This document shows positions 1 through 64,000 of a stretch of DNA of 64,000 bases, piece after piece. The stretch covers positions 378,180-442,179 of the forward strand of contig NZ_VHQI01000001.1 in NCBI RefSeq assembly GCF_006517625.1. Reading direction: 5' to 3'. Under the pieces are notes generated by a model. The model ran no database searches. It was not told the DNA's origin and was given only the letters and a program-made list of their open reading frames with translations. The position numbers and the translations under genes were made by a program. This DNA comes from Mixta tenebrionis. Lineage in GTDB: Bacteria; Pseudomonadota; Gammaproteobacteria; Enterobacterales; Enterobacteriaceae. The first letter of the stretch is position 1. The number at the start of each line of letters is the position of its first letter.

Positions 1-168
1 GCGCTCGGCTATACCGGCGGCGGCTGGATGTTCGATACCGGGCGGAAGCTCGGCATGCCGGAACTGCCCTGGCTGATGCTCGGCAGCGTCGGCTTCGTCA
101 CCCTGCTGGCGCTGTGGTGGCAGTTTCAGCCGCGCAGCGCGGCTCCGGCGATGCTCAGCGGCGGCTAA
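1..168 (+). CDS. mdtH: MdtH multidrug MFS transporter, C-terminal fragment
   Basis: The window opens inside a gene read in frame 1; 55 codons remain before TAA at 166-168. The translated tail contains [14 protein letters not shown] and PELPWLMLG, then a hydrophobic helix and a short polar end. This matches what I know of the last transmembrane segment of the MFS drug/H+ antiporter MdtH (YceL). It lies directly upstream of grxB, as in E. coli. Everything before the last helix is outside the window. Confidence 0.85.
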
Positions 169-278
169 GACTGCCGCCGCGGTTTGCCCTTCCCCTGAAT
201 CTCCACCATACTTTTTAAGACTATTCAAAAGATTGCCGCAGGTTAGCGCCATCGGCAATCGCCTTAAGGAGATGTGTG

Positions 279-926
279 GTGAAACTTTATATCTACGATC
301 ATTGTCCCTACTGCGTTAAGGCCCGTATGATTTTCGGCCTGAAAAACCTGCCAATTGAGCTGGTGGTGATGCTTAATGACGATGAAGACACGCCGAAGCG
401 CCTGATTGGACAGAAAATAGCGCCGATTCTGCAAAAGAAGGACGGTAGCTGCATGCCGGAAAGCATGGATATTGTGCGCTATGTGGATAAGCTGGATGGC
501 GAACCGCTGCTGACCGGAAAAACTAATCCCGCCATCAGCGACTGGCTGCGCAACGTTAACGGCTACGTCAATAAACTGCTGCTGCCGCGCGTTGCAGAGG
601 CCGCCTTCGCCGAATTCGCCACGCCGGAAGCGCGCGCCTGGTTTAAACAGAAAAAAGAAGCGAGCCTCGGCGACTTCAGCGAACTGAAGCAGCATGCAAA
701 CGGGCTGATAAAAAAAATCAGCAACGATCTGCAGGATCTCGATAAGCTGATCGTCAAGCCGAACGCGGTGAACGGCGAACTCTCCGACGATGATATACAT
801 CTGTTTCCCCTGCTGCGCTCGCTGACGCTGGTCGCGGGCGTTAACTATCCCAGCCGGGTAGCGGAGTATCGCGACAATATGGCGAAGCAGACACAGGTCA
901 ATTTGCTTAGCTCTATCGCTATTTAA
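279..926 (+). CDS. grxB: Glutaredoxin 2
   Basis: GrxB is a monothiol-reducing oxidoreductase of about 215 aa with a glutaredoxin N-domain and a GST-like helical C-domain. The CPYC redox pair is visible at residues 9-12 and the C-terminal half (NGELSDDDI..FPLLRSLTLVAG..YPSRV) is nearly collinear with the E. coli protein. Two GTG codons stand in tandem (276 and 279); AAGGAG at 266-271 is better spaced from the second, which also gives the usual MKLYIYDHCPYC beginning. It acts in the cytoplasm with glutathione. It sits between mdtH and yceB as in E. coli. A GC-rich hairpin followed by T5 at about 936-957 probably ends the transcript. Confidence 0.95.
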   Translation: MKLYIYDHCPYCVKARMIFGLKNLPIELVVMLNDDEDTPKRLIGQKIAPILQKKDGSCMPESMDIVRYVDKLDGEPLLTGKTNPAISDWLRNVNGYVNKLLLPRVAEAAFAEFATPEARAWFKQKKEASLGDFSELKQHANGLIKKISNDLQDLDKLIVKPNAVNGELSDDDIHLFPLLRSLTLVAGVNYPSRVAEYRDNMAKQTQVNLLSSIAI

Positions 927-1067
927 CCCTTCCGGGCGGCCGCGCGCCGCTTTTTCCCCCGGTTTTTTCTGCGCTTTGCGTATTCTCCTGGTGACTCGCG
1001 GCGGTGATTGCGGCAAGCTTTGGCTGGTTAAAAGGAGACTATTTCCGCATTACTTTCGAGGATTGTC

Positions 1068-1634
1068 ATGAACAAGGCGTTTCTGGCGCTCTGCGCCCTT
1101 CTGATGGCCGGTCTGTTGACCGCCTGCAACCAAATCACCCAGTACACCATTAGCGAGCAGGAGATCAACCAGGCCCTGCAAAAACATAACAACTACGAAA
1201 AAAATATTGGCATTTCCGGTTTGGTCAACGCACATATCGTGCTGAGCGATCTCAGCAGCCAGATTGGCCGCGAAGAGCCAAATAAGGTCACGCTCTCCGG
1301 CAAGGCGAAGGTTAATATCACCTCGCTGCTCGGCCCGCAGCAGGCCGATATGCTGCTGAAGATGAAAGCGCAGCCGTTTTTCAATAAGGAAAAAGGCGCC
1401 ATCTACCTGAAGGATCTGGAGATCGTACAGGCCGATGTGCAGCCGGAGAAGATGCAGTCGATGCTGCAAACGCTGACGCCCTATCTTAACCAGTCGCTGA
1501 AAAGCTACTTCGATCGCGAGCCGGCCTGGGTGCTGAGCGAAGATCGCAGCAAGGCGGAAGCGCTGGCGAAGAAGCTGGCGAAAGGTATTGAAGTTAAACC
1601 CGGCGAGCTGGTGATTCCCTTTACCGACAGGTAA
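1068..1634 (+). CDS. yceB: YceB-family lipoprotein (DUF1439)
   Basis: A 188-aa lipoprotein. Residues 1-19 form a signal peptide ending in the lipobox LTAC, with Cys20 as the predicted lipid-modified residue. No Asp follows Cys20 (the next residues are Asn-Gln), so Lol export to the outer membrane is expected. The mature part matches the DUF1439 YceB family, whose function is unclear; it adopts a lipid-binding-like fold in known relatives. It lies between grxB and pyrC as in E. coli. An intrinsic terminator follows 10 bp after the stop. Confidence 0.9.
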   Translation: MNKAFLALCALLMAGLLTACNQITQYTISEQEINQALQKHNNYEKNIGISGLVNAHIVLSDLSSQIGREEPNKVTLSGKAKVNITSLLGPQQADMLLKMKAQPFFNKEKGAIYLKDLEIVQADVQPEKMQSMLQTLTPYLNQSLKSYFDREPAWVLSEDRSKAEALAKKLAKGIEVKPGELVIPFTDR

Positions 1635-1643
1635 CGATGCAAC

Positions 1644-1667
1644 GCCCCGCCTGGCGGGGCTTTTTTT
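1644..1667 (+). terminator. Terminator after yceB
   Basis: Stem GCCCCGC / GCGGGGC with a 3-nt loop followed directly by seven T residues; it closes the yceB transcript before the pyrC promoter. Confidence 0.85.
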
Positions 1668-1687
1668 GCCGTTAGCGCATAAAGCAA

Positions 1688-1703
1688 GTGCAATCGGTTG
1701 CCT
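1688..1703 (+). promoter_or_regulatory. Probable PurR operator of pyrC
   Basis: The core GCAATCGGTTGC at 1690-1701 differs from the PurR core GCAAACGTTTGC at two positions. It overlaps the expected -35 region of pyrC, with a -10-like TATGCT at 1712-1717. PurR repression of pyrC is established in E. coli; the site here is inferred from sequence match and position. Confidence 0.7.
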
Positions 1704-1722
1704 TTATCCTTATGCTTAGTAC

Positions 1723-1759
1723 CCGGCTAAAAACTGTCTTTCCCTTTCTTACGCCGGAG
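1723..1759 (+). promoter_or_regulatory. pyrC leader hairpin for CTP-dependent start-site switching
   Basis: About 7 bp after the -10-like TATGCT is the start region CCCGG (1723-1727). CCGGC at 1724-1728 can pair with GCCGG at 1753-1757, which overlaps the GGAG ribosome site at 1756-1759. In enteric pyrC, starts at C (high CTP) give a hairpin that hides the ribosome site, and starts at G (low CTP) do not. The same architecture is visible here; the mechanism is transferred from established work. Confidence 0.7.
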
Positions 1760-1767
1760 CATAACCG

Positions 1768-2811
1768 ATGACTGCCCAACCCCAGCAACTGATCATTCGC
1801 CGCCCTGACGACTGGCATATCCATCTGCGTGACGATGAGATGCTGCGCGCCGTACTTCCCTATACCAGCGCCGTGTGCGGCCGTGCCATCGTTATGCCCA
1901 ACCTGGCGCCGCCGGTGACCAGCGTTGAGGCGGCCAGCGCCTATCGCGCGCGCATCCTGGCCGCGCTGCCGGCAGAGCACCGCTTTCAGCCGCTGATGAC
2001 CTGCTACCTGACCGATTCGCTGAGCGCCGATGAGCTGGAAAAAGGCTTTAACGCCGGCGTCTTTAGCGCCGCCAAACTCTATCCCGCTCACGCCACCACC
2101 AACTCCAGCCACGGCGTCACCAGCATTGAGGCGATTGCCGCCGTACTGGAGCGTATGCAGCGTATCGGCATGCCGCTGCTGATTCACGGCGAGGTGACCG
2201 ACGCCCATATTGATATTTTCGACCGCGAAGCGCGCTTTATCGAAACGGTAATGGAACCGCTGCGTCAGCGTTATCCGGCGCTGAAGGTGGTGTTTGAACA
2301 TATCACCACCAAAGAGGCGGCGCAGTATGTAGCAGAAGGCGGCGAGCATCTTGGCGCCACCATTACCCCGCAGCATTTAATGTTTAACCGCAACCATATG
2401 CTGGTGGGCGGGGTGCGCCCGCACCTCTACTGTCTGCCGATTCTGAAGCGCAACGTGCACCAGGAGGCGCTGCGTAAAGTGGTTGCCAACGGCAATCCGC
2501 GCTTTTTCCTCGGCACCGATACCGCGCCGCATCTGCGCCAGCGTAAAGAGGCCAGCTGCGGCTGCGCCGGAGTGTTTAATGCGCCAACGGCGCTGCCCGC
2601 CTATGCTACGGTTTTCGAAGAGCTGGGCGCGCTGCAGCACTTTGAAGCGTTCTGCTCGGAAAACGGCCCGCGCTTTTACGGCCTGCCGCTGAATGAAGGA
2701 ACGATTCGCCTGGTGCGTGAACCCTGGACCGTGATGGAAAGCATCGCTGTCGGTAATGACAGGCTGGTGCCCTTCCTCGCCGGTGAAACCTTAAACTGGC
2801 GCATCGCCTGA
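1768..2811 (+). CDS. pyrC: Dihydroorotase
   Basis: Cytoplasmic zinc enzyme of pyrimidine synthesis that cyclises N-carbamoyl-aspartate to dihydroorotate. It is 347 aa, the class II length. Metal ligands are visible: the HIH pair at His17/His19, the carbamylated Lys103 in [11 protein letters not shown], His140 (LLIHGEV), His178 (FEHITT) and the GTDTAPH aspartate near residue 250. ATG 1768 follows GGAG with 8-bp spacing. The upstream region carries a PurR-like operator and a CTP-switch hairpin. It keeps the E. coli order yceB-pyrC-dinI. Confidence 0.97.
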
Positions 2812-2912
2812 TCCCTGGCGGCTGCGGCCCTGCGCCACAGCCGCTTTATCCTTTCCTGCAGGTTTTTCTCTTGTTTCCCGCGCAGCTTTTCGTTGCTTTG
2901 CCTGCGTGATAA

Positions 2913-2928
2913 CTGTATAAATGCACAG
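2913..2928 (+). promoter_or_regulatory. LexA (SOS) box upstream of dinI
   Basis: CTGT-N8-ACAG exactly fits the LexA consensus, extended to a TACTGT..ACAGTA-like dyad. It lies 20 bp before the dinI start codon, so it would cover the promoter. SOS control of dinI is established in E. coli. Confidence 0.9.
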
Positions 2929-2948
2929 TATTCACAGCGGAGGCAGAT

Positions 2949-3194
2949 ATGCGTGTTGAAGTCACTATAGCCAGAACCACTCAACTCCCTGCCGGCGCGA
3001 TCGATGCGCTGACGCAGGAGCTGTCCAAACGAATCGATCGGGCTTTTCCGGAAATGGACCACCATATTTCGGTACGCTATGCCGGCGCCAATAACCTCAC
3101 CGTTATGGGCAGCGGCAAAGAAACCAAAGATCGCGTCAGCGAAATCCTGCAGGAAACCTGGGAGAGCGCGGACGACTGGTTTAGCGCCAGCTGA
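2949..3194 (+). CDS. dinI: DNA damage-inducible protein DinI
   Basis: An 81-aa protein of the DinI/MsgA family that binds and stabilises RecA filaments and modulates SOS and UmuD cleavage. The N-terminal strand MRVEVTIA and the acidic C-terminal helix ending ETWESADDWF match the family. The length equals that of E. coli DinI. The gene is monocistronic, with a LexA box immediately upstream and an intrinsic terminator about 22 bp after the stop. It sits downstream of pyrC, the conserved position. Confidence 0.95.
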   Translation: MRVEVTIARTTQLPAGAIDALTQELSKRIDRAFPEMDHHISVRYAGANNLTVMGSGKETKDRVSEILQETWESADDWFSAS

Positions 3195-3216
3195 ATTCCT
3201 CATTGTGCCGTTGTTT

Positions 3217-3244
3217 GCCGGATATCGCCATCCGGCTTTTTTTT
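3217..3244 (+). terminator. Terminator after dinI
   Basis: Stem GCCGGAT / ATCCGGC with a 6-nt loop, followed by eight T residues. Confidence 0.85.
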
Positions 3245-3340
3245 ATCCGGACTCCTTAACCACCCGCGTAACACGCTATAGACTGTTTTAAGCCGATGTC
3301 ATATTCTGGCGCCAGTCATGCTTTACAGGAGGTGTTACCC

Positions 3341-3616
3341 ATGACCACTGAAAACCCCGAAGCGGCGATGACGTTTGGAGAACTGCTGGCGCTGATCGGC
3401 GAACAGCAGCGTCGTCTAATCGTGTTGGAAAATGCCTTTTCTTACCTTGGATTTTGCCTGGATGATAAATCCAACCAGCTGCTGATTCACAGCCTGCGGC
3501 TGGAAGCGCAAAATCAAAATTACGACGAGGCGATGCAGCAGCATTTTGCCCGTCTTGCTGATGAACTGGAAAAACGTCATTCGCCAGTAAGAATTCAGTC
3601 AGATAGCGACGATTAA
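3341..3616 (+). CDS. Small uncharacterised protein between dinI and bssS
   Basis: I do not recognise this 91-aa protein. An excellent ribosome site, AGGAGG at 3327-3332, stands 8 bp before ATG 3341, so I reject longer starts. The protein is acidic and predicted mostly helical, with no signal peptide or membrane span. A central stretch, EQQRRLIVLENAFSYLGFCLD, could form a short coiled coil or dimer helix. It recalls small DUF2594/IraP-type enterobacterial proteins in size and style, but I see no firm match. It has its own intrinsic terminator (3628-3651), so it is an independent unit. Real gene: likely; function: unknown. Confidence 0.75.
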   Translation: MTTENPEAAMTFGELLALIGEQQRRLIVLENAFSYLGFCLDDKSNQLLIHSLRLEAQNQNYDEAMQQHFARLADELEKRHSPVRIQSDSDD

Positions 3617-3627
3617 TTTTTTATCCA

Positions 3628-3651
3628 CTCCTGCGGCAGGCAGGAGTTTTT
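3628..3651 (+). terminator. Terminator after the 91-aa ORF
   Basis: Stem CTCCTGC / GCAGGAG with a 5-nt loop, then T5. Confidence 0.8.
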
Positions 3652-3832
3652 CCCTCTAAGAAAATTCAGAATTTGGTCAAATAATCTTCACCTGCCGATT
3701 AATAATGCAATTAGCGCATTTTTCATGCCGCTTAATTCTGTAACGCTGTTATAATCACTTCTGCTCTGTGAAAAAAAGCCGCATTGGAACCTCAATTAAT
3801 CACTTCGTTCTACGAGTAATAAGGGGGTTATA

Positions 3833-4087
3833 ATGGACAGTAATAAAGAGATCATTCAGACACATCCCCTCGTTGGATGGGATATCAGTACCGTGGACTC
3901 GTATGACGCGATGATGATTCGTCTGCATTCGCTTTCATCTAATCAGCAACCGCCTGATGAAGCTGACGTAGGGCCGACTTACTGGTTGACTACGGATGTT
4001 GCCAGACAATTTATCTCGATTCTTGAAGCGGGCATCGCCAAAATAGAAGCCAGTGAGATTCTCGCCCGGGACTACAAAAAGCATTAA
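3833..4087 (+). CDS. bssS: Biofilm regulator BssS
   Basis: An 84-aa cytoplasmic protein, the same length as E. coli BssS (YceP). The blocks IQTHPLVGWDISTVDSYDA and WLTTDVARQFISILEAGIAKIE are nearly identical to the E. coli protein. BssS is reported to influence biofilm formation and indole/AI-2 signalling; its biochemical activity is not settled. AAGGGGG-type ribosome site at about 3820. It lies between dinI and solA as in E. coli and is followed by its own terminator. Confidence 0.95.
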   Translation: MDSNKEIIQTHPLVGWDISTVDSYDAMMIRLHSLSSNQQPPDEADVGPTYWLTTDVARQFISILEAGIAKIEASEILARDYKKH

Positions 4088-4104
4088 TTTGATTTAGCAT
4101 TAAC

Positions 4105-4128
4105 AGGCACCTTACGGGGTGCCTTTTT
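4105..4128 (+). terminator. Terminator after bssS
   Basis: Stem AGGCACC / GGTGCCT followed by a T run, 18 bp after the bssS stop. Confidence 0.85.
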
Positions 4129-4187
4129 ATTGTCTGTCCGCTTTTGCTATGCTGCTAATTCTTTGCAGCGTCAGGAGAAGTTGGCTA

Positions 4188-5303
4188 ATGGTTTATGATC
4201 TTATCGTTATCGGTAGTGGCTCCGTCGGCGCCGCTGCGGGCTGGTATGCCACCCGCGCAGGGCTTAACGTTCTGATGATCGACAGCGCCCATCCGCCCCA
4301 CCAGCAGGCAAGCCATCATGGCGCCACGCGGCTGATTCGTCACGCCTATGGCGAAGGCGCGCGCTACGTTCCGCTGCTGCTGCGCGCGCAGGCGCTCTGG
4401 GATGAGCTGGAACAGCAGAGCGGCGAGCGCATTATGCACCGCTGCGGCATTATTAATCTGGCGCCTGACGCCTCGCCGTTTATCGCCAACGTCATGGAAA
4501 GCGCGCGCCGGTTCCAGCTGGAAACCGAGCGGCTGACGGCGGCAGAGGTGCGCCAACGCTGGCCGGAGATTGAGGTGCCGGAAGGCTATACCGGCATTTA
4601 CGAACCCCGCTCCGGCTATCTGAAATCAGAGACGGCGATCCGCAGCTGGATTCGTCTGGCGCGCGAGGCGGGCTGCGCCCAGCTGTTCAACTGCCCGGTT
4701 ACCGCCATTGCGCGAGAAGGCGAACGACAGCGCGTAACCACGCCGGACGGCGACTACTACGCCCATAAGCTGTTGATCAGTACCGGCACCGCTGTCGGGC
4801 GGTTCTGTCCTGAGCTGCCCGTTACGCCGGTACGCAAGGTGTTTGCCTGGTATCAGGCCGATGGCCGCTACAGCGAAGAGAATAAATTCCCCGGCTTTAC
4901 CGTGGAAATGGAAGACGGCAGCCGCTATTACGGCTTTCCGGCAGAGGATAACGAGCTGAAATTAGGCCGTCACGACGGCGGACAGCCGATGGCGCCCGGC
5001 GAAGCGCGTAAGCCTTTTGGCGCTTACGCCAGCGACGGCAGCGAAGCGTTTAATTTTCTGCGGCGCTTTTTACCGGGCATCGGCGGCTGTTTGCACGGCG
5101 CGGCCTGCGCTTATGATATCTCTCCTGATGAAGATTTTATTATCGATACGCTGCCGGATGATAACAGCCGGCTGGTGATTAGCGGATTAAGCGGTCACGG
5201 TTTTAAATTTGCCAGCGTATTAGGCGAAATAGCCTGCGCTTTTGCCGCGAATAAGCCCCATCAATTTGACTTAACGCCTTTTTCACTTTCCCGCTTTAAA
5301 TAA
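4188..5303 (+). CDS. solA: N-methyl-L-tryptophan oxidase
   Basis: FAD-dependent oxidase of the monomeric sarcosine oxidase family that demethylates N-methyl-amino acids, releasing formaldehyde and H2O2. It is 371 aa from ATG 4188, which follows CAGGAG; an upstream in-frame ATG at 4119 lies within the bssS terminator and is rejected. The N-terminal dinucleotide motif [10 protein letters not shown] is present, as is the C-terminal GAACAYD cysteine that in MTOX carries covalent FAD. SDGSEAF and [17 protein letters not shown] are family hallmarks. Neighbour order bssS-solA is conserved. Confidence 0.95.
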
Positions 5304-5308
5304 CAACA

Positions 5309-5331
5309 AAGGCACAATGAATTTGTGCCTT
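5309..5331. terminator. Shared terminator between solA and proP
   Basis: Perfect 9-bp stem AAGGCACAA / TTGTGCCTT with a 5-nt loop, flanked by A/T-rich sequence on both sides. It can serve the converging solA and proP transcripts. Confidence 0.75.
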
Positions 5332-5398
5332 ATTATTTTTAATATAATAATTGCCGCTATGATTGTTTAATTTTAAAACGCTGCAGCGATGCGGTTTA

Positions 5399-6859
5399 TT
5401 ATTGCGTCTGCATTTTTTCTTTTTGCCGACGCAGCCTGAGCTTTTTCACCAGCTTTTCCGCTTCCGCCTCGGAGCCTACCGCCGGCGCCGATCCGCGCAG
5501 CGGTTTACGCGCCGTTTCGCGCATAAAGAAGACGGTGATTAAACCAATGACCGCCGCCCCCATTAAATAGTACGCCGGCATCAGCAAATTCTGCGTGGTG
5601 TTAACCAGCCAGGCGGCAATCAGCGGCGTGGTGCCGCCAAACAGCGAAACGGAAATGTTAAAACCGATCGCCAGCGCGCTGTAGCGGATATCGGTAGCGA
5701 ACAGCGCCGGCAGCGCGGACGGCATGGTGCCGCTAAAGCAGCTGTGCAGCACGCCGAGGATCATCAGGCCGATAAAGACCAGCGCCAGATTACCGGTAGC
5801 AACCAGCATCAGACAGGGGATCGCCAGTACAATCAGCCCCACCGAACCCAGCGCAATTACCGGACGACGTCCCAGACGGTCGTTCCAGTGGCCCCAGAAC
5901 AGCGTCAGCGGCATCATAACGAACATGACCACCAGCACCAGCATCAGGCCGCTCAGTTCGCTCAGGCCGAGTACGCCGGTCAGATAGCTGGGCATGTAAG
6001 AGGTGAGCATATAGTTGGAGACGTTGAACAGCAGCACCAGCCCGATACATTTCAGCATCTGCGCGCGATATTTGCTCAGCATCTGCCACAGCGTCAGGCG
6101 CGGCTTGTTGTGTTCCAGCGCTTCCTGCTTTTCCATATGTTTCTGGAAGGCGGGCGTCTCCTCCAGCTTCAGACGGATATAGAGGCCGAACAGCCCCAGC
6201 GGCGCGGCAATGAAGAAAGGTACGCGCCAGCCCCAGTCAAGCAGCTGCTGTTGAGAAAGCAGCGCGGTTAGCCCGGTAACCAGTCCGGCGCCAAGCAGAT
6301 AGCCGCCGAGCGTACCGAATTCCAGCCAGCTGCCCATAAAGCCGCGGCGCTTATCGGTTGAATATTCGGCGATAAAGGTAGCGGCGCCGCCATACTCGCC
6401 GCCGGTAGAGAAGCCCTGTACCAGACGCGCCAGCAGCAGCAGCAGCGGCGCGGCGATACCGATGGCGTTATAGCCGGGGATCAGGCCGATGCAAAAGGTG
6501 CCGATCGCCATCATGATCATGGTGATCGCCAGCACCTTCTGCCGGCCGATACGGTCGCCCAGCGGGCCGAATACCAATCCGCCTATTGGACGCACCAGAA
6601 AAGCGGCGGCGAAGGCGCCGAAGGTGGCGATGAGCTGGGCGGCGGGGCTGCCGCCAGGGAAGAAAACTTTGCCGATGGTGACCGCCAGATAGCTGTACAC
6701 GCCGAAGTCGAACCACTCCATCGCGTTGCCCAGCGCAGCGGCGCCAACGGCACGCTTCAGCAGCGCGTTATCGACTATCGTAATATCGTCTACGGTAAGT
6801 TCTTTCGGGGCTTTTTTTTGCCAGAAATGTTTTTTTGATGAGCCTGTAGCTACGTTCAT
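5399..6859 (-). CDS. proP: ProP-type MFS osmolyte:H+ symporter
   Basis: A 486-aa, 12-span inner-membrane MFS carrier of the metabolite:H+ symporter group. ALGNAMEWFDFGVYSYLA, the loop GDRIGRQKVLAITM, GGEYGGAATFIAEYS and the LDWGWRVPFFIA block are those of ProP, which imports proline and glycine betaine at high osmolarity. The start follows GAGGA with good spacing. Two points are odd. The long antiparallel coiled-coil tail of E. coli ProP, used in osmosensing, is replaced by a short basic tail (KLRLRRQKEK). The gene also sits between solA and yceJ, where E. coli has none. A related alpha-ketoglutarate or shikimate carrier is possible. Confidence 0.75.
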   Translation of the reverse strand: MNVATGSSKKHFWQKKAPKELTVDDITIVDNALLKRAVGAAALGNAMEWFDFGVYSYLAVTIGKVFFPGGSPAAQLIATFGAFAAAFLVRPIGGLVFGPLGDRIGRQKVLAITMIMMAIGTFCIGLIPGYNAIGIAAPLLLLLARLVQGFSTGGEYGGAATFIAEYSTDKRRGFMGSWLEFGTLGGYLLGAGLVTGLTALLSQQQLLDWGWRVPFFIAAPLGLFGLYIRLKLEETPAFQKHMEKQEALEHNKPRLTLWQMLSKYRAQMLKCIGLVLLFNVSNYMLTSYMPSYLTGVLGLSELSGLMLVLVVMFVMMPLTLFWGHWNDRLGRRPVIALGSVGLIVLAIPCLMLVATGNLALVFIGLMILGVLHSCFSGTMPSALPALFATDIRYSALAIGFNISVSLFGGTTPLIAAWLVNTTQNLLMPAYYLMGAAVIGLITVFFMRETARKPLRGSAPAVGSEAEAEKLVKKLRLRRQKEKMQTQ

Positions 6860-7518
6860 ATCGTTTCCTCACGGATGACGCGATGACGGATAGGCAGCAC
6901 CATAGCTTTCATAGCCGGCCAGAGGCCTTTTGGTAAGGAAAGCTATAACGCAGCGTGAACACATGAGGCAGAAATGAGATCTGCATCACGCTTATTGACA
7001 CTTTTTTACTTTATACATCGCGCCAGCAAATTGCAACTTTGTTGAAATTTACCGCTGAGCTGTTGCGTGTGTGTAGTGCGTAATGCCATCTTTTCTGCCA
7101 AAGACGCCATTTAATAGCCACATTAAAGCCGGGCGTTTATCATCCTGACGCTAACCAGTCGCCAGCGTCGCTTTTTCCGGGCGCGTATTATGTAAACCCG
7201 CTGTTTCCTGCTGCCGGTTTTTTAGGCCTTTTTTCTTGACAAAAATTGACGATAACTTAAAAAAATCCATTTTATCATCAATATTACTGAAAATATCTCC
7301 AGGCACCGTACCTTAACCCTTTCTTCAGCCTTAACCTTACTTACGCCTGAATCGAGCATCCTTTCCAGAAGAAACAGCGATAAAATTGCCGCTCATTGTC
7401 TGTTTTACTTCAAAAAATTTGATAAAAAATAAAAAATTTCTTCGCGGCGCGCTTTTCTGTTGCTTTTTTGTTTCCGCTTGTTCAGTCTCATGTCAAAACG
7501 TGAATAAGGGAGAACACA
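6860..7518. other. Divergent intergenic region proP/yceJ
   Basis: About 660 bp with no convincing gene. It holds the proP promoter on the minus strand and an A/T-rich plus-strand segment with TTGACA near 7236 that could drive yceJ-yceI. A short open frame from 7386 overlaps yceJ, has no ribosome site and is not accepted. I see no clear operator. Confidence 0.5.
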
Positions 7519-8094
7519 ATGCGTTGGAAAAACAGTCGCGACGAATATGGACATATCGCCGTATCGCTTCACTGGCTGGTAGCGCTAAGCGTCTATGGGA
7601 TGTTTGCGCTGGGGCTGTGGATGGTTACGCTCGGCTATTACGATAGCTGGTATCACAAGGCGCCGGAGCTGCATAAAAGTATCGGTATGGTGCTGCTGGC
7701 TTTGATGGTTCTGCGCGTGCTGTGGCGCTTTATCTCTCCCGCGCCCTCGCCGCTTGCCAGCTATGCGCCGCTGGTACGCTATAGCGCCACCGCCGCCCAC
7801 CTGCTGCTCTATCTGCTGCTGTTCGCTATCTTTATCAGCGGCTATCTGATTTCGACTGCCGAAGGCCAGCCCATTGAGATCTTTGGCCTGCTGCCGGTAC
7901 CCGCCGCCGTGAACATCGACGCAGCGCAAACGGATCTGGCCGGCGATATTCACCTGTGGCTTGCCTGGAGCGTAGTGATCCTGTCGCTGCTGCACGCTCT
8001 GGCGGCGCTGAAACACCACTTTATCGATCGCGATATCACACTGAAACGGATGCTGGGTTGCCGCATCTCTTCATCTATTAAAACGGAGAAATAA
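7519..8094 (+). CDS. yceJ: Cytochrome b561 family membrane protein YceJ
   Basis: A 191-aa inner-membrane di-haem b561-type protein with four predicted spans. Haem-ligand candidates are present: His12 and His18 in HIAVSLHWL, the His of PELHKSIG, and the His-rich [10 protein letters not shown] near the end. It probably passes electrons between quinone and a periplasmic partner. AGGGAG lies 6 bp before ATG 7519. yceI starts 1 bp after the stop, a two-gene operon conserved in enterics, so the pair is likely to work together. Confidence 0.93.
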
Positions 8095-8095
8095 T

Positions 8096-8674
8096 ATGTT
8101 GAAAAAAACGCTTTGCGCCTTAACGGCCGCAACCCTGCTGCTGGGCGCTCAGGCGGCGACCGCTGCGGAATATAAGATCGATAAACAGGGGCAGCACGCC
8201 TTTATTCAGTTCCGTATCCAGCATCTTGGCTACAGCTGGCTTTACGGCAGCTTTAACGATTTTGACGGCAGCTTTACCTTTGATGAGCAAGATCCGACGG
8301 CGGATAAGGTCAAGGTAACTATCAATACCAACAGCGTGGATACCAACCATGCCGAACGTGACAAGCATCTGCGCAGCGCGGAATTCCTTAACGCCAGCAA
8401 GTTTCCGCAGGCAACGTTCGTTTCTACCGGCGTGAAAAAGGATGGCGACGAGCTGGATATTACCGGCAACCTGACGCTGAACGGCGTGACCAAACCGATT
8501 ACTCTGGAAGCAAAACTGCTTGGCCAGGGCGACGATCCCTGGGGCGGCTACCGCGCGGGCTTTGAGGCGGAAGGCAAGCTGGCGCTGAAAGATTTTAATA
8601 TTAAAACCAATCTTGGCCCGGCATCGCAGGAGGTAGAGCTGATTATCTCCGTCGAGGGCGTGCGCCAGAAATAA
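8096..8674 (+). CDS. yceI: Periplasmic YceI-family lipocalin-like protein
   Basis: A 192-aa secreted protein with a signal peptide over residues 1-23 (cut after ATAA) and a YceI-type beta-barrel. Family proteins bind polyisoprenoids such as ubiquinone-8. Visible family blocks are [38 protein letters not shown]-like text and [12 protein letters not shown]. It is translated immediately after the b561 cytochrome YceJ, which suggests quinone-linked redox chemistry in the periplasm. A terminator follows. Confidence 0.94.
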
Positions 8675-8694
8675 AAAACCCTCCGCAGGGAGGG
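8672..8694 (-). terminator. Minus-strand terminator for trhO
   Basis: Stem CCCTCC / GGAGGG with a run of A on the plus strand (T6 on the minus strand), just after the yceI stop. It ends transcription coming from trhO. Confidence 0.7.
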
Positions 8695-8711
8695 CTGAAC
8701 AACGGTTCACA

Positions 8712-8736
8712 GGGCGGCGCAGGCCGCCCTTTTTTA
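8712..8736 (+). terminator. Terminator for yceJ-yceI
   Basis: Stem GGGCGGC / GCCGCCC, 4-nt loop, then T7. With the previous hairpin it forms a back-to-back pair between converging genes. Confidence 0.85.
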
Positions 8737-8737
8737 T

Positions 8738-9799
8738 TTATTCCTGCGGCTCCTGCGGCGCCGGGATAGTCAGCGTGGCGTTCAGCAGGCCGCGCGACTT
8801 ATTAAAGATTTTGTTGCTGGTTTCCCGTCCGGCGCGGCGCGCACGCTGCTCTTCCGGCGGCAGCGCCGCCTCTTCCATACAGAGCGGGCTACAGCAGTGC
8901 TGGTATTTTTCCGCGCAGGCGGGGCACTGAATAAACAGCAGATGGCAGCCGTCGTTAACGCAGTTAACGTGCGTATCGCAGGGCGCGCCGCACTGATGGC
9001 AGTGGGCGATCACATCGTCTGAAATACGTTCGCCCATGCGCTCGTCAAACACAAAGTTTTTGCCTTTGAAACGCACCGGCAGCCCCTGCTCACGCGCGCG
9101 GCGCGCATATTCAATAATGCCGCCTTCCACATGATAAACCTGCTCAAAGCCGTTGTGCCGCATCCAGGCGCTCGCTTTTTCACAGCGAATGCCGCCGGTA
9201 CAGTACATAACGATTTTTTTTTCTTTGCGATCCTGCAGCATATCTACTGCCATCGGCAGCTGCTCGCGGAAAGTGTCGGCCGGAATTTCCATCGCCCGCT
9301 CAAAGTGCCCCACTTCATATTCATAGTGGTTGCGCATATCCACAAACACCGCGTCGGGATCGTCCAGCATGGCGTTCACCTCAGCCGCTTTCAGATAGGC
9401 GCCGACCTGGCCGGCATCAAAGCTTGCATCGTCGATGCCGTCGGCCACGATGCGATCGCGTACCTTCAGGCGCAGCACCCAGAAGGATTTGCCGTCATCA
9501 TCCAGCGCAATGTTCATCCGCAGGTTATTCAGCGCCGGATGAAAGCCGTACAGCCGCTCCTGCAGGCGCGGATAGCGGCTGGCCGGCACGCTAATCTGCG
9601 CGTTGATGCCTTCACGGGCGACATAGATGCGTCCGAACACCTGTAGCTCGGTCAACGCCAGATAGAGAGCGTCACGAAACGCCTGCGGATCGTCAATAGT
9701 GAAATATTTATAGAAAGAAACGGTAGTGCGCGGCTCGGTTTCCGCCAGCATACGCGCCTTCAGCTCTTTATTGGATACCTGGTTATGTAACACTGGCAT
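8738..9799 (-). CDS. trhO: tRNA uridine-34 hydroxylase, rhodanese-like
   Basis: TrhO (YceA) makes 5-hydroxyuridine at wobble position 34 of several tRNAs in an oxygen-dependent reaction. From ATG 9799 the protein is 353 aa and begins MPVLHN as in E. coli. An in-frame ATG 15 bp upstream lacks a ribosome site, whereas GGGA precedes 9799. Domains: an N-terminal UPF0176 region, a rhodanese domain with active-site Cys200 in [11 protein letters not shown], then a cysteine-rich zinc-binding-like tail ([22 protein letters not shown]). The gene converges on yceI as in E. coli. Confidence 0.95.
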
Positions 9800-9974
9800 G
9801 GTGTTCGTTCCCATTAGTAAGCGATTTTTCAGGCGCGCATCATACCGTATTTAACAGTAAAGCAAAGCTTTGCAGCATTTTTTCTACATTTGACGCGCCG
9901 ACGCTACCGCACATACTGACAATTGACCACGTTGATAAACACGTTGAGCATGATCACTTTATTAGCGCACTTAC

Positions 9975-9990
9975 TATCACCAAGGTGATA
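9975..9990. promoter_or_regulatory. 16-bp palindromic operator before the OYE gene
   Basis: Perfect dyad TATCACC-AA-GGTGATA ending 16 bp before the start codon at 10007. Its place over the leader and ribosome site suggests binding by a dimeric repressor (TetR-, MarR- or HxlR-type). The repressor is not in this window. Confidence 0.55.
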
Positions 9991-10006
9991 ACAGATGGAG
10001 ACAACA

Positions 10007-11104
10007 ATGAGCCAGCTATTTACGCCGCTGCAGTTGGGCAACCTGTCCCTCAGCAACCGCATTATTATTGCGCCAATGTGCCAGTACTCGGCGGAACAGG
10101 GTAAAGCCACGCCGTGGCACCGCATTCATTTAGGCCATCTCTCCCTCTCCGGCGCCGGCCTGTTAATTATCGAAGCAACCGCGGTAGAGCCAGCCGGACG
10201 CATTACGCCGCAGGATCTCGGACTGTGGAATGACGAAACCGAGCAGGCGCTGGCGCAGACGATTGCCGATGTGAAGCGCTACGCCACCATGCCGTTGGGG
10301 ATTCAGCTGGGTCACGCCGGACGCAAAGCCTCTACCGATGTGCCCTGGCGCGGCGGCGGTTTTTTAACTCCGCAGCAGGGCGGCTGGCAAACGTCCGCCC
10401 CCTCCGCCCTGCCCTACAGCGATAAAGACGGTAAGCCGCTGGCGCTGAGCAAAGCGCGCATTGAAGAGATCAAACAGGCCTTTATCGACAGCGCCATACG
10501 CGCCGATCGTCTCGGCTTTGAGCTGGTGGAAATTCATGCCGCGCACGGCTACCTGCTGCACCAGTTCCTGTCGCCGCTCTCTAACCAGCGTGACGACGAA
10601 TATGGCGGCTCGCTGGAAAACCGGATGCGTCTGGTGATGGAAATCTATCATGAGGTGCGCCGCGTCTTCCCGCGCGACAAGGCGGTGGGAGTGCGCATTT
10701 CCGCCTCAGACTGGGTAGAAGGCGGCTGGGATGAGGCGCAGTCCATCGCGCTGAGCAAGGCGCTGGAAGAGGCCGGCTGCGACTATATTCACGTCTCCAG
10801 CGGCGGCCTTTCGCCGCAGCAGCAGATCAACGTCGGCCCCAATTACCAGGTGCCCTTCGCCGCCGGTATAAAAGAAGCGGTAACCGCCATGCCGGTTATC
10901 GCCGTGGGCCTGATTACCGAACCACAGCAGGCGGAATCGATCCTGACCAGCGGCCAGGCCGACGCCATCGCCCTGGCGCGCGCCATGCTCTACGATCCGC
11001 GCTGGCCGTGGCACGCCGCTGCCGCGCTGGGCGAAAAAGTACAGGCGCCGCCGCAGTACTGGCGCTGTGAACCGCATGAAGTTAAAGGTTTGTTTAACGT
11101 TTAG
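10007..11104 (+). CDS. Old yellow enzyme-type NADH:flavin oxidoreductase
   Basis: A 365-aa FMN enzyme of the thermophilic-like OYE class (YqjM/XenA type) that reduces activated C=C bonds or nitro groups with NAD(P)H. Visible features: Cys25 in IAPMCQYSA, the redox-tuning cysteine of this class; the HAAHGYLLHQFLSP substrate motif with paired His; and DDEYGGSLENR. ATG 10007 is preceded by GGAG at good spacing; ATG 9995 is an alternative. The gene is not in the E. coli locus between yceA and lpxL. An upstream dyad suggests inducible control. The natural substrate cannot be deduced. Confidence 0.88.
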   Translation: MSQLFTPLQLGNLSLSNRIIIAPMCQYSAEQGKATPWHRIHLGHLSLSGAGLLIIEATAVEPAGRITPQDLGLWNDETEQALAQTIADVKRYATMPLGIQLGHAGRKASTDVPWRGGGFLTPQQGGWQTSAPSALPYSDKDGKPLALSKARIEEIKQAFIDSAIRADRLGFELVEIHAAHGYLLHQFLSPLSNQRDDEYGGSLENRMRLVMEIYHEVRRVFPRDKAVGVRISASDWVEGGWDEAQSIALSKALEEAGCDYIHVSSGGLSPQQQINVGPNYQVPFAAGIKEAVTAMPVIAVGLITEPQQAESILTSGQADAIALARAMLYDPRWPWHAAAALGEKVQAPPQYWRCEPHEVKGLFNV

Positions 11105-11262
11105 GCGATAAATTGTTCGCCGGCAGCGCATCTTCTGCGCTACTGAACTGTTGGGCTGATGTCATTATTTCAGCCCTTATTAAAAAAATGGCACAATATG
11201 CCCCTTAAATTTGGACACTGCGGCAAATCCATTTGCCTGCCGCAACGAATAACTGGAAGAAC

Positions 11263-12183
11263 ATGACTCATCTGCCTCAATTTTCCCGCAGCCTGCTGCA
11301 CCCGCGTTACTGGCTACTCTGGCTGGGTATCGGTCTGCTTTACCTGATCGTTTTGCTGCCCTACCCGCTGCTTTACCGCCTTGGCTGCGGGCTGGGACGC
11401 CTCTCTATGCGCTTTATGCGCCGCCGCGTCGCTATCGCCCAGCGTAACCTGGAACTCTGTTTTCCTGAGATGCCCACCGCCGAACGAGACGCGCTGGTGA
11501 AGCGCAATTTCGAGTCGGTCGGCATGGGGCTGCTGGAAACCGGTATCGCCTGGTTCTGGCCCGACTGGCGCATAGAAAAATGGTTCGCCAGTATCGGTGA
11601 TGAGCACATCAAACGCGCGCTGCAGGAGAAAAAAGGCATTTTGCTGATCGGGATACATTTTTTGACGCTGGAGCTGGGCGCCCGCTATTTCGGCATGCTG
11701 AATCCCGGCATCGGCGTCTATCGCCCTAACGATAATCCGCTGATCGACTGGCTGCAAACCTGGGGACGCATGCGTTCGAATAAAAGCATGCTCGATCGTA
11801 AGGATCTTAAAGGCATGATCCGCGCGCTGAAAAGCGGCGAAATCATCTGGTACGCGCCCGATCACGATTACGGCCCGAAAAGCAGCGTCTTCGTTCCGCT
11901 GTTCGCCGTGCCGGATGCCGCCACCACCAAGGGCAGCTATTTGCTGATCCGCAGCGCCGGCCCGTCGGTTATTCCCTTTGTGCCGCGCCGCTTACCGCAC
12001 GGTAAGGGCTACGAACTGGTGGTGTTGCCGCCCGTGCAGGGTATCCCCATTGACAGCGAAGAGGCGACCGCCAGCGCGATTAATCAGGTTATCGAGGAGG
12101 CGATCCTGATGGCGCCGGAGCAATATATGTGGCTGCACCGCCGCTTTAAAACGCGTCCGCAGGGCGCCGCTAAGCTCTACTAA
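11263..12183 (+). CDS. lpxL: Lipid A biosynthesis lauroyltransferase
   Basis: LpxL (HtrB) adds laurate to Kdo2-lipid IVA at the inner-membrane cytoplasmic face. ATG 11263 gives 306 aa, exactly the E. coli length. Seen: an N-terminal membrane anchor (about residues 17-40), the catalytic H-x4-E pair His132/Glu137 in GIHFLTLE, and the blocks [23 protein letters not shown] and [19 protein letters not shown]. The mdtG gene that precedes lpxL in E. coli is absent here. A GC-rich hairpin follows at 12195-12223. Confidence 0.95.
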
Positions 12184-12333
12184 TCCCCTCTTAGCCCTTC
12201 CGTTTCCCGCCGAAGCGGAAGGGCCGCCTCTCCCCCTTTCCCGCTACAGTTTTTTTAACGCCGGGGCTATACGCGGCAAATCTTCGTCTATTCTTTCCAG
12301 AAACCATTCCCCCAGGAGAGTAAGGAGAGACCA

Positions 12334-12735
12334 ATGAGCATGTTCAGCACACTGGAAGAAGCTATCGATAACGCCCGTGAAGAGTTTCTGGCGGACAACC
12401 CGCATCTGGATGATGACGAGGCGTCGGTAGGACAGTTTAACCTGCAAAAATATGTCATGCAGGATGGGGAAATTATGTGGCAGGCGGAGTTCCTCGCCGA
12501 CGAAAGCGATGATGGCGAGCTGTTGCCGTTGCGCACCGGTGAAGCCGCGCAGGCGATTTTTGACGGCGATTTTGACGAGGTTGAGCTGCGTCAGGAGTGG
12601 ATGCCGGAAAATACGCTGCACGAGTGGGATGAAGGCGAGTTCCAGCTGGAAGCGCCGCTGGATACCGAAGAGGGCCAGGCGGTGGCGCAGGAGTGGGAAG
12701 ACAGCGGCAGCAATAACGAATCGGATCGCTGGTAA
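12334..12735 (+). CDS. msyB: Acidic protein MsyB
   Basis: A 133-aa, strongly acidic cytoplasmic protein. The blocks TLEEAIDNAREEFLADNP, QKYVMQDGEIMWQAEF and ENTLHEWDEGEFQLE-type text match E. coli MsyB (124 aa), named as a suppressor of secY/secA defects; its molecular role is unclear. GGAG-type ribosome site before ATG 12334. The C-terminus has about nine extra polar residues. It precedes yceK, which is convergent, as in E. coli. Confidence 0.93.
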   Translation: MSMFSTLEEAIDNAREEFLADNPHLDDDEASVGQFNLQKYVMQDGEIMWQAEFLADESDDGELLPLRTGEAAQAIFDGDFDEVELRQEWMPENTLHEWDEGEFQLEAPLDTEEGQAVAQEWEDSGSNNESDRW

Positions 12736-12740
12736 GCGCG

Positions 12741-12977
12741 CTACTCGTATGGCCCGTGGCGGGCGTCAACCGGCAGCAGCAGCGTATCCAGCAGCGCCGA
12801 CAGCGGCACGTCGATAATGGTGATAACGCGCCACGGCGTGTCGCGTACTCCCCACTGCACGCCGGGATAGTATTGATTGCCATGCCCCTGCCCCGGCACC
12901 GTGCGGCTGATAATGCTGCCGCAGCCGGACAACAGTAAGCTTGCCAACAGCAGTAAAGCGCCCGTTCCCTTTTTCAT
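12741..12977 (-). CDS. yceK: YceK-family lipoprotein (DUF1375)
   Basis: A 78-aa lipoprotein: signal peptide with lipobox LSGC (Cys19) and then a short domain with YPGVQWGVRDTPW and IDVPLSALLDTLLLPVD, typical of the DUF1375 YceK family. Function unknown. Its conserved place beside opgGH suggests, but does not prove, an envelope role. It converges on msyB, with stops only a few bases apart. Confidence 0.9.
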   Translation of the reverse strand: MKKGTGALLLLASLLLSGCGSIISRTVPGQGHGNQYYPGVQWGVRDTPWRVITIIDVPLSALLDTLLLPVDARHGPYE

Positions 12978-13030
12978 TGTTTTCTCCCGACCACGGCTGT
13001 CAGCAGCAGATAGCGGATAAACGCCCGGAA

Positions 13031-13051
13031 TTAAAGCGGCCCGCAGGCCGC
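13031..13051 (-). terminator. Terminator after opgGH
   Basis: Stem GCGGCC / GGCCGC, 4-nt loop, then a weak TTTAATT tail on the minus strand, just after the opgH stop. Confidence 0.55.
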
Positions 13052-13056
13052 TTCAC

Positions 13057-15615
13057 TTACTGTTTTGCCGGCGCTAACGCCAGCGGATTTAGCGGTAGCG
13101 TGCGATAGTCATCCAGCCACTCGTGATACTTCTCCGCATCCTTCCACAAGCGATAGTGCAGGCGCGCCAGCATGACCGGATCGCTAAGCAGCGTCAGACG
13201 TTCCTCACGGCTCAGCTTCGCCGGCGCATCGCTGAGCGCATGCTCAACCCGCCGATCGCGCGCGTGATCCAGCAAGTCGCTCTGCAGGTGGCGCGAGGTT
13301 GCCAGCGCGGTTGCCAGCGCGTTAAACGATGGATGGAACAGCGCATGCATAAAGCCATGCTGCAGCGCGCGCGCGCGGTTCAGCTGCAGGTAGGCGTCGG
13401 TATCCTGTAGCTCCTGCGGCGGCGCATACTCCTCCGGGATCAGGAACAGCTTCGCCCGCCGCGCCGCCAGCCCGTTGCCTGCCCGGCTGGAGATCACCGA
13501 AACAAACGGCGACAGGATCAGCGAAAAGACAATCGGCGACAGCCACCAGAGGAAGTTGAGATCGAGCCAGCCCATGCCTGCTGCCCAAACCAGGCCCAGC
13601 AGCATCTGCGAACCGTGGCGGCGGAACGCCTCGCTCCACGGCGTGGCGTCGTCGTCGCGCTGCGGCGAGTTCCACACCACTTCCCAGCCGAGGAAGGCGC
13701 TGACGACAAACACCGTATGGAACAGCATACGCACCGGCGCCAGCAGCACCGAGAAGAGCATCTCCAGCAGCATCGACGCCAGCAGACGCAGCGCGCCGCC
13801 GTAGCCTTTCGCCCCTTTACACCAGATCAATACCACGCTCAGCAGCTTCGGCAGGAACAGCAGCACCAGCGTGGTAGAGAACAACGCTATCGCCAGCTCA
13901 GGACGCCACTGCGGCCATACCGGAAACAGCTGGCGCGGCTGCAGGAAGTATTGCGGCTCCATCAGGGTATGCACAATTTGTAACGCCGTAGAGAGCGCGA
14001 GGAACATAAACCACAGCGGCGCGGAGAGATAGGACATCACGCCGGTCAGGAACACCGCGCGGTGCACCGGATGCATTCCTTTCACCAGGAACAGACGGAA
14101 GTTCATCAGGTTGCCGTGGCACCAGCGGCGGTCGCGCTTCAGCTCGTCCAGCAGGTTCGGCGGCAGCTCCTCATAAGAACCAGGCAGATCGTAAGCAATC
14201 CACACGCCCCAGCCCGCACGCCGCATCAGCGCCGCCTCCACGAAGTCATGGGAGAGGATCGATCCGGCAAACGAACCTTCGCCCGGCAGCGGCGCCAGCG
14301 CGCAGTGCTCAATAAAGGGCTGCACGCGAATAATGGCGTTGTGGCCCCAGTAGTGCGACTCGCCCAGCTGCCAGAAGTGCAGACCGGCGGTAAACAACGG
14401 CCCATAAACGCGGGTAGCGAACTGCTGGCAGCGCGCGTAAAGCGTATCCATGCCGGACGCCTTTGGCGACGACTGGATAATACCGGCGTTGGGGTTCGCC
14501 TCCATCATGCGCACCAGACCGGTGAGACATTCGCCGCTCATTACGCTGTCGGCATCCAGCACCACCATATAGCTGTACTGACTGCCCCAGCGACGACAAA
14601 AGTCATCGATGTTGCCGCTTTTACGCTTCACGCGACGACGACGACGGCGATAGAAAATCTTGCCGGCGCCGCCCACGTCGCGCACCAGCTCCATCCACGC
14701 CTTCTGCTCCGCCATGGCGATATCGGCGTCGTAGCTGTCGCTGAGAATATAGACATCGAAATGCTGGCTCTCGCCGCTGCGTACCACCGATTCCCAGGTG
14801 GCGCGCAGGCCGGCGAAAACGCGTTCCACATCCTCGTTGCAGATCGGCATAATCAGCGCGGTGCGGTGCGTGGGATCGATCGGTTCGTCGCCGCGCAGCG
14901 TATAAGAGATGCTGTATTTGTCACGCCCGATTAGCAATTGCAGGAAGCCCATCAGCGCGGTCCAGAAACCGGCGGAAACCCAGCAGAACAGAATGGCGAA
15001 CAGGAACAGAATGCCGGTTTGCAGCACATAGGGCAGCAGCTGCAGCAGCGACTGCTGCCAGTCCTGATTCAGCATATCCATTGGATCGATCAGCGCCCAG
15101 CCCTGGTAAGGCAGAATGGTTTTCATATACCAGGTGGCGATAACCGTCTGGAACAGCGTTAAAATCAGCAGGATATAGCGGCGAATCGAGCCGACGTGAC
15201 GCCATTTATCTTCCTGACGTTGCTCTTCCGCCGTGGCATAGCGCGGCGTCGATTTCTTGCCGCGCAGCGCATCCCAGGCGCGCGCCAGCGGGTTAGTGCG
15301 CCAGGCCTCCGGGAACATCAGCGAGCGCTTTACCGGCGGCATCGCCTTTAGCGTGGTGCGGCCGAGATAGTCCTGACCAAACTGGTTTCCGCCGTCCAGC
15401 GAATCGGGCCAGCTCATCTCAAGACGTGATTTAACCGAGGTGAGCGGCGCATCGTCGGGACGCGCCTCAGCCGGGCCGCCCTGGCCCAGCTGCTGATGAA
15501 GTTGACTGTAGGTTTCTTCGCCCGTCGGCAGAGTGGCGGAGAGCGCCGCCCGACGCTCAGGCGTCAGCGGCAGCGTGTCGATATAGTCGGCTGGAGTAAG
15601 CATTGATTTATTCAT
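13057..15615 (-). CDS. opgH: Glucan glucosyltransferase OpgH (MdoH)
   Basis: An 852-aa inner-membrane family 2 glycosyltransferase that builds the beta-1,2 glucan backbone of osmoregulated periplasmic glucans from UDP-glucose and passes it to the periplasm. Seen: a cytoplasmic N-region, two early spans around residues 140-215, the catalytic domain with [10 protein letters not shown], the acidic [10 protein letters not shown] motif and RDRRWCHGN (the R/QxxRW acceptor motif), and a cluster of C-terminal spans. It overlaps opgG by 8 bp and is translationally coupled. In E. coli OpgH also links UDP-glucose level to FtsZ. Confidence 0.96.
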
Positions 15616-17173
15616 TGGCAGGCAACTGATAGCTCCATGTTTCCGTCAGCGCTTTATCACCGTTAACCAGTGCGGCGCGCATTTCGGTCGGCTGCTTATT
15701 GTCTTTTACGCGGATGCGCAGCATCAGGCGCCAGCCTTTACTGACCGGGTTATAACGCACGCTCTGCTCCACGATCTCACCGTTATCGCCGATGCTGACC
15801 TGCGGCGCGACCGGCGTATTATCCGCCAGCTTGCTCATCTGCTGGCCGACAAAATCAATCACAAAGGCGATAGTGCCGTCCGGCTGACGCACCAGGTTCG
15901 ACTGTTTGACGTCGCCGGTGGAACGCAGCGTACTTTTCACCCATGCGGTTTCCGGCGAGTGCAGCTGGTCCTCATTGCGGGTAAAGCGCAGACGATATTT
16001 AAAGTTCATCTCCTTGCCCGGCTCCGGCAGATGCTCCGGCGTCCAGAAGGCGACGATATTGTCGTTGGTTTCATCCGCCGTCGGGATCTCTACCAGCTCG
16101 ACGCGCCCTTTGCCCCAGTCGCCCTGCGGCTCAATCCAGCCGCTCGGACGCAGATCGTAACGATCGTCGAGATCCTGATACTGATTAAATTCGCGCCCGC
16201 GCTGCAGCAGCCCGAAGCCTTTCGGACTTTCCACGGTAAAGGTGCTGACCGCCAGATGTTTCGGGTTATTCAGCGGACGCCAGATCCACTCGCCGTTGCC
16301 GGCATGAATCGACAGACCGTTGGAATCATGCAGCGCGGGACGATAGTTCACCAGCGGAGAAGGCTGATTCGCCCCATACAGATACATGCTGGTCAGCGGC
16401 GCTACGCCCAGCTTGCCAACCTTATCGCGCAGATAAATTTTGGCCTGCACGTCGACATTAGTGTCCTTACCCGGACGCAGTACGAAGCGGTAGGCGCCGG
16501 TAGCGCGCGGCGAGTCAAGCAACGCATAGATCACCAGCTGCTTATCCTGCGGCTTCGGCCGCTCTACCCAAAACTCGCGAAAGCGCGGAAACTCTTCGCC
16601 GGAAGGCAGCGCGGTATCGATCGCCAGGCCGCGCGAGGAGAGACCATACACCTGGCCGCCGCCGATAACGCGGAAATAGCTGGCGCCGAGGAAGCTGGTA
16701 ATTTCATCATTTTTATCTTTGGCATTAAGCGGATAAAGGATCTTAAACCCGGCAAAGCCCAGATTTTTGATCGCCTCCGGATCGTGCTGTACCTTGCCAA
16801 AATTAAAATAGTCCGGGCTGTATTTGATTTCGCGTACTGAATTCGCCGTTACCTCATTAAGTTTTACCGGCGTATCGAAATACATGCCCTGATGATAAAA
16901 CTCCAGCTTGAAAGGCGTCTTCAGTTTGTTCCACCAGGCTTTATCATGATTAAACTGAATTTGCTGATAGTCAGCATATTTCATATCACGAAACTGAGAG
17001 GGCAAATTGCTCTTCGGCGCGTCAAAACTTTTTCCCGCTAATGATTTCGCCTCTTTTGCCACGTCGTCGATGCTAAAAGCCCAACCGTTGTTGGCATACA
17101 AGGCCAGCAGAACCGCAGCACCCACCCAGTGCAGTTTTTTCAGTTCCGTTTTATTTTTGTTAGTAATCAGCAC
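15608..17173 (-). CDS. opgG: Periplasmic glucan biosynthesis protein OpgG (MdoG)
   Basis: A 521-aa periplasmic protein needed for OPG branching and elongation. A signal peptide runs through NNGWAFS (about residues 1-32), followed by the conserved [14 protein letters not shown] and [21 protein letters not shown] blocks. The frame opens with GTG 17173, preceded by a G-rich ribosome site; the N-terminus is about ten residues longer than in E. coli. It is the first gene of opgGH and is transcribed away from opgC. Product length and sequence agree with the family throughout. Confidence 0.96.
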
Positions 17174-17412
17174 ATCCCCCCCTTTCGTGTGCTTAAATCA
17201 ATCCCATTCATATTAATGGATTATTCCGTTTTCCGACAGCATGCCAGCGTTTTTGTTCCTTTTTTCGCGGCGCTCAGGGCGTTAACCTGCGTTGATCGTC
17301 TGTTACAGAATCGGCTGATATTATATGGATCCCTGCTCCGGTAAAGTAAAGCATTTGCTTTTGTCAGGTTCGGAGTGAACCGGTATATAAAACGTACTAA
17401 AACTGGATAACT

Positions 17413-18528
17413 ATGCGTACAAAATCTCAGCAGCGTGAATATTTTTTTGACTCCATCCGCGCCTGCCTGATGCTCCTCGGCGTTCCTTTTCACGTCTCTC
17501 TTATTTATTCCAGCCACCAGTGGTCCGTTAACAGCCTTGAGCCGTCGCTGTGGCTTACGGTATTTAACGATTTTATTCACGCCTTTCGCATGCAGGTGTT
17601 TTTCGTTATCTCCGGCTACTTCTCTTACATGCTCTATCTGCGCTATGCGCCGGACGAATGGTGGAAGGTGCGCGTTGAACGCGTCGGCATCCCGATGCTG
17701 AGCGCTATCCCGCTGATTACGCTGCCGCAGTTTTTTATGCTCAGGGCGTGGACGGGAAAGGTGACGGGTTGGGAACATTTTACCCTGTATGAAAAGTACA
17801 ATACTCTGGTGTGGGAGCTGATTTCCCATCTGTGGTTCCTGCTGGTGCTGGTGATATTGACGACGCTCGGCCTCTGGCTGTTTCGGCGCCTGCGCCTTGC
17901 CGCCGAAAATGCGTCGACGCCCGGCTGGGGCGTATTAACCCTGGCGCTGCTGTTTTACGGCCTGTGCTGGGGCGCCGTGCGCCGCCTGATCTTTCTGTTT
18001 CAGCCTGCCCTGCTGAGCGATGGACTGTTCAACTTTAGCGTAATGCAGACGCTGTTCTATCTGCCCTTTTTTTATCTTGGCGCGCTGGCCTGGCGCAATC
18101 CGGCGCTGAAGGCGCTGTTTGTACGCTTCAACCCCTGGACGCTGCCGGGCGCGGCGCTGGCCTTTCTGGCCTACATCGCCAACCAGCGCTACAGCAGCGG
18201 CGAAGGCTGGCTGTATGAGCTTGATGCGCTCATCTCCATGCTGATGGGCCTGTGGATGGTAAATCTGGTCTTCGCCTTCGGGCATCGTTTCCTTAACGCT
18301 CATTCGCCGCGGATTAGCTGGCTGGTAAACGCTTCGCTATTTATCTATCTGGTGCATCATCCGTTGACGCTGCTGTACGGCATCGTTATCACGCCGCACA
18401 TTCACAATAGCGCGCTCGGCTTCGCCGCCGGGCTGGCGTTTGTGTTCGGCATCGCATTTATACTTTATGAGATTCACCTGCGCGTTCCGCTGCTACGCTT
18501 CCTGTTTTCCGGTAAAAAGCGCGCCTGA
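17413..18528 (+). CDS. opgC: Glucan succinyltransferase OpgC (MdoC)
   Basis: A 371-aa acyltransferase-3 family membrane protein with about ten predicted spans that transfers succinyl groups to periplasmic glucans. The N-terminal acyltransferase-3 pattern is visible ([20 protein letters not shown], with the key His), as are FFVISGYF and HLWFLLVLV. It is divergent from opgGH across a 239-bp promoter region, as in E. coli. Confidence 0.93.
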
Positions 18529-18552
18529 ACCATGAACGGGCAAGGAAGCCTG

Positions 18553-20025
18553 TTACAGTAACCACTCTACCGGTAAGCGCCAGACCAGCCGCACCAGCAA
18601 GCGCTGCCAGATATGGGTGTTCGGTTCATGCTTATGGACAATTTCTCTCGCCTCGCCTTCATATTCCACCCAGTTGACGCGCCCCCATTTATCCAGGCGC
18701 AGCGCCCAGGCGCGCTCGCGCATCTCTTCAACAAAACGCTGGTGGATGTCGCCTGCCAACACTTCGCTTTCAATCAGCAGCCCCATCTCGGTATTCAGCA
18801 CCGCCGAGCGCGGATCGAAATTAAAAGAGCCGATAAATACCTTCTGGTTATCAACGCTAAAGGTTTTCGCATGCAGGCTGGAACCGGAATTGCCGGTCAG
18901 GCCGCGATCGTGCGGTTTTTCCTCGCGGCTGCTCTGCGGCTTCAGCTCATAAAGGCGGATGCCGTGGCGCAGCAGCTTTTTGCGCCATTTGGCGTAGCCG
19001 GCGTGCACCACGGAAACATCGTTCGCCGCCAGCGAATTGGTCAGGATGGCGATATCAACGCCGTGGCGCACCAACCCCAGCAGCTGCGCCACGCCGGCGC
19101 GCGTCGGCACAAAGTAGGCGGAGATGATATCGAACTGGCGCTGCGGACGGCCGATAACCTCCAGCATACGCTGCGGCAGCAGCGTAGCGCGTCGCGCCTT
19201 GCCCAGCCCTTTACGCGGATCGTCGCTGAGCAGGCGCGCCGGCGCCCAGATCATCTCCAGCTCGCCGCTGTCGAGCTGGGACATATAGCCGCAGGACTGA
19301 ACGCGCTGCATATAACGTGCTACCTGTTCGCTGTCGCGCCACGCTTCCGGCAGGCTTACCGCCCTGCGCGAGGCATCGGTCGCGTTATCAACCACCGACT
19401 CAAAGGGTTTTACCGCCGCGCTGTGCCAGTAGCGCTCAAAATCTTCCGCAACCTCCGTCACTACCGGCCCGATGGCCATTACATCGAGATCGGAAAACAG
19501 CGGCTGCTTGCCGGCGCCGAAATATTCATCGCCGATATTACGTCCGCCGACGATGGTTACCATATCATCGACGGTGATGCTTTTATTATGCATGCGCCGG
19601 TTAAGGCGGGCGAAATCGCTGAGATAGCCCAGCGCGCGCAGCGTGCGAAACGAGAAGGGATTAAACAGCCGGATGGCGATCTGCGGATGGCGATTCAGCT
19701 CGCTCAGGGTTTCATCCAGCCCCATGGTATTATTATCATCCAGCAGCAACCGCACCTGAACGCCGCGATCGGCCGCCTCCAGCAGCGCGCTGAACAGCAG
19801 CCGCCCTGACATATCGTTTTGCCAGATATAATACTGAATATCGATGCGATCCTCCGCCATCGCCAGCAGCAGATAGCGCGCGGCGAAAGCGTCCAGCCCG
19901 TCGCTTAGCGGATGAAGGCCGCTGTGACGCGGATGTTGAGCGACGCGGGGCGCGACCGCCCTGGCAAGACGAGTCCGGTTGGCGGCTGGCGTAAGATTAT
20001 CCTGCGGGTAAAGCGCTTCAGCCAT
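18553..20025 (-). CDS. clsC: Cardiolipin synthase C
   Basis: A 490-aa phospholipase-D superfamily enzyme that in E. coli makes cardiolipin from phosphatidylglycerol and phosphatidylethanolamine. Two HKD-type motifs are visible: HNKSITVDD with GGRNIGDEYFG, and HAKTFSVDN with GSFNFDPRS. The N-terminus is about 15 residues longer than E. coli ClsC (YmdC); a later start is possible. The gene follows ymdB by 32 bp on the same strand, and in E. coli YmdB is needed for full ClsC activity. Confidence 0.94.
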   Translation of the reverse strand: MAEALYPQDNLTPAANRTRLARAVAPRVAQHPRHSGLHPLSDGLDAFAARYLLLAMAEDRIDIQYYIWQNDMSGRLLFSALLEAADRGVQVRLLLDDNNTMGLDETLSELNRHPQIAIRLFNPFSFRTLRALGYLSDFARLNRRMHNKSITVDDMVTIVGGRNIGDEYFGAGKQPLFSDLDVMAIGPVVTEVAEDFERYWHSAAVKPFESVVDNATDASRRAVSLPEAWRDSEQVARYMQRVQSCGYMSQLDSGELEMIWAPARLLSDDPRKGLGKARRATLLPQRMLEVIGRPQRQFDIISAYFVPTRAGVAQLLGLVRHGVDIAILTNSLAANDVSVVHAGYAKWRKKLLRHGIRLYELKPQSSREEKPHDRGLTGNSGSSLHAKTFSVDNQKVFIGSFNFDPRSAVLNTEMGLLIESEVLAGDIHQRFVEEMRERAWALRLDKWGRVNWVEYEGEAREIVHKHEPNTHIWQRLLVRLVWRLPVEWLL

Positions 20026-20057
20026 GGGTTTTCCTTTTCTTATTAGCCTGAGAAATA

Positions 20058-20609
20058 TTATTCATCCTGCTTTCCCAGAGTGTTATCCGACAGTTCTGAT
20101 TGCTGCTGATACAGGCGATACATTTGCTGATCAAAGCAGACCAGCCAGACCTGCTGCGGATAATCGTGCTGCTGAAAAAACGCCGCAATGGTGCGCAGCG
20201 CGATCGCCGCCGCTTCGGCTTTAGGATAGCCGTAAATACCGGTAGAGATCGCCGGAAAGGCGACGGTAGCGAAGCGATGCTCTGCCGCCAGCCGCAGACT
20301 GTTGCGCCAGGCGCTGGCCAGCAGCTCCGCTTCGCCCTGCTCTCCGCCGCGCCAGACCGGGCCAACGGTGTGGATCACCGCGCGCGCCGGCAGGTTGCCC
20401 GCGCCGGTCACTACCGCTTCGCCGGTGGCGCAGCCGCCCTGGCTTGCCGCCAGGCGACGACATTCGGCTAACAGCGCCGGGCCGGCGGCGCGATGAATGG
20501 CGCCATCCACGCCGCCGCCGCCCAGCAGGCTGCTGTTTGCCGCGTTGACGATGGCATCTACCTGCAGGCGGGTAATATCGCCGTGCATAATACGTAACCG
20601 CTGCTGCAT
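20058..20609 (-). CDS. ymdB: Macro-domain O-acetyl-ADP-ribose deacetylase YmdB
   Basis: A 183-aa single macro domain. The ligand motifs [18 protein letters not shown] and [15 protein letters not shown], with the catalytic Asn and Asp, and [10 protein letters not shown] and [13 protein letters not shown] are all present. It hydrolyses O-acetyl-ADP-ribose and, in E. coli, also restrains RNase III and supports ClsC. It is upstream of and probably cotranscribed with clsC. The csg genes that flank it in E. coli are absent here. Confidence 0.94.
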
Positions 20610-20715
20610 CTGCTCCTCCTTCTAAACCGTGCAGTGAAAACCGGGTCAGGGTTGTCATTTAGTCTAGACTTAGCGAAACGTTGCGCGCCTGCCTTTTTCA
20701 CAGGAGAAGAACCTG

Positions 20716-21912
20716 ATGTCGACCTCATCTGTCTCTGCAACGGCAAAACGCCACTCTCCTTCGCTGTTCAGGAGCTTCTTTCAGGGCAGCTTCGCCTGCT
20801 CGACCGCCTGCCGCAGCGGAGGCAAACGCCTTGATATGATTATCAGCAGCGGACATGACATGCTGGCGCAGAAAGACTACGCCGCGCTGGCGGAGCATCA
20901 GCTGCTGACCGCCCGCGACGGCGCGCGCTGGTATCTGATTGAGAAAAAGCCGGGCGAATACGACTGGTCCTCTTTCCTGCCGATGGTGCACGCGGCCAAT
21001 CAGCACGGCATCCAGATTATCTGGGAGCTGGCCCACTTCGGCTATCCTGCCCATCTTGATATCTGGTCGCCCGATTTTATCAGCGCCTTCGCCCGCTTTG
21101 CGAAAGCGATGGCGGAAGTGATGCGCAACGAAGGCGTTGAGCAGCCTTTCTTTACGCCGGTCAACCAGATATCGTTCTGGTCATGGGCGGGCGCCGAGGT
21201 CGCCTGGCTTAATCCGCACGCCAGCGGGCGCGGGCAGGCATTGAAAAAGCAGCTGACGCGCGCCAGCCTGGCGGCCATCGCGGCGATTCGCGAAGTCTAT
21301 CCGCAGGCGCGCTTTGTCCTGACCGATCCGCTGGTGCATGTCGCCCCCGCTGACGATAGCGCATCGGCGCGGGCGGAAGCGCATCGGCAGCATCAGGCGC
21401 AGTTTGCCGCCTGGGATATGCTGTGCGGCAGAACGTGCCCGGAACTGGGCGGAAGCGCGGAGATGCTGGATATTATCGGGCTTAACTACTATCCCGATAA
21501 TCAGTGGCTGAGCAATGGGGCGCCGTTAACCGCCACGCAGCCCGCCTGGCGCCCGCTGCATCTGCTGCTGGAGGAGGTCTGGCAGCGCTATCAGCGCCCA
21601 ATGCTGCTGGCGGAAACCGGCGCGGAAGGCGATGCGCGCGCCAGCTGGCTGAATGTGGTGGTTGATGAGGTTCAGCTGGCGCTGGAGCGCGGCGTGGGCA
21701 TGGAGGGCGTTTCTCTCTACCCTGTGGTGGAATATCCGGCCTGGGCGGACGATCGGCGTTCGCCAGGCCCGCTGTTCAGCCTGCCCGATCCCAATGGCAA
21801 TCGCAAAATCTATGAACCGCTGGCGTTAGCGCTGCGTAGTCAGCAGATTAAATTCAGGCATCAAACTCAGGGGCGAACAGGCGGCGAGGAGGATGGCGCG
21901 GATTTAAGATAG
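20716..21912 (+). CDS. GH1-like TIM-barrel protein, acid/base residue replaced by Gln
   Basis: A 398-aa cytoplasmic protein with no signal peptide. It resembles the clan-A beta-glucosidase fold. The strand-4 motif that normally reads N-E-P is FTPVNQISFWSWAG (Asn150-Gln151), so the usual acid/base Glu is Gln. The strand-7 nucleophile survives in MLLAETGAEG (Glu301). LDIIGLNYYPDNQW and GVSLYPVVEYPAW are further barrel motifs. The start has AGGAG 9 bp upstream, and the N-terminus (FFQGSFACS..GKRLDMI) fits the full-length family. It may be a lectin-like or transglycosidase relative rather than a normal hydrolase. It is divergent from ymdB and is not in the E. coli locus. Confidence 0.75.
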   Translation: MSTSSVSATAKRHSPSLFRSFFQGSFACSTACRSGGKRLDMIISSGHDMLAQKDYAALAEHQLLTARDGARWYLIEKKPGEYDWSSFLPMVHAANQHGIQIIWELAHFGYPAHLDIWSPDFISAFARFAKAMAEVMRNEGVEQPFFTPVNQISFWSWAGAEVAWLNPHASGRGQALKKQLTRASLAAIAAIREVYPQARFVLTDPLVHVAPADDSASARAEAHRQHQAQFAAWDMLCGRTCPELGGSAEMLDIIGLNYYPDNQWLSNGAPLTATQPAWRPLHLLLEEVWQRYQRPMLLAETGAEGDARASWLNVVVDEVQLALERGVGMEGVSLYPVVEYPAWADDRRSPGPLFSLPDPNGNRKIYEPLALALRSQQIKFRHQTQGRTGGEEDGADLR

Positions 21913-22052
21913 CAGGATTGTACGTCCGGCGTTACCTGCGTGGCGCGCCGGATATCGTTCATCCAGGCCACGGCGCCCAGAAACACCACGGTAATCAGGC
22001 AGGCGGTCAGCAGCCCAACCAGCGCAATAAGCTTATCATCCCTGTTCTCCAT
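21867..22052 (-). CDS. Small single-span membrane protein
   Basis: A 61-aa protein with one strong transmembrane helix (about residues 8-31, ALVGLLTACLITVVFLGAVAW) and a polar proline-rich tail with one Cys. ATG 22052 follows GGGAG with 7-bp spacing. Its 3' end overlaps the convergent GH1-like gene by 46 bp. It lies 46 bp after another one-span microprotein and downstream of an efflux operon on the same strand. I recognise no family. An accessory role for the pump, like that of AcrZ, is conjecture. Confidence 0.6.
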   Translation of the reverse strand: MENRDDKLIALVGLLTACLITVVFLGAVAWMNDIRRATQVTPDVQSCYLKSAPSSSPPVRP

Positions 22053-22098
22053 CACTGATCTCCCTATTAGCTACCGGATTTCACGCCAGCAACAGGTA

Positions 22099-22230
22099 CT
22101 ATGAAACGCATAGCGTTACCAGCAGGACAAATATTATAAGCGCAAAAGACGTTACTGCAAACACCGCAACGGCAAACTGTGCATCGCCTAACGGCGGCAA
22201 GGGATCATTTTCAGAACGTTCCGACGGCAT
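22099..22230 (-). CDS. 43-aa single-span microprotein
   Basis: An open frame of 43 codons, begun by ATG 22230 with AGGAG exactly 7 bp upstream. The N-terminal 18 residues are polar (MPSERSENDPLPPLGDAQ), followed by a long hydrophobic helix from about residue 19 to the end. There is no lipobox or cleavage signal. It lies between the efflux outer-membrane factor (stop 22311) and the 61-aa membrane protein, all on the minus strand with no terminator seen between them. Function unknown. Confidence 0.6.
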   Translation of the reverse strand: MPSERSENDPLPPLGDAQFAVAVFAVTSFALIIFVLLVTLCVS

Positions 22231-22310
22231 AGTCCAGCTCCTCTTCTCATTATCTCAGGCGAAACGGGTCGTCGCCCGCCGCCAGAGCGCTATGCGCTGC
22301 CTCGCTGGCG

Positions 22311-23687
22311 TTACGGCTGCCAGCCGCCGCCCAGCGCCCGGTAAAGATCGATCTGCGCCCGCAGCAGATTATTTTTCAGCTGTACTACATTCAGCTGCGC
22401 GCTGAACAGCGTACGTTGCGCATCCAGCTCATCCAGATAGGAGGCATAGCCGTTCTGATAACGGTTACGCGCGATGCGCAGCGTATCGGCGGCGATCTCC
22501 TGCTGCTTTTCCACTTCCGCCAGCTGCGCCTGAGTTTGCTGAATGGCATCCAGCGCGTCATTAACTTCGCTGAAGGCGTTGCGCACTACTTTTTCATAGT
22601 TATAGAGCGCCTGATTGCGCGTCGCCATGGAAACATCCACCTGCGCCGTCAGCGCCTCGCGGTTCAGCAGCGGCGCCAGCACGCTGCCGCCCACGCTCCA
22701 CAGGCGGAAAGGATTGTCCAGCAGCTGATGCAGCACCGAGGTTTTCAGCGTGCCGGAGGCGGTGAGGTTAAGCGAAGGCAGCAGCTGCGCCTGCGATGAA
22801 GCCAGCGAGCGATCGGCAGCCAGCAGCTGACGCTGGGCCTGCGCAATATCCGGCCTTCGCTGCAGCAGCGCCGAAGGCAGCAGCGCGGGCAGCCGCTGCG
22901 GCATGACCTGGGTGAAGCGCGACTGGCGCGCAATATGGCGCGGGTTCATGCCGACCAGAATGCTGAGCGCGTTCTCCTGCTGGGCGATCTGATGCTTCAG
23001 CTGCGGGATCTGCGCTTTCGCCGTCTGATATTCCGCTGCCGCCTGCATCCACTCCAGACGCGAGGTGTATCCCGCCTCGAACTGGCGGCGGGCCAGATTC
23101 AGCGAGTTTTCACGCGTCGCCAGCGTCGCCTCGGTAACGCGCAGCTGCTCGTCCAGCGCCAGCAGCGACATATAGCCGGACGCCACCGAGGTAGCGATCG
23201 TCAGCTCCTCCGCCGCCGCCGCCGCCTGCTGCGCCGCCAGGCTGGCGCGCGCCGCCTCGATGCTGCTGCTGCGCGCTCCCCACAGGTCTACCTGGTAGTT
23301 GGCCTGCAGCAGCCCCTGATAAACGTCGCCGTCGTGCGGCGCGCCGGTTGCCGCCGAGAGCGTGCGGGCGCGGGTTACGCCGATCCCTGCATCCAGCGTG
23401 GGAAAGTTATCGCCTGCGGCGGCGCGCAGCTGCGCCCGATATTGATCGACGCGCGAACGGGCGATAAGAATATCCGGGTTATGGCGCAGCGCCTGCTCCA
23501 CCAGCCGGTTAAGATCGGCATCGGCAAAGGCGCGCCACCAGTTAGCCTCCGGCGCGGCGGACGGCCCTACTTTCTGCCGCCACTGCTGCGGTATCGGCAG
23601 CGAGGATGGCGCCTTCTCAACCTGGGTGGCGCAGCCGCTCAGCAGAGGGAGCAGCAGCGCCAGCGCAGGTAAGCTCGCTCTCCTCAT
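22311..23687 (-). CDS. Outer-membrane efflux lipoprotein (NodT/OMF family)
   Basis: A 458-aa TolC-like outer-membrane channel. Signal peptide with lipobox LLSGC (Cys19), then EANWWRAFADADLNRLVEQALRHN and ARSRVDQYRAQLRAA, typical of the NodT/OprM group, with two OEP repeats rich in Ala, Gln and Leu that form the alpha-barrel. It overlaps the HlyD gene by 4 bp (ATGA), so the two are coupled. With the membrane-fusion and MFS proteins it would form a tripartite pump spanning the envelope. Substrate unknown. Confidence 0.92.
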   Translation of the reverse strand: MRRASLPALALLLPLLSGCATQVEKAPSSLPIPQQWRQKVGPSAAPEANWWRAFADADLNRLVEQALRHNPDILIARSRVDQYRAQLRAAAGDNFPTLDAGIGVTRARTLSAATGAPHDGDVYQGLLQANYQVDLWGARSSSIEAARASLAAQQAAAAAEELTIATSVASGYMSLLALDEQLRVTEATLATRENSLNLARRQFEAGYTSRLEWMQAAAEYQTAKAQIPQLKHQIAQQENALSILVGMNPRHIARQSRFTQVMPQRLPALLPSALLQRRPDIAQAQRQLLAADRSLASSQAQLLPSLNLTASGTLKTSVLHQLLDNPFRLWSVGGSVLAPLLNREALTAQVDVSMATRNQALYNYEKVVRNAFSEVNDALDAIQQTQAQLAEVEKQQEIAADTLRIARNRYQNGYASYLDELDAQRTLFSAQLNVVQLKNNLLRAQIDLYRALGGGWQP

Positions 23688-24775
23688 GGCTGCGGCTCCT
23701 GAGGCTGGGCGGCGGTATCGATACTGACCTGCACCGACATCCCAGGGCGCAGGCGCGCCTGTTCGTCGCCGTTAATTTTAATACGCACCGGAATGCGCTG
23801 CGCGATCTTCACAAAGTTGCCGGTGGCGTTATCCGGAGAAATAGCGCTGAACTCCGAGCCGGCCGCCGGCGAGATATATTCCACCACGCCGTGGAAGATG
23901 GCGCCGTCAAGCGCATCCACGCTGAAGGTCACCGGCAGACCGGGCCGCACGTTGGCCAGCTGCGTCTCTTTCATATTGGCGATAACCCATTTTTGCCCCG
24001 GCACCAGCGAGGTCAGACGCGTCCCGGCAGAAACATAAGCGCCGCGGCGAACTGAAATCTGCCCCAGCTGCCCCTCTTCCGGCGCGATGATTTGGGTATT
24101 ATCGAGATCGATCTGCGCCAGCCGCAGCGCGGCCTCGGCATTAGCGACATCCGCCTCCAGCGCAGCGCGGTTGACAATCACCGTTTGCAGATCCTGTCGC
24201 GAAACATCCAGCGTCGCCTTCGCCTGCTGGACGGCAGCAACCGCCTGGCTGTTAGCGGCGCGCGCGGCGTCGCGTTCGCGTATCGAGAGCGAGCCGTCCG
24301 ACACCAGGTTTTCCACCCGCTTCAGATCCAGACCGCTTTTCACCGCCTGCGCCTGCGCATTGTCAATGGCCGCCTGATTACGCACGATAACCGCCTCGGC
24401 GCTGCGGCGCTGCTGCTGGTTGTTGGCTAACGCCGCTTTCTTCATCGCCAGCTGCGCCTGCGCCTGCTGCACGCGCTGCCGGTAGATACGGTCGTCAATG
24501 GTCATCAACACCTCGCCCTTATGCACCGGCTGTAAATCCTGCACGTTAACCGCGGTGATATAGCCGCTGACCTGCGGGCTGATAAAGGTGATCTGCCCGC
24601 GCACGTAGGCGTTTTCCGTGCTTTGCACCGTACTGGTAAAGGGCCAGAGCTGCCACGCGTACAGGATGATCAGCACGCCGACGATAACAATCCCACTGCC
24701 GACGGCGACGGAGAGAATGCGAAGCTTATTATTGCGCTCGCGCTCGGCGGCGATGATTTCTTCCTGCTGACTCAT
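23684..24775 (-). CDS. EmrA-type periplasmic adaptor (HlyD family)
   Basis: A 363-aa membrane-fusion protein: one N-terminal span (about residues 20-42), a barrel-sandwich/lipoyl half (VRGQITFISPQVSGYITAV), a long coiled-coil hairpin (about 90-210), the second lipoyl half (APEEGQLGQISVRRGAYVSAG) and a beta-barrel. This is the EmrA/FarA architecture that links an MFS pump to an outer-membrane factor. It overlaps both neighbours by 4 bp. Confidence 0.92.
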   Translation of the reverse strand: MSQQEEIIAAERERNNKLRILSVAVGSGIVIVGVLIILYAWQLWPFTSTVQSTENAYVRGQITFISPQVSGYITAVNVQDLQPVHKGEVLMTIDDRIYRQRVQQAQAQLAMKKAALANNQQQRRSAEAVIVRNQAAIDNAQAQAVKSGLDLKRVENLVSDGSLSIRERDAARAANSQAVAAVQQAKATLDVSRQDLQTVIVNRAALEADVANAEAALRLAQIDLDNTQIIAPEEGQLGQISVRRGAYVSAGTRLTSLVPGQKWVIANMKETQLANVRPGLPVTFSVDALDGAIFHGVVEYISPAAGSEFSAISPDNATGNFVKIAQRIPVRIKINGDEQARLRPGMSVQVSIDTAAQPQEPQP

Positions 24776-26457
24776 TGTTTCTCCCTGCTGTCAGAAGTTG
24801 CCGGAATCGGGTTTGCCGCAGCCGCTTCACGCTGCTGCTGGCGTCGGGTAAGGATGCGCAGACGCGTCAGACGATAAAGCACCCAGATCAGCGTGCAGCC
24901 TGCCATACCTGCGGTCAGTAAATAGGTATCGTTCCACGCCAGCACGTTGGCCTGCAGCGTAGCGACGTTTTGCAGCTGGGCCACCGCCTGGGCGTTCAGC
25001 AGGCTGGCATCGCTCAGCTGGCTGTTAAACAGCGCGCCGTACTGGCTTAGGCGCTCGGTAACGTTAGGATCGAGCAGCGAGAGCCGATCGCCCAGCAGGC
25101 TGGAGTGATACTTTTCGCGCCACACCTGAAACGTGCCCAGCATTGCCGAGCCGATCAGCCCGCCGAGGTTCTGACTCATGCCGAACAGCACGACGAAGCT
25201 CACCAGGTTTTTCGGCTGGGTCACCACGCTGCCGATGCCCCGCAGCATGGCCGGCGCCATAAAGAAGGCGCTGCTGAAGCCGAGCAGAAACTGGCTAAGA
25301 TACATATTGTGCGGACGGGTCAGCGGATTGGCATGCGCATCCATCAGCGAAGCGATCATCATCACCAGCAGCGAAGTGACAATCGGCCAGCTAAAGTGCG
25401 CAGGCTTCAGGGTCAGCGCGCTGGTAACGATCCCCAGCACCACGCCGCAGACAATCGCCAGCGCCAGGCCCTGCAGCTGATCGTTAATCAATCCCACCTG
25501 CTGCAAAAAACCGATGGCGCCGGTATTCTGCTCCGCCAGCACCACGCGCATCATAATCATCACGATGCCCAGCCGTACAATCGCCCCGCTGCTCAGCCAG
25601 CGGGTGTTGATCAGCGGATTTTTACGGTTATGCTCCACCACTATCGCGCTGACGATCAGCAGCAGCGCCAGCGCCAGGCAGATGCCGAGCCAGGGCGTGT
25701 TAAACCACCACTCAATGCGCCCCAGCGACAGCACGCCGCACAGTAACGCCATTCCGGGCGCCATCAGCATGAAGGTGACAAAATCCATTTTCTCAAACAC
25801 CTTACTGCGATCGCTCGGCGGCAGCTTCAGCATAAATACGCAGCCCAGCGCCACTACCGCCAGCCCCAGCTCAAACAGGTAGAGGCCGCGCCACTCATCC
25901 AGCTGCAGCAGCTCCGATGAGAACAGCCGCGCCAGCGGAATAGCCAGCTGCGATCCGCTGATGCCGATCGCCAGCGCCTTCAGGCGGTGCTTCGCCGGCC
26001 ACGCCTGCACCTGATAATAGATGCCGAGCGAACTTAACGCGGCCGCCACCATGCCGTGTGCGGTGCGTACAATAATCGCCGAGCTGAGATCGTTGACGAA
26101 CAGGTGAAAAAAGGCCACCAGCACATACAGCAGCAGGAAGGCTTCGGTAAAAACCCGCAGGCCGAACTGCTGACGAAACTTCACCAGCAGCAGGTTTATC
26201 GAAATATTGCCCATCACATATACCGCCGGCAGCCAGGCGATCTCATTGCTGTAGGCGGCAAACGTGCCCTGCAGGTTGGTGAGATTGGCGGTGACCAGCG
26301 CGTTGCTGAGCGCGCCGGTCAGGGTAATCAGCAGGCCAATCAGGCCGAAGGCGATGCGCTTATGCGTTGGATGAATCGGCGTTGAGGGCGAACCAGGCAA
26401 TACCGGCTTTTCATGCGGCTGCCACTGGCGCGGGGCGTAAGGATTGTTTTTTGCCAC
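24772..26457 (-). CDS. EmrB-like MFS (DHA2) efflux transporter
   Basis: A 561-aa inner-membrane proton-driven exporter with about 14 spans, as in the DHA2 family. I start it at GTG 26457, one base after the MarR stop codon (TGA-G-GTG), with AGGGA upstream. A longer frame runs back into marR and looks like nonsense sequence. The HK-x-FGLIGLLITLTGALSNALVTANL start and AHGMVAAALSSLGIYYQVQAWP are typical of Enterobacteriaceae DHA2 pumps. The coupled order MarR-MFS-HlyD-OMF says drug or metabolite export under repressor control. Confidence 0.88.
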   Translation of the reverse strand: MAKNNPYAPRQWQPHEKPVLPGSPSTPIHPTHKRIAFGLIGLLITLTGALSNALVTANLTNLQGTFAAYSNEIAWLPAVYVMGNISINLLLVKFRQQFGLRVFTEAFLLLYVLVAFFHLFVNDLSSAIIVRTAHGMVAAALSSLGIYYQVQAWPAKHRLKALAIGISGSQLAIPLARLFSSELLQLDEWRGLYLFELGLAVVALGCVFMLKLPPSDRSKVFEKMDFVTFMLMAPGMALLCGVLSLGRIEWWFNTPWLGICLALALLLIVSAIVVEHNRKNPLINTRWLSSGAIVRLGIVMIMMRVVLAEQNTGAIGFLQQVGLINDQLQGLALAIVCGVVLGIVTSALTLKPAHFSWPIVTSLLVMMIASLMDAHANPLTRPHNMYLSQFLLGFSSAFFMAPAMLRGIGSVVTQPKNLVSFVVLFGMSQNLGGLIGSAMLGTFQVWREKYHSSLLGDRLSLLDPNVTERLSQYGALFNSQLSDASLLNAQAVAQLQNVATLQANVLAWNDTYLLTAGMAGCTLIWVLYRLTRLRILTRRQQQREAAAANPIPATSDSREKQ

Positions 26458-26458
26458 C

Positions 26459-26887
26459 TCAGAGCGTCCCTGTTTTATCCAACAGCTGCTGCAGCACCCG
26501 CTGCGCAACGGCCAGTTCATCGCCATCAATATCCGCCAGCAGCCTGCTCCGTAAACCATCGACTTCGATACTGACTTTGCTGAACAGCGCATTGCCCTGG
26601 CTGGTGACCAGCAGCAGGCGCTTGCGGCGATCCTGTTCCGGCTGTGAGCGTTTAACCAGCCGCTGCGCCACCAGCCGATCCACCAGCGGCACTACGCTGG
26701 CTTCCTCCAGGCCCAGCACCTGCGCCAGCGCTCTTTGCGTCATGGGTTCGCTGGTGCTGGCCAGCGTGGCGACAGCCAGCCAGCTGTTCATGCTGAGGCC
26801 GCTCTCTTTTAGCTGGCGATCGATCGCCAGCCGCCAGGCGTGGGCGGTAAGCTGCAGCAGGCGGGAGAAACGCTGTTGAGAATCCAA
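26459..26887 (-). CDS. MarR-family regulator of the efflux operon
   Basis: A 142-aa winged-helix dimer. The wHTH runs from about residue 50 to 100 (MTQRALAQVLGLEEASVVPLVDRLVAQRLVKRSQPEQDRRKRL is its core region) with the wing Asp-Arg-Arg-Lys typical of MarR/SlyA proteins. It is the first gene of the pump operon and ends one base before the MFS start. It is likely a ligand-released repressor of its own promoter; an 11-bp palindrome lies 12 bp before its start. Confidence 0.9.
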   Translation of the reverse strand: MDSQQRFSRLLQLTAHAWRLAIDRQLKESGLSMNSWLAVATLASTSEPMTQRALAQVLGLEEASVVPLVDRLVAQRLVKRSQPEQDRRKRLLLVTSQGNALFSKVSIEVDGLRSRLLADIDGDELAVAQRVLQQLLDKTGTL

Positions 26888-26898
26888 AATGTTGCTAC

Positions 26899-26909
26899 CT
26901 AATGATTAG
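26899..26909. promoter_or_regulatory. Candidate MarR operator
   Basis: Perfect palindrome CTAAT-G-ATTAG 12 bp upstream of the marR-like start codon, in the expected promoter region of the operon. Short for a MarR site, so only suggestive. Confidence 0.4.
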
Positions 26910-27250
26910 ACTTCAATGTAAACAACCGTGGTTAATTATAGGCTTCAGGAAAAGTAATTGTGAAGAAAGCGGATGGCCGATTATGGTGCAAAAAGTGGCA
27001 TTAACTCTGCTATCTGCCGCTCGCCCGCTTCGATTGCGTCACCCGCATACGCTCCCTGCCTTTTTTCAACCTGACCCGCCGCTTAAGAATATTGTCAAAC
27101 CGGTGCCTTTGGCAGCAGCGCTGCGTCACCTTTGCGGCCAAACGTTGCAAGTGAAACGTTTTCTCTGACTTATTGTATAACTTCGGGATAATTAAATTCA
27201 TAACTAATTATTTGATAGTTAACGAATAGCACAAATTGTATAAGCTTTCT

Positions 27251-27278
27251 TTGTACAGCTTTAACATTTTTGTATAAC
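27251..27278 (+). promoter_or_regulatory. Sigma-70-like promoter of the candidate sRNA
   Basis: TTGTAC, a 16-bp spacer, then TATAAC. It lies about 5-7 bp before the inferred 5' end of a short terminated transcript. Confidence 0.55.
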
Positions 27279-27282
27279 TTTA

Positions 27283-27376
27283 GCGCTGAGCTGGCTAACG
27301 GCTCTGTAACGAATGATGCATTTGCGTCGCCTCTGAAGGTGTTTAACCCGGATTTCCACCTTCAGAGGTTTTTTTT
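27283..27376 (+). ncRNA. Candidate small RNA, about 94 nt
   Basis: A stand-alone promoter and a strong intrinsic terminator enclose about 94 bp that carry no credible ORF. The 3' end is a perfect 12-bp stem (27330-27341 with 27357-27368) and eight T residues, as in Hfq-dependent sRNAs. The middle part before the stem is A/G-rich and unpaired. I do not recognise it as a named enteric sRNA. It could instead be a terminated leader of the downstream ariR-like gene, 140 bp further on. Confidence 0.5.
27330..27376 (+). terminator. Strong terminator upstream of the ariR-like gene
   Basis: Arms CCTCTGAAGGTG and CACCTTCAGAGG pair perfectly, 15-nt loop, then T8. Confidence 0.9.
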
Positions 27377-27515
27377 CGCCTGCAGGATGCGTTGCATCCG
27401 GTTTCAGCATCATGGCGCTACCCGTGACAACACACTAAACCCCGGTGATAGCAACCGGCTCCGATTGGATATGATAAGCCTTAACGCGCCGCAGGCTGCG
27501 TTAGAGAGGACTGAC

Positions 27516-27776
27516 ATGCAGATGATGACACCGCAAACTGACAAGGAAATGGCCGATTACTTTAACGCGCAGGATAACTCCGCCGTCAGTGAGATGGAGA
27601 TGCTGGGCACCGTAGTCGCGGAAGTGCTGCAAATGGGACGCCCCGTCACTAACAAGGCGATAATCGCCAGGCTTCTTCAGCGTCTGGAACGGGAAAGCGA
27701 CGTGGTGATGCTGGATATTTATCGTCACGTGCTGGAGCTGGTGGTGCATAAAACCGAAGATGACATTCTCAGCTAA
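27516..27776 (+). CDS. AriR/YmgB-family biofilm and acid-resistance regulator
   Basis: An 86-aa helical dimer-type protein. DKEMADYFNAQDN, EMEMLGTVVAEVLQMG, PVTNKAIIARLLQRLERESDVVMLDIYRHVLELV follow the YmgB/AriR (Hha-like fold) pattern. E. coli AriR affects biofilm and acid survival and is part of the ycgZ-ymgA-ariR set acting through Rcs signalling. ATG 27516 has GAGAGGA 5 bp upstream; the much longer upstream frame runs through a terminator and is rejected. It stands alone here, without ycgZ or ymgA. A hairpin (27863-27883) follows. Confidence 0.8.
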   Translation: MQMMTPQTDKEMADYFNAQDNSAVSEMEMLGTVVAEVLQMGRPVTNKAIIARLLQRLERESDVVMLDIYRHVLELVVHKTEDDILS

Positions 27777-27862
27777 TCCGACGGCGCGGTAATTCTCCTG
27801 CAAAGTTGCAGGCGGCGGTTCGCCCAACGCGGAAGCCGGCGTTATCGGGCTGCGCTGGCCAG

Positions 27863-27885
27863 GGCGTCCGGTTATCGGACGCCTT
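27863..27885 (+). terminator. Hairpin after the ariR-like gene
   Basis: Stem GGCGTCCG / CGGACGCC with a 5-nt loop and only a weak T tail. A possible terminator or RNA end-stabiliser. Confidence 0.4.
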
Positions 27886-28013
27886 CTGCGGCTGGTGCTG
27901 GCAGGAAATTAACGCTAACATAACGGCCTTGCCCCGAACGGCAATTTTACCCTTTCAGAATAACGATGCGCCCCGCCGTATCAGATACCACGACAATAAG
28001 AGCCTGCAATATT

Positions 28014-29516
28014 ATGACCACCTCTTCTGAGGCGCATGCTGCAAAGCACGCCGACAGCGAGCTGACCGTTGCCCGCGTACTGCGCTCGCCGAAATTACTG
28101 ACGCGCGAGTGCCTTGCCGGCGTCATCACCGCGCTGGCGTTAATTCCTGAAGTTATCTCTTTTTCCGTTATTGCGGGCGTTGACCCAAAAGTCAGCCTGA
28201 TCGCATCGGTAGTACTGGCGCTGACGCTTTCCCTGCTGGGAGGGCGGCCGGCAATGGTGACCGCAGCGGCGGGATCGGTGGCGCTGGTGATCGGGCCGAT
28301 GGTACGCGCTCACGGCGTTGAGTATATTATGCCCGCCGTTCTGCTCGGCGGCGCGGTGCAGATTCTGTTCGGGCTGGCCGGGCTGGCGCGCATGATGCGC
28401 TATATTCCCCGCTCGGTTATGCTCGGCTTCGTCAATGCGCTGGGCGTGCTGATTTTCTTTGCCCAGGTGCCGCACGTCTGGGGAGAGACGCTGCCGGTCT
28501 GGCTGCTGTTCATTTTGACGCTGGCGATTGTACTGCTGTTGCCGCGCCTGCTAAACAGCGTGCCCGCGCCGCTGGTGGCGATCGTTACCGTCACCGCCAT
28601 CGCTATTTTCTGCGGCCTGCCGGTGCCTGACGTCGGCGATGCAGGCCCGATGCTGGCGGGCCTGCCGGGTCTGAACCAGCTGGCAGTACCGCTTAACCTG
28701 GCGACCCTGCAGATTATCTGGCCAACGGCGATAAGCATCGCTCTGGTCGGGCTGATGGAATCGCTGTTAACGGCGAAGCTGGTAGACGATCTGACCGATA
28801 CGCCCTCCAGCAAGCGGCGTGAATGCTGGGGCCTCGGCGCAGGCAACATCCTCGCCGCCTTTTACGGCGGTATCGCCGGTTGCGCTATGATCGGACAAAC
28901 CATGGTCAACGTTGAGCTGGGCAAAGCGCGCACCCGTGTCTCTACTCTGGCCGCCGCGCTGGTGCTGCTGCTGCTGGTTACCGGCCTCAGCGCGCTGATG
29001 GCGCGGATTCCGATGGTAGTGCTGGCGGGTATTATGATGATTGTCGCCGTAAAAACCGTTAACTGGCACAGCCTGCGCCCCGCCACGCTGAAGCGTATTC
29101 CGTTTTCAGAAACGGTAACCATGGGCTTGACGGTGGCGGCAACGGTCTGGACCGGCAACCTGGCCATTGGCGTGGTCGGCGGCGTCCTGTTCGCTATTCT
29201 GCTTTTCGCACGCCGCGTGGCGCATGTTATTCATGCCGAACGCCAGCTCAGCGCAGATGGCGCATCGGTGCGTTATGTGGTGCGCGGGCCGCTGTTTTTC
29301 GGCAGCAGCAACGATCTTTTCGAACATTTCGACTACGCGCACGATCCGCAAGATGTCACCATCGATTTAACGCACGCGCAGATCTGGGATGCCTCCAGCG
29401 TGGCGGCGCTGGACGCCATTGAGAACCGCTACCAGCGTTACCAGGCGCAGGTAAAGATCGTCGGGCTGGATACGCGCAGCAGCGATTTTCATCGCCGGCT
29501 GAGCGGTACGCTCTAG
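28014..29516 (+). CDS. SulP-family anion permease with STAS domain
   Basis: A 500-aa inner-membrane transporter with an N-terminal SulP core (about 12-14 spans; LAGVITALALIPEVISFSVIAGVDP is the signature region) and a short C-terminal STAS domain from about residue 420 (IDLTHAQIWDASSVAALDAIE). Family members carry sulfate, bicarbonate or dicarboxylates with H+ or Na+. I place the start at ATG 28014 because the earlier ATG at 27966 gives a polar nonsense extension and no ribosome site; the site at 28014 is also weak. Substrate not predictable. Confidence 0.85.
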   Translation: MTTSSEAHAAKHADSELTVARVLRSPKLLTRECLAGVITALALIPEVISFSVIAGVDPKVSLIASVVLALTLSLLGGRPAMVTAAAGSVALVIGPMVRAHGVEYIMPAVLLGGAVQILFGLAGLARMMRYIPRSVMLGFVNALGVLIFFAQVPHVWGETLPVWLLFILTLAIVLLLPRLLNSVPAPLVAIVTVTAIAIFCGLPVPDVGDAGPMLAGLPGLNQLAVPLNLATLQIIWPTAISIALVGLMESLLTAKLVDDLTDTPSSKRRECWGLGAGNILAAFYGGIAGCAMIGQTMVNVELGKARTRVSTLAAALVLLLLVTGLSALMARIPMVVLAGIMMIVAVKTVNWHSLRPATLKRIPFSETVTMGLTVAATVWTGNLAIGVVGGVLFAILLFARRVAHVIHAERQLSADGASVRYVVRGPLFFGSSNDLFEHFDYAHDPQDVTIDLTHAQIWDASSVAALDAIENRYQRYQAQVKIVGLDTRSSDFHRRLSGTL

Positions 29517-29524
29517 ATAGCTGC

Positions 29525-29556
29525 GGGCCGCCGCCTACTGACGGCCCGATCTTTTT
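29525..29556 (+). terminator. Terminator after the SulP gene
   Basis: Stem GGGCCG / CGGCCC followed by T5; it overlaps the 3' end of the convergent DUF1275 gene. Confidence 0.55.
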
Positions 29557-30275
29557 AGCTGCGACAGATAGCGCGCCTTACAAAGATAGCCCAGCGCCAG
29601 CAGGCTTAACGATACGCCGATAATGGATAAGAACGCCATGCCGGTAAAGCGATACAGCCAAATCCCCCCGATGCCGCCAAGCAGAAAAGCCACCAGCGTT
29701 GAGCCATGCAGCAGCAGCCGCTGCAGGTAAACGGGCGCATACTCCGGCGACTCTCTGCGTCGTAAAATATCCAGCAGCATCGCCATTTCAATCCCGATAT
29801 CAGTCGAGGTGCCGGAGACATGGGTGGTGCGCACGCGGGCGTTTGATATCCGTGTAACAACGGCATTCTGCAGCCCCATCAGGAAGCTCAGGCTGAGGAT
29901 CATTAAGGCGCCGGAGGAAAATTGCGCAAAGCGCGTTTCCGCCCATCCCAGCAGCGACAGCAACAGGCCTTCCAGCAGGATATTGACTGCATAAACGGAG
30001 CGGATACCGTGTCGGCGGCCATGATTAATCAACAGCGTGGAAAAGGTTGAGCCGATAATAAACAGGCACACGATCTGTAGAAAAAAGAAGGCGACCGGCA
30101 GTTCGCTGCGCGCCAGCCGATCGGATAAAGAAGAGACGTTGCCGGTCATGTTGGCGGAAAAAAAACCAACCGCTTCAAACGCTGCGGTATTTAACGCGCC
30201 CGCGACCAGCGCAAGCGTAGCGGCCAGGCGACTATCGGTAACGAAGGTTCTGGCCTCATCCTGACAAATTAACAT
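29535..30275 (-). CDS. YoaK-family (DUF1275) membrane protein
   Basis: A 246-aa inner-membrane protein with six or seven predicted spans. The family start is visible (AATLALVAGALNTAAFEAVGFFSANMTGNVSSL), as are LSFLMGLQNAVVTRISNARVRTTHVSGT and a bottom helix ending with basic residues. DUF1275 proteins are of unknown function, perhaps transporters. It converges on the SulP gene. Nothing in the context reveals a substrate. Confidence 0.85.
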   Translation of the reverse strand: MLICQDEARTFVTDSRLAATLALVAGALNTAAFEAVGFFSANMTGNVSSLSDRLARSELPVAFFFLQIVCLFIIGSTFSTLLINHGRRHGIRSVYAVNILLEGLLLSLLGWAETRFAQFSSGALMILSLSFLMGLQNAVVTRISNARVRTTHVSGTSTDIGIEMAMLLDILRRRESPEYAPVYLQRLLLHGSTLVAFLLGGIGGIWLYRFTGMAFLSIIGVSLSLLALGYLCKARYLSQLKRSGRQ

Positions 30276-30416
30276 GGTGAGTTACGGCTGAGAGTTAGGT
30301 TATTACTTGCCGGCGCGGCAGACCTACGCCGGTGATGTACGTATCGTCTGTTTTCTCGCCTCGCGGCAGACGGTTCCCAACGGGCGGCGAGAGATTAAGA
30401 TGGAGAAGGCGCTATT

Positions 30417-30626
30417 ATGCGCTTTTTTATTGCGTTTCTCTTGCTGTTTATCAAACCGCGGCCTGCTCTTTTTGCCTGCGATGCTGTTAAGCCCCGTTTC
30501 GCACCCTGCCCAGGGTTAGCGTGCCCGCGCCGTTACAAGTATGTTGTAACTAACAACGCTAACTCAGCAGCTGTTACGGCTGGCTGCTGCGGTTGCGGTT
30601 GCGGTTGCGGTTGCGGTTGCGGTTGA
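30417..30626 (+). CDS. Doubtful 69-aa ORF ending in Cys-Gly dipeptide repeats
   Basis: ATG 30417 has AAGG 7 bp upstream. The N-terminus is hydrophobic (MRFFIAFLLLFIKPRPALFAC, signal-like), the middle polar, and the end is a Cys-Gly alternation encoded by GGTTGC repeats, stopping with TGA formed by the last imperfect repeat unit. It might be a small secreted cysteine-rich peptide. It might equally be chance reading of a repeat. No relative is recognised. Confidence 0.25.
   Translation: MRFFIAFLLLFIKPRPALFACDAVKPRFAPCPGLACPRRYKYVVTNNANSAAVTAGCCGCGCGCGCGCG
30591..30626. repeat. GGTTGC hexanucleotide tandem repeat
   Basis: Five exact GGTTGC units (30591-30620) and a sixth ending GGTTGA. A 6-bp unit keeps the reading frame, so changes in copy number would lengthen or shorten the Cys-Gly tail without a frameshift. 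Confidence 0.9.
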
Positions 30627-31264
30627 TAAAAAGCATAGCGGATAAGGCTGGCAGAATGTCTAATAAAACAGAGAATAACGGCGATAAGCTTACGGCAAAC
30701 AGGCCGGACAGGCGCAACGCCCACGAAGCCCTGATATATAACAGGTAAACGCCAGAACAGGCGGCGCGGTTATTTTACAGGCGCTGCATTATTGCGCGAA
30801 AGTTATCAATAAACCTGTCCAGCAGGATATGCTATCTGAGGAAGTAGCGGCCTGACCATCCGTAACGGCTGAATAGCCCCGTTAACCGATGTTTAAATAA
30901 TAATCCGTTCACAGCGGTATCGCTAATTGATGCCGTTACAGAAATAAATTCAATAAAAATGGTTATTTAATCTGCACTCTACTCTGCCGGGGAACGGTAT
31001 TTTCCATCCCCTGTAAGCTACAGGGTTAAATATTCAACACCTCGCGTTATTGCCGATTAAAAAATAACGTACAGCCAGGATTAAATAAATAAAAATTTAG
31101 CCATGCGCCGGCAGTGGTGCGATACGGCATAAAGGTGCGAATGAGATACGAACGGACGGTAAATAATTGACGCCAGCGCGCGGCAGAGGCCGCTAACCGG
31201 TGAGAAACAAGCACAGGACAGATCCGATAATCAGCAAGCTATATCAGGAACAGCGGAGTAAAAA

Positions 31265-31288
31265 CAAAAAAACCGCCCTTGGGCGGTT
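31265..31288 (-). terminator. Terminator of the tRNA-Cys/tRNA-Leu unit
   Basis: On the minus strand CCGCCC-AA-GGGCGG is followed by T8, about 45 bp after leuZ. Confidence 0.9.
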
Positions 31289-31332
31289 ACGACATCACTG
31301 CTTATTGCTTTGATTTTATTCGATTTTTCTTT

Positions 31333-31419
31333 TGGTGCCCGGGGCGGGACTTGAACCCGCACAGCCATACAGCCGAGGGATTTTAAATCCCTTGTGTCTA
31401 CCGATTTCACCACCCGGGC
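31333..31419 (-). tRNA. leuZ: tRNA-Leu (UAA)
   Basis: An 87-nt tRNA including an encoded CCA. Acceptor stem GCCCGGG pairs with CCCGGGC at the 3' side; the anticodon loop holds TAA in a GGGAT/ATCCC stem; the long variable arm is that of a type II leucine tRNA; the T-arm has GTTCAAGTCC. In E. coli leuZ is the third gene of glyW-cysT-leuZ. Here it follows cysT by 9 bp. Confidence 0.97.
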
Positions 31420-31428
31420 AGTGTAAAG

Positions 31429-31502
31429 TGGAGGCGCGTCCCGGAGTCGAACCGAGGTAGACGGATTTGCAATCCGCTGCATGGCCACTCTGCCAACGCG
31501 CC
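31429..31502 (-). tRNA. cysT: tRNA-Cys (GCA)
   Basis: A 74-nt tRNA with encoded CCA. Acceptor stem GGCGCGT/ACGCGCC, anticodon GCA in a GCGGATTGCAAATCCG arm, T-arm GGTTCGACTCC. It is normally preceded by glyW within about 60 bp. Here glyW is 21 kb away, and this gene must be read from a promoter inside the upstream intergenic DNA. Confidence 0.97.
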
Positions 31503-31972
31503 TTTATTCCGTGCGATTATCCGCAGCCGGACAATCTAAATTCTTTTTAAGTTAACACCTTAACTCTAAATGCTAACCCTTTGATTCAAGAAGCGTTTTC
31601 GCGTTCCTTCATCTGATGGACGGCATTATGGACTAACTTCCCGCGGTTGGCAACCCCCTGAAGTTAATTTTTTCAGAACCTTTTCTGACGGGGAAATATA
31701 TTGCTGCAATAATCGCCGATTCCCCTTCTTTATCCGATCGGATAAAGAGGTTCTGACAACGCACGACGGCCATTTCACGCGGCACGGTAGCGTCACAGCA
31801 ATAAGGTATAGATGCCTTTTGCCGCAAAGAAAAGGTTTTTTCTGCGTCTTATACCATTTTCTGCTGCCGTGAAGCGCGTCGGATCGCCAACGGCGGAAAA
31901 ATCGTCAGTTTCTTCCCCAGCCCGTGGATAAAACCCACGGGCGCGATCTTCCATTCGCTTATAGTTTCGCCG
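31503..31972. other. Junction between the island and cysT
   Basis: 470 bp without a gene. It holds the candidate cysT-leuZ promoter (31625-31653) and an 8-bp-arm hairpin (31920-31942, arms GCCCGTGG and CCACGGGC) 30 bp after the last island gene, which has no T tail and is only a weak terminator candidate. I looked for an integrase, a tRNA-end direct repeat and insertion-sequence ends and saw none. Confidence 0.5.
31625..31653 (-). promoter_or_regulatory. Candidate promoter for cysT-leuZ
   Basis: Minus-strand TTGCCA, a 17-bp spacer, CATAAT, with a GC-containing discriminator. It would give a leader of about 115 nt before tRNA-Cys. Needed because the normal tRNA-Gly promoter is 21 kb away. Confidence 0.55.
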
Positions 31973-32974
31973 TTACCAGAGCTGGCTACGCTTATCGATT
32001 TCGTTCCAGCGAAAATACATATCGCAGGCCGCAAGGTAATCGGTATGCCAGCACCAGTAGAGATGCAGTAAATAATAGAGCGCGCCAGGCAGGAAACAGA
32101 TGAGAAAATAGACTGCGAACGGCAGAGGCCAGGCCAACAAAAGCAGCAGCAAATTAACCAGAACTATCCAGACGAATTGAATGCTTAGTACCAGCAGCAG
32201 CCTGAAAGCCAGCGATGTTTCATGGAATTTTGCGCAGGGGATGCCAGTCGAAAAAGAAAAATCGATTTCGTTTAAAAACAGTTTGCCGAGAAAGACGTAA
32301 CGCTTCGACAGACGGGTAAATAATAAGTTTATAGCCAACACCGTTGCGCATAAAATAAACGTCGCGACCACCAGCGTTGGCGTCAGCCATCCCTGAGCGG
32401 CAGAGAAGTCAGGATTTCTTTTTAATGGGTGAATAGTCAGCAGCGTCAGCGCCATATTCAGCACAAAACTACAGGCGATATAGTGATAAAGCGTGCGGTA
32501 CTGCCGCTGATGTTGAGTAGTGATCCCCAGCTGCCTGATGTAGCTCGATCTTAGCCAGCGGAACACCAGATAAACCAGCAGCGGCAGCATCGCTGACAGC
32601 GCAACAAGCGCCGGCGTTGTCAGCGGCAGACGCAGACTGTAAGAAAGAATAAGCCACAGCGCCGCCAGCGCTAATATTGCCACCGCCGGCGGGCGCGCGA
32701 GCCGCTTTTCCATAACGCCACAGCTTTTGCCGATAAAATAGCTTAAATCAACGTTCTTCGTGACGCCCTTATACATCCAGTATGCTTCCAGCTCATAGAT
32801 AACGTTAAATAAAATAACTGCTGTAATTGCGCTGAGAAAGCCGGCATCCTCTGCGTTAATGGCATAGCCGTTATTCCGCCAGTAGAGCCCCAAAAAGAAA
32901 AACAGTATCAGGTAAAGGAAAGGTAAAAGCCTTTTATCCTGATAGCGAATAAAAGTTAAATAATCTGGAATCAT
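31973..32974 (-). CDS. Polytopic membrane protein, last gene of the island operon
   Basis: A 333-aa protein with about eight predicted membrane helices in hydrophobic pairs (for example residues 18-30, 43-62, 95-145, 168-180, 195-215, 255-300). The loops are basic, as expected for an inner-membrane protein. I recognise no family motif; an ABC-2-like or acyl-handling membrane protein is possible but unsupported. It begins 16 bp after the acyltransferase gene, so it is probably part of the same transcript. Its place at the end of a biosynthesis/export operon hints at product transfer. Confidence 0.7.
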   Translation of the reverse strand: MIPDYLTFIRYQDKRLLPFLYLILFFFLGLYWRNNGYAINAEDAGFLSAITAVILFNVIYELEAYWMYKGVTKNVDLSYFIGKSCGVMEKRLARPPAVAILALAALWLILSYSLRLPLTTPALVALSAMLPLLVYLVFRWLRSSYIRQLGITTQHQRQYRTLYHYIACSFVLNMALTLLTIHPLKRNPDFSAAQGWLTPTLVVATFILCATVLAINLLFTRLSKRYVFLGKLFLNEIDFSFSTGIPCAKFHETSLAFRLLLVLSIQFVWIVLVNLLLLLLAWPLPFAVYFLICFLPGALYYLLHLYWCWHTDYLAACDMYFRWNEIDKRSQLW

Positions 32975-32990
32975 CCTCTCTCTCCGCTAT

Positions 32991-33923
32991 TCAGATAATT
33001 TTTCGGCAATGTAAGATCATTTCCGGCGAGCTGCGCGGAAAGTCATTAAGCAGCTGTCCCAGATAGGCCTTATTGCTGATTTCAATAAATAGCGGCGGCG
33101 TTTCATACGCCAGCAGACGCTCCAGCGAATCAGTCCACTTCACCGTATGGGTTAAATGCTGCGATAAATTTTGCCGAATCGCCTGCGGATCGCTTTCCGG
33201 CGCTCCGGTTACGTTCATCAGAACGTCGCATAGCGGTTGCCCAATGGGGATATCCATCAGAAAATCTTGCATTTGCTGAACGCCGTCACTCATCAGGCGC
33301 GTATGCCAGGCGCCGCTGACGCCCAGTTTTACCGCCGCAAGCCCTTCGGCAACCAGGCGGCGATTAAACTCGCTCAGGGCGGAGGCCGTGCCGCCCACTA
33401 CCTGCTGAAAGCGGCTGTTGTCGCAGCTGATATCCAGCTCCATGCCGGCGTCCGCAATCCGCTGGCGCATCGCCAGATAATCAAGCCCCTTCACCGCCAG
33501 CATGCTGCCTTTATTCTGCCTGCTTAACCTGTCCATTAAGGCGGCGCGGAAGTGAATTATGCTGAAGATATCCTCCAGCTGCAGTGCGCCAGCCGCGTAT
33601 AACGCGCTATATTCGCCTACGCTATGACCGCAGACGCCGAGAATAGTGCGGGAGGCGATTTTTTCCCGCATCAGAGTGTAGAGCGTGAGATTAATCGCCG
33701 TTACCGCCAACTGCTGCACCGTAGTTTGTATCAGCTTATTCATCGGCCCCTTTAAACACAGGCGACGAAGATCCAGCCCCGAAATATCGCTGGCGCAGTC
33801 CCAAATATGGCGCGTGGCGGCGTTAATATCCCAGAGATCGGCCCCCATGCCAATAACCGGATTTCCCTGCCCGGCAAACAGTAAAACGACGGGCGCTGAC
33901 GTGCTGTTTATATTGATATCCAT
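32991..33923 (-). CDS. Malonyl-CoA:ACP transacylase-like acyltransferase
   Basis: A 310-aa free-standing FabD-type enzyme that loads an acyl (usually malonyl) group onto a carrier protein. Seen: LLFAGQGNPVIGMG at the N-terminus; the nucleophile elbow GHSVGEYSALYAAG with Ser101; and the partner His207 in GVSGAWHT. I start it at ATG 33923, 10 bp after the barrel gene, with GAGG/AGGG upstream, rather than inside that gene. It would supply extender units in trans to the ACP and ketosynthases of the operon. Confidence 0.88.
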   Translation of the reverse strand: MDININSTSAPVVLLFAGQGNPVIGMGADLWDINAATRHIWDCASDISGLDLRRLCLKGPMNKLIQTTVQQLAVTAINLTLYTLMREKIASRTILGVCGHSVGEYSALYAAGALQLEDIFSIIHFRAALMDRLSRQNKGSMLAVKGLDYLAMRQRIADAGMELDISCDNSRFQQVVGGTASALSEFNRRLVAEGLAAVKLGVSGAWHTRLMSDGVQQMQDFLMDIPIGQPLCDVLMNVTGAPESDPQAIRQNLSQHLTHTVKWTDSLERLLAYETPPLFIEISNKAYLGQLLNDFPRSSPEMILHCRKII

Positions 33924-33933
33924 ATACCCTGCC

Positions 33934-35301
33934 TCAGAAATAATATTTAATCCCGGAGTAGACGCCCGTGGTGTTGCCAAACAGGCCGAACTCCGAATCT
34001 TTATTTCCCTGGGCGCGATAGATGCCGCTATAGAGCTCCATCTTTCCATCCAGCTGCACCAGGGGCTTATTATAATGAATGCCGAATGCCAGGCTGTTAT
34101 CCTGCAGATTGATCACGCCGTAAGGTTGTAAACTGGCACGATCGGCGAGACGCAGGGTAGCGAAGGCGTGAAGATAATGCCGGCCCTGCAGCTGGCCCCG
34201 ATTCGCAACATTGTCTATTTCCGCTCCCATCAGATATTGCCAGGCATCAAACGCCCGGTCGAGCGGCGCATAGCCGCTGCGCTGGTTAAGAAAGCGAATC
34301 AGCTGCGTCTGCTGGCGCCATGCCGTTCTGGAGTAGCCTTCGCTCTGAAAATAGTACTCCACGCCCAGCAGGCTAAAGTTATCGGTGGTGTAGTGGCTGC
34401 CGAACGCCGCCTCCACGCCATTCCTGCTGCTGCGGTGATAAAGCGAGGCGGGAAACTGATAATCCTGCACCTGACGCGCCTTATCGCTGTCCAGATGGCG
34501 CCACTGCTGGCGAGAATGCCAGGCCAGCTCCGCATTGATGGCGAACTGCGGCGTCAGATAGAAACTATCAGCAACGGCAATGCTGCGGGATTCACCAAGG
34601 CCGATGCTGAGCGAGGGCGTATGGTTAGCCGCCCGGTAGTCGGTATAGCGCAGCAGGTAGCGCTCGCTGGCGTTAGCACGCTCGGCTGCCGTCCAGTTGC
34701 CGGACGATTCATAGCGCTTAGCAATATGAGTTAGCCTGGGCGATAAGGTGAAAGCCAGAACGTAATCAGGCGTTTCTTCCGTTAAGCGCAGCCCCCAAAA
34801 CGCTTCGCTATAGATCGGCTTTAGCTCCAGATGGTGAATGCCGCTGGCTTTAAATCCGCCGTAATAGCCGGCAAGTAGATTAGCCGGCGATTTTAAATAG
34901 AACAGCCCCGGTCGGGCTCTGAGTTTCCCCGCCGCAACGCTGAGCTGCTCTGAAAGCGTCCAGGAAAGACTCAGGCGATCGATCAGCCCCCTGACACGAT
35001 GTCGATCCTGCTCAAAGCTCTTTGGCTTGCGATAAGGCTGATATGCCAGCGCGTAAAGCGAAACCTGCGTCTCCAGGCTATTTTCCACCAGCCAACAACG
35101 ATTGCTGTAGTGAAGGCCCCAGTCGTTATAAAAATTATCCTTCTGATAAGGATGTTTGCCGTCTGGTCGCCAGAGCGCAGGCTGCCGTTTGGCGTAGCTT
35201 ACCTGTCCGAATAGCGTCATCTCCGCCCCGCTCAGGCAATCAGCCAGCAGACCGGGCGAAACCAGCAGCAGTGAAAGGCATAACGGAGCAGCGCGCAGCA
35301 T
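33934..35301 (-). CDS. Outer-membrane beta-barrel protein of the export system
   Basis: A 455-aa protein with a signal peptide (cut near LLADC), no lipobox, alternating amphipathic strands throughout, and a C-terminal Phe in SGIKYYF, the usual barrel insertion signal. I cannot assign a family. Its ATG overlaps the stop of the LolA-like gene by one base (TGATG), so the two are coupled. In this setting it is a plausible outer-membrane outlet or receiver for the operon product. Confidence 0.75.
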   Translation of the reverse strand: MLRAAPLCLSLLLVSPGLLADCLSGAEMTLFGQVSYAKRQPALWRPDGKHPYQKDNFYNDWGLHYSNRCWLVENSLETQVSLYALAYQPYRKPKSFEQDRHRVRGLIDRLSLSWTLSEQLSVAAGKLRARPGLFYLKSPANLLAGYYGGFKASGIHHLELKPIYSEAFWGLRLTEETPDYVLAFTLSPRLTHIAKRYESSGNWTAAERANASERYLLRYTDYRAANHTPSLSIGLGESRSIAVADSFYLTPQFAINAELAWHSRQQWRHLDSDKARQVQDYQFPASLYHRSSRNGVEAAFGSHYTTDNFSLLGVEYYFQSEGYSRTAWRQQTQLIRFLNQRSGYAPLDRAFDAWQYLMGAEIDNVANRGQLQGRHYLHAFATLRLADRASLQPYGVINLQDNSLAFGIHYNKPLVQLDGKMELYSGIYRAQGNKDSEFGLFGNTTGVYSGIKYYF

Positions 35302-36092
35302 CAGCCTTTACCCCGCTGAATATACTCTTTGGTAAAATGCGACACCGGCAGAGATTCAAACCGGACGTCGCTATATTCCATCACGGAGTAGCCTTTGTTG
35401 TAGCGGACATCCTGCACCACGATGCGCGTTGGGCGATATTTTCCCAGCACCGGCTGATAATTCTGATACCGCACCTCTTTAAGCAGCTTATTATCCTGCG
35501 AGTAATAGCTGGCTTTATAAGGACGGTAGTCGCTGTCTTTCTCTACGTAGTAGGTGATTTTTGGCCAGATAACGTCAGCGGTTTTTCGCTCCAGCTGCAG
35601 CTTGTAGCATCGTTTTTCTCCGCAGGGCTCCTCGCCAGCCAGCTCGGCATGGTAGGCATATTCAAAATTGGTGACGATGACATCGCCATTTGAGATCTGC
35701 CCCAGCAGCCTCTGCTGACGGGAAATGGGCACCGGACGCCGCAGCTGCGGCGTATAAAACCAGAGCGCATACCAGTCAGAAAGCATAATTTTGCCGCGGT
35801 CGCCGGGCGGATAGATAAAGCGCACCAGCGATCGCGCATCGGCCTCTCTTCCCTTTTCCGGCTTTATAAAGCGCATCGAGATATCCAGCACCTGCTTAGC
35901 GGCTGGCTGCCCGGCGCCGGAGCGATATTCCAGCACCGTAACGGTATAGCGAAAAGGCCGGTTAGGCGAGCGCACCTCATCCGCCCGCCGGATAATTTCC
36001 AGCGCCTGCGGCGAGGAGCCGTCGGCGGCCCAACCCGCCGGAGCAAACAGCAGCAGGGCCAGCGCTAAGCGCAGATTATGGCGTCTCATCAT
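35301..36092 (-). CDS. LolA-like periplasmic lipid-carrier protein
   Basis: A 263-aa periplasmic protein: signal peptide over about residues 1-23 (cut near AGWAADG), then a domain like the outer-membrane lipoprotein-sorting (LolA/LolB-fold) proteins found next to FtsX/MacB-type ABC systems. Typical phrases are RSPNRPFRYTVTV, IMLSDWYALWFYTPQLRRPVPIS and YRPYKASYYSQDNKLLKEVRY. GAGGA precedes ATG 36092. It lies between the permease and the barrel, so it may ferry a hydrophobic product across the periplasm. Family assignment is from pattern, not search. Confidence 0.78.
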   Translation of the reverse strand: MMRRHNLRLALALLLFAPAGWAADGSSPQALEIIRRADEVRSPNRPFRYTVTVLEYRSGAGQPAAKQVLDISMRFIKPEKGREADARSLVRFIYPPGDRGKIMLSDWYALWFYTPQLRRPVPISRQQRLLGQISNGDVIVTNFEYAYHAELAGEEPCGEKRCYKLQLERKTADVIWPKITYYVEKDSDYRPYKASYYSQDNKLLKEVRYQNYQPVLGKYRPTRIVVQDVRYNKGYSVMEYSDVRFESLPVSHFTKEYIQRGKG

Positions 36093-36099
36093 CGCTTCC

Positions 36100-37413
36100 T
36101 CAGGCATATTTAAACGCATCGGCAATATTCAGCCGCGCAGCCCGGCGCGCAGGCAGAACAGACGCCAGCGCCGAAGTGGCTACCGGCAGAATAAATGTCA
36201 TCCAGATCAGCGCGGGGTTATCCGTTTTAATAAAGGCGATATATCCCTGCGTCTGTCCCGGAGAAGGCGGCATAGCGATACCGTACAGATTGATGATTCC
36301 GGCAAGACCATAGCCGATAAGCAAACTTCCCAGCGCGCCAGCCAGCCCGATAAAGATGCCTTCGAGTAAAAACAGCCGCATAACGTGGCCCGACCGCAGC
36401 CCAATTGCTCTGAGGGTGGTAATTTCGCGCGTTCGCTCTACGATATTCATCGTCATGGAGTTGCCGATCATAAAAATAACGATCAGCGCGACGATAATTT
36501 TGATAAAGAAATAGATACCGGATAACAGGCTTTCCACCTGTTGATAAAACAGCGACATCTCTTTCCACTCTTTTACCACCAGCGGCAGCTGTTTATCGGC
36601 GATAAAGCGCTGTAGCTTTGCTTTAAACAGCGGTAAATCATCATCATTTTTTAACAGAATTAAAATTTTGCTGACGCCGTTGGTTCCCATAATATGCTGA
36701 GCGGTCGTAAGCGGAACTTTCATCGCCACATCGTCATAGTCTTTGATCCCGGAGGCGAACACGCCGCCCAGCTGCAGCGAAAGCGCGCCCTGCCCGCCCC
36801 TGGCGTTGACTACCATTACATCCAGCCAGTCCATATAACCCGCATTAAGCGTGTTCGCCAGCCCGCTTCCCAGCGTTACCCGATCGGTTTTAATACGCGA
36901 CAGATCGCTGCCTGACAGCAGTTTATCAAAGGAGCCAAGCTTCAGCGCCGCCAGCGGCTCCACGCCCAGCGCCGAGAAATAGCTGGAGGTTTCATTTTCA
37001 TAGTGGGAGATCACCCCGGAGAACTCCAGCTGCCCTGCCAGCGTAGAAATATAAGCGGAAAGCTCGTCGTCGTTAACGATTTGCGCCTTCAGCTTTTCGT
37101 AATCGTCAATAATGCTCTGGCTTTTATTCGCCGTGGTGAAATAGCGCTGATGATAAATTTGCACATGGCCGACGTTGGTTCTTATTGTCTGCTCCTGCAA
37201 GATCCAGAAGGAGTAGCCAATAAATCCGCCATAAATAAAGATGGCGACCCCGCCCAGAATGATAGCGGCAATGGTTGAGAACGAGCGCCTTTTATGCCTG
37301 AACAAATTCAGGAAAGCGAATTTCGCATCCTGGGTTCTGTACAGCACGCAATAAAGCACGAAGCATAAAATCAGCGCGACCAAAATCGTGACTATTTCCA
37401 CTCCGCCCGTCAT
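36100..37413 (-). CDS. FtsX-family ABC permease (LolC/MacB-like)
   Basis: A 437-aa inner-membrane protein with the MacB/LolCE layout: a span near the N-terminus and one at about residues 48-70, a periplasmic domain of some 220 residues, then three spans in the last 150 (ALIVIFMIGNSMTMNIVERTREITTLRAIGLRSGHVMRLFLLEG is the FtsX signature region). The closing sequence SALASVLPARRAARLNIADAFKYA is typical. It pairs with the ATPase at 38060-38761 and would extract a hydrophobic substrate from the inner membrane by mechanotransmission. Confidence 0.9.
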   Translation of the reverse strand: MTGGVEIVTILVALILCFVLYCVLYRTQDAKFAFLNLFRHKRRSFSTIAAIILGGVAIFIYGGFIGYSFWILQEQTIRTNVGHVQIYHQRYFTTANKSQSIIDDYEKLKAQIVNDDELSAYISTLAGQLEFSGVISHYENETSSYFSALGVEPLAALKLGSFDKLLSGSDLSRIKTDRVTLGSGLANTLNAGYMDWLDVMVVNARGGQGALSLQLGGVFASGIKDYDDVAMKVPLTTAQHIMGTNGVSKILILLKNDDDLPLFKAKLQRFIADKQLPLVVKEWKEMSLFYQQVESLLSGIYFFIKIIVALIVIFMIGNSMTMNIVERTREITTLRAIGLRSGHVMRLFLLEGIFIGLAGALGSLLIGYGLAGIINLYGIAMPPSPGQTQGYIAFIKTDNPALIWMTFILPVATSALASVLPARRAARLNIADAFKYA

Positions 37414-38073
37414 TTATCCTCCGTTGACTAAAGGCAATATAATCTGCGCGACTTCACGGGCTTCCCATTGCGGCGCGACGTTATTCTCCAGCGCCAGCCA
37501 TGGCAAGTCGGGATAGCGCGCTGTTATTTGCGCTAACAGCGCGGCGGCCTGCTGCTGCTCTCCACAGTGATAAAGCGCACGGTAGCGCATGTAGCTAATG
37601 CCGGGAGTAAGCTCGTTGAGAGCGGCCTTATTTGCCGCCAGCAGCTCGGCCGTATCGTGCAGGACGATCGCGCAGCGTCCCAGCTTAGCGGGCAGCCAGG
37701 CGTCAAGGCGCGCCCTTAAATAACGCACGCGCGTATCAGATTCATGAAGATCGACGGCTTCATCCAGATAGAAAAAACCCAGCTTCGCATATTCAGCAGC
37801 CTTAACGATATCGTTAACCCTGTCGTAGTGATGCGCCAGCTGTAGCGCGCCGTAAGCGTAGAAAACTAACGAGGCAACATTTTTTTGCCGGCTATATTCA
37901 TCGAACAGCGCGGTGGTTAGTTTTTCCAGGTCGTGCTGCCGGGCGGGAAAGCCCTTTTGCAATACCGTTTCTACCGCCGGCAGACCGCTATTTGCTCTGG
38001 CCGGCGCGCTGGCGCTGAACAGCAAGCCACAGATACAGAATAACAGCGGAAACCGGTAGTTAAGCTTCATCAT
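37414..38073 (-). CDS. Periplasmic helical-repeat protein
   Basis: A 219-aa secreted protein: signal peptide ending SASAPARAN, then helical pairs rich in Ala and Leu with TPR-like spacing (ASLVFYAYGALQLAHHYDRV, AEYAKLGFFYLDEAVDL, YHCGEQQQAAALLAQI). It probably mediates protein contact, perhaps with the permease periplasmic domain. The start, after GGAG, overlaps the ATPase gene by 14 bp, and the stop abuts the permease start. No specific family recognised. Confidence 0.75.
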   Translation of the reverse strand: MMKLNYRFPLLFCICGLLFSASAPARANSGLPAVETVLQKGFPARQHDLEKLTTALFDEYSRQKNVASLVFYAYGALQLAHHYDRVNDIVKAAEYAKLGFFYLDEAVDLHESDTRVRYLRARLDAWLPAKLGRCAIVLHDTAELLAANKAALNELTPGISYMRYRALYHCGEQQQAAALLAQITARYPDLPWLALENNVAPQWEAREVAQIILPLVNGG

Positions 38074-38761
38074 CCAGTTCTCCATCCCTGATATTGATTA
38101 CGCGTCCCGCTCGCTGTTTTAGCTGAATGGAGTGGGTGGAAATAATAAAGGTGGTGGCGGTCTGCGCGTTAATCTCTGACAGCAGATCCAGGATCGCTTC
38201 GCCGGTGGCGATATCCAGATTGCCCGTCGGCTCATCGGCAACCACGATTTTTGGCTCATGGGCCAGCGCTCGCGCTATCGCCACGCGCTGCTGCTGCCCG
38301 CCAGAGAGTTCGCCAGGTTTACGATCCGCCAGATCCGCCAGCCCGACGAGATCCAGATAGCGCAGCGCACGCGTTTTCGCCTCTTTGCGGCTAAAATGCC
38401 CATTCAGAATGAGCGGATAGCGGACATTATCCAGCGCGTTAAGCACCGGCATCAGGTTGAAAAATTGAAAGATAAAGCCCAGCTCCCGGCTTCTGATCTG
38501 CGCCAGCTGCTGCTCATTAAGTTCGTTCAGTACCTGGTTTAAAAACATTACCGTGCCGGTAGAGGGCTTATCGATACCGGACAGAATATTTAATAAGGTG
38601 CTTTTACCACTGCCTGACGGGCCGCACAGCGCCAGAAAATCGCCGCAGGCAATCTCAAGGTTAATATTTTTGAGCGCCTCGACTCTGTTTTCGCCGCTAC
38701 CGTAGCTTTTACTAATACCGCTCAGACAAATTGCCGGCAGTTCCTTTATATTGTTTGCCAT
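38060..38761 (-). CDS. LolD/MacB-type ABC ATPase
   Basis: A 233-aa ATPase. Walker [10 protein letters not shown] (47-55), Q-loop FQFFNL near residue 99, signature LSGGQQQR (152-159), Walker B IVVADEP with Glu177, and the His switch ISTHS. The NIxxPLIL-type helix and length fit the LolD/MacB/FtsE group. It powers the FtsX-like permease downstream. Confidence 0.94.
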
Positions 38762-38782
38762 TTCGCTTTTCCATTAAGCCCG

Positions 38783-39766
38783 TTAATCACGCCATGTGTC
38801 GAAGTAGTTGTAGCCGCCATAATTATCAGGAACGATAGTGCGCGCCGTCGCCGGCGGTTGCTGTTCCAGAGCGACCCAGCTCAGTGCGGGCGTCAGGCAG
38901 CCGCTGCCGCCATATTTTTCCGTCAGATTAAGCGCCGCCAGACCGGCGGCCTCTGTCGCCTTAAGCAGCGCGCTGCCCGCCCGGCTTTTTCTCAGGCCGG
39001 TAAAAAACAGGCGATCGATCGGCGCCTCGGCCGTAATAAGCGGCGCAGCGCGGTGAATATCGTTACCGGCATCGATATAGCCGCCGCAGTCGATCCTCAG
39101 CGCGCTTTCGCGCTTGCTGAAAATAAAGCAGCCAACGCGTTCTACCGAGAGATTAACATTCGTATCCTGCGATTTTCTTTTACCGCCGCCGGCAATATCT
39201 TCGTCGGAGAAAACCAGCAGCGGAATTGAACGGTAGGCGGCGCAAATGACGACAAAATCGCAGATATCCCAGTTAAGATAATCCTGCGCGACGCGCATTG
39301 CCTGCATCAGCGACTGCTTTTCGCCGCGCATCTTGCAGGTAAAACCGTTCACCGAGAATTTTTTCAGCAGGTTTTTAGGCAGGGTATCGATAATTCCGGC
39401 ATGCAACGCGCTGGACATATTCTCATACAGCCCCGCCTCTCCCCAGGAATCCACGTAGAACAGCGCCGTGCGTGATTTAATTAGCTGCATGCGCACTTTT
39501 GCCGCCAGCTGCTGCAGCGCAATATCGGATGCCTGCTCCAGCGCTTCGATATATTTAATGTAGTCAGGCTTGCGGATCATCTCCCTGGCGTAAAGCTCGC
39601 GCCTGGTTCCAAAGCGTTTAAAGCCCCAGCCCTGCGCCCTGGTGGCTTTCAACGCCTTGTTATAGATATGCGATTCCCATACGTTCAGCCAGCTGGGAAT
39701 ATAAAAGTAAAACTCATCCTCTGGCTCAATAAGGGAATAAGAAGAGAGATAGATGGTATTATCCAT
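38783..39766 (-). CDS. Degenerate ketosynthase-like protein
   Basis: A 327-aa protein, shorter than a ketosynthase (about 410). One segment, FTCKMRGEKQSLMQAMRV (residues 142-159), aligns with the nucleophile elbow of the CLF-like half of the 853-aa protein (LATGENAALGAL), putting Met146 in place of Cys; Cys144 lies two residues away. LNWDICDFVVICAAY resembles the next strand. I see no HGTGT or GHxxG histidines. It starts 1 bp after the neighbouring ketosynthase stop. A structural partner or a different thiolase-fold activity is possible. Confidence 0.65.
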   Translation of the reverse strand: MDNTIYLSSYSLIEPEDEFYFYIPSWLNVWESHIYNKALKATRAQGWGFKRFGTRRELYAREMIRKPDYIKYIEALEQASDIALQQLAAKVRMQLIKSRTALFYVDSWGEAGLYENMSSALHAGIIDTLPKNLLKKFSVNGFTCKMRGEKQSLMQAMRVAQDYLNWDICDFVVICAAYRSIPLLVFSDEDIAGGGKRKSQDTNVNLSVERVGCFIFSKRESALRIDCGGYIDAGNDIHRAAPLITAEAPIDRLFFTGLRKSRAGSALLKATEAAGLAALNLTEKYGGSGCLTPALSWVALEQQPPATARTIVPDNYGGYNYFDTWRD

Positions 39767-39767
39767 A

Positions 39768-41021
39768 TCAATCCGCCTGTCGATAATAAGGGGAAATCAC
39801 CATGGCGATAATGGAACCATCAACGCCGACGCCGGTTTTCAACAGGTGCGATTTGTTATGCTGCACAACGCCGCGATCGACCAACAAACGATCGGACATT
39901 TCTTTAATAATTGCGTCATTGCTGACGGGAGAAAGCAGCTCCTGCTGCGTCAGCGCATGGTGAGCGATAATTAAATCCACCAGGCCGGAGCCGGTGGCGG
40001 TGTACCCTATCTGCCCTTTGTAAGCCAGAACGGGAACCTGCTGAGCGTCTGACAGCATACTCAGCGCCTTCGCCTCCGCCTTATCGCTGGCGTCGGAGCC
40101 GTTGCCGTGAGGAATAATCGCGGCGAGATCGTGACAGCCGATCGCCGCTTCCAGCATGACGCTATTCATCGCCTTGAGTAAACTGAGGCTTAAATGGGCG
40201 GCATCGTTACTGCGACTGGCGCCGATCTGCGCATAGATCGATCTCAGCTGCAGGCCGTCGAAGCGCTGGCGGGCGCGGCGGTGGCGCCCGCTTTCCAGCA
40301 GCATAACGCTGTAGCCTTCGGCAAACAGAACGCCCCTGCTGTTTTCGCCAAAGGGCTGCACCACTTCGCTATCCAGCATGCCGTTATTTTCCAGAAACCA
40401 GCAGTCCTGGGTTTTGATTTCCGAGCAGTTAATCACCATTACCAAATCGACAGCGCCCTGCGCTATCGCCTTATGGCCGATATGCAGCGCCGCCAGCGCG
40501 GAATTACTGGTGCAGTTCATATTAGGCGGCTGATATTTCAGCCGATAGCGGCTGGCAATATGATGAGACACGCCGTCCTGCGACATTTTCTCTACGTGCA
40601 GATTCATTACCGAGGTGACCAGCTTGACATCCTCAATATCGTTCCGATCGTAGAAATTTTTGTAATCACGCGCATCCGTCCGCGGCCCCAGGCCGGTGAG
40701 ATAAACCCGAACGTTTTCGCCCGTCAGGCAAGCCTTATCCAGCCCGGCCTGCGCAAGCGCTTCATCAATCAGACCATCCAGCAGGGCTAATACGCTGTTA
40801 AGATCGCGGTTGCCGCGCAGGCGGGCGACGCCGCGGTTGCTTTTGAAACCGCTTTTGATCGCCTCGTCGTCCGTTTTAAACCAGCGCGTTTTCTCAACCC
40901 GTTTTCCCTGCCGGAGGTGGTCGATTAACGCCTGGCTGTTTTCCGCAAACGGCAGACAGACGCTGTAACCAGCGATGATGCTCGCGTTGCTCAACGCTTC
41001 ATTTCCTGATAACGAATGCAT
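39768..41021 (-). CDS. Beta-ketoacyl-ACP synthase with altered triad
   Basis: A 417-aa ketosynthase from ATG 41021; a GTG 12 bp upstream is an alternative. The nucleophile is kept (MNCTSNSALAALHIG, Cys170). The first His is in IIPHGNGSDASD (His305), a variant of HGTGT. The second His of the usual GHxxGAAG is Tyr340 in IGYTATGSG. A Cys-His-Tyr set could change decarboxylation or make it a starter or condensing enzyme of special type. It overlaps the KS-CLF gene by 23 bp, so the two are translated together. Confidence 0.82.
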   Translation of the reverse strand: MHSLSGNEALSNASIIAGYSVCLPFAENSQALIDHLRQGKRVEKTRWFKTDDEAIKSGFKSNRGVARLRGNRDLNSVLALLDGLIDEALAQAGLDKACLTGENVRVYLTGLGPRTDARDYKNFYDRNDIEDVKLVTSVMNLHVEKMSQDGVSHHIASRYRLKYQPPNMNCTSNSALAALHIGHKAIAQGAVDLVMVINCSEIKTQDCWFLENNGMLDSEVVQPFGENSRGVLFAEGYSVMLLESGRHRRARQRFDGLQLRSIYAQIGASRSNDAAHLSLSLLKAMNSVMLEAAIGCHDLAAIIPHGNGSDASDKAEAKALSMLSDAQQVPVLAYKGQIGYTATGSGLVDLIIAHHALTQQELLSPVSNDAIIKEMSDRLLVDRGVVQHNKSHLLKTGVGVDGSIIAMVISPYYRQAD

Positions 41022-43560
41022 AGTAGTTTCCACCCTCGGAGGCCCCCACTAACAGCACCTGGTTTAGCGCCATGCTCAGCGGTTCGCGCACGAAATTAAG
41101 GCGGGCGTCACAAAACTCTGCGGTATAAGGGATCGCCGGAACGCGCTGATGTTTCATGCAGTCGGTAAGTATGGCGAGATTCAGCAGCCCGGCGGCGGAT
41201 TCCACAAAGCCGAAAAAGGCGTTGTAGTTGACCACCGGCACCTGCGGGTTTTGCTGACGGAAAACCTGTTCGATCGCGTCGATTTCAATCTGCGCGCTCT
41301 CTTTACTGCCGTTGCTGCTGCCGCAAACCAGATCGATATCTTTCGCGCTCAGACCCGCGTCCGTCAGCGCCCGCGCTATCGCCTGCGCCATTGCCTGCGC
41401 CTTTTCGCTTAGCGCTGAGGCGTCAAAATAGCTGTTGCTGTTCGATTTACCGTAGCCCACGATCTCCGCCAGAATCTGCGCATTGCGCGCCAGCGCGGTT
41501 TCCGGCGCTTCCAGCAGCAGCATGCAGGCGCCTTCTCCGGGAACGAAACCCTGCGGATTTTTGCCATAGATCTGGTACTGGCTCGCCTCGGAAGCCATAT
41601 GAATTTTTTGCGTAACGGCGTCCATATAGAGGGACATCGAGGGGAAATATTCATCCGCGCCGCCAACGATCACCTGCGGCTGCAGCGCCTGACGGATCAG
41701 TTCATAACCATAGGTCAGCGCGCCCAGCGCGGCGTTTTCGCCCGTCGCCAGGGTAGTGGTGTAGCCTTTAATACCTTCGGAGATGGCGCAAAACGTGGGA
41801 ATGGCGTTCATCAGCGAGCCGGGAAATTCAGAGGTACGCACCTTGCGCGGATCCGGCTTCAGGCTCTGCAGATATTTATAGGTGGTTTCCTGCGGACCGC
41901 GCGCCATACCCATAATAAAGCCGAACTCGTCGCCATCTTTCCTGATTTTGCGCCCGGCGCTGTTCAGCGCTTCCGCCAGCGCGATCAGCGCGAAGGTTCC
42001 GCCGCGCGTGGCTTTGCGCGCATCGTAACGGCGCAGATGTTTGCGCGGTTCCAGCCCGGTAATCTGGAAAGTTTTAAAATGTTCCGCCTCTTCCGGCAGC
42101 GGTCGATCGCTAACGGAAAAACTATCGCCCTGCAGCGCTTCAAACTGTCGCGTCTCGACCAGAACCTCCAGCAGCTCTGCCGCCTCTTTCAGCGTATCGT
42201 CATAAAACTTCACCGGACTGAGCGCGACGGCCCGTTCGCTGGCCCAGATAAAATCCACGATTTCATTCAGGGTATGCCCAATAGCGGTTACGGCCCCGAT
42301 ACCAGAAATCACCACCCGCTTTTCATCATATGTGGTTACCGGCACCGAAGCGGGCCGGGTGCTTACCACCAGGCTACAGTTGTTGCCGCCGAAGGCGTAG
42401 TTGTTCTTGAGGAAGATATTGACATCTTTTTCACGAAAGGCGTTGGCGACATAGTCCAGATCGCAACCGGGACGCGGCGTAGCGAAATTGAGCGTTGGCA
42501 ATACCTGTTTTTCCGGCAGCGTTACCAGACAGGCGATTAACTCCACGATCCCCGCCGCGCCAATATTATGCCCAAAGTAGGACTTGGTTGAGCTGACCAC
42601 CATTTTCGCCGCGTCCGGGAAAACTTTCTTCATCGCCAGCGTTTCGATGCGGTCGTTCGCCTCGGTTCCCGTACCGTGCACGTTGACGTAATCCACCTGC
42701 TCCGGGGTAATGCCGGCGTTATGCATCGCTTTCTTCATTACCTGTACCGCGCCGCCGGCACGCGGATCTGGTCCGGTCTCATGGTAGGCGTCGCAGGAGG
42801 TAGCGTAGGAAAGGATCTCGCCATAAATGGTGGCGCCCCTCGCCAGGGCATGCTCATACTCTTCCAGCACGATTGCGCCGGCGCCTTCGCCGATAGACAT
42901 GCCGGGACTGCCGGAAAATGGCGTGCAGGAATCGGGATGCATCACGTTCAGCACGTAAAACCCGGCGAACGTCGGCAAGTAAACGGGCTCGGTCCCTACC
43001 GCCAGCATGGTATGACCTTTGCCGTTTTGGATATAATCAAAAGCCATTCCCACCGCGTTCGGGCTGGCGGTACAGGCCGTCGCCACCAGCTCCATGCCGC
43101 CCTTCAGCCCCAGCAGGGTGGAAACGCTGGAACAGCACGAGGAAAAACCGCCGGAGTAGATGGCCTTCTGCAGGGAAAAATCCGCAATCCGCTGCTCGAA
43201 CAGCGGCAAAAAAGCCTCTGTTCCGGCGGAAGAGACGCCGATAATCAGCCCGGTTTCGTTAAGGCACGCGCGGTTGTTAATCAGCCCGGCCTGAATCAGG
43301 GCATCCTTGCTGACCTTGTATGCCCAGAGCGCCGCATTATCGAGTGACTTAACGATATCGTCCGAAAGATCTGAATAATCAATCTTATGCAGAACTTCAG
43401 CTGCGCGTGCGTTAGCAAACCATTTTGCGAAGCGCTGGCTATCCGCCACGCCGCATTTTTTATCCAGCAGCGCCTGCCTGAAGTCTGAAAGATTATCCGC
43501 CAGGGATGACAATATCCCCATCCCGGTAATCACTACTCTTTTTCGCTGTTTTTGCATCAT
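40999..43560 (-). CDS. Ketosynthase-chain-length-factor-like fusion
   Basis: An 853-aa protein made of two complete ketosynthase folds. KS1 (about 1-405) has a full triad: Cys163 in TACTASPNAVG, His295 in VNVHGTGTE, His331 in SYFGHNIGAAG. KS2 (about 413-853) begins again with EKRVVISGIGAVTAIG but has Ala605 at the nucleophile site, Ser748 for the first His (CGSSNGS) and Phe785 for the second (AFFGFVESAAG). This is the layout of a KS with its inactive chain-length factor, here in one polypeptide. It would extend ACP-bound chains. Such pairs are separate genes in type II PKS and aryl polyene clusters. Confidence 0.9.
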   Translation of the reverse strand: MMQKQRKRVVITGMGILSSLADNLSDFRQALLDKKCGVADSQRFAKWFANARAAEVLHKIDYSDLSDDIVKSLDNAALWAYKVSKDALIQAGLINNRACLNETGLIIGVSSAGTEAFLPLFEQRIADFSLQKAIYSGGFSSCCSSVSTLLGLKGGMELVATACTASPNAVGMAFDYIQNGKGHTMLAVGTEPVYLPTFAGFYVLNVMHPDSCTPFSGSPGMSIGEGAGAIVLEEYEHALARGATIYGEILSYATSCDAYHETGPDPRAGGAVQVMKKAMHNAGITPEQVDYVNVHGTGTEANDRIETLAMKKVFPDAAKMVVSSTKSYFGHNIGAAGIVELIACLVTLPEKQVLPTLNFATPRPGCDLDYVANAFREKDVNIFLKNNYAFGGNNCSLVVSTRPASVPVTTYDEKRVVISGIGAVTAIGHTLNEIVDFIWASERAVALSPVKFYDDTLKEAAELLEVLVETRQFEALQGDSFSVSDRPLPEEAEHFKTFQITGLEPRKHLRRYDARKATRGGTFALIALAEALNSAGRKIRKDGDEFGFIMGMARGPQETTYKYLQSLKPDPRKVRTSEFPGSLMNAIPTFCAISEGIKGYTTTLATGENAALGALTYGYELIRQALQPQVIVGGADEYFPSMSLYMDAVTQKIHMASEASQYQIYGKNPQGFVPGEGACMLLLEAPETALARNAQILAEIVGYGKSNSNSYFDASALSEKAQAMAQAIARALTDAGLSAKDIDLVCGSSNGSKESAQIEIDAIEQVFRQQNPQVPVVNYNAFFGFVESAAGLLNLAILTDCMKHQRVPAIPYTAEFCDARLNFVREPLSMALNQVLLVGASEGGNYYAFVIRK

Positions 43561-43694
43561 CCATACCTGTTTATTATTTTTTTAATGTGGGGAGAGATTA
43601 CCCCCTGTCTCAGGCGCAGAAAGGGTCTGAGCCGGCTGGCGGCCGCCGTTCACCGCTCAGGCCCCGCTCTGCAAATCAAACAAACGGCAGCGCG

Positions 43695-44855
43695 CTACAG
43701 GGCGCTGCGGGATTTCGACGCATCGACAAAACTGTGTTCCGTCGGGCTGACCAACATGCTGAGGTTATAAAGGAACGGTAAATTGTGCGTCATTGCGGCA
43801 ACGTCGCCGTCGCGGGTGCGAATGGTAAAGCCTTCGATATCGGACCAGGCATAGGCTTCATCCAGCAGAGCCAGCGCAATAAAGGAACGGCGGGCCGGTG
43901 AGAAGGTGGCGCTAATAAGCTTGCCGACAACCTTGCCCTCAGCCACTACCTCATCGTCAGGCTGCATGTCCGTGCAGGCCGCAACAGGCAACATCCCCAC
44001 CACCCTGCGCGCAACGCCGCTGCGGGAATATTCTTCTACCGCCTCTTTGCCGATAAAATCTTCTTTATCGTACTGTACGGCCCACTGCAGCTGCAGCTCG
44101 ACCGGATTGCGCGAGTAAGCGCCATAGATCGAGGCATCCCAGGCGGGATTCTCTATACGCACCGTTTTTTGATAATCCAGGCCGCCGGTTTGCAGACAAT
44201 ATTTTTCGCCGCGTTCAAGCAGCTGCTGCCACAGCGCCGCCAGCGCAGGCTGTTCACCAGCCATCAAATAGCTAAATTCGCCATGTTTGCCGCAGCGGAA
44301 AATCATCAGGCCGTCATCGGCGTTCATAAATTCGTGGTAAGGCAGGCCAATAATGTCAAAGCCGTAGACTTCCGCCAGCACCTCCCAGGAGTAAGGCCCT
44401 TCCAGCAGTATGGCGCCCCAGTCGGCCTCCTCCATGGATTTAATTTCCGGCGCATCCTGAATATCCAGCTCTTCCGCTTTTTCCAGAATGTTTTCCAGCC
44501 GCGTAATCACCGCCGACGCCGTCATATTTTCAGAAAGGAGATAGTAGCCCTCATCTGAGCAGAGTATATAGACGTCGCCGCAGATGGTGCCGTCTTCATT
44601 AAGAACCAGAGAATAGATGCCCTGTTCATCGCGAATAGTAGAAACATCCGCAGAGGCCATATGGTTTACCAGCGCCCAGGCGTCTTCGCCGATTACGCTT
44701 ACGATAGACATATGGGAATAGTCAACCAGCAGCGCATTTTCCCTGACGGCCCGATATTCAATATCATCGTCATGATAAGCAGCGGGTACGATCTTATGAT
44801 TAAATTCCCCCATCCGGGCGTGATTTTTTAGGTGTAAATCATGAAGTGTGTGCAT
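43695..44855 (-). CDS. GcvT-like (aminomethyltransferase family) protein
   Basis: A 386-aa protein of the folate-binding GcvT/YgfZ/DmdA superfamily: an N-terminal domain with ALLVDYSHMSIVSVIGEDAWALVNHM and GIYSLVLNEDGTICGDVYI, and a C-terminal barrel with DFIGKEAVEEY and FSPARRSFIALALLDEAYA. Known members move one-carbon units from or to tetrahydrofolate. The other glycine-cleavage proteins are absent. In this operon it may methylate or demethylate the product, or use the fold for another step. The gene lies between ACP and KS-CLF with a 134-bp gap downstream. Confidence 0.85.
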   Translation of the reverse strand: MHTLHDLHLKNHARMGEFNHKIVPAAYHDDDIEYRAVRENALLVDYSHMSIVSVIGEDAWALVNHMASADVSTIRDEQGIYSLVLNEDGTICGDVYILCSDEGYYLLSENMTASAVITRLENILEKAEELDIQDAPEIKSMEEADWGAILLEGPYSWEVLAEVYGFDIIGLPYHEFMNADDGLMIFRCGKHGEFSYLMAGEQPALAALWQQLLERGEKYCLQTGGLDYQKTVRIENPAWDASIYGAYSRNPVELQLQWAVQYDKEDFIGKEAVEEYSRSGVARRVVGMLPVAACTDMQPDDEVVAEGKVVGKLISATFSPARRSFIALALLDEAYAWSDIEGFTIRTRDGDVAAMTHNLPFLYNLSMLVSPTEHSFVDASKSRSAL

Positions 44856-44872
44856 ATCAATACCTTTATGAC

Positions 44873-45175
44873 TTATTTATCGTTAGCGGATGAGGCTGCT
44901 TTTTTCTTTTGGATAACAAACGATGCCAGATTATTGATAGTGCGCATGTAGGCGGGATCGTCAGTTTCGCTAACCTGAATATCGAATACTTTATCCAGCA
45001 GAACCAGAATTTCCGTGGCATCCACAGAGTCAAGCTTCAGGCCATTGCCGAAAAGCGCGGTGTCATCATCAATCTGGGCTGCATCTTTGGGAATATTCAG
45101 GCGCTGAATAATTTCCGTTTTAATGGTATACAATACCGCCTTACGCTCATCGATGTTCTCTTGCATCGTTGTCAT
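44873..45175 (-). CDS. Acyl carrier protein
   Basis: A 100-aa carrier with the phosphopantetheine site LKLDSVDATEILVLLDKVF, Ser50 as attachment residue. It is longer than FabF-pathway AcpP (78 aa) through polar ends, and less acidic. ATG 45175 follows GGAG with 8-bp spacing. A dedicated AcpS-type transferase lies at the head of the operon, so this ACP probably works apart from fatty-acid AcpP. Confidence 0.92.
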   Translation of the reverse strand: MTTMQENIDERKAVLYTIKTEIIQRLNIPKDAAQIDDDTALFGNGLKLDSVDATEILVLLDKVFDIQVSETDDPAYMRTINNLASFVIQKKKAASSANDK

Positions 45176-45193
45176 CACTGAAACTCCATGTCG

Positions 45194-45745
45194 TTATAAG
45201 TTAACTTCCCGATAATTGATTATCGTCCCCTGACTGATCAGCCGTTTTCCGACGTGAGCGGAAACCGAATAATGTTTAAATCCTTTTTCATCGGCGAAAG
45301 CCAGCTTGCTTACTACCTCGATGGTGTCTCCCGGCCAGGCGGTATCTTTAAATTTTAAATTTTGTGCCGCCAGCACGCCTCTTACCTGCGCGCGTCGGGT
45401 GCGAATAATATCCCGCATATTATCGTCATAAATTTTTCCGCGGATATCACGCAATGTGTGCAGGCTTTCATTATAGCGTTCACGATACAGGTCACAGATA
45501 TCGGTTAAAAAAGATAAGTATTCACTCGCCTGGCCAAAAATCTCAGAAATAATCGCTCCCGGCATAATAGGATCTTCCGGGAAATGGCCGGCTAAATAAG
45601 GATCGTTATAGGTAACGTGTTTGATAACCTGCACATAACCGTTTGGGCCATATTTAAAATCATCAATGCGATCCACCATCAGCAGCGGCGGACGCCAGCC
45701 GCCCATTTCCAAAAAAATTTTCGAGGGAATAGCATATTTCGACAT
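45194..45745 (-). CDS. FabZ-type 3-hydroxyacyl-ACP dehydratase
   Basis: A 183-aa single hotdog fold. The FabZ motif is clear: AGHFPEDPIMPGAIISEIFGQAS, with His54 and Glu68 as the catalytic pair. A long insert (about 75-110) makes it bigger than FabZ (151 aa). It would dehydrate 3-hydroxyacyl-ACP to the trans-2-enoyl form. No enoyl reductase follows in the operon, so double bonds could remain in the chain. Confidence 0.88.
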   Translation of the reverse strand: MSKYAIPSKIFLEMGGWRPPLLMVDRIDDFKYGPNGYVQVIKHVTYNDPYLAGHFPEDPIMPGAIISEIFGQASEYLSFLTDICDLYRERYNESLHTLRDIRGKIYDDNMRDIIRTRRAQVRGVLAAQNLKFKDTAWPGDTIEVVSKLAFADEKGFKHYSVSAHVGKRLISQGTIINYREVNL

Positions 45746-45748
45746 AAA

Positions 45749-46504
45749 TCACCGCATAACCAGGCCGCCATCGATAACGATGGTCTGCCCTACAATGTAA
45801 CTGGACGCTGAAGAGCTTAAATAAACGATGGTATTCGCCACCTCAGCGCTTTTACCCAGCCGCTTTAGCGGAATGGAATTAATCACGTCGCGTACAACGG
45901 TGCGCGATACTTTTTTGACCATTTTTGAATCAATCATGCCCGGCGCCACCGCATTAACCCGTACGCCTCGCGGCGCAAGCTCCGCCGCCAGGGTGCGGGT
46001 GAAGCTGAGCATCGCGCCTTTTGAGGCGCTGTAATTAATCTGACCGACGCTGGGAATAATGGCGGCAATCGAGGCGACATTAACAATTACCGGGCTTTCC
46101 GCCGATCTCAGCAGCATTAACGCTTCTTTGGTTAGCCTGAAAATCGTTAGCAGGTTGGTATCAATAACCGTGCTGAAATCATCAATGCTCATTGCAGCAA
46201 ACAGGCTGTCTTTAACAATACCGGCATTATTTACCAGTACATCAATTTTCCCTGCGCTTTCAGCGAGGAAAGCGCAGAGCTGGACGACCGCCTCGCTATT
46301 GGTGAGGTCGCACTGTAAAATATTCAACCGTTCGCCCTGCGGGTGGATCTTTTTCAACTCGTTTAAATCACCGGCGTGAGAATGGTATAACGCATAAACC
46401 TGGCACTGTTGTTCTAAGAACCGGGTGCAAATAGCCAACCCAAGATCGCCGCTGGCGCCGGTAACCAGCACGGTTTTATCGATAAGATCGTTATACTTAT
46501 ACAT
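45749..46504 (-). CDS. FabG-type ketoreductase (SDR)
   Basis: A 251-aa classical short-chain dehydrogenase. Cofactor motif TGASGDLG (15-22), NNAG (92-95), catalytic Ser145, Tyr158 and Lys162 (YSASKGA), and PGMIDSKM. It reduces 3-ketoacyl-ACP to 3-hydroxyacyl-ACP. It is followed after 3 bp by the dehydratase, which uses its product. Confidence 0.92.
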   Translation of the reverse strand: MYKYNDLIDKTVLVTGASGDLGLAICTRFLEQQCQVYALYHSHAGDLNELKKIHPQGERLNILQCDLTNSEAVVQLCAFLAESAGKIDVLVNNAGIVKDSLFAAMSIDDFSTVIDTNLLTIFRLTKEALMLLRSAESPVIVNVASIAAIIPSVGQINYSASKGAMLSFTRTLAAELAPRGVRVNAVAPGMIDSKMVKKVSRTVVRDVINSIPLKRLGKSAEVANTIVYLSSSASSYIVGQTIVIDGGLVMR

Positions 46505-46524
46505 ATGAATAAATACCCTGTTAG

Positions 46525-46902
46525 CTAGTGCTGTGTAAGAATAGCCACCACGGCTATCGCATGGGTCCGACAGTGTGAAATACTCAACGATAACTTTGTC
46601 ATTCTTCTTTCAGTCAGAATTTCCTTCAGCCGTCCATGCAGAACGAAACAGGGACAGCCATATATATCGTGCTCCACTTCCATATCATGAAAACGTATGC
46701 CTTCACGAAAACCCAGGCCGACGGCCTTAACCATCGATTCTTTTGCCGCCCAAAATCCGGCGGCTCTTTCATAATTCGGCTCACGGGCATCAATTTTATT
46801 AATCTCCCGCTCGGTAAAAACCCGCTGCAGGAAAGCAATGCCTGATACCGAAACCGCCCTTTCAATTCGCTCTACTTCAACTATGTCCGTACCAATAAAC
46901 AT
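46525..46902 (-). CDS. AcpS-type phosphopantetheinyl transferase
   Basis: A 125-aa holo-ACP synthase. Metal and CoA residues are visible: Asp6 in GTDIVEVERI, FTEREI, and Glu55 in GFWAAKESMVKAVGLGF; LSISHCRTHAIAVV closes the fold. It activates the ACP of the operon. It is the first biosynthetic gene and starts only 20 bp after the stop of the TpsB gene, so it is probably cotranscribed with the secretion genes. Confidence 0.93.
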   Translation of the reverse strand: MFIGTDIVEVERIERAVSVSGIAFLQRVFTEREINKIDAREPNYERAAGFWAAKESMVKAVGLGFREGIRFHDMEVEHDIYGCPCFVLHGRLKEILTERRMTKLSLSISHCRTHAIAVVAILTQH

Positions 46903-46922
46903 ATCTTTCCTCTTAGTCAGGA

Positions 46923-48572
46923 TTATAACTGGTAAAAAACGTGAAAGTTTATAGTAAATTTATCTATATTTAGCTCATCCGGTGAAAATAAAGGGGCGGA
47001 TAGCGAAAAGTCATAACCCAGTGCGCCAGCGCTGCCCTTTGCACCCGTGACGGCTCCGATAATTTTTTGGCTATTGCCTGAATTACGATCCCAGGCGCCG
47101 CCTGATATTTGACCGTAATCAACGCCGGTATAGAGCTCTATACCTTTAAATCCGGTGATAAAATTTAAGGTATTCTGTAAATAGAAACCCTTATCGCCAT
47201 AAATTCCGCTGCTGTTTTCAAAACCGCGTACGTTCCAGCGGCTGCCCAGGGTAAACTGATCCTGCAACGTTAACGGATCGGGCGAATACTGCGCGCCAAA
47301 TTTTACATCGTAATAGGCATCGACAGCGCGATAGCGCAGCAGCTTGATATAATTCAGATCGAGATTAACCATGTGGCTTGCTTCGCTGACTTCGCCTGTT
47401 TTCATATCCGGGGTTGGCGTTCCGCCAAACCAGGTTAGGAAACGCTGGTAGGAGAGGCTGCCGTTCAGCGCGGCGCCGGGATAGTTCTGTTTATAATGCA
47501 GCCCGAAACGCACATTGCCCATGTCACGTTTTTGTAATAACAACGCTATATCGTTCAGCCGATAGTCGGCTTTTCTTCTGATAAGCTCTGCCGATCCGGT
47601 GATTTTTTTATCGCTGTTACGAAAAAGCGTCCTGCTGGCTTTGGCGCTAAAATAGTTATTTTCACCGCGATAGCTGAGATCCATATCCGCTATGCGGAAG
47701 CCCTGGCGTGAAGAACTGCGGCTGTAAAACAGTTCGTAATCCCAATAGCCGAAAGGAATGGAGTAGTAGGCGCTAAGGCTTTTATAGTTCCCCGTAGTGC
47801 TGGTGCTGCCTGAGAGATAGAAAATATCGTTGCTGCCGGTCAGGTTATACAGGTAGCCCGCTCCTCCCGCCAACTGCCTGCCGGTGCTCTCGTCGCCCCA
47901 GTTGTTATAGGTTGCGCGCAGGTTCCAGCTACGGTAGCGATTGGTGGCGATCGCCACGTTGCTGTAACCGTCACGACTGCCAGGCTCAATACCAATTTTC
48001 ACATCAACGCCGGGCACACGTTGCAAATTTTCCAGTCCCTGTTCGATATCCCTGATATTCAGCACGTCGCCCGGTTTAAAAGGCAGAATCCATTGATAAA
48101 CGTCGTTATTTTCAATTTTTATCTGTTCAATTCTTCCCGGAATTACCTTTAATGTCAGCTTATTCAGGGTTAGGTCCTGGTCGGGGATTTCAATACGCGT
48201 GGTAATGTAGCCTGCATTGATAAAATAATCCTGGATAAGGGTAACCGCTTTTTCTACACCACGCATGCCTATACAGCGATGCGCAATGTTCTCCTTTAAC
48301 CGATTAAGCGATGAGCGCTGTAAAAAATCACCTTCAAGCACAAGTTCGTTTATTGTAAAGCAGTTCTCCTCCACGGGAAAATCTGACGTATCGTTATGTT
48401 TTACGTCAATGGTAGAATAAACATCCTTTTTATCCAGCCGGTTTTCTTTACGTGCGGCATCATCATTATTCTGTTGTTCTTTGATGATACGGTTTAAGTT
48501 CGACTGTGCGACAGCCTGAAAATGACAGGCGTAAACAGTTAAAAAGCAAAAAATAGCGTGCGTTATTTTCAT
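46923..48572 (-). CDS. Two-partner secretion transporter (TpsB, ShlB/FhaC family)
   Basis: A 549-aa outer-membrane Omp85-superfamily transporter: signal peptide cut near FQAVAQS, a linker, two POTRA domains (about 65-205; CFTINELVLEGDF, GYITTRIEIPDQDL), then a 16-strand barrel with the conserved VRGF motif (Arg449-Gly450-Phe451) and a C-terminal strand INFHVFYQL. It exports the TpsA protein encoded upstream. It is separated from tpsA by 53 bp that contain a terminator hairpin. Confidence 0.93.
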   Translation of the reverse strand: MKITHAIFCFLTVYACHFQAVAQSNLNRIIKEQQNNDDAARKENRLDKKDVYSTIDVKHNDTSDFPVEENCFTINELVLEGDFLQRSSLNRLKENIAHRCIGMRGVEKAVTLIQDYFINAGYITTRIEIPDQDLTLNKLTLKVIPGRIEQIKIENNDVYQWILPFKPGDVLNIRDIEQGLENLQRVPGVDVKIGIEPGSRDGYSNVAIATNRYRSWNLRATYNNWGDESTGRQLAGGAGYLYNLTGSNDIFYLSGSTSTTGNYKSLSAYYSIPFGYWDYELFYSRSSSRQGFRIADMDLSYRGENNYFSAKASRTLFRNSDKKITGSAELIRRKADYRLNDIALLLQKRDMGNVRFGLHYKQNYPGAALNGSLSYQRFLTWFGGTPTPDMKTGEVSEASHMVNLDLNYIKLLRYRAVDAYYDVKFGAQYSPDPLTLQDQFTLGSRWNVRGFENSSGIYGDKGFYLQNTLNFITGFKGIELYTGVDYGQISGGAWDRNSGNSQKIIGAVTGAKGSAGALGYDFSLSAPLFSPDELNIDKFTINFHVFYQL

Positions 48573-48585
48573 GATGGTCCCGAAT

Positions 48586-48616
48586 TAAAAAGGCGGCAGC
48601 CAGGCTGCCGCTTTTT
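48586..48616 (-). terminator. Intrinsic terminator between tpsA and tpsB
   Basis: Stem GCGGCAG / CTGCCGC with a 5-nt loop, A/T runs on both sides (T5 after it on the minus strand). It would lower, but not necessarily abolish, read-through into tpsB and the biosynthetic genes. Confidence 0.8.
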
Positions 48617-48625
48617 ATTTACTTA

Positions 48626-51289
48626 TTATTTAGGCCGTTCAGTTACCAGTATTGTTCCGCCGACGTTAGTAACTTTTGGACTGTTCAAATCGGTTCCTTC
48701 AAAGCCGCCTAACGTAGCCTTCTGACCGCTATTGAGAATGCTTTGCGCAGTAACCTGAACCTCTTTCTCTGAATGCAGGTTGCCGTAGTTATAAACATTC
48801 TTCCCGGACTGAACGGTAACCAGCTTGTCGCTAACTATGTTAGCTTTATTAGTGATGTCGCCTTTAGCGCTTATCAGAGTCACCTCACCGCTATCCATAT
48901 TACTTTGATGGTTATTGGTAATATAGCCATCCGATTTAACCGTAAGGTTTTTGCCGGCAACCATATCTTTATAGTTGGTGACCGCACTTTTAGCAGTCAC
49001 AGAGGCATCGCCTTCCGCATGGACAGTATTACGGTTAGAGAAGATCCCCTGTTTTACATTTACGGTAACATCACCTGATTTACTGTTGATCCAGCCATAG
49101 TTAGTAAAAGTATTATTCAGGGTTAATGCTAACCCCTGGTGCCCTTCAATCACGCCTGTCGCATTATCTTCAACAACCGTTCCGGAGCTACGGTTATCCA
49201 TAGACACAGCATCAACCGTCATTGTACCTTTACTGCTTATGAGCGCGTAATTGTTATTGATATGGTTGGCGTGGATAGAAGCCGCGCCGGCGTTAGCTAT
49301 AATTTTGCCATAGTTATTATTTACGTCGCCTTTAATCTTCAGGTTAACCGGACCAGCCTCGCCGACAATACGGCTGTTGCTATTGATAAGGGTGGCTGCG
49401 TTAATCTCTACGCCGGCACGCCCTACCATACCGCCTTTCTGCTGCGCCATGCCAAGGTAGTTGCCATGAATACCCGCAAAGCTATAACCATTACGGTTAT
49501 CAACGTAGGTTCCGGCGTTAAGGGTCAACTTTTTATTGGCAACCATCAGCGCTTCACTGTTATCAATATATCTGTCGGCAGTCAGCATGACATCCTGGCC
49601 TTCTAATATGCTGCCTTTGTTAAATATACTGTCTGCCTGAACTTTTACATGCCCCTCTTTCGCTTTAACAATGGCAAGGGTGTTAAGGAATTCGCGGTCA
49701 ACTTTGATTTCAATGTTTTCATCGCTGACCAGGCCAGCGCGGGAATTCAGCAGCGATTTAGCAGTAACATAGACTGATTTATTGCTTGATAACTTACCAT
49801 CATAATTATCAACCGAGCCGCTGCTGGTAAGCTCCAGGTTACCTTTAGTCGCAATCTGCCCTTTACGGTTATTAATGGCTGCAGCCTTAATCCGGATGCC
49901 GCCCTCGCCCGCGATAATCCCCAGCGAGTCTCCGCTAAACGTATCGGCTGTCGCCGTGGTGCCGTTAGTTACGCTGCCCTGCAGCGCGTCAATATGAACA
50001 TATCCGGCCGTTGAACGAATAAGTCCTTTAGTATTATAGAGATGGCTCTTACTGGTTAAATCCATATCGCCGGTGGCTTCTATCGTACCATCACTGTTAT
50101 CAATATAATTGGATGTTGTGCCGACATAGTGACCTTTAATTAAACCGTTACGGTTATCCAGCGTTCCCGTTTCCAGTAAAACCACGGCGGAGTGGATACC
50201 TGAATGCTCTCCTTTGCCGGTGTTGGTCAGCGTCTGGTTATGGGTATTAATCGCCACCATTTCGCTTGCTTCGATTTTGCCATTGACGTTGTTAAATACG
50301 CCGCTATCGATAAATACGTTTCCTTTTGTCGCGATTCTGCCCCCGGCTGAGTTGGTCAGCGCAGTCTGGTTGGTATTGATATTAATATTACGTTCGGCAG
50401 TAATTGAGCCTGCTCCATTTTCCAGCGCATTAGCCGTGTTGATAGAAACATCGCCCAGAGAGCTGATGGCAGCTTTGGTATTTATTAACTTCCCTTTGCT
50501 TGTGATTTCAACGCCCAACGGCCCGCCGGCGATCGCGCCCGCATTACGTACGCCCAGCCCTTGCTCGGTGCTGATAAGTTTGATTTTATCAGCATACATG
50601 CCTCCCAGAGCCGCTACGTCGATACCGTAGCTGTTGAAGAAGTTCCAGCCCGCATTAACCTTACCCGTTACGTTTCCTGCGGCATCAATGTAGTTATTGC
50701 CCGCGATAACGGTCAGTTCTTTAGCCATAGCCTTGCCGCTTACCGTTACATAGCGCGCCAGCAGCTCGGTCGGCGATTCATTCGTCAGCTTTTTAACCTC
50801 AATAGTGCCGCCGCTTACCGCATAGCCTTTCAGCTCACCGTTTTGCATATCCGGCTTACCGGTAGTCAGGGTAACTTTTTCGGTATTAATGAAGTCGCAG
50901 CTTTGGCAGCTGATGCCGTTCGGGTTGGCGATAATCAGATGCGCCTTGCTGCCAGCCACTTCCATCTTCCCGTTCAGGGTGCTCTGATTTCTGGAGGTAA
51001 CTTCATTCAGGATAATTTTTGCCGCGCCTGAGGTCAGATTGCTGTTGCCCTGAAGCTCGCCGGCCAGTTTGGAGGTAACGTCGCTCTGGCTGTTATTAAA
51101 AATCAGGCCGCTCTTATCCACGTTCAGCTTATCGTAGATGTTATGGGAAATGCCCTTATCATTAGCTTTATTGATATTGATGACCGTCACCCCGTTAACC
51201 ACTGACGCTGCGCCATCTTTCATAGCGATATTAGCGGCCTGGGTTACTACGGGCAGGGTTAATAGCAACGATGCGGCTATGGGATTCAA
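48626..51289 (-). CDS. TpsA exoprotein, filamentous-haemagglutinin type
   Basis: An 887-aa open frame from a TTG codon. Signal sequence (PIAASLLLTLPVVTQAAN), TPS domain with NPNGI at 122-126 and a CxxC pair (Cys128, Cys131), then many short beta-helix repeats of the type LTSSGSVDNYDGKL, INN..GQIATKG. It ends without VENN, toxin or pretoxin domain, so it is not a CdiA. Short for an FhaB-like adhesin. Better start: ATG at 51324-51322, with AGGA 8 bp upstream, gives a basic n-region that joins this frame only if the A7 tract had one extra A. Base composition is clearly more A/T-rich than the core genes. Confidence 0.9.
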   Translation of the reverse strand: MNPIAASLLLTLPVVTQAANIAMKDGAASVVNGVTVININKANDKGISHNIYDKLNVDKSGLIFNNSQSDVTSKLAGELQGNSNLTSGAAKIILNEVTSRNQSTLNGKMEVAGSKAHLIIANPNGISCQSCDFINTEKVTLTTGKPDMQNGELKGYAVSGGTIEVKKLTNESPTELLARYVTVSGKAMAKELTVIAGNNYIDAAGNVTGKVNAGWNFFNSYGIDVAALGGMYADKIKLISTEQGLGVRNAGAIAGGPLGVEITSKGKLINTKAAISSLGDVSINTANALENGAGSITAERNININTNQTALTNSAGGRIATKGNVFIDSGVFNNVNGKIEASEMVAINTHNQTLTNTGKGEHSGIHSAVVLLETGTLDNRNGLIKGHYVGTTSNYIDNSDGTIEATGDMDLTSKSHLYNTKGLIRSTAGYVHIDALQGSVTNGTTATADTFSGDSLGIIAGEGGIRIKAAAINNRKGQIATKGNLELTSSGSVDNYDGKLSSNKSVYVTAKSLLNSRAGLVSDENIEIKVDREFLNTLAIVKAKEGHVKVQADSIFNKGSILEGQDVMLTADRYIDNSEALMVANKKLTLNAGTYVDNRNGYSFAGIHGNYLGMAQQKGGMVGRAGVEINAATLINSNSRIVGEAGPVNLKIKGDVNNNYGKIIANAGAASIHANHINNNYALISSKGTMTVDAVSMDNRSSGTVVEDNATGVIEGHQGLALTLNNTFTNYGWINSKSGDVTVNVKQGIFSNRNTVHAEGDASVTAKSAVTNYKDMVAGKNLTVKSDGYITNNHQSNMDSGEVTLISAKGDITNKANIVSDKLVTVQSGKNVYNYGNLHSEKEVQVTAQSILNSGQKATLGGFEGTDLNSPKVTNVGGTILVTERPK

Positions 51290-51309
51290 TTTTGCTATGC
51301 CACACTTTA

Positions 51310-51316
51310 TTTTTTT
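51310..51316 (-). repeat. A7 homopolymer in the tpsA start region
   Basis: Seven A on the coding strand, five codons after the ATG at 51324-51322. With seven A that ATG runs into TAA; with eight it reads through to the signal peptide and the whole exoprotein. Confidence 0.9.
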
Positions 51317-51448
51317 GTTCTCATTTCATTTTTCCTAATTTTACTATTTTTATTTTTTATTAGCGCCTGGCTAGTGATTCCATTCAGTAAGCAAACAAAA
51401 TGATCTCATCTGAATATTTGTATTCCATCACTAATTAAGGCTCCCTGC

Positions 51449-51471
51449 TTCAATACTTTCAGAGTATTGAA
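51449..51471. promoter_or_regulatory. Inverted repeat, candidate operator of tpsA
   Basis: Arms TTCAATACT and AGTATTGAA, perfect over 9 bp with a 5-nt centre, about 125 bp upstream of the tpsA start. No T run follows, so operator is likelier than terminator. Confidence 0.45.
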
Positions 51472-52249
51472 TTTACACTACGCTGTCAGAAGCGCTCATC
51501 CGCATCTGATAGCGTCCTCACCTGTAAAGGCAAGATCCATATTTAAGCGGCGATGGCCGGTAAGACGTAAGCCGGAGCCGCTTAAAATGATTCGTTTTGT
51601 TGGCCAACAAGCAAATTAAAAAAACACACAATGCAATTAATTCAATGGGTTACTAACAAACCAACGCCTGTTGCCATGTTACTAAGCGGGATATCAGGCC
51701 AGCTATACTCCCCGCTGTACGATTATTTCGGCGAGCAAACCACAGCAATATAATCCAGGCGAATTTTTAGGAAAATTTTTATAACTATAATTTAGCTATC
51801 GTTAACTTATTTAAAGCGCTAAACAGGCACAGAGTTGTGCGTTAATACTGGGATACGCCAGAATCTTTAACACGGTTATTTTCGGCGTACCGATAAGGCG
51901 CCTGTCTGACGCCATTTAAATAATTAGCCTGTTAACTTTTATTGCGACGAAGCATCTGTTTCTGGCCCGCCGTTTTAATTTTTCCTGTACTGCTTAAATA
52001 ATGCAAAAAGTCAATTGACCGCTAAAATATAATAACATTCCCTTGCAAGCAATCATTAAATAACCAGTAATATAGAAAAACAATAATTAACCATGGGTTA
52101 ATTACTATTAAATCAATTAGCGTTAATGATATGAACACGGCAAAGCGCTGACGCGCAGGCAACAGGACCCCTGTTGCTGTCACGGTAAAAATTTTAGCGC
52201 TACGGGAACAGAGAACTAAAAAAATGGAAAGGAGGGATAACAAGCAGCG

Positions 52250-52344
52250 CAGTCAGCAGTCAGCAGTCAGCAGTCAGCAGTCAGCAGTCAGCAGTCAGCA
52301 GTCAGCAGTCAGCAGTCAGCAGTCAGCAGTCAGCAGTCAGCAGT
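52250..52344. repeat. 7-bp tandem repeat, 13.6 copies
   Basis: Thirteen exact copies of CAGTCAG and four bases of a fourteenth, without a single mismatch. It lies between the island and the glyW terminator, about 920 bp upstream of tpsA. Confidence 0.97.
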
Positions 52345-52461
52345 AGTCTGAATAATTTTGCCCGTCTACTCTTTTTTAGCAGAAAGAATGCGCGGCGTGG
52401 AAGAATGGCGAAAAAGCGGCGGCTGACAGCCGGCCGGCAAAATGCAATAACGTTAAAACGC

Positions 52462-52487
52462 AAAAAAGGGCCCTGCGGCCCTTTTTT
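52462..52487 (-). terminator. Terminator after tRNA-Gly
   Basis: A6-GGGCC / GGCCC-T6 perfect stem with a 4-nt loop, 40 bp downstream of glyW on its strand. It makes tRNA-Gly a terminated unit, cut off from cysT-leuZ. Confidence 0.9.
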
Positions 52488-52526
52488 AACAACAGACGAA
52501 ACGGCGTTCATCTGTCGATGATAATC

Positions 52527-52602
<76 letters not shown>

Positions 52603-52750
52603 TAACATCAGCAATTAACCGAGGGCTGAAAACCTCTTTCTCCCGGCGACATTATCGCCCATCGATGCGTTGCATTCTACTGACCTGAACAGATGAGTCA
52701 ATAAAATTATCCCTGCCCGTATCCGTTTGCCGTTTTTTGCAGCGCTTCAA

Positions 52751-53299
52751 TCAGCGTTCAAACAGATCGCCGCGCGCGGCGTTGAGATACTGGAACATAG
52801 ACCAGAACGTCAAGACTGCGGCAATATAGAGCGCAACAACGCCGATAGCGGAAACCAGCTGGTTGGGATGCCACAGCAGCGCAACCAGCGCCAGCATCTG
52901 CGCCGTTGTTTTCACCTTACCGATCCAGGAGACCGCAACGCTGCTGCGTTTGCCTATTTCGGCCATCCACTCGCGTAACGCGGAGATAATGATTTCGCGG
53001 GCAATCATGGTCGCCGCTGGCAGCGTAATCCACCAGGCGTGAAATTGTTCCGCCACCAGCACCAGCGCCATCGCCACCATCACCTTATCGGCAACCGGAT
53101 CGAGAAAGGCGCCGAAGCGGGTAGACTGCTGCCAGCGGCGGGCGAGAAAGCCATCAAACCAGTCGGTGATGGCCGCAACCACGAAAATGATGGCGCACAC
53201 CATCGGCCCCCAGTGGAATGGCAAATAGAACGCCAGAACGAAAAAAGGAATCAGGACGACACGAAACAGGGTAAGCCACGTCGGTATATTCAATTGCAT
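52751..53299 (-). CDS. pgsA: CDP-diacylglycerol-glycerol-3-phosphate phosphatidyltransferase
   Basis: PgsA makes phosphatidylglycerol phosphate, the committed step to acidic phospholipids. ATG 53299 gives 182 aa, the E. coli length, beginning [13 protein letters not shown]; an in-frame extension to 53368 has no support. The CDP-alcohol phosphotransferase motif is intact: [10 protein letters not shown], then [11 protein letters not shown]. Four to six spans. It follows uvrC by 71 bp in the conserved uvrY-uvrC-pgsA-glyW order. Confidence 0.96.
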
Positions 53300-53370
53300 A
53301 AGGCACGCTAACTGTCTGGCATGAGTAGGGTTTACCCGTATGTTGCTACATTGCCACCGGGGTTTCAATG

Positions 53371-55203
53371 CTAGTGTTTTAACGAGTAATAAATTTTCTC
53401 CGCCAGGGCGTGAGAAATGCCGGGAACTTTAGCGATCTCTTCAACCGAGGCGTTCATTAGCGGCTGCAGGCCGCCCATATATTTTAACAGCTGCTGACGG
53501 CGTTTCGGGCCCACGCCCTCAATGCTTTCCAGCGCGCTGGTATTTTTCACCTTTGCGCGCCGGTTACGATGCCCGGCGATAGCGTGGTTATGGGAATCGT
53601 CGCGGATATGTTGAATAACATGCAGCGCAGGCGAATCGGGCGGCATGGAAAATCCCTCGCCTTCCGGTTCTAAAAACAGCGTTTCCAGGCCCGCTTTACG
53701 ATCGCTGCCTTTCGCCACGCCCAGCAGTAACGGATGATCTTTATCCCAGCTGACGTTAAGCTCGGCAAAAACCTGTTTCGCCTGGGCCAGCTGCCCTTTC
53801 CCGCCGTCGATGATAATGACATCCGGCACCTTTTCCGGCTCCAGCTCTTTGCCGTAGCGCCGCCGCAGCACCTGATTCATCGCCGCGTAGTCATCACCGG
53901 GAGTAATGCCGGCAATATTATAGCGACGATATTCCGCTCGCAGCGGTCCGTTGCCGTCAAACACCACGCAGGAGGCCACCGTCTGCTCTCCCATAGTATG
54001 GCTGATGTCAAAACACTCCATGCGCTTAATCTGCGGCAGATCAAGCGCATCGGCCAACGCCGTAAGCCGCTGATGAATCGTCGACTGCTGAGTGAGTTTG
54101 GTGACCAGCGCCGTCGCCGCGTTGGTGCGCGCCAGCTTAAGATAGCGGGCGCGATCGCCGCGCGGTTTGCTTTGTATATGAATCTTACGTCCGGCCAGCT
54201 CGCTCAGCGATTCCGCCAGCAGCTCACGTTCCGGCAGGTTGAAATCAAGCAGAATCTCGCCCGGCAGCGTACGCGCCTCGCTCCCCTGCAGATAGAATTG
54301 CCCGACAAAGGTTTGCACGACTTCAGCCAGCTCGGTGCCGCCTGGAATTTTCGGAAAATAGCTGCGGCTGCCCAGCACCTTGCCCTGACGAATAAAAAGC
54401 ACGTGCAGACAGGCCATTCCGGCGTCATAAGCGACGCCGATAACGTCCAGATCGTCGCCCTGGTTAGAGACGAACTGTTTTTCCGTAACGCGGCGTACCG
54501 CCTGGATTTGATCGCGCAGGCGCGCCGCCTCTTCAAAGCGCAGCGCCTGACTGGCCTGCTCCATACGGCTGACCAGCATATTCAGCACCTGATCGTCTTT
54601 ACCGGAGAGAAACAGCCGGACATATTCCGTCTGCCGGGCATACTCCTCTTCGCTAACCAGTCCGGCCACGCACGGCCCCAGACAGCGGCCTATCTGATAT
54701 TGCAGGCAGGGACGTGAGCGATTGCGATAAACATTGTTTTCGCACTGGCGAACAGGGAAAATTTTCTGCAGCAGCGCCAGCGTTTCACGTACCGCATAAC
54801 CGTTAGGAAACGGGCCGAAATATTCGCCTTTCGCATGTTTGGCGCCGCGATGTATCGCCAGACGCGGATGCGGATCGGCGCTGAGAAAAATATAGGGGTA
54901 GGATTTATCGTCACGCAGCAGCACGTTGTAGCGGGGCTGATAGAGCTTAATGTAGTTATGCTCCAGCAGCAGCGCTTCGGTTTCGGTGTGCGTAACGGTG
55001 ACGTCGATATGATGAATATTGGCGACCAGCGCTTCGGTTTTGCGGCTGGCCAGATTGCTGCGGAAGTAGCTGCTGAGGCGCTTTTTCAGATCCTTCGCTT
55101 TGCCAACGTAAATTACCGTGCCGCCACTGTCATACATGCGATAAACGCCTGGCTGACTGGTGACGGTTTTCAGGAACGATTTTGCGTCAAAGACTTCACT
55201 CAC
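53371..55203 (-). CDS. uvrC: UvrABC excinuclease subunit C
   Basis: A 610-aa nucleotide-excision nuclease that makes both incisions around damage marked by UvrA/UvrB. Domains: N-terminal GIY-YIG nuclease ([20 protein letters not shown]), a cysteine-rich linker ([15 protein letters not shown]), UVR motif (about 205-240), the RNase H-like 5' nuclease ([29 protein letters not shown]) and a C-terminal double HhH ([13 protein letters not shown]). Its start overlaps uvrY by 8 bp, as in other enterics. Confidence 0.97.
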
Positions 55204-55855
55204 TACTGATCAACGACTCCGCATTAAACAGGCCATGCCGGATGGCCAGATGCGTTAACTCTACGTCGCCACTGATATTCAGCTTGCTAAACATTCGGTA
55301 ACGGTAGCTGTTAACGGTTTTGGGGCTGAGATTCAGCTGTTCAGAAATATCCGTCACTTTCTGTCCCCGGGTAATCATCAGCATAATCTGCAATTCCCGT
55401 TCCGACAAACAGCTAAAGGGAGATTCACCCTTTTCAGGCTCAATCTGGCTTAGCGCCATCTGCTGCGCGATATCTGAAGCGATATAACGTTGCCCTGAAT
55501 GAACCGAACGAATGGCGTTGATCACTTCCTGCGGCGCGGCGCCTTTGCTGAGGTAGCCCGCGGCTCCGGCCTGCATAACTTTAGCCGGCAGCGGATTTTC
55601 CGTATGCACCGTCAACATGATAATTTTGGCATCCGGGTTGAAGCGCGCGATTTTACGCGTCGCTTCCAGGCCGCCAATCCCCGGCATGTTCATATCCATC
55701 AGGATGACATCGACCTGATTTGTTCGGCACCATTTTACCGCATCCTCACCGCAGCAGGCCTCACCGGCTACCTGAATACCTTTGATATCTTCCAGTATGC
55801 GACGAATCCCTGCGCGTACCAGTTCGTGGTCATCCACAAGAAGAATGCTAATCAA
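55196..55855 (-). CDS. uvrY: Response regulator UvrY
   Basis: A 219-aa NarL/FixJ-type regulator, partner of the BarA kinase, which switches on CsrB/CsrC sRNAs and so carbon storage and virulence circuits. The receiver domain has the acidic pocket DDHE and phospho-acceptor Asp54 (ILMDMNMPG); the LuxR-type HTH is at about 145-210 ([39 protein letters not shown] region). It is the first gene of uvrY-uvrC-pgsA. Confidence 0.96.
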
Positions 55856-56334
55856 AAGAGGATTTCTCCGGAATGGTAATGTTTATGGGCGACACTTTAA
55901 TTAAGCGCCTTAATGTTACTCTCTTTTGTGGTGGGTTTGAACATAATTCAGTGTTTTTTTAGGCGGGTAAATGGGTGTTTTCGCCCTGCTTTTATCCACT
56001 ATCTCGCTGAAAAGCTTTCAGTCATCCAGATAAGAAAAGGTTAAAAGAGTTAAAAATAAGCAAAAATTTTTTTAAATGACAAACCCTTTTCAGACAATGG
56101 GTTACAATAATAACTGGTTAGGCTACTTTTCCCAGCCATTAATTATTCTGTCGCCGCTTTTTAGTACAAAAAATAGCTTATCTGTTTAATTGGCCGCCCT
56201 GTTTGAGCGGATGATTTATTCTTCATCGAGCGGAACGTGGCGAGAAAGCGGTCTCATAATTTATGTTATACTTTTTCCGGATTGAATTTTGAGCAGCAGT
56301 TCTAATATTTGTGCAGCCTTATCAAGGAGAAACT
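55856..56334. other. Divergent intergenic region uvrY/yecF
   Basis: 479 bp, A/T-rich, without a gene. It must hold the uvrY promoter (minus) and the yecF promoter (plus); TATACT at 56267-56272 is a good -10 for yecF but I see no matching -35. A short dyad with CTGAAA / TTTCAG arms lies near 56006-56022. Confidence 0.5.
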
Positions 56335-56559
56335 ATGGGTCAGAACGACTTTACTACCTCAGAAGAAACCAAAAGCCTGGCGCATGAAGTAGCCTGCCTG
56401 AAAGCGCTGGTGACCATGATGTTGAAAAGTATGGGACAGGCGGATGCGGGAAAAGTGATCCTCAATATGGAACGGGTAATTGCGCAGCTGGATGACCCAC
56501 AGCAGGCGGAAGCGTTCAGCCAGACTATCGGCCAGATCAAAACGGCCTATCGCCGCTGA
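56335..56559 (+). CDS. yecF: YecF-family small protein (DUF2594)
   Basis: A 74-aa cytoplasmic helical protein of unknown function. ATG 56335 follows AAGGAG; the earlier in-frame codon is rejected. LAHEVACLKALVTMMLKSMGQADAGKVILNMER and the ending FSQTIGQIKTAYRR match E. coli YecF, which also lies between uvrY and sdiA. The stop is followed by a 9-bp hairpin (56591-56612) without a T run. Confidence 0.92.
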   Translation: MGQNDFTTSEETKSLAHEVACLKALVTMMLKSMGQADAGKVILNMERVIAQLDDPQQAEAFSQTIGQIKTAYRR

Positions 56560-56696
56560 TCCCGGCGCGCCGGTTCTTGCCGTGCGCTGACAGACGCCCG
56601 GACGGGCGTCTGATCGAGCGCGAATAAACGTAACCCGTGCGCAGGCCAGCGCCCCTTATTCAGACGCTGGCTAACTCTTGCGTGCCTGCCGCAGGC

Positions 56697-57317
56697 TTAG
56701 CGCCCGTGCGACTGCCAGTTAATAGAGACGCCAAGCGAAGGCAGCACTTCTTCAGGGCTAAAGCGGCGCGCGCCGCGATACTTTTCCGCCAGCCCCTGCT
56801 GCTTAACCGGAATTTTCACCGCGAACAGATTATCTTCCGACTGAATCAGCCCCGGCGTTAAGGGTTCAAACTCCACCCTGTGCTGCTCAAACATCTGCTC
56901 CAGCATCGGCGTGGCCGCGCTGACCAGAAACTCAATGCCAGACAATTCCGCCAGCTGAACCGCATGCCAGAGAATCGTTAACGGCAAATCGCCGTCTACA
57001 TCCAGCCGGGCAGAAAAACGAGACATTTCCCATACCATATCTTTGCGATCGAAAGGTACGCTGACTCCCTCGATATTGCCTGGCTCCTGCCACTGCATCA
57101 GACGGGCGCAGCCGCAGATGCCGAAACGTACATGCCAGGCGATAAGCCAGGTGACGTCAGAACGGTCAAAGCGATCGTACTCTTGCCCAGGCGTGCTGAG
57201 CCGGGAAGGAATGGACCAGCCTTCACCACGAGCGAATACGCTGTAACGGTAACTGCCCAATTCAGCCAATAACGAGGATGGCATATCCTTTAGCTGGGTT
57301 TGGATAATCTTCATCAT
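56697..57317 (-). CDS. LuxI-family acyl-homoserine lactone synthase
   Basis: A 206-aa AHL synthase. The invariant residues fall at canonical positions: Arg24, Phe28, Trp34, Asp48, Arg72, Glu97 and Arg100 (WEMSRFSA). It makes an AHL from S-adenosylmethionine and acyl-ACP; the acyl length cannot be told with confidence. ATG 57317 follows GGGGAA; a longer frame to 57395 reads through the promoter region and is rejected. It is 124 bp downstream of the sdiA-like receptor on the same strand, and a lux-box-like dyad lies between them. Similar to PhzI/ExpI of Pantoea and Erwinia. Confidence 0.93.
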   Translation of the reverse strand: MMKIIQTQLKDMPSSLLAELGSYRYSVFARGEGWSIPSRLSTPGQEYDRFDRSDVTWLIAWHVRFGICGCARLMQWQEPGNIEGVSVPFDRKDMVWEMSRFSARLDVDGDLPLTILWHAVQLAELSGIEFLVSAATPMLEQMFEQHRVEFEPLTPGLIQSEDNLFAVKIPVKQQGLAEKYRGARRFSPEEVLPSLGVSINWQSHGR

Positions 57318-57411
57318 GTTCCCCTGTCGCACTCCCTCGTTTAAGCCGTATACACGGCGTTTACCCAGCTGATACCCCGGCCGAAGGGTAGACAACTGGT
57401 TAACCTTATGA

Positions 57412-57431
57412 AACTACTAAATTTAGCAGTT
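57412..57431. promoter_or_regulatory. lux-box-like dyad upstream of luxI
   Basis: A 20-bp dyad with half-sites AACTGCTAAA and AACTACTAAA (9 of 10 positions symmetric), 95 bp before the luxI start and 10 bp after the sdiA-like stop. TTTCAT-17 bp-TACCCT lies at its edge, which would place the dyad near -42 as in classical lux promoters. Binding by the SdiA-like receptor is inferred. Confidence 0.6.
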
Positions 57432-57441
57432 GCAATCCCTT

Positions 57442-58164
57442 TTACAGCAATCCCATTGCGGCCGCATAGCTGGCTACCTGCGTTTTGTTGGGCGCGTTAA
57501 AACGCTTTTGCAGATTTTTTTGGTGAAAATTTACCGTATAGGGCGAGATGGAAAGTATCAACGAAATTTCGGCTGCCGTTTTCCCTTCCGCCGTCCATTT
57601 TAAAATTTCCAGTTCGCGCGAGCTCAGCGTTATATCCAGGAGCCGCATCGAGATATCATCCAGGCGAAGCAGCGTTTGCAACGCCAGATCCAAAAGATAC
57701 TGTAGACCCAACTGCTGCTCAGGCAGCAATTTCAGCATATTTACTGCTTTTTTAGACGCTACTGATAATATACCTGTTGCACGATTAGATGCCATCAACG
57801 AACAGGAAAAACCTGAAGACAATCCATACTCTTTTGCCTCGCGCCAGAATATTTCATCTCCCTTAGCCGCGCCCTCTCCCCAGGCGATAAATTTTCCTGG
57901 CGGCGGCACGTTACGTAAAACCGGATCGACAGCATAATAATTTTCATTATCGTACCGCGTTAACCAGCGTCGGGGATAAGTAGTGAAAAGGAAGGTTCTG
58001 GGACGGGTAAAAGGTACCGGATGACGGATGAATAAAGCAAAGTGATCCAGCCCCAGCGCCTCAATCCGCTGTTGCAGAGCCTGGGTTAACTCTTCAGGAT
58101 TATTGAGTAAAAAAAACTGCGCCTCGACCTCTCTGCGCCAGGCAAAGTAATCATCGAACGTCAT
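57442..58164 (-). CDS. sdiA: SdiA-type LuxR quorum-sensing regulator
   Basis: A 240-aa receptor, the same length as E. coli SdiA. N-terminal AHL-binding domain (FALFIRHPVPFTRP, RYDNENYYAVDPVL with the conserved Trp/Tyr/Asp pocket) and C-terminal LuxR HTH (LSSRELEILKWTAEGKTAAEISLILSISPYTVNFHQKN region). ATG 58164 with GAGG upstream; TTG 58167 is an alternative. It lies at the sdiA locus (uvrY-yecF-sdiA). In E. coli SdiA is an orphan; here a synthase gene is next to it, giving a complete circuit. Confidence 0.94.
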   Translation of the reverse strand: MTFDDYFAWRREVEAQFFLLNNPEELTQALQQRIEALGLDHFALFIRHPVPFTRPRTFLFTTYPRRWLTRYDNENYYAVDPVLRNVPPPGKFIAWGEGAAKGDEIFWREAKEYGLSSGFSCSLMASNRATGILSVASKKAVNMLKLLPEQQLGLQYLLDLALQTLLRLDDISMRLLDITLSSRELEILKWTAEGKTAAEISLILSISPYTVNFHQKNLQKRFNAPNKTQVASYAAAMGLL

Positions 58165-58785
58165 CAAAGCCTCGCCGGTGCGCGCTGCCCGCTCGCGCCG
58201 TGGATTAAGTCAAACTGCCACTGAAGTAACAAAAAATTAAATGCTCACGAAAAATTATTTTAATTATATTGTCGCTGGTGTTGTTGATAACCCCTTGCTG
58301 CATTTCTAAACCGTTAAGCGGATGTAATCTTATTGCTCTACAGCTACGCCGATTAAATCCTTGTAATTTCGTCATGTTATTTTCGTTAAAAATTGGTTCC
58401 CTGGCATTGCGATTGCCAGGTTAAATAATAAGATTTTTCTGAAAATTATTCAATGTTATTGCACTCTTAGCAGAATAACTTTTGTTATCCATAACCAGTT
58501 ATGATGTAGGTGTCGCCGGACCTTTGGCTGAATAATTGATTTAACGACGTTAGCGTGAAAAAAACATATCATTGAAGCTAATAGATATTAACGACTGATG
58601 GTATTGATATGGTTATCGAATTAACCATTAACTTTATCGTTAATAAGATAATCAATTGGTTATTATAATTTATATTATAAATGGCTGACGGCGCTATTAG
58701 CGCTAGCTCCCGTCGCTATGAGCGAATAATTTTGCCGCTATCTGACTGAAATATCAGCGTCCCGGCCTGCTGCCATTGCTGTAAA
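58165..58785. other. A/T-rich region upstream of sdiA
   Basis: About 620 bp with no gene that I can support. It should carry the sdiA promoter on the minus strand. The stretch 58560-58680 is extremely A/T-rich with TTAA and TTATAA words, the sort of DNA bound by H-NS. A small GCGCTA-T-TAGCGC palindrome at about 58690-58702 may end the extensin-like gene. Confidence 0.5.
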
Positions 58786-59481
58786 TCAGCGGCATAAACG
58801 ATAGCCCCGCATTCCGAAATGAAAATGGGTGGCGTGCGCTGCGTTATAATCAGGTCCCAGAGCATTACCAAACCAGCTGCAGCCATCGCTGAACCACTGC
58901 CGCAGCAGCGCGGACTTTTCTCCTGCTCCCTGCCAGTCTCGTTCAACGCTGAGGCGCGTACCATTCGCCAGGCGAAAAGCGGTAACGTCCCACGCATCGG
59001 CCGCGGCATGCTCGCTTAAACGCCCTGTAGCACGGTGATAAATATTGCGGCAGGCGTAGCTTCCGACATGATCGATTTGCGTTAGCGATGAACGCTCTGG
59101 GCTGAGCAGCGCGCTTTTCCGCGCCTGGATAACAAACATCGTGCTACTCACCGCCAGCGGACAGCTGGCCAGAAAACTACTGCTGAGTTTGACTTTGGCG
59201 AAGCGCTGAATGCGAACCGGCCTGGTCAGCGGGCAAGCGCCGGTTACCGCGGGCGGCTGGGTAAAATCAACCCATCCCGCTTCCCTTGCCTGTTTCAGTA
59301 CCTGCAGACAGGCATCAGCATCGCCTTTTAACCGCTGTAATTTATACTGCGTGACCGGCCCCGGCGCATCGGTAACCTTAAGAGGCGTAAAGGGGTTCCA
59401 GTGAGGCGGCAAATGTCGCTGCAGCCAGGGAAGAGCCGCCAGCGCGCCCAGTATCAGTAACAACAGCACCGCAATCCCCTT
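58786..59481 (-). CDS. Extensin-like C-terminal domain protein
   Basis: A 231-aa envelope protein: one N-terminal membrane anchor (GIAVLLLLILGALAALPWL), then the extensin-like C domain with C-x-LTRPVRIQRFAKVKLSSSF, FVIQARK..., SEHAAADAWDVTAFRLANG and the closing HATHFHFGMRGYRLCR. The paired His and conserved Cys suggest a metallopeptidase-like fold related to D-Ala-D-Ala peptidases, but activity is unproven. I favour GTG 59481 (G-rich ribosome site 6 bp before) over a TTG start at 59544. It is a solitary gene, divergent from cycA. Confidence 0.8.
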   Translation of the reverse strand, partial: KGIAVLLLLILGALAALPWLQRHLPPHWNPFTPLKVTDAPGPVTQYKLQRLKGDADACLQVLKQAREAGWVDFTQPPAVTGACPLTRPVRIQRFAKVKLSSSFLASCPLAVSSTMFVIQARKSALLSPERSSLTQIDHVGSYACRNIYHRATGRLSEHAAADAWDVTAFRLANGTRLSVERDWQGAGEKSALLRQWFSDGCSWFGNALGPDYNAAHATHFHFGMRGYRLCR

Positions 59482-59779
59482 CACCCAGCCCCCCTGTGAG
59501 ATGCCGCTGCGATAATACAGCAAGTGTAGCTGCCGGGAGGACAAACGGCATAAAAGCGGTCACTTTTGGCTCTTATCCGCGCAATGCTGCATAAAAGTTG
59601 CACCATTGAAACAAATGTAAATAAATGATGCCAGCCGCAGACGCAATATCCTGTAGGATTGGCAAAAATCATTAGCTGTTAATCCGCTTATTACACTATC
59701 TTATGCCAACTTACCTGACGGTAAGAACGAAAAATATCGGCCAGCAGAGCCGCACAACATCACAGACAGGAACCACCTC

Positions 59780-61174
59780 ATGGTAGATCAAACTAAAGAT
59801 ACGCTGCAAAGCGCAGAAAACCCGGATAAGCTCCGACGGAGCCTGCATAATCGTCATATTCAGCTGATTGCCATCGGCGGCGCCATCGGTACCGGCCTGT
59901 TTATGGGATCCGGCAAGACCATCAGCCTGGCGGGCCCTTCGATCATTTTCGTTTATATGATCATCGGCTTTATGCTGTTTTTCGTAATGCGGGCAATGGG
60001 AGAGTTACTGCTTTCCAATCTTGAATATAAATCTTTCAGCGATTTCGCCGCAGACCTGTTAGGCCCCTGGGCTGGCTATTTTACCGGCTGGACCTACTGG
60101 TTCTGCTGGGTAGTGACCGGCATCGCCGATATTGTCGCCATCAGCTCCTATTTTCAGCTCTGGTTTCCCGACTTCTCTATCTGGATGAGCGCCCTGCTTT
60201 GCGTAGTGGTGTTCCTGGCGCTGAATATCCTGACGGTTAAGCTGTTTGGCGAAATGGAGTTCTGGTTCGCCATCATCAAAATCGTGGCGATTGTCGCGCT
60301 GATCGTCACCGGCGTGGTGCTGGTTGCGCTGCACTACCCTTCTCCCGGCGGCGGCCACGCTGCGCTATCCAATATCTGGAGCTATGGCGGCATGTTCCCG
60401 CAGGGCGTAAGCGGCTTTTTCGCCGGTTTCCAGATTGCTGTTTTCGCCTTTGTAGGGATTGAGCTGGTCGGCACCGCAGCGGCGGAAACCCACGATCCCC
60501 ATAAGGTGCTGCCGCGCGCCATTAACGCCATTCCGCTGCGCGTCATTATGTTTTATGTGCTGGCGCTGATGGTGATTATGGCTGTGACGCCCTGGAACAG
60601 CGTAGTAGCCGATCGCAGCCCCTTCGTCGCCATGTTTATGATGATTGGACTGCCCGCGGCGGCCAGTATCGTAAACTTCGTGGTGCTCACCTCGGCGGCG
60701 TCTTCCGCTAACAGCGGTATTTTCTCCACCAGCCGCATGCTCTACGGCCTGTCGGAACAGGGCGTGGCGCACCGTACCTTTGGACGCCTTTCCGCGCGCG
60801 CGGTGCCAACGTCAGGGCTGTTCTTCTCCTGCTTCTGCCTGCTGGTGGGCGTCGCGTTGATTTACCTGATTCCAAACGTGATGACGGTGTTTACCATGGT
60901 AACTACCGTATCAGCTATTCTGTTTATGTTCGTCTGGACGATCATTCTCTGCTCTTACCTGGCATACCGTAAGAAGCATCCGCAACGCCATCAGAACTCC
61001 AGCTTTAAAATGCCGCTGGGCAAGCTGATGTGCTGGGTCTGCATGGCGTTTTTCGCCTTTGTGATCGTGCTGCTGACGCTGCAGGAAGATACGCGTAACG
61101 CGCTGATGGTAACGCCGCTATGGTTTATCCTGCTGGGCTGCGGCTGGTGGATACGCAGCCGTAAAGCGGCCTGA
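59780..61174 (+). CDS. cycA: D-serine/D-alanine/glycine transporter
   Basis: A 464-aa APC-family permease with 12 spans. NRHIQLIAIGGAIGTGLFMGSG, GYFTGWTYWFCWVVTGIAD, AGFQIAVFAFVGIELVGTAAAETHDP and SAASSANSGIFSTSRML are nearly identical to E. coli CycA, which imports glycine, D-Ala, D-Ser and cycloserine by proton symport. Related APC carriers differ in these blocks, so the assignment is good. In E. coli cycA is at another locus and is silenced by the sRNA GcvB. Confidence 0.92.
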   Translation: MVDQTKDTLQSAENPDKLRRSLHNRHIQLIAIGGAIGTGLFMGSGKTISLAGPSIIFVYMIIGFMLFFVMRAMGELLLSNLEYKSFSDFAADLLGPWAGYFTGWTYWFCWVVTGIADIVAISSYFQLWFPDFSIWMSALLCVVVFLALNILTVKLFGEMEFWFAIIKIVAIVALIVTGVVLVALHYPSPGGGHAALSNIWSYGGMFPQGVSGFFAGFQIAVFAFVGIELVGTAAAETHDPHKVLPRAINAIPLRVIMFYVLALMVIMAVTPWNSVVADRSPFVAMFMMIGLPAAASIVNFVVLTSAASSANSGIFSTSRMLYGLSEQGVAHRTFGRLSARAVPTSGLFFSCFCLLVGVALIYLIPNVMTVFTMVTTVSAILFMFVWTIILCSYLAYRKKHPQRHQNSSFKMPLGKLMCWVCMAFFAFVIVLLTLQEDTRNALMVTPLWFILLGCGWWIRSRKAA

Positions 61175-61181
61175 TAACCTT

Positions 61182-61209
61182 AAGGGCGAACAACCGTTCG
61201 CCCTTTTTT
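61182..61209. terminator. Bidirectional terminator after cycA
   Basis: Perfect 10-bp stem AAGGGCGAAC / GTTCGCCCTT with a 4-nt loop and T6, serving cycA and the converging YdjM-type gene. Confidence 0.85.
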
Positions 61210-62173
61210 ACAGCCGCTGTCGCAGCTGCTGCCACGTCTGTGCTAATGACGGTCGCCCGTAAGGCAGACGTGACGGATGTCTGGCGCGCGCCTGCGGCGT
61301 GCCCAGGTCGAAAGTAAAGATGAAATCAGGCGCTTCGCCCATACGCAAATCCTCAATCAGCAGATGGCCGCCACGCTGCCGCATGGCGAAAAAGCCGTGG
61401 CTGAACCAGGCGACTCTTGCCACCGCCCAATCCCCCTGCCAGCGCTGGAAAAACGCTTTGCCGCGATGGGTGGCGGTCAGCTGCAGCGGCCGCCGCGGCG
61501 ATAACAACGACCAGTAGCCCTCGTAATAATTATCCGGCGTAACCGCCACAATTCGCCACACCAGGGTGTTAAACGCGGTGGGCGTTACCAGCAGCTTCGC
61601 CTCGCTATTCACGCGTTGCGCCACCTGCGGCGCCACCTGCTGTGTGGCGATAAGCTGCGCCGCCATGCTCCAGAGCAAATAGAGAGAGCTGAGCGCCAGC
61701 CCGGCGCGATTCCAGCGCGGCGCCTGACGCCAGAGCGCCGCTATCAGGCCGATAATCAGCGGCAGCGTATAGAGCGGATCAATAATATAGATGCTGCCGA
61801 TGGCCCAGGGATAATCGGTAAACGGCAGCCCCAGCTGCGTGCCATATACCGTCATCAGATCGAGCAGCGGATGGGTAATCAGTGCCAGCCAGACGGCCGG
61901 CCACCAGCGTACCCACTGATATTTTTGCTGCAGCGCGCCGGCGATAAGCCAGGCCAGCAGCGGCGAAAACAGCGTCAGCCAGACCAGCGCATGGCTTTCA
62001 GTACGATGCAGCGTCATATTGCGTATCGCATCGCCATGATCGAGGAAGACATCCAGATCGGGCAGCGTACCGCAACACGCGCCTGCCAGCGCTGACTGCC
62101 AGAGCGGCGCCCGCCGCCCCATCGCCGCCATGCTGACCGCCGCGCCAAGCGCCAGCTGTGAGACAGAATCCAT
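61208..62173 (-). CDS. YdjM/DUF457-family membrane metal-dependent hydrolase
   Basis: A 321-aa inner-membrane protein of the YdjM family (predicted metal-dependent, phosphatase-like hydrolases). Its family motifs are SQLALGAAVSMAAMG, GACCGTLPDLDVFLDHGDAIRNMTLHRTESHALV and TYPLLDLM-like THPLLDLMTVYGTQ. The Asp/His-rich loops would hold metal near the membrane. It has about six spans and a soluble C-terminal domain of unknown role. Substrate unknown. Confidence 0.85.
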   Translation of the reverse strand: MDSVSQLALGAAVSMAAMGRRAPLWQSALAGACCGTLPDLDVFLDHGDAIRNMTLHRTESHALVWLTLFSPLLAWLIAGALQQKYQWVRWWPAVWLALITHPLLDLMTVYGTQLGLPFTDYPWAIGSIYIIDPLYTLPLIIGLIAALWRQAPRWNRAGLALSSLYLLWSMAAQLIATQQVAPQVAQRVNSEAKLLVTPTAFNTLVWRIVAVTPDNYYEGYWSLLSPRRPLQLTATHRGKAFFQRWQGDWAVARVAWFSHGFFAMRQRGGHLLIEDLRMGEAPDFIFTFDLGTPQARARHPSRLPYGRPSLAQTWQQLRQRL

Positions 62174-62251
62174 ACATGCTCCTGCGTTGCAACCTAACGC
62201 TATAAGCCTGGCGCAATTCTGCTGTGGCGAAGGTAAAGTTTCTCGCCCCGG

Positions 62252-62878
62252 TTAACGCATGCGGATACCTTCAATCACCATATGCTGTACGTTAGCCACG
62301 GTTTGCGCAAAAAACGCCGCATCATGCAGGGTATAACCGCTCACCGCCGCAACCTGCACGGCAAAATCGGCATAGTGCTGAGTAGTGGCCCACAGCATAA
62401 ATACCAGATGCTGCGGCGCTACCGGCGCCAGTCGCTTTTGCGCAATCCAGTTTTCAATCACGCGCGATTTATTATCAATCAGCTGCTTCAGATCGCCCTC
62501 CAGCTCCGCCTTCAGTAGCGGCGCGCCCTGCAACATTTCCAGGCAGAAGAGCCGCGAGGCCTGGGGGTGATCGCGTGAAACCTCCAGTTTCAGCTGAATA
62601 TAGTGACGAATCGCCTCCAGCGGATCCTGATCCGCACGCAGCGCGCGCAACGGCGCCAGCCAGACGTCGAGGATATCTTTCAGCACCGCGATATAAAGCG
62701 CTTCTTTTGATGGAAAATAGTAAAGCAGGTTGGTTTTCGATATTCCGGCTCGTTCGGCTACCCGATCGAGACGGGTGCCGTGCATACCAAATTGTGAAAA
62801 ATATTCCAGCGCCGCCGCCAGAATAGCGGAGCGCTTTGCCGCCGCGCGCGAATGTCGTGTTGAAGCCTGATCTACCAC
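62252..62878 (-). CDS. rutR: TetR-family regulator RutR
   Basis: A 208-aa repressor very close to E. coli RutR: HTH at about 15-62 (KRSAILAAALEYFSQFGMHGTRLDRVAERAGISKTNLLYYF is its region), then KLEVSRDHPQASRLFCLEML and LVFMLWATTQHYADFAVQV of the uracil/thymine-binding domain. RutR represses the rut pyrimidine-degradation operon and tunes carAB. No rutABCDEFG genes lie in this window on either side. Confidence 0.92.
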   Translation of the reverse strand: MVDQASTRHSRAAAKRSAILAAALEYFSQFGMHGTRLDRVAERAGISKTNLLYYFPSKEALYIAVLKDILDVWLAPLRALRADQDPLEAIRHYIQLKLEVSRDHPQASRLFCLEMLQGAPLLKAELEGDLKQLIDNKSRVIENWIAQKRLAPVAPQHLVFMLWATTQHYADFAVQVAAVSGYTLHDAAFFAQTVANVQHMVIEGIRMR

Positions 62879-63051
62879 GTTTCCCCGGTTCCTTTCTGAA
62901 AATGCACGCGCTTTATGTTAACAAAAAAGCGCTGGTGCGGCCGCAGCCCGCTGCGCGACTGGCTGATGTTTATCCCCCACACGGCTATTATCACCTGACG
63001 TCGATGAGAAGTTTATCCGGCTCGCTCTTTATCTGCGCACGCCGTCTGCGG

Positions 63052-63963
63052 CTACTCTTCACGCGCAACGGACCTCGCCCCGCCCCGTTTCTTCAGCTTC
63101 AGTTCGCTAACGATAACGCCCAGCACAATCAACGCGCCGCCGAGCAGCGCCGCGCCGGGCAAACGCTCGCCGGCTATGCGTCCGAAGAGGCCGGCCCATA
63201 CCGGCTCGCCCGCGTAAATCAGCGTGGCGCGCGTGGGCGAAACGCTGCGCTGCGCCCAGTTCATGGTGATCTGAATCAATGCGCTGGCGATGCCGAGACC
63301 CAGCGCGCTTCCCCAGAGCCAGGGAGACATGGCCGGCACCTGCTCGCCGTCCGGAATCATCAGCAGAAAGGAGGCCAGCGAGGCGACGGCCAGCTGGACG
63401 ATAGTGACGCGGCGGATATCAACCTTGCCGGCCCAGGCGCCGATCAGGATTATCTCTCCGGCAATCGCCAGCGTGCTGAGCAGCGTCGCCAGCTCGCCCG
63501 GACTCAGAGCAAGCCCGCCGCTTTCCGGTCCGGCCACCAGCAGCAGTCCGCCAAAAGCGAGCGCTACCCCGCACCAGGACATCAGCCCCGGCCTTTTCCC
63601 TAAACAGGCCCACTGCAGCAGCGGCACCAGCGGTACATAGAGCGCGGTAATAAAGGCCGACTGGCTGCCGGAGATAGTCTGCATTCCCCATGTCTGCAGG
63701 CCGTAACCGCAGCTGATGGCGATGCCGATCCAGAAGCCCGCCGTTAGCTCACGACGCGTAAAGCCGCCCAGCGATCGCCAGGAAAAGAGCAGCAGCGCCG
63801 CCGTCGCGGTGGCAAAGCGCAGCCCGACAAAAAAGAAGGGGCCGCTCATGGTCATCGCATGGTGCACCACCATAAAGGTGCCGCCCCAAACCATAGTGAT
63901 GAAGATAAGAATGCCTTCCGGCAACGTAAGCCGCCATTTGTAGCGTGATAACCAACCAGACAT
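63052..63963 (-). CDS. EamA-family (DMT) transporter
   Basis: A 303-aa inner-membrane protein of ten predicted spans in two EamA repeats (about 15-145 and 155-290). GILIFITMVWGGTFMVVHHAM, FVGLRFATATAALLLF and YAGEPVWAGLFGRIAGERL are family marks. Relatives export amino acids or small metabolites; the substrate is not known. It is followed after 170 bp by rutR on the same strand. Confidence 0.88.
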   Translation of the reverse strand: MSGWLSRYKWRLTLPEGILIFITMVWGGTFMVVHHAMTMSGPFFFVGLRFATATAALLLFSWRSLGGFTRRELTAGFWIGIAISCGYGLQTWGMQTISGSQSAFITALYVPLVPLLQWACLGKRPGLMSWCGVALAFGGLLLVAGPESGGLALSPGELATLLSTLAIAGEIILIGAWAGKVDIRRVTIVQLAVASLASFLLMIPDGEQVPAMSPWLWGSALGLGIASALIQITMNWAQRSVSPTRATLIYAGEPVWAGLFGRIAGERLPGAALLGGALIVLGVIVSELKLKKRGGARSVAREE

Positions 63964-64000
63964 ATCCAGAAAATCCCGAAAAATTAAGGCTGACAGTGTG

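What the first reader, a model, noticed from the sequence alone, without database searches (positions are those of the whole stretch)
31973..51324. Two-partner secretion fused to a polyene-like biosynthesis and Lol-like export operon
Seventeen minus-strand genes run from TpsA/TpsB into PPTase, KR, DH, ACP, GcvT-like protein, KS-CLF, KS, KS-like protein, ATPase, FtsX permease, LolA-like carrier, barrel, malonyl transferase and a membrane protein, with gaps or overlaps of a few bases and TpsB only 20 bp before AcpS. KR and DH but no enoyl reductase, thioesterase or adenylation enzyme suggests an ACP-bound polyene or hydroxy-acyl product moved to the outer membrane. Why a secreted exoprotein shares the transcript is the open question: the product might be attached to it, released with it or act on the same surface. 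I know of no described system with this full set.
Basis: partly seen in the sequence, partly recalled or inferred. Interest (0 to 1): 0.92.

Follow-up and report, generated by a model that had tools for sequence, protein, structure and literature searches.

The report
Mobile polyene-lipid and secreted-protein operon
A 17-gene operon that travels between gut-type bacteria appears to build an unsaturated surface lipid, move it to the outer membrane and secrete a large protein alongside it; a version of it is already known as part of an unexplained island in E. coli, but how lipid and protein work together is unknown.

Summary
The 17-gene minus-strand run is real (31973-51289). The same gene order recurs in patches: its marker u327 is in 30 of 392 family genomes, 17 of 154 genera. 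Its two central genes match 370 of 5426 complete E. coli genomes, where the operon is very probably the biosynthetic part of island OI-47, called 'adhesin and fatty-acid biosynthesis' in PMC5567499. K-12 keeps only its tail, ymdE-ycdU. So it is not new to print; I found no assigned function.

Biosynthesis looks like a reducing type II polyketide line (fused KS-CLF, KR, DH, ACP, GcvT-like) without a clear enoyl reductase, closest in make-up to the granadaene (cyl) operon, with LolCDE/LolA-like export. u327 is predicted to have a degenerate ketosynthase fold.

Of 37 loci, 20 have tpsA and tpsB upstream, 4 one of them, 13 neither but an extra reductase. TpsA/TpsB follow the biosynthetic genes' history rather than the host's. 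A covarying hairpin follows tpsA, so shared transcription would be read-through. The window's tpsA lacks an in-frame ATG. Product and TpsA's role are inferred.

The parts
48626..51289 (-). TpsA: TPS secretion domain plus FHA-type repeats, 887 aa from TTG; no in-frame ATG (a nearby ATG is in another frame and stops at a poly-A tract)
   Evidence: PF05860, PF05594, TIGR01901/TIGR01731; start region
48588..48616 (-). Hairpin behind tpsA, terminator- or stabiliser-like, before tpsB
   Evidence: z -2.7 here; 7 of 11 pairs with two-sided changes, 17 sequences
46923..48572 (-). TpsB transporter, two POTRA domains and ShlB/FhaC barrel
   Evidence: PF03865, PF08479, PF17287
46525..46902 (-). AcpS-type phosphopantetheinyl transferase
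   Evidence: PF01648; TIGR00516 over cut-off
45749..46504 (-). 3-ketoacyl-ACP reductase (KR), SDR family
   Evidence: Ser/Tyr/Lys kept in 37 of 37 loci aligned
45194..45745 (-). FabZ/FabA-type dehydratase (DH)
   Evidence: PF07977; His and Glu kept in 37 of 37
44873..45178 (-). Acyl carrier protein
   Evidence: PF00550; Ser kept in 36 of 36
43695..44855 (-). GcvT/CylF-like folate-dependent aminomethyltransferase-family protein
   Evidence: PF01571, PF08669; PDB relatives; tree
40999..43560 (-). Fused KS-CLF: N half with Cys-His-His, C half without the Cys
   Evidence: residues kept in 35 of 35
39768..41033 (-). KS2: ketosynthase-like, nucleophile mostly Cys or Ser, second His replaced by Tyr
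   Evidence: 31 loci aligned
38783..39766 (-). u327: degenerate ketosynthase-fold protein, likely partner of KS2
   Evidence: no family over cut-off; AF2; KS/thiolase fold; hhalign with KS2 P 0.0012, probability 19.7
38060..38761 (-). ABC ATPase (LolD/MacB-like)
   Evidence: PF00005; Walker A and LSGGQ present
37414..38085 (-). Predicted periplasmic (TPR-like) protein
   Evidence: weak TPR_14, below cut-off; signal peptide by eye
36100..37413 (-). FtsX/LolCE-like permease
   Evidence: PF02687, PF12704; lolCE 4.6e-25 below cut-off
35301..36125 (-). LolA-like periplasmic carrier (TTG start uncertain)
   Evidence: PF17131
33934..35301 (-). Predicted outer-membrane beta-barrel
   Evidence: no family; signal peptide and C-terminal YYF by eye; fold not tested
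32991..34049 (-). Malonyl-CoA:ACP transferase (start uncertain, overlaps barrel gene)
   Evidence: PF00698 over, TIGR00128 below cut-off; Ser/His kept in 28 of 28 aligned
31973..32974 (-). Polytopic membrane protein, relative of E. coli YcdU
   Evidence: AF2 helical, pLDDT 83.7
52527..52602 (-). tRNA-Gly (glyW position), upstream border of the insertion
31333..31502 (-). tRNA-Cys and tRNA-Leu (cysT-leuZ position), downstream border

Best explanation
A horizontally moving envelope-modification operon. AcpS primes the ACP, MAT loads malonyl units, the fused KS-CLF elongates, KR and DH reduce each unit to a double bond, and with no enoyl reductase a conjugated polyene (or partly hydroxylated) acyl-ACP results. 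The KS-like pair KS2/u327, whose residues argue against decarboxylating condensation, hands the chain from ACP to an acceptor instead of a thioesterase. The LolD/FtsX transporter pulls the amphipathic product out of the inner membrane, the LolA-like protein carries it across the periplasm and the barrel receives it at the outer membrane. In the form found here TpsB also sends out TpsA, a beta-helix exoprotein, encoded at the head of the same operon with its own 3' hairpin so that it can be made in excess. TpsA most likely acts on the same surface as the lipid, as scaffold or carrier, and is an accessory of one branch of the family. Shown: gene content, conserved catalytic residues, synteny, co-inheritance, hairpin. 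Inferred: polyene nature, KS2/u327 transfer, outward transport, role and excess of TpsA.
Against: No product is known. The KR's top Pfam family is titled enoyl reductase (PF13561, broad SDR family), so absence of enoyl reduction rests on NCBIfam naming and on there being no second reductase. 13 of 37 loci lack TPS upstream (2 of these have a TpsA-like stretch shortly downstream) and carry an extra SDR instead, so TPS is not needed by the core. The window's tpsA has no in-frame ATG, nor does that of its sister G1006. The hairpin may uncouple tpsA from the rest. The unlinked Kosakonia TpsA of G1098 is closest to the E. coli type (71%) while its TpsB is closest to G1040 (85%) and G973 (58%), so the pair is not always inherited together. 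The Proteus type has no TpsB, LolA or barrel, and its ABC protein lacks Walker A and LSGGQ motifs. The acceptor and the release step are guesses. The u327 model has low confidence (pLDDT 62.8) and Foldseek TM-scores only about 0.5.
Confidence: 0.5

Rival explanations
1. The TPS pair is a hitch-hiker: an adhesin operon that was placed before the lipid operon in one lineage and is kept by linkage, with no shared function.
For: 13 of 37 loci do without TPS upstream; the tpsA hairpin marks off tpsA; the tpsA-tpsB stretch is richer in A+T (45-48% GC in the 46001-52000 windows against 49-57% in 32001-46000); fimbrial genes lie upstream of the E. coli copies; mixed history of the Kosakonia pair.
Against: Some TPS part is kept in 24 of 24 loci that lack the extra SDR and in 0 of 13 that have it; tpsB is present in Kosakonia loci without a neighbouring tpsA, and an unlinked tpsA is present in both genomes searched; both moved to another family together. 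Linkage alone could also give the matching distances.
Confidence: 0.25
2. The chain is attached covalently to TpsA (or TpsA is modified before export), as the third gene of HMW1ABC modifies its exoprotein.
For: Order exoprotein-transporter-modifying genes recalls HMW1A-B-C (recalled, not looked up); no thioesterase means a transfer to an acceptor is needed; TpsA has a conserved non-repeat stretch around residues 604-623.
Against: Core operons without TPS exist; the two Cys of TpsA are absent in 7 of 22 homologues; the Lol-like route suggests a membrane lipid, not a Sec-exported protein.
Confidence: 0.08
3. The line makes a short hydroxy-, mono-unsaturated or saturated acyl chain for remodelling of phospholipid or lipid A, not a conjugated polyene.
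For: KR and DH together do not fix the number of double bonds; the KR matches a broad SDR family titled enoyl reductase; MAT and DH are close to ordinary fatty-acid enzymes.
Against: KS-CLF pairs are typical of type II polyketide/polyene lines (recalled); no second reductase; cyl and aryl-polyene operons with the same enzyme types give polyenes (PMC6985545, PMC8253772).
Confidence: 0.17

Closest known systems
O-island 47 (OI-47) of E. coli, fatty-acid/adhesin part, and ymdE-ycdU of K-12
   Same: Same genes in the same order in E. coli O145:H28 RM12761 and in GF3-3 from a guinea fowl, fimbrial genes upstream; the search also hits RM13516, for which PMC3893438 reports OI-47 fully conserved; [quoted passage not shown] K-12 ymdE-ycdU matches the operon's 3' end at 98.7% over 1719 nt beside IS3D.
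   Different: Other insertion site (serX in GF3-3), longer TpsA (1270 aa). The EDL933 record itself was not opened. I found no function or product assigned to this part in the passages read.
cyl operon of group B Streptococcus (granadaene)
   Same: KS (CylH/I), KR, DH, ACP, phosphopantetheinyl transferase, malonyl transferase, ABC exporter and the unusual GcvT-like CylF (PMC6985545 Table 1).
   Different: No CylE or glycosyltransferase recognised; two additional KS-fold proteins; LolCDE/LolA/barrel-like export; TPS pair; Gram-negative hosts.
Aryl polyene (APE) clusters of Gram-negative bacteria
   Same: Type II KS/KR/DH/ACP line, LolA-like carrier, product in the outer membrane (PMC8253772 passages).
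   Different: APE has acyl-ACP synthetase for an aryl starter, thioesterase, SAM methyltransferase and an RND transporter; here none of these, but GcvT-like, ABC/FtsX, barrel and TPS.
HMW1ABC-type TPS loci (recalled)
   Same: Exoprotein, transporter, then modifying gene.
   Different: Here a 15-gene lipid operon follows, with no glycosyltransferase recognised.

Membership tests
OI-47-type locus of E. coli | TpsA-TpsB-AcpS-KR-DH-ACP-GcvT-KSCLF-KS2-u327-ABC-TPR-FtsX-LolA-barrel-MAT-YcdU in one orientation | tested here: met
   two E. coli strains opened; link of this stretch to the name OI-47 rests on papers, EDL933 not opened
cyl (granadaene) operon | CylF (GcvT-like), KS (CylH/I), KR, DH, ACP | tested here: met
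   by domain only. No GBS cyl sequence was compared; a cyl-like Priestia plasmid cluster aligns at 28% in KS-CLF and GcvT
cyl (granadaene) operon | GcvT-like gene of one clade apart from housekeeping GcvT | tested here: inconclusive
   10 cluster GcvTs and the Priestia cluster GcvT lie apart from 7 other GcvT-family sequences (100/98), but long branches meet; BLAST E-values of the Priestia GcvT do not favour cluster GcvTs over other GcvTs
cyl (granadaene) operon | CylE acyltransferase (universal in cyl operons per PMC6985545) | tested here: inconclusive
   no acyltransferase besides the malonyl transferase named in Pfam/NCBIfam scans; no CylE profile or sequence was at hand
Two-partner secretion (type Vb) | TPS domain in exoprotein; POTRA plus ShlB/FhaC barrel in transporter | tested here: met
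Two-partner secretion (type Vb) | Exoprotein frame with start codon and signal peptide | tested here: inconclusive
   no in-frame ATG in the window, G1006 or G814; 19 of 22 loci have one
Aryl polyene cluster | Aryl starter activation (acyl-ACP synthetase) and RND exporter | tested here: not met
   no such family among the 17 proteins
LolCDE-LolA lipoprotein sorting | LolC/E equivalog level match | tested here: not met
   TIGR02212 88 bits against a cut-off of 362; works like it by domain only
KS/thiolase fold (u327) | Overall fold | tested here: met

The most novel reading that the evidence does not exclude
A Gram-negative counterpart of granadaene: a membrane-active polyene lipid, poorly soluble on its own, that is displayed at or released from the outer membrane on a dedicated two-partner-secreted beta-helix carrier, so that a type Vb exoprotein and a polyketide line form one weapon or colonisation factor, spread among Enterobacterales by transfer and present in several percent of complete E. 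coli genomes.
Probability: 0.2. Interest if true: 0.92.

Novelty: new variant of a known kind. Interest (0 to 1): 0.68.

Why it matters
It turns a stretch described only as 'adhesin and fatty-acid biosynthesis' into a defined, widespread gene family with a testable product class, explains two orphan K-12 genes (ymdE, ycdU) as its relic, and offers a natural comparison (forms with TPS, without TPS, and with TpsA alone) to ask what a secreted protein does for a surface lipid. ymdE-ycdU have been reported as typical of mastitis E. coli without an explanation (PMC4951805, passages).

Full report
OBSERVATION. Seventeen ORFs lie head to tail on the minus strand from 51289 to 31973. Domain scans give TpsA, TpsB, AcpS, KR, DH, ACP, GcvT-like, fused KS-CLF, divergent KS (KS2), an unassigned 327-aa protein (u327), ABC ATPase, a weak TPR-like protein, FtsX/LolCE-like permease, LolA_like PF17131, an unassigned protein that looks like a barrel by its signal peptide and C-terminal YYF, malonyl transferase and an unassigned membrane protein. 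TpsB to AcpS is 20 bp; the two wide gaps are TpsA-TpsB (53) and GcvT-KSCLF (134). The operon sits between tRNA-Gly on one side and tRNA-Cys and tRNA-Leu on the other, beside pgsA and uvrC, the order known for glyW-cysT-leuZ in enterobacteria (recalled).

DISTRIBUTION. One scan with the KS-CLF found six loci in named genomes (Rahnella laticis, two Kosakonia, Tenebrionibacter, Entomohabitans, a Paraburkholderia MAG). A profile of u327 matched 6 of 394 genomes drawn from the order, 2 of 398 from the phylum and 30 of 392 from the family (17 of 154 genera), the own genome included each time and the draws overlapping. DNA of KS-CLF plus GcvT matched 370 of 5426 E. coli genomes at 60-80% identity, 369 of them over at least 80% of the query; the whole operon was seen in the two that I opened. 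Plasmid records hold it too: Rahnella sikkimica, and Enterobacter bugandensis between two copies of one IS6 transposase. Sites differ: serX in E. coli GF3-3, the tRNA cluster in the window's genus (uvrC nearby in G000, G1006, G942, G849). The patchiness, the plasmid copies and the differing sites point to transfer.

THREE FORMS. I scored 41 loci. Twenty have tpsA and tpsB before acpS; two have tpsB alone (L002, G1040); two have tpsA alone and also lack lolA and barrel (L008 Proteus, G814); thirteen have neither. All thirteen have an extra SDR between the FtsX and LolA genes, and none of the other twenty-four has one there. Two of the thirteen (G1001, G934) have a TpsA-like stretch (35-38% identical) 0.7-1.4 kb downstream of the last gene. 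In Kosakonia genomes G1098 (L002) and G1100 (L004) a TpsA of the same subfamily (47%) lies on another contig, and the operon's TpsB is the only close TpsB; G1040 was not searched for this. The G1098 TpsA is nearest to the E. coli one (71%), while its TpsB is nearest to G1040 (85%) and G973 (58%), so the pair has mixed history.

CO-INHERITANCE. Over 15 form-A or tpsB-only genomes the pairwise distances of TpsB correlate with KSCLF (0.79), GcvT (0.82), KR (0.81), FtsX (0.73), barrel (0.82) and LolA (0.76), but with host UvrC only at 0.27; TpsA (first 450 residues, 14 genomes) gives 0.75 with KSCLF, 0.81 with TpsB and 0.11 with UvrC. The biosynthetic and export genes themselves give 0.18-0.43 with UvrC. 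With two close relatives left out and two named loci added, TpsB gives 0.57 with KSCLF, 0.70 with GcvT and 0.61 with KR; TpsA gives 0.55, 0.50 and 0.47; the biosynthetic genes among themselves give 0.67-0.79 (which had no UvrC control). Permutation p values do not correct for tree shape. Linkage alone can produce this, so it shows shared travel, not shared function. G270, from another family, has UvrC 59% but KSCLF 74% identical to the window and carries both TPS genes.

HAIRPIN. A GC-rich hairpin lies directly behind tpsA in 20 of 20 form-A gaps, judged from the folds (14 of 20 also passed a stricter T-run rule). It is also behind tpsA in both Proteus-type loci, and behind the two unlinked Kosakonia tpsA genes. 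Folding z-scores were -2.5 to -8.4 in 18 operon-linked loci (16 of the 20 form-A and the 2 Proteus-type; in G849 the last 75 nt of a 156-nt gap were used) and -1.8 and -3.1 in the two unlinked; 15 control junctions from five loci gave -0.7 to 1.9. Over 17 sequences 7 of 11 pairs show two-sided changes and 92.9% of cells pair; four of five measures beat all 500 shuffles and the fifth all but one. The alignment was made by sequence only, but I took the structure from it, which favours it over the slid controls. The hairpin thus belongs to tpsA and suggests a separate tpsA 3' end with read-through to the rest. The TpsB-AcpS junction showed no such structure in the five loci tested.

START OF TPSA. 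In 19 of 22 loci tpsA has an in-frame ATG before its signal peptide. The window, its sister G1006 and G814 do not. In the window a nearby ATG is in another frame and stops at a poly-A tract; A tracts of 7-8 lie near the start in six further loci (G166, G849, G976, G951, L009, L008) and in G1006. This may be a changed or switchable frame or an error; TpsA may not be made in this strain.

WHAT IS KNOWN. E. coli OI-47 is called 'adhesin and fatty-acid biosynthesis' in PMC5567499, which also lists a fimbrial cluster in it (passages). PMC3893438 (passages) reports it fully conserved in O145:H28 RM13516, which is a hit. PMC8565820 (passages) places it at z1528-z1556; the passages shown deal with its regulator GrvA. 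PMC4076661 (passage) names its c-di-GMP phosphodiesterase VmpA. I did not open the EDL933 record, so that this operon is the fatty-acid part of OI-47 is an inference, though a strong one. I recall the same description from the first EDL933 genome paper, not read here. In K-12, ymdE-ycdU beside IS3D match the operon end of strain GF3-3 at 98.7% over 1719 nt; PMC4951805 (passages) reports these two genes as typical of mastitis E. coli without knowing their origin. The cyl operon (PMC6985545, two sections read plus passages) shares the GcvT-like gene and enzyme set and was found by its authors in Gram-positive bacteria and a chloroflexus. Membership is open on CylE and no glycosyltransferase was recognised, so I say 'works like', not 'is'. 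A cyl-like Priestia cluster has KS-CLF and GcvT 28% identical; its GcvT falls on the cluster side of a small tree with long branches, while BLAST E-values alone do not favour it. Fused KS-CLF genes also occur in other Gram-positive clusters without a GcvT-like gene annotated near. Aryl polyenes (PMC8253772, passages) share the LolA-like step but not the starter enzyme or the transporter.

VERDICT. A real, widespread, mobile family; very probably described before as part of an island of unknown function; product class supported by logic but unproven; TPS partnership supported by co-inheritance and by retention of at least one partner, but open.

Noticed in passing
L135 9545-10830 (E. coli K-12): ymdE and ycdU are the 3' relic of this operon beside IS3D; the stretch is 98.7% identical over 1719 nt to the intact E. 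coli operon end.
   Followed up: yes
L136 414-1566 (G1064, same genus as the window): No operon, but a 165-bp piece like the last gene (72%) remains between tRNA-Cys and tRNA-Gly: lost, not empty.
   Followed up: yes
window 51200-51450: tpsA reading frame has no in-frame ATG; poly-A tract by the expected start, also seen in other loci: possible frame switching.
   Followed up: partly
TpsA residues 604-623, window 48626-51289: A non-repeat stretch conserved in at least 90% of 22 TpsA (F604, G609, Y611, G613, Q617, G619, G620, G623), candidate functional site.
   Followed up: no
L008 19819-20526 (Proteus): ABC protein lacks Walker A and LSGGQ motifs, in a locus without TpsB, LolA-like and barrel genes.
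   Followed up: no
L001 1242-1793; L011 7474-8025: Tyrosine DNA invertase upstream of tpsA in both Rahnella loci (annotated in L011; by likeness to FimB, by eye, in L001).
   Followed up: no
L009 4498-27408: Operon copy on an Enterobacter bugandensis plasmid between two copies of the same IS6 transposase.
   Followed up: no
L049-L050 (G270): Further TpsA-like stretches downstream of the operon, and a second close TpsB nearby.
   Followed up: no
window 43561-43694: GcvT-KSCLF gap, 69-217 bp in the 17 loci listed, little conserved in sequence by eye; a second promoter or RNA element is possible.
   Followed up: no
form B loci, e.g. L006 14923-15699: Extra predicted periplasmic protein (weak DUF6134, below cut-off in L006) between u327 and ABC in several loci without TPS.
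   Followed up: partly
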